Assembly (NCBI GenBank): GCA_030272155.1
Contig: CP126200.1
Coordinates: 992,001-1,056,000 of the forward strand
DNA from: Tetradesmus obliquus
Lineage: Eukaryota > Chlorophyta > Chlorophyceae > Sphaeropleales > Scenedesmaceae
Direction: 5' to 3'
Length of the DNA: 64,000 nucleotides
The notes beneath the pieces were generated by a model. That model had not been told where the DNA came from. It did no database searches and was given only the letters and a program-made list of their open reading frames with translations. The position numbers and the translations under genes are program-made. Below are positions 1 to 64,000 of this stretch, piece after piece (within the stretch, counting starts at the first letter, position 1; every line of letters starts with the position of its first letter).

Positions 1-2
1 TA

Positions 3-548
3 GACCCAGACCAGCAGTACAGCCCACCTTTGACACGCAGCGACCTGGGCAGCCTGGCCCTTACATGGCCGCAGCTGCAGCAGCTGCAGCTGGTCCGCGC
101 TGTGGCTGAGGCACCAGCAGCAGCGGCAGCTGGGCAGGAGCTAGCAGATCAGGGTGTGTCGTCAGCTTACAGCAATGAATTCAATGCAGGTCACCTTGCA
201 CATGTTGCGCCAGCAGTGCTTGCTGGTTGGTCTGCACTGCTGCAGCTGACGGCGCTGACGGAGCTGTGGGCTGGAGGCAATGAGATCACAGACGGTGCTT
301 TGCAGGAGCTCGCGGCACTGACCAGGCTGAAGAGTCTCACCCTGCTGCCGTGCGCCAGCATCACCGCTGTCGGCTTGCTGCAGCTGACACAGCTGACCGG
401 CCTTACGTACCTTAGGGTCAATGATGACATCAGTGCAGAAGGCTGGGATGGGGGTGCACTGGATGCTTTCAAACACGATGGCGGCTTGGTGATGTGGGGC
501 GCGGTAAGCAGTGCTTCACCACAGACAATTAGCTGGGGCGTGGAGTGA
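3..548 (+). CDS. C-terminal part of a leucine-rich-repeat protein (5' truncated by window edge)
   Basis: The frame is open from base 3 to a TGA at 546-548, so the gene begins outside the window. The visible 181 residues hold LRR-like units: LLQLTALTELWAGGNEITDG, then LQELAALTRLKSLTLLPC and LLQLTQLTGLTYLRV. The 'IT..GL..L..LT.L..L' pattern resembles the cysteine-containing/F-box type LRRs common in chlorophytes. That is a family resemblance, not an identification. An in-frame donor (GCG/gtaagc at 503/504) could splice out the last residues and join, in phase, to the acceptor before 864, which would move the stop to 1043. No F-box, kinase or NB-ARC domain is visible in the part present, so partner and role cannot be given. 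Confidence 0.6.
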   Translation, partial: DPDQQYSPPLTRSDLGSLALTWPQLQQLQLVRAVAEAPAAAAAGQELADQGVSSAYSNEFNAGHLAHVAPAVLAGWSALLQLTALTELWAGGNEITDGALQELAALTRLKSLTLLPCASITAVGLLQLTQLTGLTYLRVNDDISAEGWDGGALDAFKHDGGLVMWGAVSSASPQTISWGVE

Positions 549-863
549 CCGCAATCAAAGCACTGAGCAATACAGCACAGTTACTCAGCTCCTTTCGCCT
601 CCGTGGTAATGTGTTGTGAGGCTGGTGTGTGAAGCTGATAGCATAACCAGCTGGTGCTCCTGAGCAAGTGATTGTGTGTTACCTTGCTGCATGTGTGTGT
701 ACTTGGCAGGCAGGGATCCCCCCAGGAGACCTGCCTGGTCGTGCTTGTGCTCATGCGCCTGGGCTAGTCCTAGTTGCTGGTGCATACACTGCAGGGCTGC
801 AAGGCTGTGGTGAACCTCACCTGACAACACCTTGCGCCGCCATACATTCACATGTGCGTACAG

Positions 864-1043
864 GGACCTTTCCCAGATGTGTGGCGGCAGCTGCTTACGT
901 GGTGCAAGCGCAACACACACTGCCTGGACAAGATGCTGGAAGAGCAGCAGCAGCTTGTGTGGCTGCAAGCACAGCAGCTGCAGCAGCAGGCGCTACAACT
1001 GCAGGGTAAGTGGCACTTCCTCAGCAGTTCAAGTGCATGGTGA
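864..1043 (+). CDS. Possible terminal exon of the upstream LRR gene
   Basis: A TGCGTACAG acceptor precedes an open frame beginning GPFPDVWRQLLTWCKRNTHC. It continues with a glutamine-rich helical stretch (MLEEQQQLVWLQAQQLQQQ) and stops at 1041-1043. A GTAAGT donor at 1006 would give an alternative end in phase 1. The acceptor is in phase with the GCG/gtaagc donor at 503, so it could be the last exon of the LRR gene. No family was recognised. The helical, charged composition looks coding, but this may equally be part of an unrelated transcript. Confidence 0.3.
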   Translation, partial: GPFPDVWRQLLTWCKRNTHCLDKMLEEQQQLVWLQAQQLQQQALQLQGKWHFLSSSSAW

Positions 1044-1723
1044 CCCTGTTGACCCTAATAAATAACTGGTGATGCATGCAATCTTGTGTGGCAGCATGCA
1101 TGCATGTAAAAGCACAACAGGCTGCCACGCTATGTGTACACTGCACACCATCAAAATTCCAAGCGAGTCGCTGTTTGTCCACATGCTCACCAGCACAGGG
1201 ATGAACAAAAGTGCTAGGAGACTGCACTGCTGGTGTTGGCTTGTTGACAGGCTGCACAAGCACAACCTTTTCACATCACACGTGCATAAATTGCACACTT
1301 ACCCTGTACTGTACATGCAGATCATCTGTATAGTGTACATGAGTTCAGCATGTCTGCGCATGCCGTCTCAATTTCCTTGACTCATTCGGAACTCCCCACG
1401 TGTTCAACTGCCAGTGGCAGCGGACACAGCTCATCGACTTGCACTTCTTGGTCCAGGTTCATTTGGCGCGCACACGGTTGTCAAACTCCGCGGTTGCTGC
1501 AATTTTCAGCCTGGAATCCTGGCAGGGTTGCAGCCTGCCTGAGGCCTGAAGCTGAGCCAATCATTGGCTCACAGTGTGCTCCTGTGCAGCCGCATACTGG
1601 AGTCTGTTGGGACCAGCGGGACGCCTGGCTTGCTACATTCACAGGACACAGGGCAAATAGGCCTGTCCCAAGCCTGCTTGGAAGATGCTGAATTCAAGAG
1701 GAGAAGTTCACCTCCGAGGCTGC

Positions 1724-1763
1724 TGAATGGTGCTGCTGACATGGATGTCAGCAGCACCATTCA
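1724..1763. repeat. Perfect inverted repeat, 18-bp arms, 4-nt loop
   Basis: TGAATGGTGCTGCTGACA at 1724-1741 and its exact reverse complement at 1746-1763 flank the loop TGGA. It lies 8 bp before a second, longer perfect palindrome. Confidence 0.95.
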
Positions 1764-1771
1764 GGTGCACC

Positions 1772-1823
1772 ATTCAGGTGATCATACATCTGCAGATATC
1801 TGCAGATGTATGATCACCTGAAT
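1772..1823. repeat. Perfect 52-bp palindrome, 26-bp arms, no loop
   Basis: The arm at 1772-1797 (starting ATTCAGGTGATCATACATCT) is followed immediately by its exact reverse complement at 1798-1823. The motif ATTCAGGTG also occurs at 1760-1768, linking it to the first inverted repeat. No coding function is seen. It could be a cruciform-forming site, a foldback-element remnant, or the source of a hairpin RNA. Confidence 0.95.
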
Positions 1824-2211
1824 TTCCATAGGCAGCCTCAGCAGGTGAAACAAAGCGCTCTAATAGCCCTCACGAGAGAAGATTTTTTGAGGATACGAGA
1901 TACACAGTCCCAGCGTAGTGCCTGGCATTGCCAGCTCCGAGCTGAGTCAGCTGGTCAAACATGCTTCACCCCAAACCGCGGTGTCGGACAACCTTGTTAA
2001 CCCTGTGCAGATGTGCTTTATTTTGCCGGTCCTCACCGTTGCTGGCCAGCGGCCTGCTTCCTGCTGGCTGGCCCATCATCTGTACGCTCGCTTTGACCTT
2101 GCCAGGGTGCTGCTCAAAGACCTCACAGGCCAGCCGTGCTTTCTGATCGGGACTGGCTGTTTGCATCGACCTATCATTATTTCTATGCATTTCTTGGCAA
2201 TGCACGGCAGT

Positions 2212-3481
2212 ATGGCCAAGGCAGTCACCACAAGCAGTGCTGCAAGCACGCGGCAAGCCCGCCGAACGCCCACCGCACGAAGCTACCCCAATCAAGAGCA
2301 TCATACACACCTCGTCAGCAGGGTCACCGCTGGCCTCTGCACAGGTCAGCAAGTCAGACTTCGTGTGAGGCGTTTTGCCTTCCCGTGGCGTAGCTCTGTT
2401 CTAGCTTTACCCTAAGGCCCTCGGCACGCACTGTGGCCGAAACGTTGTGTTTCTGATGCATCTCAACGCAGGCCTCCTACTGCTGAGCAGCGCACAGCCT
2501 GCCCAGGCAGCTGCCCCTGAGCTGGTGCTGCTGGACACCAGCAACACAGCAGTGCTGCAGTCATTGAGGCAGCTCAACAAGGCCAAAGACCGCTTCGGCT
2601 CGGAGGACCCACCAGCAGCTCTCAGCTCCCGTTTCAATGTAAGCACCAGCATTTGCAGCCTGGGCACAGTTGCAGCTGGCTAAATTTGTGCTAGTCAAGC
2701 CAGCGCAGCTTTCTCTGCAACATGTGCGCCTACATGGCGCGTGCACCACACTTGTCCATCAGCTTGCTAAGTGGCCCGGCAGAATTTGCAAACGGCTTCG
2801 CGTGGCGGCAGCAGGCGCACCTGCCAGCCCATCGGCCTCAAGGCGGTTAACTTTGAAAGAGCAGGGGCAGTGGCTGTGGCTTGCATGCTATGACTCCGAA
2901 CACTTTTTAAACCCCTCCTTAAACACGCAACCCTTGTTTGCTTTTGCAGGGAGCTCTGCAGCAGCTGCAGCGCATCGAGCTGCTGGTCAAGATTGATCAG
3001 TATGACAATGCGCGCATGGCACTGCGCCAGGGCTCGTTCCAGAGCCTGCGGATGGACTTGGGCTATGGCCAGGAGATGTACAGGGTGGTCAAGCCACAGG
3101 TGAGGGGCGCATGCAGCTGATTCACGGCAGCAACACGTGCATGACCACTGACCAATGTAGTGCTTCTCATGCGAGACTGCTTCGCTACAAAACACAGCAA
3201 CATCATATGACTTCACATGACATGGCAGTTGCCACGCTGCTCAGCAACACGGGCCCTGGTTTGTTTGCGCACGTCAGTTGAGGCGTACTTGCTGCCTCTT
3301 TTGCTCGTGACATCTTCAAACTGCTGCTGTGCAGGTTGTGCGTGAGGTCATCGAGGGGGTGGAGCAGCTCGACCAGCAGCTGAAGCGCCGCGAGCCTGCA
3401 GAAGCCATCAAACCCAAGCTGCAGGGCTTGCAGGAGCGCCTGGGTGACCTGGCAACCCTCATGTCTGACATGACGAAGTGA
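2212..3481 (+). CDS. PsbQ-like thylakoid-lumen protein
   Basis: Four exons (2212-2344, 2472-2638, 2950-3099, 3335-3481) join in phase to 198 codons plus stop, close to the length of algal PsbQ precursors. The N-terminus (MAKAVTTSSAASTRQARRTP) is basic and hydroxylated like a plastid transit peptide. A hydrophobic stretch (VTAGLCTGLLLLSSAQPAQA) follows, ending in an AxA-type site, which together make a bipartite lumen-targeting signal. The mature part is all helical. Segments such as NARMALRQGSFQSLRMDLGY and EVIEGVEQLDQQLKRREPAE match the helix pattern of the PsbQ four-helix bundle. Known family members are extrinsic photosystem II subunits or NDH-associated PsbQ-like proteins; which one this is cannot be settled by eye. 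The start was chosen because it gives the targeting signal and correct phase. Exon 1 is the least certain part. Confidence 0.65.
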
Positions 3482-3841
3482 TGGCAGGCTCTGCTGCAGG
3501 ATGTTGGCTGGGCTGTGGCTGCCTGTGCAACCGCGGCTGTTTTGTTCAGACCTACCACTGTACTATTTGAACGTCCGACTGGATACCACTTGGTGCACGG
3601 GGCATATGGTGGACTCGTCAGTAATATATCCATGGTTGCGCGGCAATGTATCGGGTCAGCCGCCGTTTTTGATTACTGTAGTAATGGGTGCCTACTGCAG
3701 AGCACTATACGGAACTTGTCGTCACGACTTTGTGACTGTCCTGCCTTGCATCGTGTAGTGCAGGCCTCTGTTGGCAGCGGTCTGGTGTGTGTGCCACACT
3801 GTGTAGGTAGTCGCGCATGAGCAGAGCATCTTACGCATCTG

Positions 3842-4031
3842 CTGCATCTGGCTGGTATGTGGCCGGTTGCGCGCTAACTTTGGTGCGCAGCATTGAGCAT
3901 ATTAACAAGAGCATAGCAACAATGCAGTGCTGCGCCTGGTTGCAGCATCTGGTATGTGGCAGGTTGCGTGCTAACTTTGGTGCGCAGCACTGAGCACAGC
4001 AACAAGAGCGTGGTAGCAATGCAGTGCTGCA
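3842..4031. repeat. Tandem duplication, unit about 97-100 bp, intergenic
   Basis: The block around GCTAACTTTGGTGCGCAG occurs at about 3842-3933 and again at 3942-4031, with point differences. It lies outside any recognised exon. It shows that local tandem duplication of about 100 bp is not confined to exon edges in this genome. Confidence 0.85.
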
Positions 4032-5515
4032 GAGGCTGCCCATCCTTGTGGGTGGCGCAAGATGTGCCTGACCCCTGCAGCAGCATGTGCACTCATGCTC
4101 CTCTTGTCACGTTTGCTCATATATCATGCGGGTATTTGCAGGCCCGTGGGGCTTGGCAGCTTGCAAGTAAGTGCTAGAACTCCAGGTGCACCGACGGCAA
4201 GCATCACATGGCGAGTGGTTGTGCGCGTGGTATGGTCGCAGACGCAAGTGCTGAGATCAGTGCTGCTGAAGGCACTCAATGCTGATGGCTTTTGCCTAGG
4301 ATGGTCGATGCTTTGCCAGGAGTATTTTCTGCCTCAGCGTGCTGGGTGTCAGCACAAAAGCCCAGCCCAATACTTTCTGTGTTGCTTTGCATAGTATTTG
4401 GATGCTGTGTGGCATCCGCCTGCAGGAGTGGGTGCTGAGGGACATGTCTTGCACCTGCCATGCCCAGCGCTGCTGGGCCAGACATCTCAGTCTGAATCGC
4501 CACTTGTGCGGTGACGGCGCTAGCTGTCGGCCGGGCACAAGTCATGTGCGCTACTTTGGCGCTGTGTTGGTGCCGTGCAGTCGACCCGAGTTATGTAGCG
4601 GCATTGTATCCGGGGCATCTACATACCATATATCGCCTTGCCAGCAAGGGAAGGATGGTGCACTTGTTCAAATTTGCAGAAGTTTAGGCAGCGCCCACTG
4701 ATGTAGTTGCAGTGGCCTGCATGCAGTACAGGCAGGTGCGAGATGCTTGACAGGCGTAACAGGAAGCACATGAAGCAAGCAGAGTTGCAGCAGGATGCTG
4801 TACTCAACATCACTTGCTTGTACTTACAGCACATGTGCGCTTGGTGGTTGAAGCCTGCTTGTTGTTTGGCGATTGGCAGGCAGTTTATGCTGGTTTTGCA
4901 TCGAAGTGTGTCATGTGCATGCAGTTGCCGGCAGTTCTCAGCGAGATGTGCGTGCTGTTGACACAGAGCCGTTTTGTTTGTGTTGTGAGTACAGAGCAGT
5001 GCTGTCCTATAGAGTAGTGGTCACGTGGAGGTTTAGTAGTTGGTGGTACTGTTGTGTTGTGACGCGCTGGTAGGAGTGTGCTTTAGATGCTAGCACACAG
5101 CGCCCTAGGTGGCACCTGCTTCATGCATGATGATGTTTTCACCTTGTTTTGAGTGCCAGCCCGCTTGTTACGTGTTCTGGCATTGCTTGCAAGGCATAGC
5201 TTGGGGTATGCAAGGTGTTTTGTGGAGCAAGGTCTGGTTGTTTGAGAGCAGGTGCTGTGCTTTAGTGAAAGTTGACATGTTTGCAGTGCCTGCCTTCTGG
5301 CAACATGTGGCTGATCAAGCACGTCCATGTGCGTGGTGTAAGGAGGCAAGTGAAGCACGAGTACAGGGTGTGGTCGCTGATATGTTTCGCTGTGGTTGCT
5401 GTGTGGTTGTGCACAAAGCAGGGCACGGGATACCTTCCACTATGCAAGTAGTGTGTTTGGCATCCCGGAGCAGCTGTACAGAGCCAGTGTGTGTGCGCAG
5501 TTCAGGTTGGATGAG

Positions 5516-5745
5516 TGAGCGAGTGACTGAGTGTGAGTGAGTGAGAGTCAACGAGTGCCAGCGCGTGTGTGTGTGAGTGAGAGTGAGCGCGTCTGTGAGT
5601 GCGAGCGAGTGTGTGAGCGAGTGAGTGAGGAAAAGCGAGCGAGTGAGTGAGTGAGTGCGAGTGACTGAGTGTTGAGAGTGAGAGGGTGTGCCTGAGTGAC
5701 AAGAGTGTGTGTGAGAGCAAGAGTGTGTGAGAGAGAGAGCGCGTG
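5516..5745. repeat. Degenerate GTGAGT/GAGTGAGC microsatellite
   Basis: About 230 bp of alternating GAGT, GAGC and GTGT units. On the plus strand many units read GTGAGT or GTGAGC, identical to the strongest 5' splice-site consensus used by the genes in this window. No coding potential is supported. Confidence 0.9.
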
Positions 5746-6802
5746 CGCGCGGTGAAGTGGAGAATGATAGACAGCGTCAGACAAAACAGTCCCAGTCAAT
5801 GCTTGCTGATGTGGCTGCTTGGCTTCAATGTCAAGCAGTGGGAAGGCTTTCGACTTACAGTGAGCACCTGTCATTCCGCCATACTCCCCCCTGGTTGCCA
5901 CAGTGTACGGCATTGCAGTTGCGTGCGGGTACCCTGCTCTTGCGTGTACACAGCGCACATGATGGATGCATGACCGTGAGGCAGGGACAGCTGTTGTGTC
6001 TGCAAAGCATTATTACAAGCATGTCATCCAGACCACCCTCAAGATGCACGCAACTGCATGCACCAGCTGCAGTGGTAGTGCTCATCTGCAACTCTTTGTA
6101 TCATTTACTATATAACGCTTCTACATTTGCTGCGCGCGGCTTCCTCAACCTGATGCAAGACACACGTGCCATCAGCACTAGCACCACACATGTAACTGTG
6201 GCAGCCTGCCAGTATCGATACAGGATATCCTGCAAGCGCCTGTGCATCCTCAGCTTCGGTTCCTGCAAGGCTGCTTCTTGCTGTAGCCAGCCCACTGCTG
6301 ACCCTTTGGTGTGCTGCGTAGTAAGCGGTGGTGGCTGCAGAAGCGCGCTGCTTGGCTGCAAAAATGCTGTTCGCCAGGCTGTAGGTGAAGCGCGCGTACT
6401 TGTGGTGCAACGCCAGCAACCTGGGCCCTGCATGCATGAGTGGCATTGAGTGCAGTCTTTTAGCATGCATCTGGCCTTTTTGGCTCAAGAGCAAGCAGGC
6501 AAATGTGTTGCATGTGCATGCTTCAGCAGGGTCTGTTATAAAAATGCAGAATGTTCGCTGGGCCTACCAAGTTGCATGCGTCAGGTTCGATGTGCGTCAT
6601 CTGCAGTAGATTTACTGGACGTTGCTCAGCAACGAGGCTCGTGCGGGGCCAAGGCTGCCTCACCGTTGGAAAACATCGCTGGGGCATGCAGGACACTGGC
6701 ATAACACCATGCCAGGGGTGACCCTGCAGCAGTGGCACTGTGGACCACTGACAGTTGATTGCGACGGTCTACACTGATTCCCGCAGTTCAAGGAGCCTTG
6801 AT

Positions 6803-7047
6803 ATACCTATTTGGCTTGTGTAGACGGCCCTCAGTACATCCTTTGCATCCTGCCCCAGCTGTTGAACAGTAAGGCGTCGCTGCTGTTGCAGGGTCCTGAC
6901 AGGTAGTGGCCAAGGTTTGGTTGGGTTATCGTCGCTCCAGTCATGAATCTGTTGATGGCCTTCTACGAAACATCTACTGCACGTTAAACTGCATACGACC
7001 CAAAAGACGAGAACAGCCGTGCTGCAATGGCGCCAGCGTTCCGCCAT
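6803..7047 (-). CDS. Possible first exon of a small secreted or membrane protein
   Basis: From an ATG at 7047 the minus strand reads MAERWRHCSTAVLVFWVVCS, a basic start followed by a hydrophobic core like a signal peptide. A soluble, glutamine-rich helical segment (TLQQQRRLTVQQLGQDAKDV) follows, before a possible donor (CAAATAG/gtatat) near 6802. The frame itself runs on to a TAG at 6769-6771. No downstream exon or family was recognised, so it could be a chance frame. Its start lies 278 bp downstream of the NUB1 stop, on the same strand. Confidence 0.3.
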
Positions 7048-7324
7048 CAGCCGCGTCAGGGCTTCAGCACGGTAAGTACGTCACTTGTTAGACATGTGAC
7101 AAATTAAGAACAGCAGTATCAGAGTGACCACAACAGCACACCTTGAAAAAACGAGCAGCGTACTCTCGAGAAGTCAAACTGCACAACAAATGACACATGA
7201 CAGGTTTTACGGCGATCCCCATCCCTGTTGATATTGTCGGTTGCAGATGTGCAGCAAATCATCCGTTGTCATTAACTAATCATGCCAGGAACGGCCTCAA
7301 GTCCCCGGCCATCTACTGCTTGCT

Positions 7325-9776
7325 TCAGCTGCCACCAGCACTTGCTGCTGGTGCACTGCTGCCAGATGCCCTGCTGCTGCCATTGGCTGATGCCAGCAGC
7401 GACAAATACAACTGAATAGCTTCGCCATCCTCTGATACATCCATATCATATGCGCTCAGCGGGTCTTCCCCCTTGCCCTGCTTGCCGCGCACTGCGTTGA
7501 CCAGCTCTCCCTCCATCTCACAGTCAACGCCCTCCTCACCCGAGCTGCTGCTGCTGCTGTCCCTGCGGTCGCTGCGCCGCCTGCGCCTCCTGCCACCCTC
7601 AGGTGCAGCTTCCTCTTGTGCAGGCACTCCTGCAGCCTCCACACCTTGTGCTGCTTGTGCAGCAGCTGCTGCTGCATCTGGCTGGTCCTCCTGCATAGCC
7701 TCTGCTGCATCATCACCTGCTGCTTGCTGCTGTGAGGGGCCTGCACCAGCATCCCCACCAGCAGCTGCTGCTGCTTCGCCCCTTGCTACTGCTGCTTCTG
7801 GGTCACGAGCATCCTCCCCCATAGCCTGCACAGCCAGCAGAGGGTGCAGCACAAGCGGTCATTCATGATGCAAGCACATGCAAGCACATGTGTGATGGCA
7901 ACATGAGCGCACGCGCTTTGCACGGCTATGCGTTTTAAACAAAAAGCGCAGCATGCGTGCCACTACCTGTTATTGACAAACATTTGTACGGCCCATGGCC
8001 TTGCAGACCCTAACAACCACCAGAACCACCAGCAACAGCTGCACCTTGCAGCCACATACCTACGTCAGCTGCTCTGCACAAGCCGCACCTGCAGCTGCTC
8101 CAGAGCCCCCTCTATGCTGTTGCCTGCCGCCTTGAGCGCAATGCGTGCAGCCTTCTCTTTGAAGCCCATCGCTGTCAGCCGCCGCACACGGGAGGCCTTC
8201 ACACTCTGTGGGCCCTGCTCCTCCTCCAGCATCTGCAGCAGCCAGCATTTGAATTCTGAATTCAGAGAGCAGCACAGCTTGACAGAAGTTGCATGTGCTG
8301 CGTGTGCATGCGCGTGCACAGAGCCTCAGCCACTGGAAGCGCCAGCTGCGTGTCACGCCATGCAGGCTGCATGTGTTTGCTGCAGAGCTCGCTCTTTTGG
8401 CACAAGGGTGCCTTGCTGCTCTGGCAGCTTCACATATTCAACTCGCCAAAAACACCGCCACAGAGATAGGGGCACATGATGCAATGACTGACAACTCAAT
8501 TCAACTGATCGTTATTTGTATCACGACAAACATAGACATCATGTCTGCTGCAGGCCAAGTACAATCACACCGAACACAGCCAGCCGCCCACTGTTGCGCA
8601 ATCAGCGCCAGCTGCAGCGCGCCGCGCCGCACAGGGTCCCCGAGCTCACAACTATGACATATCAGTAACAGCAAATGATAAAAAAATCCCAACAAGCTAC
8701 CTGTTGCGCAATCAGCGCCAGCTGCAGCGCGCCGCGCCGCACAGGGTCCCCCAGCACGTCCAGCGCAGCCTGGCCGTCGTTGTCAGCAGCACGCAGCGCC
8801 TCCGCAGCCAGGCCCTTCTCATAGCCCAGCTGCAGCAGCTGCTGCAGCGGCTGCTGGTCCACAAACTTGCCGCTGGGCGTCTTGCCGTATGCCTCGCGCT
8901 CGCGCAGCCAGTCGCGCTGCTTGCAGCGTTCCGCGCGGCGCTCCTGCAAGCAGGTGGCAGGTGTGATTACAGGAGTTGAGCAGTGCGGCCGCTTCCTCAG
9001 CGGTGATTCTAGTGAAGCAGAGAAGTGCATGTAAGGTCAGGCTTGAATAGGGCACAGGCTGTACGTGTGCTGCATGTGTTCACTGCAGATAGCGCCAGTT
9101 CCAGCTGCATCCGTCACATAGAAATTCAAAAGTTCAGCGCAAGTGCTGCATGCCTAGCGCAGCGGTTGCCGTACCTGCTCTCGCTGCCGCTGCTCTGTCA
9201 GGAAGTCCACAGCGGCTGCCAGGTCACCGCCACTGAACCTTAGCGCGCGCTGCGCCTCCTGCTCAGCGTAGCCCATCTCAGCCAGCGCCAGCAGCGCGCC
9301 AGGTGACAACTGCATGCGCAAGTAGACAAACACAGTGCATGTCATATTGCGAAATGCAGCACTGTCAGCGTAGCCCAGCCAGCGCTAGGAGCGCGCCATG
9401 GGACAGCTGCATGTGCAAACACAGAAATGTAGCAAGGCGCAGGACACAGTGCAGCACTGTCAGTCCATGGCTGCATGATGTAGTTAGTGAGTCTGTTGCT
9501 GACAGCAAGCGCAGTGTGTGTACAGTAGAAGCATACAAGAGAGGCAGATGGCTATCAGCGCGCCGCACAGCATCTGCCACAGCTTCTAGCATTCATCAGT
9601 ACAGTAACAAGTCGGCTTGCAAGCCTTGCAGGGCGTAGCCTCCCCCACTCAGCAGCCTTGCGCACCTGCAGCCGCTGCCAGCGCGCCTGTGCTGCTGCCA
9701 GGTGGGCTGCTGCTGCTGATGCCTCCCCGCTGTGAAAAGCCACCACGCCCTCCAGCAGCTCCAGCCGCACATAACT

Positions 9777-9826
<50 letters not shown>

Positions 9827-12800
9827 TCAGCTATTGTTTATGCGCACTGCCCCTGCCCAGCAACTGCAGCTGAACAACCCAGCAATGGTGGCAGCAAATA
9901 ACAGGACCATAAGCTGAACTGTATGCCAGTGGTGATGTTACTGCACTAGACCTGACACGCAAAAAACACGCAGGCCTAAAGTACACGCCAAGCGATGCAA
10001 GCACATAATCTGCATACCACACTAACCCAACTGCGCTGCGCATGCATTTCAACAGCCGCCCGCAAGGGCTGCTCAGGGCTGGAGCCGTGAGGGAGCAGCT
10101 GCAGTCGAATGCTGGCCCAGGCCCCCCATAACAAACCATAAGCGTACCACAGCTGCTGCTCAACTCACATGCCTTGCTCAGGGCTCAAGCCTCCATGCAG
10201 CAGCCGCAGCCACTCCTGCTGGTGAATCCATTCACCTACGACAATCAGCACTACAGCAGCAGAAGCACTACCAGATGCCATCTCGCACTCACATGGCCTG
10301 CTCAGGGCTGAAGCCTCCATGCAGCAGCCGCAGCCGCTCTTGGTGCGGCCCATGCGCCTTTGCCAGCATGCGGCGCGCTTGCGCGAGCCGCTCACTGCAC
10401 ACACCCAGCCGGCTCACATCGCGCAGCTTGTAGCAGCACCTGGGAATGACAACCGGTGCGGTGCAAGATTTCAAACACCGGCAGAAGTCGGCTGGCATCA
10501 TTGCTGGATGTGCAGCTGTTCAGAATCGGGCAGCAAGTGCCATGACCTTGCTGGCTTTATAAGCAGCCCCAACGAGCGGTATACATCATGGCTGCGTTGC
10601 TGCAAATGCACCAGCTAACAATCAACAAGATGACTGCGTACATCCTGCTGTGCAAATTTCTGCCTGCACCAGCAGCTCACCACACGATGTCCAGCAGCAG
10701 CATGGCCAGGTTGTCCACGCCCTCCAGCACCGAGGGGCTCACCAGGCCAAAGCTCTCCTCAGCCAGCAGCAGCTCACCTAGCGCAGCCTGGCCAGCAGGC
10801 AGCAGCAGCAGCAGCAACATAATGTCAGTAGCCCTGCATTTGAAATTTCAGCCAGCAGCAGCTCACCCAGCGCAGCCTGGCCAGCAGCAGCAGCAGCAAA
10901 AGCATCAGCATCAGCAGCATCAGCAGCATCAGCAGCATCAACAAATGCTTGTTACATTGCAGCCAAAGCTCGCCTCAGCCAGCAGCAGCTCACCAGCGCA
11001 GCCTGGCCAGCAGCAGGCGAGGCACAGCAACAGCAGCAACAGCGGGCGCCTGGAAGCGTTGTGGCACTTACAAAAGACAGCCAGCAGCAATACTCTCAGC
11101 GCAACTTGGCAGTGACGCATGTGGTAGTGCATCACGTGTGTGCTGGTAAGGTTGCGTTTCACTGCCTGTTTACCCACCCACAACACACAGTGGTGTTGTC
11201 GCTGTACACCGGCTTTTCTGCGGATGCATGCCCACCACCACAGCAGGCCGGCGGAGCAGACAGCGCAATGCACCTACAGGGCGACTGCAACGCAGGTGCA
11301 ACTGCACGCTTTACTTCCACACATCACTCCTACTATGCACCACAACAACCCCACTGACAACACACCACACAGCACCACACACTGCCAGGTCTGCTTGAAC
11401 TATATGACGGCAAGACACGCCTGCAGCTCCCCTGCCTCCATGCTGGGCCTGCCCTTGTCTGCAACACCGGGCCCAACCCCAGTGTTTCGCAGAAACAGTA
11501 AGCGACTGGCACGTGCACAGCAACGCACCTGCAACTCCCCCACCATATGCTAGCTTTGCCCTCGTCATGCAGCGCCAAGCCCTCCCCCCCTCCCCTCCCC
11601 CCCCCCCCCCCACACACACACACCACACAACACAAACACACCCAGCACGTGCACAGCAACGCACCTGCAGCTCCCCTGCCTCCATGCTGGCCTTGCCCTT
11701 GTCATGCAGCGCAAGCCCCAGCACCAGGCCACGCCTGTCCCCATCAGACAGCGACAGTGCCGTGCCAGCCTGCAGGTGGGTGAAGAAGATGCAAGAGGCA
11801 GTTGAGGCGGTTGAATGCCCGGGCAAGAGCACGAGCAGCATACAGGTTTGAATAGATAAGGGTGAGCGTGGGGCCAGCAAAGCCACCAGCAGTGAACACC
11901 GCAAAGTGCTGGTGGCGCCACCACAGTAGATCCACTGCCTCGGCTTCTACAATGTGCCAGCTTCAAGAGAACCAAGCGGGGGACCGCCTTGAACAGCTTT
12001 GAGCAGCAGGGTAGCTGCGCTGGTGCATACCAGGGTTTCCATGCATGCAGCACAGTCTGGGCAATGTAGCTGCTCCGCTGTCTGCAAGCCACACTGCAGG
12101 CAGCCCCACCTGGTTCTCCAGTGAGGCCTCTTACATGCTTGCACCTTTGAACCCGACATACAAACACCTACTTTCAAAACCCCCACAACCCCCACCTGGT
12201 TCTCCAGTGAGAACTCGTATCTGTCGGTCAGGCCCCTGCCATCCCCACGCGCCGCCATGCAGTCCGCTGCTGCCTTCAGCCGCTCCAGCTTTGCTGCGCG
12301 GGCCTCCTCTGCGCCTGCTGCTGCCTCTGCACCTGCCAGTTCAGCGCTGTGCGCTGCTGCTCCTCGTGTGACGAGCAGGCGGGAGCTTGCGGTTACGTTG
12401 TATGCACGCAGCGGCTTTGCATCGTCCTGCATGCAGAATGCAATGCGGCATCATTTCATTGGATGAATTACGGTTGTGAATTCCTGATGCTGCTGAGTGG
12501 GAAGCAGCAGTTGAGTGTATGGCTGGGTGTTCAGATGCAGTGCATGGTATCCTTGCGCGCTGGCTTGGTCTGCTGGACATGTGAGTGTGCAGCCATTGCA
12601 TGTTGGTTTGGCTTTCCAATATGCCTAAACAACTGCTGGGTGGATATTGCCTGTGACTACAGCAACCTCAACCACAGCAATCATCATACTGGTGCCACAG
12701 TTGCACCTGCTGCTGCATCTTCCATGGCCAGCAGCATGCAACCTGCCATTGCCGACACACGCTCACCAGCAAGTTCCTGCCTCCTGCAATCATTTTTACG

Positions 12801-13040
12801 CTGCTTACATCACTCACGCCTGCAACAGCAGCGCACAGAAGTGTTACATGGTGCTGGAGCCAACTGCATGTGCTGTGCATGGGTGACCATGCTGTGTGAC
12901 CTGCTGCTGGACCTGCTTTGCTCACCCAGCAGCCTCGCTACTTCCGCACGCAGCTCTCCGGCGCTGATGTCGAACGACGCAACTCTCACGGCTCCCTTGA
13001 GAGCTCCTGCCACCTTGATCGAGACGCCCTCCTGCTCCAT
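7325..13040 (-). CDS. NUB1: NEDD8 ultimate buster 1 (NUB1) orthologue: UBL plus three UBA domains
   Basis: Eleven exons join in phase to 629 codons: 13040-12926, 12819-12767, 12426-12196, 11769-11665, 10787-10681, 10439-10293, 9774-9666, 9309-9175, 8943-8701, 8232-8089 and 7825-7325. Human NUB1 is of similar size. Residues 1-78 form a ubiquitin-like fold (KMIAGGRNLL then DDAKPLRAYNV). The central region carries the NUB1 signature (LDIVW, CYKLRDVSRLGVCSERLAQA, RLELLEGVVAFHSGEA). Three UBA domains follow: LLALAEMGYAEQEAQRAL at about 290-334, LLQLGYEKGLAAEALRAA at about 367-400, and RLTAMGFKEKAARIALKA at about 428-463. The tail is Ala-rich and acidic with a poly-Arg/Ser segment. In animals NUB1 binds NEDD8 and the proteasome and promotes degradation of neddylated or FAT10-linked proteins; the same adaptor role is inferred here. 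Six introns contain decayed copies of the adjoining exon edge. It is divergent from recX with about 800 bp between start codons. Confidence 0.92.
8591..8641 (-). repeat. Copy of the 3' end of NUB1 exon 9 inside the following intron
   Basis: 51 bp identical to 8701-8751, offset 110 bp. The exon end (LGDPVRRGALQLALIAQQ) is preserved, but the next bases read TGGGC instead of GTAGC, so the donor is dead. Confidence 0.95.
9364..9423 (-). repeat. Copy of the acceptor and 5' part of NUB1 exon 8
   Basis: Upstream of the real exon 8 (9309-9175) lies a diverged copy. It has a CATGCAG acceptor and reads LSHGALLALAGLR before a stop, against LSPGALLALAEMGYAEQE in the real exon. Offset is about 98 bp. Confidence 0.9.
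10163..10218 (-). repeat. Copy of the 3' end of NUB1 exon 6 with an intact donor
   Basis: It reads EWLRLLHGGLSPEQG followed by AT/GTGAGT, nearly identical to the real exon end (ERLRLLHGGFSPEQ, AT/GTGAGT at 10293/10292). Offset is about 120 bp. The donor looks functional, so it could act as a decoy 5' splice site. Confidence 0.9.
10850..11020 (-). repeat. Two copies of the acceptor/5' part of NUB1 exon 5
   Basis: Blocks at about 10850-10890 and 10964-11020 repeat the CTGGCCAG acceptor and the start of exon 5 (AALGELLLAEE). The second copy is frame-shifted. CAG/CAT-rich filler separates them. Confidence 0.85.
11410..11580 (-). repeat. Two copies of the 3' end of NUB1 exon 4
   Basis: Real exon 4 ends LALHDKGKASMEAGELQ at 11665. 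Downstream copies end near 11535 (LALHDEGKASIWWGSC, donor GTGCG kept) and near 11417 (donor changed to GCGTG). Offsets are about 130 and 118 bp. Confidence 0.9.
11585..11642. repeat. Poly-C tract followed by (CA)n inside a NUB1 intron
   Basis: A C-rich run with an uninterrupted block of 16 Cs passes into CACACACACACACC. On the coding (minus) strand it is a (TG)n-(G)n tract. It lies between two copies of the exon 4 edge. Confidence 0.9.
12107..12128 (-). repeat. Copy of the 3' edge of NUB1 exon 3
   Basis: The end of exon 3 (SLENQ/GTGGG at 12196/12195) is repeated 84 bp downstream with the donor intact. Confidence 0.85.
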
Positions 13041-13844
13041 GCTGCTGACTGGGCCAAAGCTCTTCTTCAGCAGCTGTGCATTGAATCCATGCGCTGAATT
13101 CGTCGTCGAAGGAATTCGCGGCTTTGAAAGTGTCACGAAAACCGAAAACCGTATCGGGTAAGGGTTGTGTTCCAGCTTGTTGGCTAGGTTTTGGGCAATG
13201 GCAGATGACTTTGGACGCCGCTTCCCCCTGCTCCTTCACCAAAGCGGAGCTAATTTGCTCCTTAACGTTTTGACTGGTTTCCTCGTGCCTTGTTGTTGAG
13301 TCCAAACACCTCCCTTTCGACGTACATCAGGCCAGTGCTGCTGCTGCTGCTACTGCTGCTACTGGTGCAGGTGCTGTGCCACTTTCGACTAGCAGGCCTG
13401 ATCGTAAAGAGGCTCAGAGCCCGTAGTGTACGTGAACATCGCTTGACACATGGCTGCTCTTGTGTATATGTATACATGGCTGTGACAGCAGCAGCATCAG
13501 CAGCAATGATGGCATTGCTGAACAGCCCACTAGCTGGCTGCACAAGCAGAGCTCTCCACAGGATGTGTGCGATGCACTCAGCAGCTTATAGCAGAAGTTT
13601 AGCAAGCAGGTTGATAACAAGTAGCTGTCTGCTGCCAACAGCTGGCACAGGCGCACCGCGTAAGCTGCATTCTGGCCTTGCTTGTCTCGTACTTGATTTG
13701 CTGTTTCCTGATACAAGTGCACAGCAGACATGCACAAATAATGCCAGCAACAGTAACCTGGTGGTAAGTAAGTCAACGTTTTCCAATTATACAGTCAAAC
13801 AGAGGCTGCTCCTGGTGCAGCTGCTGTGCTAACTGCTGGCTTGC
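13041..13844. other. Divergent intergenic region NUB1/recX
   Basis: About 800 bp between the two start codons, presumably a shared promoter region. A plus-strand frame from an ATG at 13476 (MAVTAAASAAMMALLNSPLA) looks like an organelle transit peptide and ends in a GTAAGT donor at 13764. Its phase does not match the acceptor at 13854/13855 in front of recX, so it was not joined to it. Confidence 0.45.
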
Positions 13845-15398
13845 ATGTCTGCAGGCACCTTGACGGCGGCAGCGGCAGCAGCAGAACCTGGCAGCAGGCG
13901 GCGCAGACGCAAGATGTCAACAACAGAAGATGAAGTTCAGCAGCAGCGGATGCAGCAGCAGCAATCGCATAACACCCAGCCAGAGCAGGAGCAGCAGCAG
14001 CAGCAGCAACAACAACAACAACAACAACAACACAGCAGACAGCTGCTGTGGGAAACAGCAGCACAGCTAGGCCTGAAGCGAGGTTCACAGATTGCAGTAC
14101 CAGAACGGCCGGCAGCAGCAGGGCAGCTGGAAGAAGTCGATGAAGACCAAGAGGACAGCGGCAGCAGCACCGCTGCCGCCGACAACAGCAGAGAACGTAG
14201 CAGCAGGGCGAACAACAGTAGTATCAGCAGCAGGCAGGACACCTCGACCCTCCCTTGGACAGCAGACAGCAGCAGCAGCGGCAGCGACAGGGAGACATAC
14301 AGCATCAGCAGCGTGGATGATGATGATGTGTTTGCAGCTGTTGCCCGCCTGGGCCGCTTCCTGGACTTTCGGGAGCGCTGCGCCACTGAGGTGCTGGCCA
14401 AGCTGGCGGCTCTGGGGTATGATAGGGAGCTGGCGCAGCGCGTGCTGGTGGCTCTGCAGCGGGAGGTGCGTGGGCAGCGCGGTGATTGCGCAGCATGCAC
14501 AGCATGCTAACAAAGCACATGCTGCAGGCGCTGCAGCGGGAGGTGCATGGGCAGCGTGGTGATTGCGCAGCATGCACAGCATGGTGATGTGGCCCATGAC
14601 AGCATGCGAACGCAGCGCGTGCTGGTGGCGCTGCAGCTGGAGGTGCGTGGCAGCGTGGTGATTGCGCAGCATGCACAGCATGGTGATGTGGCGCATGACA
14701 GCATGCGAACGAAGCGCGTGCTGGTGGCGCTGCAGCGGGAGGTGCGTGGGCAGCGTGGTGATTGCGCAGCATGCACAGCATGGTGATGTGGCGCATGACA
14801 GCATGCGAACGAAGCGCGTGCTGGTGGCGCTGCAGCGGGAGGTGCGTGGGCAGCGTGGTGATTGCGCAGCATGCACAGCATGGTGATGTGGCGCATGACA
14901 GCATGCGGACGAAGCGCGTGCTGCAGGCGCTGCAGCGGGAGGTGCGTGGGCAGCGTGGCGATTGCGCAGCATGCACAGCATGGTGGTGTGGCGCATGACA
15001 GCATGCGAACGAAGAGCGTGCTGCAAGCGCTGCAGTGGGTGAGTGGGAAGGGTGCTGTGTCCTGTATGTGCAGCAGGCGCAGGTGTGCATGGCAGTGTAG
15101 GCTGTGACAGCCAGCTGGCATAGCGCGTGCTACAGGTGCTGCAGCGGGCGATGATTCGGTAGCTCTGTGATGTCTGCGCATGCATGCCGCGGTTGCATGG
15201 CAGTATGTGGATAGCAGTATATGGAGGTGCTGGTGGAACAATGCTAGCTCGGGAGTGGGTGTTTGGTACGAGTGCATGCTGCATGGTGTGTGGTGTTGAT
15301 GGCGCAGGGCTGGCTGCTGCCGCATTGATGCTGTTGCTGCTGTGCTGTCTTTGATGTTGTATAGCCGGATAACCTGCAGATGCCACTGCTGGTGCCGC

Positions 15399-15439
<41 letters not shown>

Positions 15440-16815
15440 ATGATGATTGCAGGGCCTGCAGAGCGACGCGCGCTTTGCCGAGATGTTTGTGCGGGGCTAC
15501 TGGAGGACCAAAGCACACTCGCCTAGCAGGCTGGCATACGTGAGCAACACACAGCACAGCAACACAGCACGGTGATTGCAGCAGCAGGCATGCAGCAGGC
15601 ATGCGCGGTTTGTGCCTCAAATGCTGCCGGCATTTGCACTTTGGGGGTCAGGGTCAGGGCGAGAGGCTACTGGAGGACCAAGGCGCACTCGCCTAGCAGG
15701 CTGGCATATTTAAGCAACACACAGCACTGTGATGGCAGCAGCAGGGCGTTAACTATGCGGCATGTGCCTGTGATGGCAGCAGCAGTGAGTGCCTGTGATG
15801 GCAGCAGCACACAGCACACAGCACTGTGATGGCAGCAGCAGGGCATCAACTATGCGGCGTGTGCCTGAGATATTGGTGGTGGGTTGAGCGTGGGGGTCAG
15901 GGTCAGGGCGAGCGGCCAGTCAGCTTGCCAGACATGTACCGGCCTCGCGCAGGGGCATGGGTAGCGGCCGCTGCAACTAATGATGCTGCTCTGGCCATGC
16001 GCTTGGCTGCTGCTGCTGTGCAGGAGCTGCGCAGCAGGCGTGTGGCGCAGCAGCACATTGATGCTGCGCTGGCGTCTGTGTTTGGGCCTGGCCGGCAGCT
16101 GCCAGACAGAGCAGAGAATGCCAGCAATGAGCAAGAGGAGGGTGAGGCGCAGCTATATCATCGTACAGTGCCAGGCATGGAGTATGTTTCAAATTGTGGA
16201 GTCTGTGCGGGCGCAAACTGTGCAGTGAGGAATGCAGCGCACTTCTACCATGTTCTGTGAATGGTGTCTGTGCAATTGTGAACATCGCTGTTGCGTGCCA
16301 CAAGCACACCTCCATGTCTGTGCTAATGTGGCTGTCGCTGCCGCTGCTGGTGCTGCTGCTGCGGGTTGTCTGTTGCTGTCTCGCCCGGCCAGAGATGTGG
16401 CAGCAGCTGGTTGAGATGTGCAGGCGTCGGGCAGAGCTCACAAGGACGGAGCCCCAGCAGAAACGCAGGTGATGAGGCTTGGACACAGCATCACTGCGGC
16501 TGAATAACAACCAGCATGCGACTGCCTGCCTGCGTTGGCACATTTACCACATGTGCTGCGCAGCACAGCAGGCGCTGTGATTGTAAGCGGACAGCAACCT
16601 ACTGGCTGCGCCTTGTGCAAAAAAAATCCGATGCATGCGTGCGGTGGTGCAGGCCTCTGATGGGGTGCGGACATGTACCAGTTGCTAATTTGCCTGCTGC
16701 TGCTGCTGCTGTTGTGCCTGCTGTTCTCTGCAGGGCAAAGCTTGCCAGCTGGCTGCAGCGCCGAGGCCACACCATGAGCACAATCTTCAGAATCTTTGAT
16801 GATGTGGGCATATAG
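13845..16815 (+). CDS. recX: RecX-family protein, probably organellar
   Basis: Five exons (13845-14465, 15453-15539, 16024-16141, 16393-16468, 16734-16815) join in phase to 327 codons. The first ~165 residues are low complexity (poly-Gln, Ser/Asp-rich) and unlike bacterial RecX. The RecX three-helix repeats follow: FRERCATEVLAKLAALGYDR with RVLVALQREGLQSDARFAEM, then RTKAHSPSRLAYELRSRRVA with QQHIDAALASVF, and finally AKLASWLQRRGHTMSTIFRI before the stop. RecX modulates RecA filaments; plant and algal forms act with organellar RecA, so plastid or mitochondrial targeting is inferred. The true N-terminus is uncertain because no in-phase transit-peptide exon was found. Intron 1 holds a tandem array of exon 1 ends, and intron 2 a copy of the exon 2 end. 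Confidence 0.85.
13985..14033 (+). repeat. CAG/CAA repeat encoding poly-Gln in RecX
   Basis: CAG and CAA codons give about 18 residues of nearly pure Gln in the low-complexity N-terminal part of the RecX protein, upstream of the conserved domain. Confidence 0.9.
14477..15045 (+). repeat. Tandem array of recX exon 1 3' ends with donors, unit about 100 bp
   Basis: The real exon 1 ends at 14465 (CTGCAGCGGGAG/GTGCGTGG). The same edge recurs with ends at about 14542, 14642, 14741, 14841, 14941 and 15038, giving spacings of 77, 100, 99, 100, 100 and 97 bp. Most copies retain GTGCGT or GTGAGT after the exon end. Each unit also repeats intron sequence (GATTGCGCAGCATGCACAGC). Confidence 0.95.
15398..15446. 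repeat. (CTG)n(GAT)n compound microsatellite before recX exon 2
   Basis: About seven CTG units are followed by about nine GAT units, ending 7 bp before the exon 2 start at 15453. It replaces the usual polypyrimidine tract. Confidence 0.95.
15661..15712 (+). repeat. Copy of the 3' end of recX exon 2
   Basis: It repeats YWRTKAHSPSRLAY (real exon end 15539) about 174 bp downstream. The donor has become ATTTAAG, so the copy is not spliceable. Confidence 0.9.
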
Positions 16816-17323
16816 GGGTTGAGCAGGCGCCGCAGCTAGGTGGCGACGGTCACCAAGATTGGCCCAGAAACAGAAGGTTTGCTTCCTGGTTTCAGCACAG
16901 CACTGGTTTAGGGTTCTGGGGCAGTGCTGGTTTGACCTGTTGTTGACCAGCTGACCTGACCATGCTACTGCCAGGCCCGTGATCTGCACGCGGCTTACGG
17001 AATTTCTAGTAAATACCTTGAGATTCAGTGCAATTCAGCAAGTAGTTGTGCACAGTGCACTCGTGACATTCCAAAGGTTCGACCGGCTAGCTTGGGTTGT
17101 TTCACCGCTGCTGACAGCTGTGATTGTTGAAGTTCAAACAACTTGATACATAACACGCCTCGTTGTGCGATACTCTCCCTTTGTAGAAGCTGCTTTCATC
17201 ACAATAGCTGCTTGTGTGCTGCCAGCAGGCCATTCGGAGCAAAACTGGTCATTTAAACAGCTTCTATAGTTGATGCGAGTATAGAACAACCGCACAGCGT
17301 CTGCTGGAGCGGAACAGTCGGAG
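16816..17323. other. Intergenic region between recX and the CCDC77-like gene
   Basis: About 500 bp in tandem orientation. No conserved frame or clear element was seen. It presumably holds the recX 3' UTR and the promoter of the coiled-coil gene. Confidence 0.5.
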
Positions 17324-20300
17324 ATGGCAGCACCCAGCAGTCCCACTGCGGGGCAAAAAGTTAAAATCAAGGCCATAGAGGAGGTGTTGCCATCAGCGGA
17401 GCTACTGGCACATTACAAGGCTCGCATAGGTGCGTGGACATGCACTAGAGTACCGTTGTGCAATGCATTGCCTGAACTGCACATGTGGGACAGCAACAGC
17501 GGAGTGCTCTGCTACGAAAGAAAGCCAGTCCAGCCATGCACACACATGCAAGCTGTTTGCTGTTATTGCTTACTGCAAGCACCTGATAAGGGTGAATTTT
17601 TGCTGCTATCCTTGCAGACCAGTTTGAACAGGAGCGGGAGGAGCTGCTGCACGCTGTTGACAGATGTGCAGTGCACCAGGATGAGGCGCATAGGCTGGAG
17701 TGGGAGAACCGCAAGCGCGCAGATGAAGTGAGGGAGCTGCAAAAGGTGCGTGAGCAGCTGCAGTCATGGCTCCTGTGGCGCAGTGCTAGACACCGGCCTT
17801 GCGAGCTGGCACGTGCATGGATTGCAGTTGCTCGCCATGCAGCCCATCAACAATGTATGAGCTGTGAAGTCAGCTCTGCGCATCGTAGTGTACATCAACA
17901 CCATGTGTGGCGGCCGATGGCTGTTGTGTGACTTACACGGTATAAGCATAGCAAGGGTTCACATGCATGATATGCCACATGTGGGTGCTGTCAGCGTGCC
18001 ATGGAACATGTGTGCACGCTCATGCATCTATGCGCGTTGTGACTCCTTGCGTGCACTGCCATGTGCTGCTCGCCCTGTACTGTTCTGCGAGCAGGCGCTC
18101 AGCGACGCGCAGCAGTTCCTCTTTGAGGAGCGGCAGCGCCTGCTGCACGTGCAGTCAGAAAATGACGAACTCAAGTTGCAGGAGATCCAGGACAGGCAGC
18201 GCATACAGCAGCTGCTGGCAATGACGCAGCCGCTGGAGCAGACTATCACGCACCGGCAGGATGGTGGCCCGCCATGCAGTGTTACAGTCTACCCAAAGCC
18301 GTACCCACAGCACGCGCAGCAGCAGCAGCAGCAGCCATCGCGAGGCGGCAAGTCGCCGCAGCGCGGTGCAGAAGCTGGCGGCAGCGGCGAGCGTGTGCTG
18401 CGCACAGTGTTTCTGCCTACTGTGGACTGCGACTTCCTGCTGCTCAAGGTTGAGTCATTGCAGGCGCAGCTGAACGAGCAGGTGGGGGCATGCAGCACAG
18501 CTCAGCAATGATGAAGCTGTGCTTTTACATAGCAGCAATGGTACAGCACTGGCAGCCAAAGGCGCGTACCACCTTGACCATTGCCAAGCCCGCAGCAGCG
18601 ATGCAACGTTGTAATAAACACGTGGATAAGCACTGCGCAGGGTTTGCGCTTCCTGGTGATAGCACAATTACGGCTGACGTTTGTGCTTGCAAACAGCCGC
18701 TGCTTAGTTAACCTTCTTTGCTCCTTCGCGTCCTTTGTAACTGCCTACAGCGCCAGCTGCATGAGGAGCGGGTTGCAGCGCTGCTGGCAGGCAGGCAACT
18801 GCGCGCACAGGAAGAGGAGCGGCAGCAAGCAAACCTGGCTGCAAAGGTGGGCAACAGCGATGCAGACAGCGCATCAGCCCATCAGCCCATCCCAGCAGCG
18901 TGCATACATCTAGCAGAATTGTGTGCAGCCAGCAAGCTGTGCGCTCAATTCATGTCATTAGGGTGGCTTTTTGTCTGCCATGACAATGGCGCGCACCTAA
19001 GCCAGCATGAACAGTCGGCAAGCTGAAGCAGCATGTGCATGATGCTGCTGCAGGTGGAGTCGCTCGCCAAGCAGGTGAAGCAGCTTGAGGAGACACTGCG
19101 CATCACCACACGCGAGTACATACTAGGTAGGCAGTAAGTCAGGCGGATGGTACTGCAGTGGTGGAGGTGGTGACTTGCTGGCCTGTTGTGATGCACAGCA
19201 GCCAGGGTGTAGCTGTGTTCCCTGGCAGTTAATCGATTGTCCTACAACTTGCCACGCTGTTGTTCCCTTGCATGTGACAGATGTCGCACTCGGCATGCCG
19301 AAGCACATGCTTCCTGCTGCAATGCTGCTGCTGTTGAACCCTGTTCCACCACATGCTTCAATGATTGCAGCGCGGCGTGAGAAGCAGGACGCACAGGCGG
19401 CTGCGGCAGCAGCGCAGGCTCAGATGGTGTCTGACGTTGCAGCAGCACGCGCCGAGCTGGCAGCAGCGCAGCGACAGGCCAGGGCGGAGGTTGAAAAGGC
19501 TTCTGCTGCTGCTGACAGCCGCATGCGCGACTACGTTGACAAGTTCAGGGACCAGGTGCGCAGCAGCAGCGTGATGCGAAGCACTTGCATGCTGGGCAGT
19601 AGCTGCCGGACCACGCTACTAGCTTTGCTTGACTGTTGCAAGTGGCTGCGTGTGGATGTGGGCGTGCCGCGCGCGTGTGTGGGCGTCACACTGGTCGGCA
19701 GGCAGTTGATCGTGCTGCAGCGTGTGGTATGCCTGACAGTGCTGAACGTGCAGGGAGCTGTCCAACCAGTTGATGGCGCTGACTGTGCATGTACACAGTC
19801 CAGCCTCGCATACATGGCACGCCAGTGCTTTTCACAAATAGAACAACACGCTGTTCTCACATTCCAGGCTTGCCGCTGTTGTCACGCTTGTGCTGCTGCG
19901 CCTGCCATGTGGCATCAGGTTCGCTCTCGTGAGGAGGAGCTGATGAACCTGGGCAGCCTGCACACTGCAACCAAAGCAGCAGCAGACAAGCGCATCACGG
20001 AGCTGGAGGGGCGCGTCAGCAGGCTGCTTGAAGCCAACAGGTGGGCGCGGCTGTTGATGTTGCTAGGCGTTGCCTTCAAGATGTGTTGTTGCGTGGGGTA
20101 GAGAGGATGGTACAGTGATAGGCTACTGCTGCGATAGCGCGGCAGGCGGAGAGCTCACACCAGCACGCGCAAGGTGTATACTGCGCGCAATGTTTGCCAT
20201 CAGGTCCGGCCTGCTCTGTGTGCATCAGGTTGATGTAACTCACGGTGTGTGGTGCGCTGCATGCTGCAGGCAGCTGGAGCTGCGGCGGCAGCTGGACGTT

Positions 20301-21200
20301 GACGGCTGGGCTGCTGACGTGACTGCGCTGCGCAAGACGCTGGCGGCAGTGGACAGGAAGCTGCTGCAGATGCGCCTCATCGACAGGTGAGGCGCAGCCT
20401 GGCAGCAGGCAGGCAGGCTGAGCACCTGCGATGAGCTGTACATGCCCTGCAAGTTGTCCGGTTGATATGGTTGGTAGCGTACGCAGCAGCGCCCGGCAGT
20501 GACCTGCTGCTACACTGGCACGTGGCTGACCTTTGTTGACCTTTCTGCTGCAACTGTTCTCAGGCAGCTCATGCAGCTGCATGAAAATCAGGTCAATCAT
20601 AGCGTCATCCTAATGCTGGTGTTTGCGTCATGCAGGCTTGAGGACGATGAGAGGCTGGATGCGCTGCTGGACCAGCTGGAGAAGCGGATGCCGGCACCAG
20701 CAGGCGCTGCCAGCAGTGGCGCTGCTGCCAACAGGCAGCAGTCAGCGCCAGCAGCAGGCAGGAGGTCTGGCGGCGCAGCAGCGGGCGGCAGCAAGCAGCA
20801 AGACGCAAGGCCAAAGCAGCAGCAGCAGCAGCGGGGGTTAGGGCTGCGAGGTGTGGCTGGCGCAGGGCAGGGCGTCAGGCCTGCTGCAAGGGACCAGCGT
20901 GCTGCGAATGCAGCAGGGCGGCTGGCAGCGGCAGCAGCAGTTGCAGCAGAGGACAGCGGCGGCTTTGATGACATGGCAGATGGTTATGAAAGTGACACTG
21001 GTGTGAGCAGCAGCAGCGGCACTGTGCCTGGCAGTGTGAAGAGCGGGCTTGCTGCAGAGCTGCGGGGGGTGCGGCAGCAGCTGCAGCAGCTGGAGGTGCG
21101 CGCCAGCAACAAGGCGCGGCGGGCGCTGGCAGGCCTGCCAGCCAGCAGCAGCGGTGGTGGCGGTGGTAGGGTTGCAGGCGCGCGGAGGGCGGTGGCCTGA
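17324..21200 (+). CDS. CCDC77: CCDC77-like centrosomal coiled-coil protein
   Basis: Nine exons (17324-17429, 17618-17745, 18095-18481, 18751-18846, 19054-19126, 19371-19555, 19919-20040, 20270-20386, 20636-21200) join in phase to 592 codons. Conserved CCDC77 features appear in order: LPSAELLAHYKARI near the start; the block EWENRKRADEVRELQKALSD and FLFEERQRLLHVQSENDELK; then LLLKVESLQAQLNEQ. Coiled coil continues to about residue 405. The last ~185 residues are Ala/Gly/Gln-rich with a helical DERLDALLDQLEKRM segment and look lineage-specific. In animals CCDC77 is a centrosome/ciliary coiled-coil protein of unclear function. Its presence suggests this alga has, or recently had, centrioles or flagella. 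That is inference. Confidence 0.8.
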
Positions 21201-22219
21201 TAATGGCAATTGCTCTTAATATACATAAGTTGGGGTGGCCGTTTGTGTATTGCCTGTCATGGCACCGAGCTGTGTGCCATTTCTACTCTGCGCATATGTG
21301 CTGGCAGAGTTATGCTGCTGCGGCAGCAACCTGCACATTGCACGTGGTCTGAGCTGCGTGCAGCGTGCACAGATGGCGTGCAAGTTTGATGGCAGGACTG
21401 CGCAACAAGTGTAAGCAAGTTATTGCCAGCGACCCAGGCAGACAAGGCATTTCTGTGCAACCATTTACACATTGTCGGGCACTTCAAACAGCAACAAATG
21501 TTGCTGTACTGGCTGAGCATGCATGCCCTAGGGGCTTGATCCGCCTGCCCCATAACCTGCGCCAACCACCCGGCAACCCACTGCCATGGTGGCAGTGGTG
21601 GTGAACAGATTCTTTTGGGGAGGCCAGAATACAGGCAAAAGCATGCACGACAACGGCTGAAATGCAGCAAGCAGCACCTGCTGCCAGAGATGCGAGCAAC
21701 ACGCCCAGCCCACCGGCCGTTTGCCATGACAAGCATGCTGTGTGCCATCACGGCAATGCAATGGCTGTTGACACCCCAACAAAAATGGGCAGCCTGCACA
21801 AATTCCATACAGTGCAAGAAGCAGCATCTGCGCAGCCGATGCAGTCACTGCCAATCAGCTGCCACTGGCGGTTGCAAAGCAGCAACCGCCATATCTATCA
21901 ATCAACAATCTAAAACCTGGACAGCAACTTCCAACACCCTAGGGGCCTGCAAATAAGGCAACCGCAGAACACAATCAAACAATGGATATGCATGCATCCA
22001 TGCCTGCAGCGCGGCCACCTGCAGGTGCCTTGCAACTGCAGCAGCACTGCAACCTGCATGTAACACCTGACAAGTTTACGCCACTGGCGAGAGGGCCTCT
22101 TGACACTGTGCTTTACTGCCACGGCTACCGCGCGACACAACCAGACGGCCCCTGCACACCTGCTCACACCTTTCTCCTTCTGCCCTCCTGCCCATGCATC
22201 CCCATGCCACAACACTGCG
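21201..22219. other. Intergenic region between convergent genes
   Basis: About 1 kb between the stops of the CCDC77-like gene and the minus-strand RS-rich gene. No conserved frame was seen. A TGTAA motif, the usual chlorophyte polyadenylation signal, lies near 21408 and could serve the coiled-coil gene. Confidence 0.45.
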
Positions 22220-25200
22220 CTACTGCTGCTGCCTGTACACGCCATTGTATGGGTTGCCGGGAGGCGGCCCCGGAATGTTCATGCCAGGCGGCGGGGGCGG
22301 CAGCCCACCTGAGGGCGGCCCTGCTGCTGCTGCTGCCATGCCAGGGGGAGCAGGAGGAGCAGGAGGGGGAGGAGGGGGGCCTCCCTGCACACCTGCTGCT
22401 GCTGCTGCTGCTGCTGGTGGCGGAGGTGGTGCCTGCCCCATGTGGCCTGGTTGTTGCGTCATCTGCTGACCAAGTGACGGCATGCCCTGCTGCATCTGAC
22501 CAGGCGGGGGAGGCGGCCCACCCATGTGGCCTGGCGGTGGGCCGGGTGGCGGCCGCATGTGCGTCATCTGCTGGCCGGGTGACGGCACCTGACCAAAGCC
22601 GCCGCCAGGTGGCCCGGGCGGCGGCTGCATACCCGGCGGCGACTGCATGTGCTGCTGCTGCTGCTGCTGCTGTGGCGAGGGGTGCAGCTGCATACCAGGA
22701 GGGCCGCCAGGTGGGGGCCCTGGCCCCATTGGAGATGGAGCTCTAGGGGGCCCTGGTGGAGGTAGCCCACCCATTTGCTGCTGCTGCTGCTGCTGCCATG
22801 GCGGGGGCGGGCCTTGCTGCTGCTGCTGCTGCCAAGGTGGCGGCGGACCTTGCGGCTGCTGCTGCTGCTGCCAGGGTGAGGCTGGGTGCTGCGGCAGCGG
22901 CTGCTGCTGCCAGGGTGCAGCCATGTGCTGTGGTGGCATGCCGTGTGGCGACGGCTGCTGCTGCCAGGGCGGTGGCGGCGCTTGGTGCGGTGACGGCTGC
23001 TGCTGCTGCTGGCCTGGTGGCGCCCCTGGGTGCATTGGCGGCGCCATTGGCGGCGGTACACCTGCAAACACAACACAGCACAGAAACAGGATCAAGGCAC
23101 TGGCTACCATAATCCCCTATGCACGAGGAGCAGTGGTTGCAGAGCACAAGGAGATGCATCAGCAATGCAGCAACACAGCCACGATCACTGCCTGCGCCAA
23201 GTCGGGCGCTCAAACGCCCAAAGCATTGCAACGCTGGTGCACTGCTGCTGCAGCCTCACCTGGCGCAGCAGGAGGCATCTGCGGGTGCTGCATCGGCGGC
23301 TGCTGCTGCATGCCAGGGGCCCCGGGTGGCGGCCTGAAGCCTGGCGGCAGTGCAGGCGGCATCGGAGGAGGCCCGGGTGGCAGCGGCATGCCTGGCGGGG
23401 AGAAAGGCCCTGCACAATTGTATGCAGGAGTGAGTATGTTTATGTGGATGACAGCAAGAAATTTGACGTAGAAGAGTTTGGCGGCGGGTGACAATCGGGG
23501 ACCCAAATGCAGATCATGCAGCAGCCCCACAGAAGCACATCCAATGTCTTGCAGCAGACAGCTAATCAACAAAACAGAGGGGCGAGTAGCAAGAAGAGCT
23601 TCAGCAAGCTCACCTGGCGGCCCTGCCATGCCTGGCGGGGGAGGTGCTCCAGCACCACCCGCAGCAGCAGCCATGAACTGCTCGTACTGCTGCTGTTGCT
23701 GCTGCTGCTGCTGCTGCACCGCCGCCACAGCCGCCGCGTTCGCTGCTGCTGCCATGGCGTTCACATTGGGCGACTGCATTGGCACGCCTGCTGCAGACAC
23801 ACTGTACGGTGCAGAGTGGGGTGCATCAGGCCCTGCAGGGGGCAGCGGAGGCGGAGGGGGTGCCCCCCCATCACCATTTGCTGCTGCTGCTGCTGCTGCT
23901 GCTGAGTGCTCCCCAAAGTCATAATCCTGATCATCGCCTGCACCACTCTTCAGCATTGGTGGCAGCGGCGGCGGCACAAACGGCGCTGCGTCATCGCCTG
24001 CTGCTGCTGCTGCTGCTGGGGGTGGCTCGTCAGGCAGCTTGGGCTGCGGGGGTGCCAGCTTGGCTGCTGGGCGGAAGATCGCCTTGCGTATGGGCAGCAG
24101 GTTGTTCTTCTTGATCAGCAGCAGGCCGGCTGGCTTCTTTTTCTCCTCCTCAGCTGGCGCTGCTGCTGGTGCTGCTGCTGACGCCTCACTAGACTCTGTT
24201 GCTGCAGCTGGCGTCTGCTCTGCGTGTGTCGTGCCATCAGCTGCTGCCGCCTCGTCCGGTTGCTGCTCAGCGCCAGGCCCTGCTGCTGCTGCTGCAGCTG
24301 GCTTGACTATGCCCTGCTCAATCAGCTGCTGCCGCGTTGGCCCCTGCATGCAGGATGCAGCAAGGCGCACGCTCGGGTTAGTGCACTGTTAAACCAAGCA
24401 GAGCAGTGGTGCACAACAAGCAATGTTGCATATCTGCATTACAGCTGACACATGCACAGTCAGATGCACATGCAGATCCACATCACGCGCCACAATGACA
24501 GCGCTGCCCACCGTGTAGTGATGCGTGGCGGGCATCACAGCTGACAAAGACACTCAAAACATACCAACGCACATGCACATGCACATGCACAGCAGCCCCG
24601 CCCCATCGCGCCACTCACCATGTAGTCTGTTGTTGGCACGAAGCCCCCGTCTAGCTCCACCAGCTGCCTGGCCAGCGCCTGCTTCGCCTCCTGCACCTCC
24701 ACCTGCAGAGGAGAGTCGTGTTTCAGTGCATTTTGAGTTGCTCGTTTGGCAGTTTTTGCATGCGTGCCCAGAAATCGATGGCCAAGGAGGCAGAAACGTT
24801 GAGCGGCCAAGTAACATGCGCGCTGCGTTACATCCGCCAGTAGGAAAGTGCTATGCAGCATACCACCCACCTGTGCGGTGATTATGCTGTCAGCATCAAT
24901 GTCCTGGCCACCCTGCTGCTCAGCCATGGCCAGTGCAGCCGCTGTTGCCACCACAGGGGCATTCTGCTGCCTGCAGCGGTGCCAGGCCACCAGCTTGGCA
25001 TTGCTGGACACTGCCTGCAGCACCAGCGAGTAGGAGGCCCGCAGGTCCGCCACCTGGAACAGCGTGCAGGCAGCACATGCGCGGCAGCGCAGCGCAAGCA
25101 GAGTGAGCAAAAGCTGGCCGGGCACAAACATATGGGGTGTGTGGAGTGTTGCAGCACCAGCGAGTATTGAGGCCCGCAGGTCTGCCACCTGGTAGCAAAA

Positions 25201-28200
25201 AAGGATGTTGACAGGCAGCAGTGTAGTGTGCTGAGTGACGAATGTGCATAAGCTACCAGCTGACCTGAAAGCCGGCATAAGCACTGCAGGCAAATGAGCA
25301 GGAGCACAACAGACGCAAGCAGACAGCAGCACAAGGGGCACAGCCGGAGCACGGTGCCGTAGTGGTGCGCGCAGCACAGCAACAAGGCGATAGCCGCTGC
25401 CACTGCTGCTGCCAGGCTGCTGTTTGTGGCAGTGCTGAATCGGTTGCTTAATAGCGCTGCTGCTGCACGCTATTGCACGAGCAGACACTTGTGGCTGCCA
25501 ACACCTCACACCTTTTGCTGCTCTGGCGTCAGCGGCACAAACTCCGGTGCTGCTGCCGCTGCCGCTGCTGCCGCTGCTTCTGCTGCGCCTGCAGCGCCGG
25601 CTGCTGCGAAGAGTGCATCGTCGCCCAGCCCTCCCTCCTGCTGCTCCTCCTTCTGCCGCAGCAGCTCCTGCACAGCACGGGCAGCAGCACAGCAGCGCAA
25701 CAGCCACCATGTTGTCCAGCTTGTAGGTGAAACCATTTACAGGGCAGGCACACGTTTCACCAAAACGTTTGCCATGGGACCGCAGCATCTACAGCTGAAA
25801 CTTCCTGCTCCAGCTTTCTGGCATGCAGCACAGAGGTACAGAGCTCACTGCCGAAGCTCCCAGCATGTAGCACAACATACAGCTCTTTGCGCCCGCTGCC
25901 AGCTGCAATGCTTCAGATCTACAGCACAAACAGCAGAGGCAGGCACCCACCTCCATGCGCCTCTTCTTCTCTGCTTGCGCAGCAGCAATGCGCAGCTCAG
26001 ACGGCATCTCATCCTGCTGCTGCTGCGCAGTCCTGCCACTGCCGCCAGTCCAGCCTGCCGGCTGCGCTGCCGCTGCTGCTGCCATCGCTGCAGAGACAGC
26101 TGCCTGGCCAACACCTGCAGCAGCGCTGCCGGATAAGCCAGCAGCAGTCTGCGCAGCCAGCATTGCAGCGTGCGGCACAGCACCTGTGCTTGGTGCTGCT
26201 GCAAACAGCGGCGCTGCCTGGCTGTGCTGCTGCATGCCTGCAGCAGCAAACAGTGCTTCAGGAGCAATTAGCGGGGCACCTTGGGGCGCACCTGCCTGCT
26301 GGGGAGCTTGCTGCACCGGCTGGCTCCACCTGCAGAAAGGCAACAGCAAGAAACAGGCAGGAACATGGATGGTGTGACAAGCTAGCAACAAAAGCAGGCA
26401 CGAGGCAGGCCAGGCATGGTTGCGAGAGCAAGCATAAGACAGAAAGCACATGCCATTACACACAGGCTCAGATACATCAGGTATGCAGAATAAGGAAGGG
26501 GAGCAAAGCACGACCAACAAGCGGAGGTAGGTGTTAGTGCTGTCAGATAGACAAGGCGAGCACAGCACAGCAAAGGACAGGAATTAATGCAGTGCAGGCT
26601 GCCTGGCCTCACCTGCTTTGCTGTGGGGCGGACAAGTCGGCAGCAAATGACGCAGCAGCAGCTGCCACCGCTGCAGCAGCATCAGCCTCAGTGGGTGGAG
26701 GCCCAAACCTGCTGCGCTTGCGCACAGCAGCATCAGAAGGTGATGTAATCTGCTCTGCTGCTTGCCGCTTGCCAGCTGCGGCATCTGCTGCTCCTGCCTC
26801 TGCCTCTGCTGCTGCTTCTGCTGCTTCATCTCCTGCTGCCGGCTCTACCGGTTGCATCTCAACATCCTCATCGCCTGCTGCTGCAGCAGCAGCGCCTTCA
26901 GGCTGCTGCTGCTGCTGCTGCTCCTGCTGCTGCTCCTGCTGCTCTTCTGCAGCAGGCTCCCCTGCTGCCTGATCCGCTGCTGTAGCAGCTTCACCAGCTG
27001 CTGCTGTTTCTGCATCATGAACTGCACCTCCTGCTGCATCATCATCACCAGCAGCAGCGTCCCCAGCATCTTTCCCGCTGCTGTGCCTGCTGCTGCTGCT
27101 TCCTGACCTGTCACGCTTGCCTGCTGGGCTGGCGCTCTGCTTTCGCTCTTTCCTGCCCCTGCTGCTGCTGCGCTTGCGCTCCCTGCTTGCGCTGCGCTTC
27201 CTGTCTCTGCTGCTGCTGCGCTTGCGCCCCCTGCTGCCTGACCTTTCGCGCTTGCCTGCAGGGCTAGTGCTTGGCTTTCGCTCCTTCCTGCCCCTGCTGC
27301 TGCTGCGCTTCCTGTCTCTGCTGCTGCTGCGCTTGCGCTGCTGCTTGCGCTCCCTGCTGCTGCTGCGCGCGCGCCGCACAGGGCTGCTAGCTTTCTTCCT
27401 GTCCCTGCTGCGAGACCTGTCCTTTGCCTGCCTGCTGCTGCGCGGCTTAGGGCTCGGGCTGCGCCGTTTCATTGCAGGACTAGGGCTCCTGCGCTTCCTT
27501 GCAGGAGAGGGGCTGCGGCGTCTCCTGATAGGGCTGGGGCTAGGGCTGCGCCGTTTCTTGGCAGGACTGGGGCTGCGGCGGCGCCTGACAGGACTCGCAG
27601 CACGCCGCTTCCTTGCAGGACTAGGGCTGCGCCGCTTCCTTGCAGGACTAGTGCTAGGCCTGCGCCGCCGGGCAGGGCTGGGGCTACGCTGCTTCCTCCT
27701 CACAGGGCTGGGACTGCGCCTCTTCCTTGCAGGACTGCTGCTGCGGCCAGCCCTGCCCTTGCCCCTGCCCCTGCTGCTACTCCTGGCGCGTGCTGCTTTG
27801 CGAGCAGAGCTGGGAGAGGCCTTACGGGTGCTGGCCTTGCGGCCTCTGCTGCGGCTGCGGCTCTTGCTTTTGCTCTTGCTGCGGCGGCGGCGCGCGGCGC
27901 TGCTGCTGCGCTTGCGCCTGCTGCTGCCGCTGGCCTTCTTGTCGCTCTTTCGAGCGTCCCTGCTCTTGCTGCGGCTGCAGCTGCTGTTCTTGCTGCGGTG
28001 CTTTGTGCGCTCCCTGCTGCGGCTGCGGCGGGACTTGCCGTCACCACGCTTCAGCTTCTTGTCTTTCTCCTCCTCGCCCTTGCTTGGGCTCTTCTCCCGC
28101 TGCTTTTCCTTTCCGGGTGTGCTGTCCTTGTCTGAACCCTCATCGCTGCTGCTGTCTGCTGGTGGTGCTGCATCTGCTGACTTTGCTTCATCTCCTGCTT

Positions 28201-28339
28201 CTGAGCCAGCACGCTCTGCTGAAGGTTCCCTGGAGTGCTTTGAACCATCCTGCGCGCTGTTCACATCAGCACTGCCAGATGCTGCAGGTGACTGCTGCTC
28301 CTTGCCATTAAATACTGGGCTGCCCGAATCAGTGGTCAT
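22220..28339 (-). CDS. Large RS-rich/proline-rich nuclear protein, probably pre-mRNA processing
   Basis: Eight exons (28339-26613, 26329-25951, 25667-25512, 25053-24871, 24702-24619, 24343-23614, 23409-23260, 23061-22220) join in phase to 1416 codons. Residues ~100-430 are an arginine/serine domain with tandem RKRRSPSPARKR-type repeats, typical of splicing factors. An acidic Ala/Gln region follows, then the basic motif KRSRFGPPPTEADA. Next are helical blocks (ELRIAAAQAEKKRRMEELLR, VADLRASYSLVLQAVSSNAK, ARQLVELDGGFVPTTDYM) and a lysine-rich patch (KKPAGLLLIKKNNLLPIRKA). The last ~400 residues are Pro/Gly/Met/Gln-rich. No RRM, SURP, zinc finger or helicase was seen, and I could not name the family. 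A nuclear, spliceosome-associated role is inferred only from the RS and proline-rich composition. The start was taken as the first Met of the open frame with sensible composition; an upstream exon is possible. Confidence 0.7.
25130..25196 (-). repeat. Copy of the acceptor/5' part of exon 4 of the RS-rich gene
   Basis: A CTACCAG acceptor followed by VADLRAS, then diverging (real exon: VADLRASYSLVLQAV from 25053). Offset about 141 bp upstream in the gene. Confidence 0.9.
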
Positions 28340-29507
28340 GCTGAGCAAACCGGCCTGCAGCATCACACATGGACAGCAGCAGCATGAGCAGCAGCAGTAG
28401 GAACAGCAGCACAGTACAGTATTGGCGGGCTGCACGAGGTAGCACGCATCACGCGCTACGGTAATGCTGTTTTAAATATACCATTTACTCCATTCTTGCA
28501 GGCTGTTGATGATCACCTGTGCCCTGTTGCCTCGCTATCACCTCGTGGTGAGCGACCTGCCCAAGTGCTTTGGCTGCCAACCTCGCGAATGTATGGTCAG
28601 GCTCTACAAACATACATGTCAGTGGCGTTGAGTGCAGATCAGAGTGGTCTGATGGGTGAGACACTGATAGCTCCCTGAGCAGCAGCAAAAGCTGCGCAAT
28701 CTCATCAGCCCGCTTCCCTGACTAAACATGCACGGAACGTGGTGAAATTTGTGCTGAAAGGTAGATCAGATGGAGTGGCTGGAATGCAGTTGTCATCCTG
28801 TGAAAGTAACAGGGCTTTGAGCACCTGCAACAGGTGCTTCTGGTGAGGGTGCCCAAGATGATCATCCAGCAGTGCAAGGCCGCGAATGGCTATCAAGTGT
28901 CATCACCTCCTCCTATGCGCTACTGGCACAACCCATGGCGCCCGGACCAGCGCAATGCACTGCACTGGCAGGAGTTACTTCTCGTGTGCTTTGTCTAGAC
29001 AAGCCAGCACCCCCCTGCAGCACCACGGCGCATGTAGCGGTACAAAGGCTAACACCACCTAGTTTGAGCATGCCTCCATGGATACATACTGCCGCACTGC
29101 CCACTCATCGACTGTACGACGCTGTCTGCTCAGGCTGGGCATCAGGCCTCAGCTGCAAGACCCTCCTGTTCAAGTTTGTGCACAGCCCTGCACGACACAG
29201 ATCAGCTACTGAATACTCTTCTGTATCGCCTGCTTTAGACGTGGCAAACATAGCCCCCGTCAGAAGGTTACGGTGTCAAGCTGGTGAGCACTCTCCAACA
29301 TGTGTCAGGTGATAAGTGACTATCGAGTTGCTGTCACCTGCTTGTCTGCGCTCGTGCATCATCTAGACGTAGTCGTTCTCACTGCTTTTGCGCATGTACT
29401 GGCCGTGTTTCATCAACGACTCTTCTGCACTTGCGAGTGGGATTGCACCTCGTGAAAGCCCTACTGCTTGCCCGGCCCCACGTGCATCTGTGCATGCACG
29501 CTGATGA
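28340..29507. other. Divergent intergenic region RS-rich gene/ERCC1
   Basis: About 1.2 kb between two start codons. Open frames exist (for example a 146-codon frame at 28872-29312) but have no recognisable family or composition. The region presumably contains both promoters. Confidence 0.45.
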
Positions 29508-30417
29508 ATGAGCGACTTTAGCTTTGTCACAGAAAGTTCACAGATTCGACGCAACCCGGGCGGCTCTTCTCAGCAGCAACAGTGAGTGCTGCTGTTGCTG
29601 TTGCGCTGCTGCTGTTGCCAGTGTTGCAGTTCAAAACTCAATCGCAGCAGCAGCAGCAGCAGCAGCACACCTCATCACGCGGTCACCGTGCTTAGGCAAC
29701 TCCTGGGCCTCTTTGATGCCTTTCAATGCTTTGCAGGCAAGACCCCGCCAGCAATCCGCCAGGCAATGGAGCAGCGGAAGCAGCAGCAGGCGCAGCTGCA
29801 GGAGCAGCAGCTGCGCCACGCATGCGCATTGCTCTCCCAAGCTTCCGTGAGGTGGGTTGCAGCAGCTCGCAGCCTCTTGTACTACTATTCCTCCTCGCAT
29901 GCTGTCTCGCTGCTTCTGTTGGTTGACCGTGCTGACAAGCAATGCTGTACTGCTCAGTTTCCAGGCTATTTTGTACCACCGCTCTACTCTTTGTGCCTGC
30001 CTTTGCTGCTATTTGACTGGCCTCCAGGTGCAAGCAGCGCAGCGGCCATCTGCACCGCCCACTGCCTTCCAACCAGGGTTCCTGAACAGGCAGCAGGCAG
30101 GAGGGCAGCAGCAGCAGCAGCAGCATGTTCCATTGGGCCCTGGAGCTCAGGCAGGCAATGCAGGTGCGCAGCAGCAGCCAAGTGCGGCATGGCCATGCTG
30201 CTAGCTTCCTCTGTACCTGATGTGGCCGCGCCCCAAATCGTGAGGCAATTGTAATATGCTAGTTTTTGGTGTAGCTGGCTGCTCCGCTGTGGCAGATGGA
30301 GCATGCAACTGTCCTCCCGTTAGAAACGCAGAGTATATGTGCCTCACTATGTTGATTCCCTTGCTCGTTTCCTGCAGGCATGCCTGGCGTCTCAGGCCCT
30401 GGCCGACCGACAGACCC

Positions 30418-30455
<38 letters not shown>

Positions 30456-31456
30456 TCTACAGCAACACGTTCTATAGCAGAGGTGCAGCAGCAGACGCTG
30501 CAGGTGGCTCTGGCAGCGCAGTAGCAGGCGCTGGCATGGGTTTGAACATGGCACTGCCACGCTACAACCAGACAGCAGCAGGCGCAGCGGGTGCAGCGGC
30601 ACCCATTGGTGTGGCAAGGGTTGCGGTGCCTGCTGCTGCTGGTGCTGCTGGTGGCGCAGCAGCAGCAGCAGCAGGTGCAGCTGCTGGTGGTGCTGCACAG
30701 AGGGCGCCAGCTGCGCAGGTGCGCTTACTGATGGCACATCTTCTGTTGGTAAATGCACCTGACACGTGCAGCAGCTGGGCATTTTCTTGTCAATCCAGCA
30801 GACCTGGCTTGCTGGCCAAATGCCATGCGGTTGCTCAGCAATCCTGCAGGAGCGTGGATGCACCTGCACACGCACGGTAAAGGGCCCGGTTGATGCCACA
30901 CTGTGCCGTATGTAGTGGTGCCTGCAACTGCCAGCTTCACAACCTCTCTTTCTTCACACCTCTGGCACTCTGGCACTTTGGCACTCTGGCACAGTATTAC
31001 AGTAGTACTGTTGCCCTTGCACGCTCTGTCTGCAGGCTGCGCCGCTGAATGCTGTGCTGGTGAGTCAGCGGCAGCAGGGCAACCCGGTGCTCAAGCAGCT
31101 GCGGGGAGTGCGCTGGGCATTCAATGATGGCCTCGTGCCTGACTTCCTGTGCGGGGCCAACACCGCAGTGCTATTTCTCAGCCTCAGGTACAAGCAGGCC
31201 CTGCTGCGTCACTGCACTTGGGTGCATGCATGTCGCTCGTGCTATGCCAGCTGCTCGCCAGTTTGCCGGTTCTGCTACATGCACCCGTCATTGCTGTACA
31301 GCAAAACTGATCGGTATGATTCATTCATGCTGTACGTGTACGTGTGCCACGACCGCTTCTGAATCGCTGCATGTCTGGCAAGGTACTACCTGCTGCAGCC
31401 GGAGTGCATCCTGCACCGCCTGGCTGCAAACAGCGCAACCATGATGTGTGCACCTG

Positions 31457-31495
<39 letters not shown>

Positions 31496-33108
31496 GCTGC
31501 ACCCCTTCTGGCCAGGTACCACCTGCTGCAGCCGGAGTACATCCTGCACCGCCTGGCCGCCGTGCAGCGCGCGTACCGGCTGCTGGTGCTGCTGCTGCTG
31601 GTTGATGTGGAAGAAGTAGTCAAGCCGCTGCAGGAGCTGCACAGGGCGGCGCTGGGCGCGGACGCGGTGCTCATCTGCGCATGGAGCAACGAGGTGGGCA
31701 CAGCAATGTCAAGGGAGATGGCAAAGGAGTTGACTGATAAGCTGCATGGGCAGTAACACAGCAGCAACAAGCGAGGCATGCTGAACTGTTGAGCTACACC
31801 AACCATCAAGGAGTTGTACGCACTGCACAGCATCGTTAATTAAGTGTCTGCAGCAAAGCAGACCTGGCTGCTGGCTACTTGCTGCAAATTATTTTGTTCA
31901 TGCCCCCTGTTCTGCTCCGCCGCCCTCCTTGCGGCCCTCCCACCCCTGCAGGAGTGTGCGCGCTACATGAACACGCTCTAATGGCATATCAAAGTACCCC
32001 TGTCTGCTGCCTTGATGCTGCCGTGATGTCTGTTGCCATCCCACCATCATCATGCAGGAGTGTGCGCGCTACGTAGAGACGCTCAAGGCGTACGAGAACA
32101 AGCCGGCCTCCTCCATCATGGAGCAGCGCGACACTGACTACCTGGGGCGGCTCACGGGGGCGCTGACCGCTATCAGGGGCGTCAACAGGTGGGGCTGACT
32201 TTGCGTGTGTGACTGCGGTTGCAGGCCGAGCTGTATGCGGTGCTTGTGGGACAGCATTTGCGAGTTCTGGGGGCTGGTGCAGTAGCTAGCGGTTGCAACG
32301 CGCATGATCCAGCTCAACCCCTTGCTGCCTTGTGTGCATACATGCCTGCACTTGTGTTCGTGCCTGACTGAGGCGACGACCATGCCGGGCAGTAGCTGGC
32401 ATGCAGGAGTAATGTGTTTTTGCTGCTTGCACTGTTTTGGGCCTCAGGAGTGATGTGTTATTGTTGCCTGCACTGTCTTCTTCCTGCAGGAGTGACGGTT
32501 TTAGCTTTGCTGAGGCAGTACTTGGCATGCAGGAGTGATGCATTCTTGCTGCCTGCGCTCTTTTGCTCCTGCAGGAGTGACGCCTTCAGCCAGGCCAGTC
32601 GCTTCGGCAGCCTGGCCGAGGCCATGCAGGCTGACGTGGAAGCCTTTGCTGCCATCCCAGGCCTATTGGAATCACATGTTCTTGCTGAATGCACTGCTGT
32701 GTTATTGCAGGAGTGATGCTTTTAGCTTTGCCAGCCGCTTTGGCAGCCTGGCTGAGGCAATGCAGGCTGATGCAGCAGGTGGCATGCAGGAGTGACGTGT
32801 TTGGGTGCTGCCTGCACTGTCTGCCTGCACTTTGTCCTGCAGGAGTGATGCGTTCAGCCTGGCCAGCCGCTTTGGCAGCCTGGCTGAGGCCATGCAGGCT
32901 GACGTGGAGGCATTTGCTGCCATACCAGGCCTGGGCCCTGTGAAGGCAAAGAGGCTGGCGGATGCCTTCAGCCAGCCCTTCAAACGCAGCCTGGCAGGAG
33001 GGGTGCAGGCGCCTGCTGCTGCTGCTGCTGCTGCTGCTGGTGGTGGTGGTCGTGACGGCAGTGCTGGGGCAGCTGCAGCTGGTAGTGCGGCAGCGAGTGA
33101 GGGTGCAG

Positions 33109-33149
<41 letters not shown>

Positions 33150-33434
33150 GAAGAGCAACAGCAAGCAGAGGAAGAGGCGGACCTTAATCTACACTCTGCA
33201 GATGCAGATGATGCAGATGCAGCTATGGGTGCTGCTGCTGGAGAGCAGGAGGATACAGGAGAGGAGGAGGAGGAAGAAGAAGAGCCTGAAGCTGCTGCTG
33301 ATGTGCTAGATGCTGCTGTTGATGGCACGGATGCGGCTGAAATGCATGGGCGGCAGGCGCGTGGCGAGTTTCTGCCACTGCCTCCTCAGGATGATGAGTA
33401 TGGCTGTGATGATGAGCTGCTGGAGGAGTTTTGA
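29508..33434 (+). CDS. ERCC1: ERCC1/Rad10 DNA excision-repair protein
   Basis: Eight exons (29508-29581, 29737-29851, 30028-30163, 30378-30718, 31036-31187, 31516-31693, 32058-32188, 32843-33434) join in phase to 572 codons. ERCC1 pairs with XPF in a structure-specific nuclease for nucleotide-excision and crosslink repair. The central domain is unmistakable: NPVLKQLRGVRWAFNDGLVP, CGANTAVLFLSLRYHLLQPE, then YVETLKAYENKPASSIMEQ. The helix-hairpin-helix pair follows (FGSLAEAMQADVEAFAAIPG, LGPVKAKRLADAF). The first ~220 residues are Gln/Ala/Pro/Gly-rich with one conserved-looking RMRIALPSFREV motif. The ~130 residues after the HhH domain are poly-Ala, poly-Gln and acidic (ending DDELLEEF) and are absent from animal ERCC1. 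Introns 5, 6 and 7 contain copies of the exon edges. Confidence 0.95.
31374..31430 (+). repeat. Copy of the acceptor/5' part of ERCC1 exon 6
   Basis: TCTGGCAAG acceptor followed by YYLLQPECILHRLAA, against YHLLQPEYILHRLAA in the real exon at 31516. Offset 133 bp. Confidence 0.93.
31457..31493. repeat. (CTG)n microsatellite in ERCC1 intron 5
   Basis: About 12 uninterrupted CTG units between the copied and the real exon 6 acceptors. Confidence 0.95.
31944..31975 (+). repeat. Copy of the acceptor/5' part of ERCC1 exon 7
   Basis: CCCTGCAG then GAGTGTGCGCGCTACATG..., with exon start at 31952 against the real start at 32058. Offset 106 bp. The copy diverges and hits TAA within ten codons. Confidence 0.9.
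32403..32842 (+). repeat. Array of ERCC1 exon 8 acceptors, partly 42-bp periodic
   Basis: The junction GCAG/GAGTGA (real exon start 32843) recurs with starts at 32407, 32448, 32490, 32533, 32575, 32711 and 32790. The first five are spaced 41-43 bp. The copies at 32575 and 32711 extend far into the exon (SDAFSQASRFGSLAEAMQAD and FASRFGSLAEAMQAD). They lack the downstream GPVKAK hairpin and have no donor. Confidence 0.93.
33111..33147 (+). repeat. (CAG)n repeat encoding poly-Gln in the ERCC1 tail
   Basis: About 12 CAG codons in the C-terminal extension of ERCC1, after the helix-hairpin-helix domain. Confidence 0.95.
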
Positions 33435-33448
33435 TGCCCTGCAGCGGC

Positions 33449-33453
33449 TGTAA
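33449..33453 (+). terminator. Possible polyadenylation signal of ERCC1
   Basis: TGTAA, the usual chlorophyte poly(A) signal, lies 15 nt after the ERCC1 stop codon. Short, so occurrence by chance cannot be excluded. Confidence 0.4.
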
Positions 33454-34687
33454 TGTACTGAACAGCACCGATGATGTGCTGATGCTAAGCTTGTTCAGTT
33501 CATCGGTTCGTTTTCTGCAAGCTGCATGGCATGCCAGTATGTTTGTGCCGGTGTCAGCTGTGCCAGGGCAGGGTGGCATCTCGGCAGTGCTCCGCACGTG
33601 CATGTGTACAGCTGTAATGAGTGTTGATTGCCGTGGATGCTGGTCAAGCAGAGCCTGTAATTGCCCTTTGGGGGAATGGTTGATCATCAGCAGGCAGCTG
33701 CATCCGGACAAAGGCATACGATTCTTTGTGGTGTGTGTTGCTGTGGATATACCGACCAAATGACAGCTATGTGAAAGGGTACAGTCATCCATCATCAGAC
33801 CAACACGCAGCAGGTGGCCACGAAGGCAACTGAGTTGCCCTACTGCATTAGACACCTGTAGGTGTAGCTACGCCTTCTGCAAGCTTCTCAGATTCCACCC
33901 AATACAACTGTTGCGCCTTATGAGGTGTCAGCTGTGACGAGTGCCCCTGTCTTGGCAAGTGCCCGGCTGCTTTGCTGCGTGCATTGGTGTCCCGCTGCCT
34001 TTTGGGCAACGGCTGCTGTACATACTGACCCATGCTGTGCAATAGCCAAGCAATAGCATGATGGTTGTTTATGACGTTTCAAAATAGAGTGCTACGGTAT
34101 GCTTTGCTGTCATGACCGAGCATGCTTTTGGCGCCCTCAGCATGCTGCCTGGTCACTCGTGCTGCTGCTGCAGTGTCGATTTGGTTTTGCTGTTGACCTG
34201 CAAACAGCTCGACAGCTTAAAGCATTCGTCTGGTTTTGTCCTGCGGTACTCGGTGATGTATAAGCTCCAGCAGTGCTGCACAGCAATGGTGAGCCCTCGT
34301 GCCTGCCGTACATGGTTACGGACTTGTGGCGTCACCAGACAATCGCTTTGCTGCTGGGTGTTCCCGGGACTTGTGATGATAATAAGGCTTTATCGAAGTT
34401 ATTAGTGCTTCGCTGCTCCTTGCCTTGTCGCAATTCCCGGCTGATCGTTTACCCACAGACGTGGCCAGAGCATGCAAAGCTAGTGTCGGTGTGTAGCTAA
34501 ATGGATACAGATTCAGTATTTTTGGCTTTTTTTATGACTCGATGCTTGTCCTGCCAGTTATGGGTCTTGCTAGTGATGCGAGGTCCTGGTTCAAAGTGAC
34601 AAGTTTGGGTCAGCCCCATCTGCCCCCATAGTAGGTCGTGCCACCTACAATGCGTGGTTGTGACCAGGATTGTAGCACGTACAACCT

Positions 34688-34728
34688 CCAATGAGAGGTT
34701 CTGACGGCATGCCGTCAGGGGTATAAAT
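34688..34728 (+). promoter_or_regulatory. Promoter-like block: CCAAT, 18-bp palindrome, TATA box
   Basis: CCAAT sits at about 34688. CTGACGGCATGCCGTCAG, a perfect 18-bp palindrome, is at 34701-34718. TATAAAT follows at 34722-34728. Spacing is that of a classical RNA polymerase II core promoter pointing right. No protein-coding gene follows, so the product could be a non-coding RNA or a transposon-derived transcript (for example an LTR promoter). Confidence 0.5.
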
Positions 34729-34754
34729 AGGACTGCAAGTTTTTCATTGCAGCC

Positions 34755-34960
34755 AGTGTCACCAGGTGCCCTCACTGTACGTGCCTCCTCACCAGTAGTG
34801 TGTCACAGGCCACTTTGCCGTGCACACCCGTGAGTTCTCAATAGTTCACTGTACGCTTGATTTGAGTGTCACCAGGCCCTTGCCGTAAGTGCCTGCTCAC
34901 CAGCAGTGTCACACAAACCACTTTGCCGTGTACATCCGTGAGTTCTGAGTGTTCTCTGCT
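34755..34960. repeat. Direct duplication of about 110 bp downstream of the TATA block
   Basis: Blocks starting AGTGTCACCAGG at 34755 and 34865 share CCACTTTGCCGTG and CCGTGAGTTCT. They are diverged copies. Confidence 0.85.
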
Positions 34961-35656
34961 ACGCCCCTGCTTAGTTAAAGGCCCGAACAGGTTTATACCG
35001 TGAGTGGTCTCGTTCTACAAGTGATCCAGCTGAGCCACAGCCACTGCTGCCCTGGCTTCCAGCACAGGTGTAATCCCATCTCACCAGTTTCTCCCAGTCC
35101 CCTGACTCCGCCCTTACAGCAGTGCTTTGCTAGGCCTGCATACAGTCTCTGTGCACATAAGTGCCTTGTTTGCCAGCCAGGCGAAGCCTGAGCGTAAGCA
35201 ACAGCGATCCCACTCGACTGCTTGACCGTTGGTCCTGTCAGCTCTCTGCACAAGCCCGCACTCCCTGCTGCTTGCTGCTCTATAGTCAATTGCCTTACTT
35301 CACAGCATAACTGCGGACTCGGATAAGACAGCTTGCGCTCACAACCAGCCCACTGCCGTCAACCGCCAGTGCCTGTCCGGTTACAGCCCCTGCCTTGCCA
35401 GTCCAGTCAGCTACTGCTGCCCCTCTTCGCTCTATCAGACTGCTTTGGGTGTCGCGGTCCCTCGCAGCATTTGGCACAGTCCGTGGCACGAGTGCTAGCC
35501 CAGCGCGAGTGCCTGCAGCTGCTGTGGTGCAGCCCGCTGCCGCCTTGCTCCCCCGCCTGCTCTGCCCCCTGTTCCGTTGTGTTCCCTGCAGCCTCCTGTG
35601 CTCCCACAGCCCGCAGGCACCCGCTAGGACCCCCGCCACGTCTTTTGCGTGAGGGA

Positions 35657-35682
35657 CCCCCCCCCCCCCCCCCCCCCCCCCC
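35657..35682. repeat. 26-nt poly-C tract
   Basis: Uninterrupted run of C (G on the other strand). It could form a G-quadruplex or i-motif, or be an assembly or length artefact. Confidence 0.9.
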
Positions 35683-36519
35683 GCGCGACAACAAACACAA
35701 TGACTTGCAGCACCATCAATCACTTTCCACATAAGCATCACAGCTGACATCAAAGGGTGCTGCCTTGGGATAAATTCAAAAGCCTGTCGTGCTTTTCATG
35801 CTGTGAAGTATGCTTGCACCAGCTGCAGTGCTGAAGGGTTTTGCACGCAACCAGCTGTATGGGAGGGATTGAAGCAGGAACACATGTGCCTGTACAGGCG
35901 TTCCACCAACCCGCATAACAAGCATACTCACAAGAAACCACCCGCACAACAACTTGCAGCAAGCAATGCAGTCATGACTTATCAGCGCCACAATGCAGGG
36001 ACAAAACAAATCAGCAACAGCGGCGATAATGATGGCACAGCACGATCACCATGCAGTCCACAAGGTTAAGCTAACAAGCGTGCCTTTATATCTTTATATC
36101 TTATATTTCACTTGCCTTGGGCACAGGGGACAGTGGGACGCATGCGCAGACTTTGATACATTATTAACCTGAGGCGTGCATCACTGCTAGATGCAGACAC
36201 TCTACAGCAACGCGTAGCAACAGCACACTGCTACACAGCTTTCACAATGTATTGTACACCAATGCTGCGTCGAACCAACAGGGGGCACTGATTTCGGCAG
36301 CATTGCACTTGACCAAGCAACATGACAAACTTCAATGATGCCGATGACCATCACCATGCCGTAAGGGATGCAGGGCGCGTAACAAGCTGAGCCGCGTGCC
36401 AGGGGGCTCGCAAAGTGGAGCCATGACAGCTGCAAGTGCTGTAAACTACATGGATGCACGCCTGCTGCAGGTTTACACACGCCGCCTACGACTTCAGCAC
36501 AGCTGCAGCAACAGTTATT

Positions 36520-39047
36520 ACTGCTGCTGCTGCTCCTGCTGCTGCTCCTGGGAGGCACTGCCACCGCTGTCGCCATTGCCGGCACCGTCCTGGCTGCCGC
36601 CCAGCAACTGCTGCAGCTCCTTTAAGCAGCCCGTCACAGTGACCGGCCAAGCTGGCTGCCGCTGCTGATCTGGTGTTGCCTGCAGCACCTGCTTGCAGTG
36701 CGTCCAGAACATGTCCTGCCCCAGCTCCACATCTGGGTTGGTGGGCTTCTCATGCTTTTGCTCCTGCCACTGCATGAGAATGCAAGCCACACCGCATGCC
36801 ATCCAGGGTGCAGCAACCAGAAGCGCAGCACAATGGCAGCAATCCCAGCGACCAAAAGAATCATGCCAGGAACCACAGGACCCACCACTACAGCTGCCAT
36901 GTTGTGCACTGCCAATCCAGATGCGATGAACGCACCAAAGCCTGTGAGCACCGCAACATACAGCAGCACCCAGGTCAACAGCAGCAGCAGCCAGAAGCGG
37001 CCAGCTTCCTACCTCTCATTGTCAAACTGCCGCCTTGGCATGGACATGATGATGATCATCATGACACAGCCAATTGAGAAGCCAAAAGACATGCCATCCA
37101 GCGCACAAAGAAGACAGACAGTGCACAGGCCCTCAGGGCTGCCTGGTCAATTTTCATAGCCTCAATAGACGCGCATGCTGTGCTGTTGCTTACCAGCACC
37201 TGCTTGCTGTCAGTATCCACGCCCCCTGGTGGCTGCATGAAGCCGATGAACGTGGCTGTTGCCAGCAGCACCACCAGCCAGCTCATGCGCTCCAGCGTTG
37301 TCAGCATGGTCTCCTGCTGCGTTGCCAGCTGCACAACTGCAGGAATGTCTTGCCGACTCAGAACATGCTCAATCTGCTGCTTAGGAGGCCACTTGCTGTC
37401 TGGAAGAGGCTGTGCTAGTGATATGCAGCCCTGCAGATCTAGCTTAGTCAGCGCAGCCAGCTTCTTCATTGACTGTGGCAGTTCCTGCAGGGCAGGGCAC
37501 TTCATCTCCAGTGACTGCAGCGCCTTGAGGTGCCCAAATGTTTCTGGCAGCTCTGTGAGCTCACTGCAGTGATTCAAGTCCAGCTTTGCCAGGGATGCTA
37601 GCTTACCAAAAGACTCCGGCAGGTTTGTCAGGTTCGGCTGCCACTCGGGATCAGCTTTTGCAGCGCCCTCAGCTTCCCAAAGCTGTTTGGGATAGTCTTT
37701 AGTCGACTCCCACAGGCAGACAGCGTGTGCAGCGCTGACAATCACCCAAAGGATGCCGGCAGCTCAAGGATGCCGCTGTTGTCCAGCACCAGCACCTGCA
37801 GTGCTTGCAGCTCGCCAAATTCGTCAGGCAGCAAAGCCAGCTGCTGACAACCCCTGAGGCTCAGGTTGGTCAGCTTTTCCAGGGAGCAGAGATGTGGAGA
37901 CAGCTGGTTCAGCTGCCGGCAGTTGCTGAGGTCAACCACTCGCAGGTGAGGCTGGTTTCTTGACCAGAGCGACAGCTCTACACACCCATTTCCTGCCAGA
38001 TCCAGGTAGCGCAGCTCACCAGGAAGCAGGTGAGAGGCGAGACTACGCCTACAGTGCAGCTGCTGAGGGTCGCATGGCATGCGCAAGATGAGCGCTCTAA
38101 GCTGACTCAGGTCTGTTTGCTGCAGCTGCTGGTAGATGGCTGCGGCTTCGGCTTCATTTGTGCAGCTGCCATTGTCGATGCAAACCATGGAAGGCTGCAT
38201 CTGCAGACAAACGCAGCGCACCAGAGACGCTGAGTCTCAGTTTCATTGTTGTCGTACGCTAGCACAAGTTGCTGTGCGCTGCCTGCAGGCGCTGAACAAC
38301 AGTGCTGGTTGCGCAGCAACACTACTGCCAAGACTGCCACCGCCAGCACGAATAATGCCTTGCGAAATTGACAGAGTGGGTTGATGGCTGGGAATGCAGC
38401 AAACAACACACAGCTGCGCACGTTCATGCGTTGCGTTTCAAACAACTCAAGAACCAAATGACAAAGAAATTGGCTGACCTAGACTGTGTGCGCGGCACAG
38501 GGAGCGGTACAAGAAAGCGCAATCCAGTTTTTAGGCGTAACATGCACAAGCACCGCTCACCGACGGACGCCGTGGCAGTTCCAGCTGTGTGCTGCCGTCT
38601 GCTGCCTGCTTCTTGTATACCCACAGTCGAGTGCCAAGCCACGACCTGCCCCAGGAAGGGCACATCAAGAGACCCGCAGCAAACTCAGCCAGCGTCGGTT
38701 CAGCCCTGATGTAACCTTCCAGCCATATCAGATCACATTGCTCCAGCTCCTCCAGCAACTCCCGCAGCGCTGCCGTGCATGCACCCTGCGCGGCCGCTGG
38801 ATGCGCTTCATTTACAAAGCTGGTCCAGACTGGCTCTAAGCTGTCTGCAGACCATTCAGTTTCCACTGATGCGATGTCCTGTACAACAATGTCCAGGACA
38901 ACGTTGGTTTGCCAGCCACCCAGCTGCTCAAAGCAGCGCAGCAAGTGCGTGCACCTGCTGCTGTACAGCAGACATGTCTTCCTTGTCTTGCTGCCAGTAA
39001 TCAAGTGCTGCCTTAAAGGCCTGCAAGGGTGTGACTGCTGGTGGCAC
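36520..39047 (-). pseudogene. Decayed LRR gene with PGG-type membrane tail
   Basis: An N-terminal domain (exon about 39047-38561; LQAFKAALDYWQQ, then FEQLGGWQTNVVLDIVVQDI, WLGTRLWVYKKQAADG) is related to that of the intact LRR gene at 44833-50318. A hydrophobic helix follows (KALFVLAVAVLAVVLL), then plant-type LRRs (PHLCSLEKLTNLSLRGCQQL, LPESFGKLASLAKLDLNHC). The C-terminal membrane domain contains LVVLLATATFIGFMQPPGG, the hallmark of the PGG domain, and further membrane helices (MILLVAGIAAIVLRFWLL). The reading frame is broken in several places: a frameshift near 38945, a TGA in SFG/LSALHTL at 37742-37744, and shifts near 37640, 37095 and 36800. All other genes here keep perfect phase, so decay is more likely than sequencing error. 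In plants PGG domains usually follow ankyrin repeats; an LRR-PGG protein is unusual. Confidence 0.7.
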
Positions 39048-41039
39048 CTGCAGCAGTCAAGAAGCGAAGCATTTAGGCCTTGATGCAGATGTATTACCGC
39101 AGTGGCTGTGAACACACCATGCAGTGGCTGTGGACACAACACCACCTTCAACACAGCAAAGTGAGTACGTCTGAACAGAGCATGCCGAGGGAAAAGCAGC
39201 AGCGCCAGTGTACACACAAATACGGCATGTCTCATTACTTGATGTGCGTACAACGCGACAGTGGCATACACTGACTCTCGGGTCCGGGGAAAACGTCACC
39301 ATATTTCGGGGAGAGTCTCACCATCCAGTGCCAGAAGCAAGGCTGGCCTCAACCACCAATCTGAAGCACGAGTGTTTGATGAACACGGATCACCCTGTAC
39401 GTGACGGGTGCCCAGGCAGACAAGGGATGCAGGAAGCACAATTGGCCACTGATCGGACACAACTCCCCACGCAAGCCACAGAAACAGCTTTAAAAAGTAA
39501 ATTTCGTGTGTAAGTTGCACCAACGACAGCCCCATTGGTTTTACAAAGCATGTGATCCGCGTAGTGACAGCAGTGTACACAGTGACATGTCACCCAGGCC
39601 AGACTCCGACACGGTGTTACCAGTTATGGGGCCGATGGCTGGATCGAATCTGCTGATTGCTGCTGGTAACAGCTGCAGCCGGGGGTGAGTACGGATGCAT
39701 AACACTGGCAGCACACGGCCGCCAGACTGCACCGTGACGGCACACTAGCCTAGTGCACCTGGTGCACCCAGCGGCTGGGCAGTGTTGTATCCCCCATCTT
39801 ATGCCAACCACGCCAGTAGCAGCGTGCCGTATAAAGAAAGTTGCCGATTGCATACATCACAAGCATTGAAGCACAATGCAACATCATGCATACTCACATA
39901 GCAAGACGGCGCCGGCGCCCCGGGGGCGCCCCCAGGCCATCATGGCTGCTTCAACTTCAGACTCTATTGCGGCTGCTCCTTCTACTTGTTCTAGTATTAC
40001 CTGCAAACAAAACAAAACCTGGTCAGTGCTGTTCCCAGTAGCCACGATGCCTAGGGGGAACGAGCACTGACGGTCTTCTGCTCCTTTGTAGCCTGAGGTA
40101 GCCCTGATGTAGTGTTGTCAGTGACACTCTCAGGTCGTCACTTTCAGCACAGGCGTGTTGATTGGATGTTTTCCTCGCAAAAAAGCAGGAGCAGCAGCAG
40201 TAGTTGTAGTTCAAGTAGGGGGTGCATGTATGCCTGCTTTGTGGCCCATCGTTTACTGCTGCAGTGATGAATTACTGGTGAGGCTGCGTTGCTTGTTTTG
40301 TCGCTCTTTTCCAGTCAACGGGCGTGAAGCTCCCCATCGGTACCATCAGGCTGCAGCTGTAGTTGGTGCGGTCTGGCGCGACGTTTCTGGGCACGGATGT
40401 TGGCTACGTGGCTCATGATCAAACCCACAAATGGGTTCATAACACACATACAGAGACTAACCCACAACCCACGTGCCGTGGTCGCGTGGGCACTCTGCCA
40501 TTGCTATTTGCGGTGTACTTCAGCGGTGCAACAGGTTCGCGCCCTCGAACCCTCCCACCCACCCTGCCTCCCCAACCCCGCCCTCGTAACACTGTTAGGT
40601 GTAACACCCATATGGGTGCGGGATGCATCCCGCACCCCAGACACCCTACCCCGCCCTCACCCCTACCCCCTTCCCAGCCCCGTGACAACCAGGCGCCTGG
40701 TGCCCACCACCATATCCAACAAAACCAGGCGACAAAAGATATTTGCAGTGCTTTCAGACGAAGGTTATGTTATGATGATAGTCATTTTTGCTCCAAATGC
40801 TTGCACCAGGCACACAAGTATTGAGCACTTGTAAGACATAGTTGCCACCCCAAGTCTACTGAGACAGCGCCAGACAGGTGCTGCACTCCCGTATGCGATG
40901 CAGACAGTTGCAACACCACAGGCTGCCAGCACATACAGCGCACCCAAAAAGTGCAAAACAATCTGCCAATTCACTGTCAAACTGCCACTGCAAAAACTGC
41001 AGAGTCACTGTCAACAAAGCAGCAGTCCAAGCCCCTGGG
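39048..41039. other. Intergenic region with GC-rich palindromes
   Basis: About 2 kb. It may contain the missing first exon of the LRR pseudogene. Palindromes occur at 40605-40637, and a GC-only inverted block (GGCGCCCCGGGGGCGCC) lies near 39914-39930. No conserved frame was found. Confidence 0.45.
40605..40637. repeat. Two overlapping palindromes
   Basis: CACCCATATGGGTG (40605-40618) overlaps GGTGCGGGATGCATCCCGCACC (core GTGCGGGATGCATCCCGCAC at 40616-40635). Both are perfect. Confidence 0.9.
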
Positions 41040-41313
41040 TCACTTGGCCAGCTCCAGCAGCAGGTCCTCGTCCTTCCTGCTGAGTGGCGGCAGGAAGGCC
41101 ACCTCGCGGCAGCCCGCTGCAAACTGCTGCAGCATGGCCGTGTGGCTGGCCTTGAGCCGCGTGAACAGGCTGTGCTGCATCACACGCAGCATGGAGCGCG
41201 CAAAGCTGGCCGAGTACGGTGGCTCCACACTCTCAAGCACCTACGGCACAGGTGGAAACGCAAGCAGCGGCAGCAACAGCAGCAGCAGCAGCAGCTTGAA
41301 AATGTGTTCAAAT

Positions 41314-41387
41314 TTATGTGCTGTATCACGCGTAGCATGGAGCGAGCAAAGCTGACAGAGTAGGGCGGCTCCACACTCTCCAGCACC
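41314..41387 (-). repeat. Copy of the acceptor/5' part of exon 10 in the NELF-C/D fragment
   Basis: Reads VLESVEPPYSVSFARSMLRV, upstream of the real exon start at 41240. Offset about 147 bp. Confidence 0.9.
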
Positions 41388-41655
41388 TGTGGTGAGCAAC
41401 AGGTTGGGCCAGACAGCAGTTGTAGATGCAGCAGCACAAGTCTGGGGTATCGAGCATTGGGCTGTGACGCTTTGCAAGCACTATAAGATGACGTACATGG
41501 CGTGACACTCGCAAGCAGCTGCTGCTTCTCCAGCAGCAGCAACATAACGTGCCATAACAGGCATTGAGGCTGAACTGAAGGACCCAAAGCATGCACACTC
41601 CCAAGCAGCTACAAGCCAGCAGCTGCCGGCATGCGCTGCTGTTCCCCTGTTCTCA

Positions 41656-41746
41656 CCAGCTGGATGAAGTGGCGTATGAGCGAGGGGTCTGCCGTTGCCG
41701 CCCAGTCCTGTGCCATGTCCATGGCTGCATCTGCCGCCCCTGACAC
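41656..41746 (-). repeat. Copy of the 3' end of exon 9 in the NELF-C/D fragment
   Basis: The exon end DWAATADPSLIRHFIQL with a GTGAGA donor is repeated about 220 bp downstream of the real one (41877). The full NELF-C/D gene has no such copy. Confidence 0.88.
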
Positions 41747-42149
41747 CACTAGTCAGCCCATAAACCCATAACACATAGCACACATCTTGCGCGCACTGCA
41801 AGGAGATGTACATGCATGGCCACACATGTCCGCCCCGAGCAGTTGCATGTCAGCAGTACCCGCAGCACGCTCTCACCAGCTGTATAAAGTGGCGTATGAG
41901 CGAAGGGTCTGCTGTCGCCGCCCAGTCCTGTGCCATGTCCATGGCTACATCTGATGCACCGCTCACAAGAAGGCTGACCAGGAAGCCTAGCACCTTGCGC
42001 GATAGCTCGGGACGGTTGTGGCCCAGCGCACCCAGCACGGCACGCAGCACGCCCAGCACCTGTAGAATGTGTTTGCAATGGCCAAATGTTAGTGACGATA
42101 ACATTGGTTACTCTTCAGGGCCTGCAAAGCATACCAACACATCGTGGTG

Positions 42150-42320
42150 GTGGCCCAGCGCGCCCAGCACGGCACGCAGCACGCCCAGCACCTGCAGGAT
42201 GGGTTTGCAGTGGCCATATGTCAGTGGCAATGCAACAATCTGTTATTCTGCAGGGCCTGCAAACACACCAACGTGGTTGTGGCCCAGCACGCCCAGCACG
42301 GCTCGTAGCACGCCCAGCAC
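42150..42320 (-). repeat. Two copies of the acceptor/5' part of exon 9 in the NELF-C/D fragment
   Basis: CTGCAG/GTGCTGGGCGTGCTGCG occurs with exon starts at 42191 and 42320 as well as the real 42059 (spacings 132 and 129 bp). These are absent from the full gene around 52173. Confidence 0.9.
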
Positions 42321-42824
42321 CTGCAGGACGGCAGAGACTCCATTACATGCACGATGCCAACGTGCTTGCAGCGGCCCCATGCGCACAAGCACCAGGTTTG
42401 ACCAGGTATTGATGGTTCTCACGATTGTGGGCCGGGTGCATGTATGGCATAAGCAACACCTGACAGCCACACTTCTGGCCGCTTGAACCCTGCAGTGCGG
42501 CCCCCCACCTGTGCGATGAGGCTGGGCTGCTCGCAGGCCACCCTGTGCAGCAGCGACAGGTGGTTGGGCAGGAAGGGCGCCAGCTTGTCATCACCATACG
42601 CATTGGCGTCACTCAGCATGGCCTGAGAGTGCTGCAGCAGCCCCAGCGCGGCAATGGGCTGCTTGCACACCTGCAGGGACAAATGGAAGGATGCAGCTGG
42701 GTCAGGGGATGTTGACCTATCTGCTTGCAGGAAAAGAAGCCAAAGTGGATGCTTGCAGGAACAGTTGCAGTCCATGTGTTCAAGCTGCTCCCAGAACCCT
42801 CCTGCTGATGCAGATCGTAGTTCT

Positions 42825-42868
<44 letters not shown>
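42825..42868. repeat. (CAG)n microsatellite
   Basis: About 14 CAG units in the intron next to exon 7 of the NELF-C/D fragment. Confidence 0.95.
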
Positions 42869-42869
<1 letters not shown>

Positions 42870-43057
42870 AGCCTACCTGTGCTGCTATGTCAAGCTCTGC
42901 CGGACCCAGCTTGGCTTTGGGCCCTGACACCATCTGAGTCAGCTGCAGCGCCTGCCGCAGCAGCCTTGCAACACCCTCCACAGTAGCATGGCACTCCACC
43001 TGCGCAACAGGACTGCTGCCCCGCTGCTGCTGCTGCTGGTCTTGCTGCTGGTCTTGC

Positions 43058-43095
<38 letters not shown>

Positions 43096-43719
43096 GGGGC
43101 CTGCTACTGCTAGGGCTAAGAGTTGTATGCAGGTTTCTGTGAGGTCTGGGCCTTCCGCCTGACCTGCTGCTGCTGCAGCTGCTGCTGCTGCTTGGGGCTG
43201 CTTTGGTCCGTCTAAGGCAAACATGCCTGCAACAAACAGTCAGAAAGCAGCAGTAGCAGAAGTAAGTGGGTGGCATGCAACGCAGTGCAGAGCAGGAGGC
43301 AGAGGGATGCGCAGTGCGCCTAGCGCAGTGCATGCAGACGGACCAGGCAATCAAGCACAAGATCCCGAGATAGCGAACGCTGCTGCGGGTGCCTACAGCC
43401 TGTCGGAGGCATTGCAACAGTGGCGGAGCGCAGCACACACGGGCATGCAAGCCACCCGCAACACAAGAGATCGCCAACCAAGCAGCAACTCACCCGACAG
43501 CATCAGCTGCATCAACCGAGGATGTTGCAGCGGCTGCACAGATATCACCACCTGCTGCTGCTGCTCCTGCTGTTGCTGCTGCTGCTGCGTGTGTGTGTGT
43601 ACAGCTGCAGCAGCTGCCTCAGCTGCTGCGCCACTTGAGTCAGCTGTGCTGCTGCGCGTGCTGGGTTGCTGGCGCTGCCGGCACCACCTGCTGACGACTG
43701 TGATGAGACGTGGCGCCAC

Positions 43720-44254
43720 CTGCAACAGCAGCAGGATAACGAAAAACAGGCACGCAAAACTGAACACGTGAACGACAGGTGTTGCGGCCTGATTGTGAGG
43801 TTTGGTTAATTGGTGCGCAGCAGCCGCGTGTGTTGTGCAGTGTAGCGAGGAGCTCCGCAGCAGCAGGCTGCCTGCTAGCCTTCACTACTACGGGCCACGG
43901 CAAAGGCGCATGAAACATATGACACGCTAAGCAATGCAAGCACCGCTGCGTCATCTCAACACATATGCAATGTTTGCTGCTGACATCACAAGCGATGCAG
44001 CAGTCAAGATGTTAAACCTGCTGCATTGAACACGCAGCAGGCAGCAAGACACTGCTGCATGTAGCCCAAATGTCTCTTTGCCACTGCACACGCACAACAT
44101 ATTCTTTTCTGCAACTGCTGCTCACCTGTGGGCAGTTGTTATGGAGCTGCTGGTTGCTGCGTTGCTGATGCTGCGCGCTGTCAGCACCAGGGCATGGTCA
44201 TATGGCCGACTGTTGTTGCTGCTGTTGCCATTGCTGTGGCTGCTGCTGCTGCTG

Positions 44255-44294
<40 letters not shown>

Positions 44295-44541
44295 TGCTGC
44301 TGATATCACCTGCTGCTACTGTTTTGATCAGTGCTGCAGCTGCGCTCTTGGCAAATCATGCTGTCACCACTGGTAGTGCTGGTTGTTTGCTTTGCACTTG
44401 CAACTGCACACCGTTGTTCCGCAAGGCAAAGGGTCACCTCTATTTGCTGCCTGCTGTCCCTCTTGCATGCACTGTGCACATGCTGCTGCTACAATTGCTG
44501 TTGCAGCTGCTATTGCCACAGTTGATGCCCCTCGCTGATAG

Positions 44542-44572
<31 letters not shown>

Positions 44573-44832
44573 GGCTCCTGCTGCTGCGGCTCCTGCTGCT
44601 GCGGCTCCTGCTGCCGCAGCAGCTGCTGATGGAGCTGCTGCCGCAGCAGGCTGCTGCTGCCAGCATGCAACCCTGCCCGTTCTCAGCCCAGCTGCATTTG
44701 ACCACAGCACCCCACCACAGCACCACAGACAGCCGCCCAGCTGCGGCAGCTGCGGAGCCTGCGCAGCTGCAATTGACCCTACGAGGCTGTGCAAAACGCT
44801 ACGTATGGCTGTCATGCACTCTGCCCTGCTGC
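43720..44832. other. Low-complexity intergenic stretch, CTG-rich
   Basis: About 1.1 kb with long CTG/CAG runs (around 44236-44292 and 44545-44660) that open long Leu- or Gln-rich frames. No real gene is supported. Confidence 0.6.
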
Positions 44833-46458
44833 CTACAGCTGCAGCCGCAGGTCGATTGCGCGGGGCGGGCGCTCTGGCACGCGGTGGTCTGCGCGAGCCA
44901 GGCAGTCCTCGCAGTCCGTGACCTCGGACGAGGCTGGTGTGTCGGTCGTGCGTGGGTCAGCCCCAGCCATGATGCACTTCATGTCCAGCAGCAGCTGCTG
45001 GCTGCTGCGGAAGTAGCCGTGGCAGAGCCAGTCCCGCGGGGGTGTTCCTGTGGCAACAGCAGGCAAGACACTTGTTGACAGTCTCATCATTTGGAACACC
45101 TGCAGCTTGCTGAGCGTGTGAAATGCTTCAATCAAGGGTTGCAGAGCTGAGGACATCCACTGTTGCTGCTGCTTGCCAGGCCAAGAAATTACCAGTGCTG
45201 TCCGAGGAGCTCAGCTGTTTACTGCGCGCACCTAGGATCACGCATCTCACAGCAAGTGAGTAAGGTGTAACGGCAGGGAGCAGGTGCAGCTGCTGTATCG
45301 GGCAAAGCACTCAAATCAGCCTTGTCACTGCTGCTTGCCTTAACATGCGTGGCAGTCTTAGCTAACTGGGCCCGCTGTTTACGCACCTAGCACCGTGACT
45401 GTGTCCAGGCATGCGTCCATGAACACGTGGAACTTGTGGCGGCCGCGCACAGCAGACAGCGGCCCCCACATGTAGATGCCTGCACGCCCTTCATTGTCAT
45501 CTGGCCGCAGGCAGGAGGAGAACCACAGCGCCCAGTCCAGGCGGCTGCAGTACAGCGTTAGCTTGGGCGGGATTGCCTGCACATCCTGCACGGCAGCGGT
45601 TGTAGCTCCTGAGTCGCCGCTGGGTGCAGGTGCTCTTGCCACACCTGTAATGAGGTGCAGCTGCTGTGGGATCTTTTCACAAAGGTTCCCACACCAGCAA
45701 CCACAACGCTTGGACTTCGGGCGCCCGCCCAGCAGCCGAGATTTCACCTCTCTGAAGGTGAGGGTGCCCAGCCTGCCAATGAGCTCCTCAAACTTTGCCC
45801 TTGGCACGTCAGGCGCTGCAAATGTAACCGACCAGCTCTGGTTGCTGGAGCTCGCCATAGCCCCAAGGCGCTGCAGCACCTGTCCCACAACCTGTTCGCG
45901 CTTTTGCAACTGCGGGTTGCGACAGGCTAGCTCTTGCAGCCGCCATCCATAATTGCGCCGCTCGGTCATCAGCTCTAGCCCCCCTTGCGGCCGTTCAACA
46001 TCGCACCGCTCAATTGCCGGCCTCCGCTCTAGCTCGTGCAGCCGCCGTTCAACGCCGCGCTCCCGCTCCTGCTCCCGATCCAGCAGCTGCCAATTGTCGT
46101 CGGTGCCAGGTGCCAGGTGTCGCGAGGACAGGGCACGCTGCAACACACGGTTGCCCATGCTGTGGGCGGTGATGTGGATGGCGTGGCACACCTGCGGCAG
46201 CAGAGACACAGATGGACACATCACGGCATGAGCAAGGTGTAAAGTATAGTTTTGACCTCATGGTATGTTACAAGTCACTCGGACCCATCGTCAAGTGTCT
46301 GTATGAGATGTGAGCTGCATCAAACACTCGAGTGAGTACGAACGACTGGAGGACTGAGTTGTTGCAGAAGCACAAAGTTACGTTTCTGCTGGCGCTGCTG
46401 CTGCTGCTACTGCTGGTGGTGGTGGTGCTGCTAGTGCTGCTGCTGTTGGTGCTGCAGC

Positions 46459-46506
<48 letters not shown>

Positions 46507-47516
46507 GGTCGCTGCGCCGAGCAAAGCAGCTACAGTGCTGTTTGTGCACCCAGCAGCACCGCTCACCGCAGTATGGTCTTGCAGGTTCTTTGTGAGGTCG
46601 TCCAGTAGCCTGAGCAGCTTGCTGCTGGCATTCTCAGCACGGTCAAGGTCGCTGAAGTACCCAAACGGCATGTGACGAGATGCCCAGTCAAAGGCCAACG
46701 CAGTTCGGCTGGCGTGATCAGGAGAGGTGTCAAAAGCAAGCTGCGCAGCAGAAGTCACTGCCCCTTTGAAGCCCACATTGTAGCCGTGGATGAACAGCAG
46801 CAGCTCATGATGGCTGTCTGCTGTGTCGAGGTTGACTCGCAGCCTGTCAAAGAACTGTGCTCGGCTGCTGATCACCTCCACATCGATGATGGCCCCAGAC
46901 GGCAGCGACACCCCGAGTCGGTGCTCCTGCATGCCCGAGCATGGCAGTACACCACATGTTCAGGGCAAGTTGGGTAAAGAGCACGTGGTACAGCAGTACA
47001 GTGCTGCCGCTTCAACGTTGACTCGCAGCACCGCCATCAATTTGCCAGCAGTGTGGAACTTGAACACATAAGATATTTGTTATACATGCGTATGCCGTAC
47101 TAAGCAGCATTAACCTTCGCACATTGCCTTCAGTCTGACCCTAACCCTGAAGCACATGCAGGCCAACTATTCAAAACTACCGAAGCTGTCGACGTGCATC
47201 TGCAACATAGCTGTAAACAGTGCTCATCTCCTTCTAGACATAGCCACACCTTTGGAATGCGCACTTTGGCCACGCCGCACCGAGTGAGATCTTGTTGCAC
47301 ATTGCCAAAGGCATTAGGCAGCTTTCCTGCTGAGTGGGCTGCGGCGCTGTAGTTGCGGTCAGTCACAAAGAAAACTTCCTGCACCCAGCAGCTGTCATCC
47401 TCTTCAAGAGCCTCTCCTACTGGCCCAGGTGATGCCTTGCCAGCCGCGGTTGATGATGGTTGAGGCTGCCAGCCATGGTCAAGCTGCTTTGTATGTGGTT
47501 GCTGCTGCTGCTGCCG

Positions 47517-47556
<40 letters not shown>

Positions 47557-50318
47557 GGCGGCGGCTGCATTGCATGCAGCTGTTGTTTGAAGGCTGTATG
47601 AATAGCCGTTGCACTGGATAGCAGCTCAAGCAGCAGAAGCTGCAGCTCTGTCAGCCCAGCATGCAGCAGCGATGAATCTGCGGCATTGAGGTTTTTGTAG
47701 AGGCGTAGTGCAACCTCCTTGATGTCCGTTGAGCTGCGCCATGCTAGCATGTTGTCGAGTAAGCCGTCCAAGCCTGCATGTGTTAGGCACTGTTATACAA
47801 TGGTAAAAGCGGCAAGTCTGTTCTGACTTTCAGCCCATGCAAGACAAGCCACCCGCCAACTAAACTCTACCAATGATGCCATCGCAGGCTAGGCTTGCAC
47901 CTGCTTGATTTGTATGCAACCAAATTTGCTGTACCTCTGGGCTGACAAGTTTTACAAGGCTGCCAATATCTGCAGTGCAGAGTCTCAATCCAAGCAGACA
48001 CAACAGTGCCTGCTGTAGCTGTGAGCATTCGCAGCTTGCTACGATCCAGACTGCTGCATCCGCACCTAGCTTTGAGATGCCGTCGCCCAGGCTGCTGAGC
48101 TGACAATGCAGACGCTTCACTGCGCTGCCTGCAACCATAAGGGCTTCCTGCAAACGACCCTCGTTGAGCAGGCTTGCACACAACCCCCATTCCTCAGCCC
48201 AGACGCCCGCCAAGTCAATGTCCGCCCGCCGCAGCGCGCAGCATATGTCGCTCAGCTCCTCACTGCATGCAGCGCAGCAAGCAGATGCGTGAAAATCACA
48301 GTTGAATGGATCTGGTTGGTTTGCTGCGCAGCTGCAGGCCACGTACTGCTGCTGTGCATGCTGACTGATCACCCCAAGCTTGCTGTCAAGCAGCGCTTCA
48401 GACCTAGGTATAGCAAATCGTTCTTTCTGCCAGTAGCGCTTCACCTGGTGGTGACAGCAGCCGCCCAGGTGGCAGCCAGGTCAGCCAGTGTTGACAGGAG
48501 CGCGGGTGGCGTCTGCGTGCCGCTCAACGTTGCCAACACTGACTTGCAGATGCTTGCAGCAGCAGCAGCAACAGGTGGCTCAAACTGCCCCAGGGCCGCT
48601 TCCTCTAGGAGGAATGAATTTATGGCAGCTTTCTGTGGCTCACTCGTGCCGCCAACCAGCACTAACGTGCGCAGGCTGCGCAGCTGCGTGATGACTGCCG
48701 GCCCTGCAGCTAGCACAGACGGCAGCGTGTGCCGCCTCTGTCGGACCGACTCCCCCACCTGGTCTCGCGTGTGTGACAGCGCAGCCAGGCAGTTGCAGGC
48801 ACTGATGTTCAAGTGCTGCAGTTCTACGAGCTGCCCAAACGATACTGGCAGCGCCTGCAAACTGATGCAGCGGCTGAGGTCCAGCCGCTGCAGCGCTGCA
48901 AGCTGGCCAAACGATGCTGGCAGCTCCGCCAAGCATATGCAATTGCTGAGGTCCAGTTGCCGTAGAGTAGCCAGCTGGGTAAGGAAGTCTGGCAGCACTC
49001 CAAGCGCGACGCAGCCATGCAGTTTCAGCACCTCAATCGCTGCCAGGTTGGCGCAGGACTCGGGCAGGTTTGCCATCCCACATGACAATGCCAGGTACCG
49101 CAGCTGAGGCATGTTCCAGCTGCTGAAGGGCAGTGGGAGCTGCGACAGGCCGATGCACATGACCCTGACCTGAGAGAAGTCAATGCCCTGCAGCTGCTCA
49201 TTGAAGCATGCTGCGCTGAAGGAGGCGTCTTCTTGCTTTGTGGACTTTGGAGTGGAGGTGGGTCTGCTGCTGCTGCTGCTGCCGACCTTGCCAATTAGGT
49301 AAGCAAATCTCACAGGATGTTTCTGCAGTGTTTGCAGCATGCCAGGCACTGTTGTTAGCCAAACCACCCAGCAGCAGATTCTGCACTGTGCTCCAGCAGC
49401 AGCTGTTGCGGCGTCAGGTGGGTGGGTAAGTGTGTGGGTGGGTGAAGAGCTGCTCAGATGCAAGCAACGCACATTATGTATGAAGAAAACAGTATCAAAC
49501 ACTTCTGACTCCAGCAGCACTGACAGTGCCCATGTCGGCATACCAGCGACCTGCCATGTGGGCGTGCACGGCTCTGCCAGGGCAAAGCAAACAGCTGAAT
49601 GCAACACAGCCCAACCTACGGCGTGTTGCATGAAGCAAACAAACATTCAATTCAACGATCAGCCCAGCTAATTGCTGCACTGTACGCATGCAAATGCAGC
49701 AGACCGATAACACAGTTATGTAACACCCCTTCACTACACAGAGTGGCTATGCCACTGCCAGTAAATAATCATGTATGTTCCTTCCACGACAAATCCATCA
49801 GGATGTCCTAATAACACATCCTCCATGATTTGTCTGGTCACTCCCATACACTTGCACCGTAACATAATAATTACGTTACACGGCTCTGCCAGAGCCGTGC
49901 GCGCCACATGCGGTAAGCCTGCTATAAGAACTGCCAGGGCCGCTCTACTCACCTGCTGCGCTCCCACCAGTGCGCCATCCTGCAGCCAAAGGCGACTGCC
50001 ATAGTGCGGGCTGCGCATGGAAGGGTCCAGCACGATGCTGCGCGCCAGGTCCATCAGCGCTTTGTCACCTGCCAGGTCACGCTGCTCCACCTCACCAAGC
50101 CAGTGTGCAGCTTGCTCGCCGTACAAACACTCCCATACCGGCACAAAGCTCTTCGGATCTGCAGCTGCGACCGTAGCAATGTCCAAGATGATGTTCTGCA
50201 GCCCCTCAGGCAGCTCCTCAAAAGGGTGCAGCACGTCACCCTGGTAAGCTAAGCGGCTGTGTTTTTGTCTTTCCTGCTGCCAGGCTGCTAGCGCAGCTTG
50301 CAGTGAATCAAGGCTCAT
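44833..50318 (-). CDS. LRR protein fused to a DUF900-type alpha/beta hydrolase
   Basis: Seven exons (50318-49953, 49322-48445, 48262-47871, 47773-47250, 46926-46567, 46191-45387, 45047-44833) join in phase to 1179 codons. Residues 1-122 form an unnamed helical domain (SLDSLQAALAAWQQERQKHS, LARSIVLDPSMRSPHYGSRL) shared with the LRR pseudogene at 36520-39047. Plant-type LRRs follow (LRQLDLSNCICLAELPASFG, LQRLDLSRCISLQALPVSFG), then a helical region and a poly-Gln linker. Residues ~677-1179 are a complete DUF900 hydrolase: EVFFVTDRN, LLLFIHGYNVGF, the nucleophile Ser in ITAHSMGNRVL (~851), FAAPDV, Asp in YCSRLDWAL (~1059) and His in CHGYF (~1117). The triad is thus intact. DUF900 substrates are unknown. 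A sensor-plus-enzyme role is inferred from architecture. The exon 2 start (acceptor CTGCAG/AAACATCC) is the least certain junction. Confidence 0.85.
46452..46505. repeat. CTG repeat in an intron of the LRR-hydrolase gene
   Basis: CTG/TTG units within intron 5, not in an exon. Confidence 0.9.
47506..47565 (-). repeat. CAG repeat encoding poly-Gln linker of the LRR-hydrolase
   Basis: Gln-rich linker between the helical region and the hydrolase domain. Confidence 0.9.
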
Positions 50319-51270
50319 TGTCTGTCACACCTGCAACAACACAGCAGCGGCGAGCTCAAGCAAGGCAGTAAGGAACTGGTGTGCGAAGCAGTCACCGCTC
50401 AGCGCGTGCAACCCAACCCAGCATGGTACTGTTGCAGCGGTAGAGAGCCCGAAAGCTTGACCCATGGAAAGGTCTTGGATTCCTCATAACGTTTATGCCG
50501 TGCGTACAACTAGAAAGCGGGTGAGCTCCTCGTATCAGGCGCACCTTGTGAAACGGCACAGGAGTGACTTCACCCGTCCGAGCCCGTGCCGAGACAGTGT
50601 CACAGTAGAGTTTTCTTTTTACTTCAACTTGGGCTGATCAGCTTCATGCCGCACATCCCATGGCTTGAGCTCGAACTCAAATTGCTGGTGAGAGTTCACA
50701 GCAACGCTAGCAAACCAGAACCTGTGAAGAGAATGTTTTCCTACTTCAACTTGGGCTGATCAGCTTTATGCCGCACGTCCGATGGCTTGAGCTCGAACTC
50801 GACGTGCTGGTGAGAGTTCACAGCAACGCTAGCAAACCAGAACCTGTGAAGAGGATGTCCTGTTGCAAACATATGTAGTTTCATGTTTGCCAGCAGGCAA
50901 TGTGTGGTGATTTGATGACAGCTCTTGGTGACTGTCACATGCACATGCACATCTGTGAGACTGACTGGGGTGCCTGCACGGCTCCCACACCCGCAGCATT
51001 GCAGGAACGTTCTGTCCACTTCAACATCTCACACAGCTGCTTGCTGGCCAGGTGTGATTTCAATAAGTGAAGCCACAACGAGTCACATCACAGTATCAAA
51101 CTAGTCATCCTAGAGGCGCTGCAGCCAGCTGGCAGACCAGTCCTCCTTCTACACGTTAGTCCGTTGAACCAGCTCCAGCAGCAGGTCCTCGTCCTTCCAG
51201 CTGATCGGCGGCTTCAAGCCACAAAGAGATCAACTAAAACAGCAGCAATGCAACCTCCTAAGCCCTGGCG
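50319..51270. other. Intergenic region between the LRR-hydrolase start and the NELF-C/D stop
   Basis: About 950 bp, presumably the LRR-hydrolase promoter. It contains a 122-bp tandem duplication (50617-50860). Near 51167-51200 lies a partial copy of the NELF-C/D terminal coding end (CCAGCTCCAGCAGCAGGTCC), about 115 bp from the real one. Confidence 0.6.
50617..50860. repeat. Tandem duplication, unit 122 bp, upstream of the LRR-hydrolase
   Basis: ACTTCAACTTGGGCTGATCA occurs at 50621 and 50743. Over 100 bp following each are nearly identical, including GAGAGTTCACAGCAACGCTA. Confidence 0.95.
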
Positions 51271-53865
51271 TCACTTGGCCAGCTCCAGCAGCAGGTCCTC
51301 ATCCTTCCTGCTGAGTGGCGGCAGGAAGGCCACCTCGCGGCAGCCCGCCGCAAACTGCTGCAGCATGGCGGTGTGGCTGGCCTTGAGCCGCGTGAACAGG
51401 CTGTGCTGCATCACGCGCAGCATGGAGCGCGCAAAGCTGGCAGAGTAGGGCGGCTCCACGCTCTCCAGCACCTGCAGTTGATGTATGGTGTGGCAGCAGC
51501 AGCAGCAGCAGCAACAGCGGCAGCATGAGTATTTGCACACTTGAGGGAATCGCTCTGCATCACGCGCAGCGTGGCGCGCGCAAAGCTGGCGGAGTAGGGC
51601 GGCTCCACACTCTCCGGCACCTGCAGTTGATGGAAAAAGACAAGTGGCAGCAGCAGCAGCAGCATCGTCTGTTGCATGGGGATTGGATGCATCACGCAAA
51701 GCATGCGCGCGCAAAGCTGGCACAGTAGGGCGGCTCCACACTTTCCGGCACCTTTTGTGGAATTGGGGACGGCGGCAGCGGCAGCAGCAGCATGATCTTT
51801 GAGCAGCATGGGACTGTCCCGCAGGGCGTGTGCAACGGCCGCAGACATAGCACGGCTCCACACTCTACACAGCTGCATGTCAGCAACTGCAGGCTGCTAC
51901 TGGTGTTGGAGAAATGAGTGTCAAACCCAGGTGAAGACACGCTGCTTCAGGCAGCAACACATTTGATGCTGTGGTGCCAGAGAGGCTCACCAGCTGTATG
52001 AAGTGCCGGATGAGTGAGGGGTCTGCTGTTGCCGCCCAGTCCTGTGCCATGCCCATGGCTGCGTCTGCCGCCCCGCTCACAAGCAGGCTGACCAGGAAGC
52101 CCAGCACCTTGCGCGACAGCTCGGGCCGGTTGTGGCCCAGCGCACCCAGCACGGCACGCAGCACGCCCAGCACCTGCAACCAGAAAGCATGGTGTCCAGC
52201 ACAGTGCAGACTGGAAACAAGCTTGTGGCAGCCAAACACACACCAGCAAGTTGCAGTAGCTTTCTGAAGCCGGGTGTTCTGTACATGTTGGGCAGCATGT
52301 GTCGAATCACCCTCCTGCCTCTTTTGGTCCACCCAGACGCGCAGCAGCTCACACACACTGCCCCTACCTGTGCGATGAGGCTGGGCTGCTCGCAAGCCAC
52401 CCTGTGCAGCAGCGACAGGTGGTTGGGCAGGAACGGCGCCAGCTTGTCATCACCATACGCGTTGGCATCGCTCAGCATGGCCTGCGAGTGCTGCAGCAGG
52501 CCCAGCGCGGCAATGGGCTGCTTGCACACCTGCAGCAGCATAGCAGGTGGAAGAAGCCAGACGGGCCAGCAGCTGTTGGTTGCTAGCACGACGGAAGATG
52601 CATGATGCCTTAAGGGGATGCTTGCAGGAAGCATTGCACAGCATGCGTGCAGGCTGCTTGCGGTGGTTGGGCAGGAAGGGCGCCAGCTTGTCCTCCCCAT
52701 GAGCACTCGCATCGCTCAGCATGGCCTGAGAGTGCTGCAGCAGCCCCAGCGCAGCAATCGGCTGCTTGCACACCTGCAGCAGCATAGCAGGTGGAAGAAG
52801 CCAGACGGGCCAGCAGCTGTTGGTCGCTACCACGACGAAAGATGCATGGTGCCTCAAGGGATGCTTGCAGGAAGCATTGCAGAGCATGCGTGCAGGCTGC
52901 TTGCGGTGGTTGGGCAGGAAGGGCGCCAGCTTGTCCTCCCCATAAGCATTCGCATCGCTCAGCATGGCCTGAGAGTGCTGCAGCAGCCCCAGCGCGGCAA
53001 TGGGCTGCTTGCACACCTGCAGCAGCATAGCAGGTGGAAGAAGCCAGACGGGCCAGCAGCTGTTGATCGCTACCACGACGAAAGATGCATGGTGCCTCAA
53101 GGGGATGCTTGCAGGAAGCATTGCAGAGCATGCGTGCAGGCTGCTTGCGGTGGTTGGGCAGGAAGGGAGAAGGCTTGTCATCCCCATAAGCATTTGCATC
53201 GCTCAGCATGGCCTGAGAGTGCTGCAGCAGCCCCAGCGCGGCAATGGGCTGCTTGCACACCTGCAGGGACGCAGCGCGTGTCGAGTGAACATGTGGGTGG
53301 AGCCGGCAGCTGTTGATTGACGCTTGCACGGAAACCGAGACGGCCGGAGACAAGTTGATGCTTGCAACAGCCCAAAGGGAGTGGCATTGCGTGCATGAGC
53401 AGTATAGGTTGCATCCCATGCGTGCAGGATAGGCATTGAACTTAGACAAAATGGCCTGAGAGTGCTGCAGCAGCCCCAGCGCGGCAATGGGCTGCTTGCA
53501 CACCTGCAGGGATGAAGTATCAAGCGTTAGGGTCAGGTCAGGTTAGCTGTTGTCTCATGCTTGCAGGAAAAACACATCGAAGTAGATGCTTGCAGGAAGC
53601 GCTGCAGTCCATGCGTTCAAGCTGCAACCCTCCTGCTAATGCACAACGTAGCTCTGCAGCACCCACCGCAGCAGCACACACATGCCAGCCTACCTGTGCT
53701 GCTATGTCAAGCTCTGCTGGCCCCAACTTGGCTTTAGGCCCTGACACCATCTGCGTCAGCTGCAGCGCCTGCCGCAGCAGCCTTGCAACACCCTCCACTG
53801 TAGCATGGCTCTCCACCTGCGCAACAGGACTGCTGCCTCGCTGCTGCTGCTGCTGATGGTCTTGC

Positions 53866-53900
<35 letters not shown>

Positions 53901-54042
53901 CTGGGGGCCTGCTACTGCTAGGGCTAAAAGTTGCACACAGGTTTCTGTGAGGTCTGGGCCTTTCGGCTGAGCTGCTGCTGCTGCTGCTGCTTGGGGCTGC
54001 TGTGGTCCGTCTAAGGCAAACATGCCTGCAGCAAGCAATCAC

Positions 54043-54077
<35 letters not shown>

Positions 54078-57000
54078 CATAGGTGGCATCTTGGGCACTG
54101 CAGAGCAGGAGGCAGAGGGATGCGCAGTGCGCCTAGCGCAGTGCATGCAGACAGGCCAGGCAATCAAGCAAAAGATCCAGTAGTAGCTGGCGCTGCTGCG
54201 GGTGCCCACAGCCTGCCGGAAGCATGCATTGCAACAGTGGCGGAGCACATCACACATGTGCGTGCAAGCCCCACACAACGCGACAGCGGCATACCAGCAG
54301 CAACCCACCTGACAGCATCAACTGCATCAAGCGAGGGTGCTGCAACGGCTGCACAGACAGCACCACCTGCTGTTGCTGCTGCTGCTGCTCCTGCTGTTGC
54401 GTGTACAGCTGCAGCAGCTGCAGCAGCTGCTGCGCCACCTGCGTCAGCTGTGCTGCTGCGCGTGCTGGGTTGCTGGCGCTGCCAGCACCACCTGCTGATG
54501 ACTGCGATGATGATGTGGCACCCCCTGGGCAGCAGCATCAACATTACAAGAACAGGCCGGCGTGACAACATGTGGGTGTGTAGCTGTGAGCAACAGAGCA
54601 GCCTGTCTGTATGCAGGGTGGCGTCAAAATATGCTGTGCAGAGTACGGACGAGCTTTGTCAACAGCAGACTGCCTGCTGATATACAGCCCGACAGCAGAG
54701 ATTGCATTGAAAGAAACCGCTGAGCAAGGCAAGGGCAGCTACATCATGTACTGGTAGCTGAGTGCCTACAGCTGGTGGGCTGGTGCCACATGCCATGTGC
54801 TGCATTGAGCAAGCGCGCTGATGATGCCTGTGCTTCCTGTGCAACAGCTCACAGCTCGTCAGTTAGCTCACCGCGCAGGCTTGGTGCTGTGCGTGTGAGC
54901 ACCTCCGGCACCAGCCTGTCCAGCTGAGAAAGGACAGCGCTGCTGCGCTAATACAACGCCTGAATGCTCATGTAATGCATGCACGCACCGGGCAGGCTGG
55001 GTGCTGTGCGTGTCAGTACTTCTGACACAGCCCCAGCTGAGCAGGCCAAGCCATCACCTGCGCTAGCAACTACTCGAAGCTCCCAAATGCAAGAAACTCA
55101 CCGGGCAGGCTTGGTGCTGTGCGTGTCAGCACCTCCGACACCAGCCCCAAGCGAGCAGGCCAAGCATCACTGCGCTAGCAACTACTAAATGCTCCGAAGA
55201 TGCAAATTGCAAGAAACCCACCGGGCAAGCTGGGTGCGGTGCGTGTGAGCACCTCTGACACCAGCCCCACTGCTCGCCGCTCCTCTGGGGAGGCCGATAG
55301 TGGCACCAGCAGCGGCTGCAGCAGCAGTGGCAGAAGAATCATAGCGCAAAGCAGCTCGGGAGCACGGCAGTGTAGCGGCAGACAAAGGGGCAACAAGTCC
55401 TGGCTCACTACCAATAACACCACACATGCACAGCCAGCACGCTACACCATGCAGTTCACCTGCAGCTGGGACACCTTTGCACGGCCATGCTGCGCCACAG
55501 CAGCAGCCTCCACCTCCTAACGCATGTAACCACATGCAACACCCTCAAGTAACACAGAAAGTAACAGTGTACATGACACCCCATGCCCACCTGCAGCTGG
55601 TACACCTTTGTGCCGCCATGCTGCGCCACAGCTGCTGCCTCCACCTCCTGCCCTAACCTTCTAAACACACCACCGCCCGGCCAGCTCGCAGCAGCCGCCA
55701 GCAGCTGCTGTGCGTGCACGTAGGTGTGCTGACTTGCCACGCAGGACTCTGCAATCTCTGCGGCGATCTGCGCGAGCTGCTTTGAGGTGGTTGTGCGTGC
55801 TGCTGCTGCTAAGCGTGTGGCCAGCAGCCTGTGGTAGACCTCAAAGTAGCTGGCAAGGGAGCCTCCAACAAGGGCCACCTCCTCCTCATGGCCCTGCAGG
55901 TTGTTTGAAAGCAGAGTGTACAGCAATCGCGTGTGAAGAGGTGAAGTGCAGCGGCAGCAGCCTGTGGTACACTTCAGAAGCAGCTGGCCATGGAGCCTCC
56001 CACAAGGGCCACCTCCTCCTCATGGCCTGCAAGTGGCACGCAGCGGCAAGCACGCAGCGGCAAGCGTGCATACAGAGTGAGTGCAAGAGATGGCTGCAGC
56101 GTTGCTGTTGCACCAGACCCGCGGCCTTGAAAAGCGTTTTTCCAACACCGTCCTGACATAGACGGTCGACCCCAGCCGGCTGCGCCGCAGGCCACATGAA
56201 GACACAGCACTGTTTATGCTTCCCACAACCAGCCCGTACACAGCAGCTGCACCTGCTTCAGGATGCACTGGATGGCGTAGTTGAGCAGCAGCCCACATCA
56301 AAGTTCATACAAAGCAACAACCTCAATTCAGCTTCAGTCATCACACGCACCTGCTTGAGGATGTGCTGGATGGCGTAGTTGAGCAGCAGGCTGTTGCGGT
56401 GCGCCGCGCTGAGCTCATAGATGAGTTGCCGCCCCCGCCTGTCAGCAATAAGCTCGTTGAGCCATTCCGGGTGGCCGCGCCTGAATACGCCAAGGAACCT
56501 GGCTGCATCAAAGCGCTCCTTGGCCAGCTCCTGCAGGCTTTTAACAAGTATTGTAACATAGTTGTACACTGCAACAGAATGTGACAAATCGCATGTTGAG
56601 CCACGCTGGGTGGCCGTGCCTGAACACACCAAGACACCTGGCAGCATCAAAGCGCTCCTTGGCCAGCTCCTGCAGGCGTTTGAAATGTGTTATGACATCA
56701 ACGCTTGCTACTTCACTTGAAAGTAGCTGCCTGCGGCTGCAGCTGTGCCTGCTAATGGCTGGGCAGTAGCACAGCAGGACGCTGACCAGCAGGCCTCAAC
56801 GAATCGAACAGGCACTGCTGCTGCTGCTGCTGCTGCCTTCAAACAGTTTGCAACGAGGCAGATGCCTCTCTGTGTGTGTTGTCTGCCTGCATGTGCCTCA
56901 CCGACAGCAGTGTGAACTCATCAGGCACGCCACCATCAGCATCGCCAGCAGCACCGCCACCACCTGCAGCTGCTGCACTGGAAGGCCCAGCTGCAGCCAG

Positions 57001-57703
57001 GGCACCGCCGCTGCTGCCGTGCTTACTGCTGCTGGTGCGCACGTCTGCTATCTCAAGCCATTCACACATGACGTTGCACATCTGGGCATAGCCTGGTGAA
57101 CGCAGGGCAGCGGCACAGCAGCAGCAGCAGTGTCGTCACAGGCAGTGACAGTAACGAGCACCAACAGCAGTGAGGGTACCCTGATAGCAGCCCAGGTACC
57201 GCCCAACACCAGGTGGCACCTTGCCCCCTGGCTCATTCTTCAATTTCTGCGGCTTCTGGTGATGTGGTGCAGCGGAAAAGCGCAGCAGTCAGCTGTGGTG
57301 CTGAGCTTCTGCTTGCTGCTTTCTGGTTTTGCAGCAACTTGGCAACCATGACATGCAGCAGGTGTGCTTTGGTGCTGCTGGCTCCCGCTCCTGCTGCTGG
57401 TGCTGCTGCTGGCATACAGCTGCTGCTGCACCTGCCCTACTATAGATACAACACTCATATGCATTCAACGTCTGCACTTTGACCAGGGAGAGCATGAACA
57501 GCAGCTGCCGAACTTCCTAGGTGCAGCCTGCTGCAGCAGTACACACCGCAGTAGTTTTCTGACAAGTCCTCGATCGCTGCCTGCGGCTTGCCGCCTGCTC
57601 GGAGGTAATCCTTGAGCAGATCGAGCACTCCTGGCTCCAGGATGCTGTCGGGAGCACGCAGCTGAGCCTCGAGCTCCGCGAGCACAGCGTCATTGTTCGC
57701 CAT
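51271..57703 (-). CDS. NELFCD: Negative elongation factor subunit C/D (NELF-C/D, TH1)
   Basis: Ten exons (57703-57547, 57092-56902, 56530-56351, 55893-55591, 55399-55222, 54524-54309, 54025-53694, 52529-52368, 52173-51991, 51471-51271) join in phase to 700 codons; the human protein is about 590. N-terminal signature: SILEPGVLDLLKDYLRAGGK with ...AIEDLSENY, then AQMCNVMCEWLE. Middle: ESCVASQHTYVHAQQLLAAA, VFRRLGQEVEAAAVAQHGG. C-terminal signature: DPSLIRHFIQLVLESVEPPY with SASFARSML. Poly-Gln inserts in exons 6 and 7 explain much of the extra length. NELF holds RNA polymerase II in promoter-proximal pause together with DSIF; C/D forms a core with NELF-A. NELF is missing from yeasts and land plants, so an algal gene is notable. 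Exons 3, 4, 5, 8 and 10 all have tandem edge copies in the introns. Confidence 0.9.
51545..51760 (-). repeat. Two copies of the acceptor/5' part of NELF-C/D exon 10
   Basis: Copies with exon starts near 51620 and 51750 read VPESVEPPYSASFAR and VPESVEPPYCASFAR. The outer copy has lost its CAG acceptor (AAAAG). Confidence 0.93.
52640..53503 (-). repeat. Array of NELF-C/D exon 8 copies, unit 243-244 bp
   Basis: The real exon 8 starts at 52529. Acceptor-plus-exon copies start at 52773, 53016, 53260 and 53503, giving spacings of 244, 243, 244 and 243 bp. Each inner copy carries about 115 bp of exon (CKQPIAALGLLQHSQAMLSD to FLPNH) and then intron sequence; the outermost keeps only about 60 bp. Only the last one (52529-52368) has the rest of the exon and a donor. 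Confidence 0.97.
53836..53902 (-). repeat. CAG/CAA repeat encoding poly-Gln in NELF-C/D exon 7
   Basis: Gln-rich stretch between LLALAVAGP and RGSSPVAQVE. Its length differs by 18 bp from the truncated copy. Confidence 0.9.
54046..54075. repeat. (CAG)10 microsatellite in a NELF-C/D intron
   Basis: Ten CAG units just upstream (in gene direction) of exon 7. Confidence 0.95.
54868..55150 (-). repeat. Three copies of the 3' end of NELF-C/D exon 5
   Basis: The exon end VLTRTAPSLPG with its donor (real end 55222) recurs with ends near 55101, 54988 and 54871, spacings about 113-120 bp. All three keep a GT after the exon end. Confidence 0.95.
55445..55510 (-). repeat. Copy of the 3' end of NELF-C/D exon 4
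   Basis: VEAAAVAQHG..KVSQLQ with donor GTGAAC ends at 55460, against the real exon end at 55591. Offset 131 bp. Confidence 0.93.
55975..56040 (-). repeat. Copy of the acceptor/5' part of NELF-C/D exon 4
   Basis: TTGCAG/GCCATGAGGAGGAGGTGGCC with exon start at 56026, about 133 bp before the real exon 4 start at 55893. It runs into a TGA. Confidence 0.93.
56250..56292 (-). repeat. Copy of the 3' end of NELF-C/D exon 3
   Basis: LLNYAIQCILKQ with donor GTGCAG ends at 56253. The real end (LLNYAIQHILKQ/GTGCGT) is at 56351. Offset 98 bp. Confidence 0.95.
56590..56676 (-). repeat. Copy of the acceptor/5' part of NELF-C/D exon 3
   Basis: CTGCAG/GAGCTGGCC with start at 56669 (real 56530, offset 139 bp) reads ELAKERFDAARCLGVFRHGH then diverges. 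It even contains a cryptic donor (CCAG/GTGTCT). Confidence 0.93.
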
Positions 57704-60263
57704 GCCTGCTGACTGTTCAGGGAAGCTGCAGGCGCAGCAGCTTTTGACTGCAGTTTACATCACGAACAACCTGGCGGCTTGGTTTGTAGGACAGGCAGCG
57801 ACACGGCGTTGAAACTACTCAGCAGCAGTAGCAGCAGCTTGAAAGCACAACAGCTCAACAAGTGCTGGTGAGTGATTGTGATCAGCACACAGCAGACTCG
57901 TGACAAAATCGCTGATTCGGCAATATGACGCATTACATCGCTGCCTGGCGTTGGCTGGTGATGAAGACTGCTACCAGACTGCAGTCACCAGCCAGCTAGG
58001 GTTGTGGCACAGCAGGCCTGATCCTAGGGGATGCACAGCTCACGAGCAACCCATGGCATCGTTGCCTGCAACACTGATGCAGTATCAGTGAGGCACAAAA
58101 TCACTTGAATATGTTGATATGCCTTGAGTGCACGCTGTACACCACACGCTAGCGCTGACCAACAACGCGGCGCGGCGCACAGTGCCGCTTGGAAATGTGT
58201 TTTTGTCAGAGCGGCATGCTGGCGTGCCATGTGGCCGCCAAATCAAAGCGTAGCCGCCCAAGCAAGAAGGTCGCATCTTTCCCACTTACAAGCACAACTG
58301 GTATGCGGCGCGCAGTATGCATGGCACACCATGTGCGGGAAGGCTATGCTACACCGCACCAAGTGCTGGCAAGCGAGGAACCCTTGCGTGAGTACCAAGG
58401 AGGCAGCACTTTATGTAAGCACCTTGCAGTTCCGTCTGCAACTTCAGTGTCACAGCGCCCGCTACACGTAACAGGCAGGGGGCGGTTGAGGACACCCCTG
58501 TGCTGCAGCATTGTATGACATGTCAAGACTTGGCAACATCACCAACATGCACTGCTGCCAAAGTGTTTGAGTATGTCATGTCAGCCTGTGCCATGGTATC
58601 ATCGATGATTATGATGCAGCAGCATGCTGCTCACAACCACAAGCCAGTATCGCCGCAGCTAGCAAAACCAGCCAATGGTCTTGCAACAGCTGCTGAAAGA
58701 CTGTCTTTATGAAACTCCAAAGCCAGCAGCAGGAGCAGCAACATCAGCTCTAGCAGCCTGCAAAGCCTGATGACCTGAAAAGAGCCTCTGCTTTTGCGAG
58801 TCAGGGGCCAGCAGCCGTTGTGCATGTCTGCAGCAAACAACAACATGAATCGTGACAACATGAACCGTGACCATCAAACAGGGCAAGGTGAGGCCAGCAA
58901 CATGACGCGCAGCTCACACACCAGACACACCAGAAGGCAACATGCACAACACACACACGTCGTAAAATAGCAGAATGCTCTGCTGTTTCTACGGGCGCAG
59001 GCTGACAATGTTGCGGCGACTCATCCAATGAGCAGAGCAATGCAACCCAACTTTTTAGTGCCGACCACCGAGGTGCACCATACACATCACCAGGTGCGTT
59101 ATCATGCAAGAGGTGCACGCCATGTCTGTGCAACCTGGCCCTAACCAAAGCCGCCAAAAAGGGCAAGCTTAGTGGCAAGCTCAGGCGCGTTGCGCCTTGC
59201 TGACAGCTCAGTGTGATGCTCGGCCAGCAGCATATTAGCGGCAATGTCTCGAGCCGCAACAGCAGAAGGAACAGTGCGCACATGCGTCAGCCTTGCTGTT
59301 GAGGCTCACCCATCCGCAGTGCTTCCTGAACTAGCAAACTGACGTTGTGCTACGCAGCACACATGTGAGGCTGATGTAACAGCTTTGGTCGTCCCACGAT
59401 TCGATGTGTACCTCTTTGATGCGATGCAGCGATGCAGGGTGTCCAATGCAGCTGCCGCGCACGCCAGGCAGGCGCACATGCGGATGTGACATGCAGATGT
59501 GATGCGCAGATGTGGTATGCAGGTGCATCATGCAGAAGTAATATGCAGGTGCAACATGCAGATGTAACAAGCCGGCGCACATGCGAGTGCACGGAAGATG
59601 TAAGAAGCAGGTGCAACATGCAGTTGTACAACACATTTGACATGGCTGCCATGGCGCATGGCGCAACGCATTGCCTCAACCCCACAATGTTGCCATCCCG
59701 CAGCTGAAAACCCTACACCCTATTTCAGAACAGGTCACAGGCCAGCACCAGAGTCACGCCGTGTTTGTAATGATGCACACATGGCAAACATCACATCATG
59801 CATACGTAGGTTGTAGCGCAGAGTGTGCAGCTGTCTAGTATGACAATATGCCACCCTCAGCAGGCCCAGGTTTCCATCCAGGTGCATCAAGATGTTGCAT
59901 TGCCGAAAACGTCCGACTGCTGACGTATTGTGTCCCCCAATTATTGCGCATGCAGTTGCGCTGATCATGCACATTCGCCAGGTGAAGCTCAACCACCACA
60001 GCAGCCGTCGCCAAACGCGGCACCACACAATGTTGCCATGTCAGTACAACTCTTTGCTGAGCCTTCAATGCAGTGTTGCAGGCCCCGTTCCACTTGCAGG
60101 GTAGCCACCCCCCATGGATCACAGCGGAAACTGTATATCACAACACGTCACAACACATGCACATCTCATCTCTGTCAAGTTCAGTAACAAACCCTCAAAC
60201 AGACCCCCACCAGCCTCTTCATGGCCCTCCTCAGTATGCACTGCTGGGCCTAGAACTCTCATT
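57704..60263. other. Intergenic stretch without a recognised gene
   Basis: About 2.5 kb between the NELF-C/D start and the lipase stop. It contains a degenerate short repeat (59478-59580). No conserved frame or RNA gene was recognised. Confidence 0.5.
59478..59580. repeat. Degenerate minisatellite with ATGCAGATGTGA-like units
   Basis: Units of about 13-18 bp resembling ATGCAGATGTGA or ATGCAGGTGCAAC are repeated about six times. Confidence 0.75.
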
Positions 60264-61784
60264 TTAGGGGTAAGCTGGTGTGGTGGGGTACACAGCAGCA
60301 ATGGCATAAGGCGGGAAGTTGCCGCAGTAGGAGGCCTTAGCCAGCTCTGCAGCATTGCCAGTATGCAGCAGGCACCAGTCTCCTTTTGCATTGGCCACAA
60401 ACTGGCTCAGCATGCACCTATAGCTGCAGATGTGGGCCCCAGCAGAGTACAGCGTGCCGCGGGCGTATGTCAGCCCAAAGTACGCTATCTTGTACTGCTT
60501 TGCATTATCCCAATCTTTGAACGCTTGCGCGCCTTGGGGTGCAGTGGGGTCGAGGTTTGGTACTGTGCTGCCAATGGTGGACCACACAGAGCTTTGGAAT
60601 GGCATACCATTGGCAGGGAGCAGCACAATGCCGCCCACGCGAGTGTAGTTGACAGGGGTGGCGGGTGCTGGCCAGTCTGATGTAGTGTTGTAGGCAGTGA
60701 GGAACTGCACAGCAGATGGAAAGCATGTCAGGCAGATACGCAGGAGCAGGCAGCAAGGTGCAGTGTAGCAGTGAAACAAGTGGTTCAAGCCAGCATGTAG
60801 TTCCGATGATGGCCAGATTTGGCAGCAAACTGCTGTATGCCGCGCAGAGCACTTGAGAAGACACGCATCAGGTACACCTGCTGCATGAATTATATCAGCC
60901 GATGACTGCCAGCCAGCGCCTGTCGCTGCTGCAGGCAACACAGACTACACCCAGCCAACGCCAGCATACATGTACATGCACACGTGAATTGTGTTTCAAT
61001 GCTGGCACGCCTCACCTTTCTGACCCTGTCGAACTCAAAGTCCACGAGGCGCGCGTTGACCCTCTTGTTAAAGTCAGCAGCAAAGGCAGGATTGCCAGCA
61101 TTGCACGCGGCAAAGCCCACCAGAGACACCAGTGGCTTGGCTCGCAGCGAGGCTGGCAGGAACTTGCACGCTCCTGGGTTGGTTGTGCTGTTGCACTCCT
61201 TTGCCAGGTACTTCTGCGGCGCGCAGGGAGATAGGCGGGCAAGCAGTGGAAAGGTGAGGAAGGCGCCAAGTGGGTGTCACATGAGAAGCATGAGTCACTT
61301 CAGTTCTTGCATGCCGGAAACACAACAGCTGCCAGGGTGCATGCGTGATGGGCGCTGCTGCCACTGCCAACAGCAACCAGCCGCAATCCTCGCCAATGGT
61401 GCATCCCCTGTGGACACCTATGCGACCGCTGATGCAATCGGCACTGCTGCTGCTACTGCTGTCGCTGCTTGCAGCATGGCATCTACCACATACCGTCCCG
61501 GGCCAGGGCCTGAGCCATCCATCATCAGTCAGCTGCCATCACATCACATCACACCCACCTCTGTCCTGGCAGCCAGCAGTGTGCCCAAGCCTCCCCCCAT
61601 GCTGTGCCCGGCAAACAGCACACTAGTGATGCGGCCACTGGTCGCATCCACAATGAGCTTCTTCAGCACCGCTTGTAAGCCTGCTGTCTCATCGCCCCAA
61701 AGCTGCTCAGATGCTTTGTAGTATCCGCGGTGAATGAGGCCGTCACCATACGCTGGGGCGGCGATCTGCGAGTATTCATAGTCT

Positions 61785-61817
<33 letters not shown>

Positions 61818-63111
61818 GCGGCATCATCATCATCATCATCAGCAGCAACATGTCGACTACTATACTCCAAGGCTGAGGAGGGCTTGCCGGCCCTTGTCAG
61901 CAGCTGCGTGCAGGCCGCTCGCTGCGCAGCTGCACCGCAAGCGACAGCGAGCTGATGACAAACCGCAAGTGACACACCACAAATGACACACCGCAAGTGA
62001 CACACCGCATGTGACACACCACAAGTGACACACCGCAAGTGACACACCACAAGTTGTTGACACACCGCAAGTGACAGCGGGCTGACGACCGCCAAATTTC
62101 ACCCGTTTGCTGCATTTGCTTTTGCTGCACACGGTGTGCTCGCCGTCCAGCTGCGGATGCACTCACTGATGCGGTTCTCGTCAAACGCTGAGCCGCGGAT
62201 GAGCACCAGCAGCTGCCTGGATACATTGGTAGTGTTAGGCCGCAACACTGCTGCTGTTGGCACTTGTGTGAATTCCTTGCCGTACATGGAGGTTATGTTG
62301 AGCACTGCCTCCAGCTTCCAGCCCACAGGCTCTGGGTACGGCTCTGCAGCGCAACAGGCACAGCACAAGGCATACACTGAGTGTTGAGCACTGCTTCTAG
62401 CTTCCAATCAGCTGGTTCAGAGTACGGCTCTGCGGGTGCAAAATGCACAGCAAGCTCGTTGTCAACTGTTCAGCAACATGACGATGCTCATAGAGCCATG
62501 GCTGCAGGCGCACGCCGTGCCTGTTACATGAGCTATAGCTCTGCGTGCAAGGGTGTTGCATCGCCACAGGTGCCTGCAGCTGCTGGCAGCTGGCAGCTGC
62601 AGCACTGCGCTGACTGTACTGGGCTCACTTGGCGTTGTTGACAGGGGGCAGGGTGCCCACCCCAGAAGGTTGAAGATTTGAGTGTACAGCCAGCTGTAGG
62701 TGGCCCCCTCGCGCTGCAGTGTGGCGTTGACTGGCAGCTGCGCGGGTAGCTTTGCCCTCCTGGCCAGGGGCTGCGGCACAAGCTGGCCTGCAGGAAAAAA
62801 CACCATATTACAATAGTTAAGCTCACATTGTGTGCTGACTAGTCAGCCAGCTGTGTGCTGCACGACGTTGAGCAGCAGCTCGTGCAGGCGCTGCTTCTGC
62901 TCAACTTCCCGCATGCTTGCTGGAAGGGGTAGCGCTTACCTCTGGTGTTGTAGAGCGCCGGAGGTGGTTGTTCTGGAGTGGAGCAGAATGGATCAGGTCG
63001 GACGTCCACAGCATCTGTTTGCAGGAGAGCCAAGCACAGCACAGCCAGCAGCAGCAGCAAGCACTGCTGTTTGAAGGTTGCGAGCAGCGCTGCAGCGCCT
63101 GCGATTGCCAT
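60264..63111 (-). CDS. Secreted class-3 lipase
   Basis: Six exons (63111-62940, 62787-62629, 62343-62167, 61782-61559, 61213-61016, 60704-60264) join in phase to 456 codons. The start MAIAGAAALLATFKQQCLLL plus LLAVLCLALLQTDAV is a signal peptide, so the enzyme probably enters the secretory pathway. The lipase_3 fold is visible: RQLLVLIRGSAFDENR (beta strand and oxyanion region), GLIHRGYYKASEQLW, and the nucleophile elbow VLFAGHSMGGGLGTLLAA with the catalytic Ser. The region KPLVSLVGFAACNAGNPAFA with FNKRVNARLVDFEFDRVRK corresponds to the strand carrying the acid residue. The final exon has several Cys and ends PPYAIAAVYPTTPAYP. Substrate (triacylglycerol, phospholipid or galactolipid) cannot be told. 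Intron 2 carries a copy of the exon 3 start and intron 3 a minisatellite. Confidence 0.85.
61787..61845. repeat. (CAG)n/(CAT)n compound microsatellite before lipase exon 4
   Basis: Plus strand CAG units, then GGCGG, then CAT units. It abuts the exon 4 acceptor (CTGTAG) at 61783-61788, as in recX intron 1. Confidence 0.92.
61930..62085. repeat. Minisatellite GTGACACACCGCAA in lipase intron 3
   Basis: About eight to ten units of 14-15 bp alternating CCGCAA and CCACAA versions. Confidence 0.93.
62380..62440 (-). repeat. Copy of the acceptor/5' part of lipase exon 3
   Basis: GCAG/AGCCGTACTCTGAACCAGC reads PYSEPADWKLEAVLN, against PYPEPVGWKLEAVLN in the real exon from 62343. Offset about 90 bp. 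Confidence 0.92.
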
Positions 63112-64000
63112 TGCAGCGCTTGAAGCTGAAGGTTATAGTGATTGTTCTAAATTCAAGAGGAGGAATCAGCCGTGCACTGGCTCTGCAGCTAGCAGCAGGG
63201 TGCCGGAAGTAGTGAGAGCGAAGGGCTTGCCGGAGCACTGCTGGTCGTAGCGGTAGTTAAAACAGGCAGCAGCTAATCGTGTACGACCATATGAGTTTAT
63301 TCTGTTTTGGCATTGCCCTGAGGTGAGTCACATGACGTTCGAAGCGGGGTACTGCCCGGCCTATGGCTGGTGACAGGCATGGCAGTTTGACAAGGCAAGG
63401 ATACTGTTATCTTGGCGTTGCATCTCGTGTCCTTCTTGCACATGATGCGCGTTATATGGGATGCCACATGATCTCTATGAAAAAATAAACCAATTCGCAA
63501 CGATACGTGTACGCCAGGGCCCTGGCATGATTGCAGACTCCATGCAACCGCAGAGCAGCCCAGCTGCCTGTGCTGTTCACACTGCCAGCCACCTCAACTT
63601 TCAATTCTTACACAGCTGCTCGGCCATAACCTCTGCAGCAGGGTTGTACCAACCACAGCTACAAGTGCAGCTCCTAGCTGCTGCTCATGCTTGAATAATC
63701 CTTTGAGCACTGGCGCCATCCCGTGCTCCGGTGTGGGTGCCACCAACACTGGGTGTAGCCACCGCCCACACAGCTATCACCATCATGGTACTGCAGACTG
63801 CACAAGGGCGTGCTGCAGCAGCTCCTACTATGCATGATGCATGTCTTCATGACGGGAGAAGTTCGCCCCAAAGCCATGATCATGATGCTGCTCAATCGAG
63901 TCCACCAGTATGCAGGTCATGGCATGGCTTGCGCACGACTCAACGAACAAGCCACATGCTGCAAAAGAATATGTCAGCCACCGCCACTGACAGCACTCCA
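63112..64000. other. Region upstream of the lipase, no gene seen
   Basis: About 890 bp to the window end. It presumably contains the lipase promoter; no conserved frame was recognised. Confidence 0.5.

Follow-up and report, generated by a model that had tools for sequence, protein, structure and literature searches.

Why do introns of T. obliquus repeatedly carry copies of the exon edges that they adjoin? Intron lengthening and the origin of decoy or alternative splice sites are usually inferred from rare, old events. The original prediction concerned the 64-kb stretch of DNA analyzed here (the window, to which coordinates refer unless stated otherwise); it held that at least 20 exon edges are duplicated beside the real edge, and that the introns appear to have grown by repeated local tandem duplication across splice junctions. 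The phenomenon is confirmed, is spread across the sampled genome and is more specific than was first stated.

Repeat scan and gene models

The sample comprised the window and 20 other 10-kb pieces (200 kb, with at least one piece per contig), i.e. 264 kb in total, from a host genome of 104,662,953 bases in 17 contigs. Exon edges are the predictions of a small gene finder trained on the window and the 20 pieces, which settled on the donor CAG/GTGNG and the acceptor TGCAG/G; its models are adequate for statistics, with some edges misplaced and some copies taken as exons. An exhaustive ungapped scan of offsets of 40-419 bp, with low complexity masked, yielded 319 repeat segments in the 264 kb and 0 in a single Markov-resampled control. 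Segments with offsets of ≤300 bp form 101 clusters, 54 of which consist of a single segment; the class of a cluster is set by its smallest strong offset, and the exon-edge copy at L002:9632-9834 is thus filed as intron-only. Inverted local copies were considered and rejected: all 20 rows of ≥45 bits are self-palindromic single places, and inverted copies at two distinct places up to 700 bp apart are absent.

Exon-edge copies in the window

By the fixed rule, 20 of the 28 local direct-repeat clusters in the window are exon-edge copies (18 with a predicted junction in the block and 2 exon-to-intron copies without one), in line with the number predicted and against a control of 0; the others are intron-only (3), exon-internal (3) and intergenic (2). 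Gapped BLAST adds two pairs outside this cluster list (25016/25150 and 9270/9367). The alignments contain both of the kinds anticipated, an exon end with its donor placed downstream and an acceptor with its exon start placed upstream, and copies range, as described from the outset, from near identical to badly decayed, identity spanning 98% (8591/8701) to ~71% (9270/9367).

Pfam searches of hand-joined translations gave matches to Rad10/ERCC1, to the second domain of RecX and to class 3 lipase (Lipase_3), and to UBA domains only in the NUB1 candidate. In this candidate gene (minus strand), an exon's final 55 nt (8701-8755) are repeated in the next intron (8591-8645, within 8586-8755) at an offset of 110 with a gap of 55; 54 of the 55 positions are identical and similarity ends at the exon end (flank z -0.5). 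The 8591 copy, which is the cleanest of all, has no donor GT. The same gene carries an old, near-complete tandem pair of acceptor plus exon start (9270-9463; offset 97, 71% over 99 columns), an exon end plus gtgagt duplicated downstream (10163-10345; offset 124, 90% over 59 nt, flank z 0.2) and an exon end plus donor with two more copies (11415-11742; offsets 136 and 244). In the RecX-domain gene (plus strand), an array of ~5.5 copies with a 100-bp period (TRF) adjoins an exon end (14413-15204), and a copy of an exon end with the next 18 intron nt lies downstream (15489-15727; offset 170, 92% over 63 nt); with a flank z of 10.8, the latter is one of two pairs of identity ≥0.85 that retain intron similarity.

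Upstream copies of exon starts were found in the RS-rich gene (minus strand), where ccag plus the exon start is duplicated (25016-25192; offset 134, 93% over 43 columns), in the Lipase_3 gene (minus strand; acceptor plus exon start, 62296-62452; offset 86, 79% over 71 columns) and in ERCC1 (plus strand; Rad10 domain), where the acceptor region plus exon start is duplicated (31370-31560; offset 133, 93% over 54 nt). By eye, the true exon start near 31507 in this gene is probably ~19 nt earlier than the gene finder places it. ERCC1 also holds an array of copies of the exon bearing the start of the helix-hairpin-helix (32388-32932). For comparison, near-complete tandem pairs lie between genes at 3852-4030 (offset 97, 88% over 82 nt) and 34755-34958 (offset 110, 81% over 97 columns), and a complete one lies away from predicted exon edges at 50612-50858 (minus strand; offset 122, 94% over 117 nt).

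The NELF-C/D gene and its truncated copy

The NELF-C/D gene (minus strand) is related to the T. obliquus protein P0001, on which a TH1 domain was found, by eight exon matches of 93-100% identity. The end of its last coding exon is duplicated beyond the stop codon, where P0001 ends and no splice junction is present (51162-51322; offset 110, 91% over 44 nt). Exon starts are multiplied at 51403-51798 (the real start and two extra, at offsets of 149 and 131, with another decayed one seen by eye) and in an array at 52409-53512 (period 244, TRF; one exon has four additional starts there, of which the outermost is partial). Exon-end copies spaced by 113-120 bp lie at 54860-55269, followed by an exon end plus gtg duplicated (55454-55649; offset 131, 90% over 62 nt, flank z 0.8), an exon start duplicated upstream (55822-56027; offset 133, 90% over 73 columns, flank z 2.8), an exon end plus gtgc duplicated downstream (56241-56389; offset 98, 93% over 43 nt, flank z 1.6) and an acceptor plus exon start duplicated upstream (56452-56698; offset 139, 85% over 104 nt, flank z -0.1). 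In the truncated copy (minus strand), an acceptor plus 70 nt of exon is duplicated upstream (41171-41388; offset 146, 88% over 72 nt, flank z 2.3), an exon end plus donor occurs twice (41646-41987; offset 220, 82% over 117 nt) and one exon has three starts, real and two extra, with a period of ~132 (42014-42331), as compared with one in the full-length gene.

P0001, which is another sequence differing in some residues from the window gene, contains every duplicated NELF-C/D segment once, as judged by eye, and in a tblastn search with P0001 the best-matching copy is the one that runs on into the exon. A coding use of the copies is thus unsupported by P0001 for NELF-C/D, and the new introns that the original prediction entertained are not in evidence, nor is an altered protein. 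In the truncated gene, the outer piece of an intron resembles the whole intron of the full-length gene (z 4.9), unlike the spacers (z 0.2 and -1.2); in one case and on a weak alignment, this suggests that the spacers may be new. Concerted evolution was considered and set aside, the truncated NELF exon having 9 differences from its own spare copy and 6 from the exon of the other gene (by eye).

Distribution, offsets and excess at splice junctions

The other 20 pieces contain 73 clusters, 52 of them at exon edges, which corresponds to 0.26 exon-edge clusters per kb versus 0.31 per kb in the window; the suggestion that such density was peculiar to this window is therefore not supported. Exon-edge clusters are present in 12 of the 20 pieces, and clusters of any kind in 18 of the 21 sequences (the window and 17 of the 20 loci), being absent altogether from L004, L009 and L010; cluster density varies between the sampled pieces.

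The predicted clustering of offsets is borne out: 63 clusters in the 264 kb have offsets of 75-175 bp, with a mean of 124.8 and an sd of 20.1, and other junction clusters form a second group with offsets of 231-267 (~250). Offsets of ~250 were rejected as a distinct class, several being arrays with a middle copy missed by the BLAST filter; in the 244-bp array at 52409 an inner period is not visible by eye. The offset is steadier than block length plus gap re-paired randomly (sd 19.7 versus 23.7, p = 0.017, n = 49; p = 0.064 when restricted to two-copy pairs). Introns and intergenic DNA also contain repeats of this size, and among two-copy pairs the ratio of block to offset is smaller for those at junctions (21 pairs) than for those in introns or between genes (9 pairs; p = 0.014).

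In 400 rotations of the repeats over the gene models, the mean number of junction-holding clusters was 44.4 (sd 4.2, maximum 55) compared with 65 of 101 observed; for single-segment clusters, 29 of 54 hold a junction compared with 17.7 (sd 3.3, maximum 27). The excess is genuine but moderate (~1.5-fold), and geometry together with selection may explain part of it, given that an exon survives intact when the duplicated unit crosses one junction. For exons of ≥40 nt, repeats cover ~22% of positions across the last 40 nt of exons, both at donors (n = 362) and at acceptors (n = 364), 9-12% at 20 nt inside the intron and 3.8% in intergenic sequence. Block ends also concentrate at junctions: in 27 of 48 block-junction pairings, which are not all independent, the block end falls between -3 and +12 nt relative to the junction, compared with 26% under rotation (p = 9e-6).

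Shape of the two-copy repeats

Whether similarity reaches into the intron was counted in the 31 clusters that have two copies at an offset of 75-175 bp, of which 18 were kept as having a same-side junction, block identity of ≥0.8 and enough flank; exon identity is ≥0.85 in 14 of these 18. In most of the 14, similarity extends over the exon edge and its splice motif, and that of the intron flanks beyond is not significant (z < 3 in 12, z < 2 in 9), with the caveats that the 12 include three with z of 2.3-2.8, the stop-codon case at 51162, on whose removal 11 of 13 have z < 3, and the misplaced junction at 31370. At identity of ≥0.92, 7 of 8 pairs still have z < 3, and age therefore does not explain the exon-only shape. 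Most two-copy cases resemble exon edges without the intron half. An early reading, that every long-gap pair is without intron similarity, proved too strong. Among the 37 pairs of a wider set, 11 are still similar past the block (z > 2 versus cross-locus flanks; all 37 jointly, p = 3e-5), which indicates that part are ordinary tandem duplications, and both exon-limited and ordinary tandem events probably occur.

These counts were compared with simulations of the donor side under assumed rates, in which exons were constrained and pairs were detected as in the data. Simple tandem duplication with neutral decay gave 2% exon-only pairs at z < 2 and 3-7% at z < 3, and this simplest model is rejected by the 9 and 12 of 14 observed. 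Introns evolving three times faster raised the fraction to 48-52% (z < 3); a spare copy evolving at 0.2x with introns at 2-3x gave 56-60% (z < 2) and 60-74% (z < 3), and exon-limited copying, modeled as an exon edge plus 8 nt, gave 86% (z < 2) and 96-97% (z < 3). These counts do not clearly distinguish selective retention of the spare edge from exon-limited copying.

The idea of intron growth by local tandem duplication thus stands in part. Repeated local duplication at junctions, decoy splice sites and longer introns are upheld, introns with one exon-edge copy having a mean length of 345 nt (n = 13, a small sample biased toward long introns) versus a median of 201 nt for those without a copy (n = 243). 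Complete units with neutral decay are not, the intron half being unrecognizable in most two-copy cases. The accompanying caution, that edges may merely be where copies are recognizable, is countered by the junction excess and by a shape that neutral decay does not give, although the excess is just ~1.5-fold.

Arrays, spacers and constraint on the copies

Arrays of three or more copies have complete inner units, whereas two-copy junction pairs have no complete abutting units; likewise, the at least three head-to-tail copies that define a minisatellite are present in arrays, such as those at 14413-15204 and 52409-53512, and not in two-copy pairs. Some three-copy arrays have the form e-s-e-s-e (e, exon-edge copy; s, spacer), with e copies ~90% or more alike and an outer flank that barely matches (e.g. 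L012:3392-3693); at L018:7480-7805 the outer flank barely matches after ~20 nt. Such arrays would result if the first two copies underwent unequal exchange. In four arrays, spacers and exon copies differ to similar extents (~10% versus 8%, a rough count by eye).

Six of eight listed spacers were searched genome-wide, with very common words skipped and two CTG-rich spacers left out, and each matched itself alone; cross-locus matches of 54 spacers within the 264 kb are few and short and reveal no family. By codon position, differences between exon and copy number 32:32:115 for pairs in which a single copy is exonic and 44:46:71 for pairs in which both are labeled exon; the former exceeds the third-position share of a neutral copy, hinting at some constraint or mutation bias. 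One-base gaps are present in some copies (55822, 25016).

Proposed mechanism and alternatives

It is established that the copies exist, that they are spread over the genome at a preferred offset and that their shape is not the one expected from neutral tandem duplication. Our favored explanation, tentatively held, is that exon edges are copied locally, ending at splice signals, and are later amplified into arrays. The copied stretch would run from within the exon to just beyond the splice motif (a median of ~11 nt of intron), and the copy would be inserted tens of bases into the adjoining intron, which would leave the real junction and the intron sequence closest to it undisturbed and allow the copy to be spliced out with the intron. 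Two like blocks ~125 bp apart could then undergo unequal exchange, by which [spacer + copy] would be amplified into arrays, and the copies would decay over time. Copying may be templated by repair or replication switching, and we infer that the copies are mostly neutral and are skipped in splicing.

Confidence in this explanation is tempered by the 9 of 14 pairs at z < 2, a proportion that also suits a possible alternative to which we give appreciable weight, namely that units of ~125 bp are duplicated in tandem everywhere, after which selection, for splicing or for mis-splicing as a means of regulation, would maintain the spare exon edge while the intron half decays fast. Units with one junction would be tolerated under it, the intact exon remaining outside the spare copy. 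The steadier offset favors such a tandem unit over exon-limited copying. Exon-limited copying is also less at ease with the likeness of the outer piece in the truncated NELF gene, which is better accommodated by a new spacer than by a copy dropped into an old intron. The leftover intron similarity in 11 of 37 pairs and the codon-position counts of 32:32:115, above the 1:1:2 expected of a neutral spare copy, favor the tandem alternative, and the simulated 60-74% at z < 3 is compatible with 12 of 14 (p = 0.06-0.25), as is 56-60% with 9 of 14 at z < 2. Selective retention requires, however, that the copies be strongly constrained and that introns evolve fast at the same time, and it sits poorly with the lack of a donor GT in the cleanest copy, with one-base gaps in copies and with the similar divergence of spacers and exon copies in the four arrays. 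The exon-only shape may thus reflect either the manner of birth of the copies or what selection kept.

That tandem duplication with neutral decay suffices, exon edges being conspicuous merely since the real exon is conserved, is unlikely: the modest junction excess, the like-sized repeats in introns and between genes and a geometry favoring units that cross one junction are as it would have them, but it predicts far fewer exon-only pairs than were observed. The spacers flanked by copies recall the target duplications of a mobile intron-like element, which would insert into exons close to junctions and duplicate a long target; given that the six spacers searched matched themselves alone and that cross-locus hits were few and short, such an element is very improbable. 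We consider an assembly artefact more improbable still; misassembly can create short nearby repeats, but here divergence is graded from 2% to ~30%, clusters recur in 18 of 21 sequences and the offsets of exon-internal repeats respect the frame, being multiples of 3 in 6 of 6.

With respect to the favored local copying, it is conceivable, albeit doubtful, that splice signals themselves mark where copying starts or stops, e.g. via nascent-RNA hybrids, bound splicing factors or exon-positioned nucleosomes that set the ends of repair synthesis. If splice signals do set the copy ends, introns would grow by a process coupled to splicing, with the newest copies beside the exon. More generally, the sharp end near the splice motif would, if confirmed, tie mutation or selection on introns to splicing.

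Relation to known systems

In the literature as covered by titles and abstract openings, mostly outside subscription journals, no description was found of copied exon edges in T. obliquus or elsewhere in its order. With regard to mutually exclusive or alternative exons, the one annotated protein compared, P0001, is free of the repeats. Intron gain by tandem genomic duplication, as presented in the available portions of PMC3443670 and of the report on potato RdRp (PMC4974935), shares with the present case a short local duplication that doubles splice sites in a gene; there, a duplicated exonic AGGT gives rise to a new intron, whereas here existing introns seem to gain spare exon edges, the copies sitting within predicted introns. 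Insertion during double-strand break repair (PMC3443670, PMC4202315) likewise involves a repair-type insertion flanked by direct repeats, which in the parts available are described as short, in contrast with blocks of ~30-140 bp that tend to end at the splice motif here. Flanking repeats are present in our case, and the one paralogue comparison bearing on an empty site is ambiguous. Rogers and Bendich 2025 (PMC11782384), in the portion available, report direct repeats near splice sites of 4-30 bp (mean 11.4 bp) in 213 introns of many taxa, which they read as insertion marks; direct repeats at exon-intron borders are common to both data sets, but ours are long copies with a preferred offset in one genome. 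Introners, according to the accessible text of PMC9860276, also populate introns genome-wide but copy themselves to many genes, whereas the spacers tested here are single-copy.

If 101 clusters per 264 kb holds over the 104.7-Mb genome, the clusters in this one alga, differing widely in age, would number in the tens of thousands; with several sequenced strains, the birth, splicing and decay of duplicated junctions would become directly observable.

With regard to frame, the offsets of 67 junction clusters leave remainders of 0, 1 and 2 on division by three in the ratio 16:24:27, a weak shortage of multiples of three on which we do not lean. Judged against P0001, a 57-nt 'intron' placed by the gene finder near 53760-53816 is coding sequence, and a 'donor' near 51274 is the stop codon.

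Repeats at and within exons

Among all clusters of local direct repeats that copy an exon end or start in the 264 kb surveyed (the window and 20 ten-kb pieces sampled elsewhere in the genome), the distances between copies fall into two groups, at ~125 and ~250 bp. For tandem repeats internal to predicted exons, the offset is a multiple of three in six of six clusters in the same 264 kb, as at 48794-48996 in the window and at L003:1060-1179 and L008:3834-4117 in two sampled pieces.

In another sampled piece (L012:2595-2960), a whole 80-nt exon is present three times, each copy with its own splice signals and with spacers of 48 nt, and all three encode a near-identical peptide, presumably helicase-like. 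Because the exon length is not a multiple of three, the copies could be interchangeable exons.

Other genes and features of the window

In the truncated NELF-C/D copy (40855-43760), the last exon matches, at 100% amino acid identity (tblastn), the T. obliquus protein that also matches the window's NELF-C/D exons, though its DNA is not the same as that of the other NELF-C/D gene. The truncated copy thus seems to be under purifying selection, even with the N-terminal part absent.

The nuclear, algal gene at 15461-16141 has the RecX second three-helix domain (PF02631, Pfam match). At 1723-1823 a near-perfect palindrome of 42 bp lies near a second, equally near-perfect in kind, of 52 bp.
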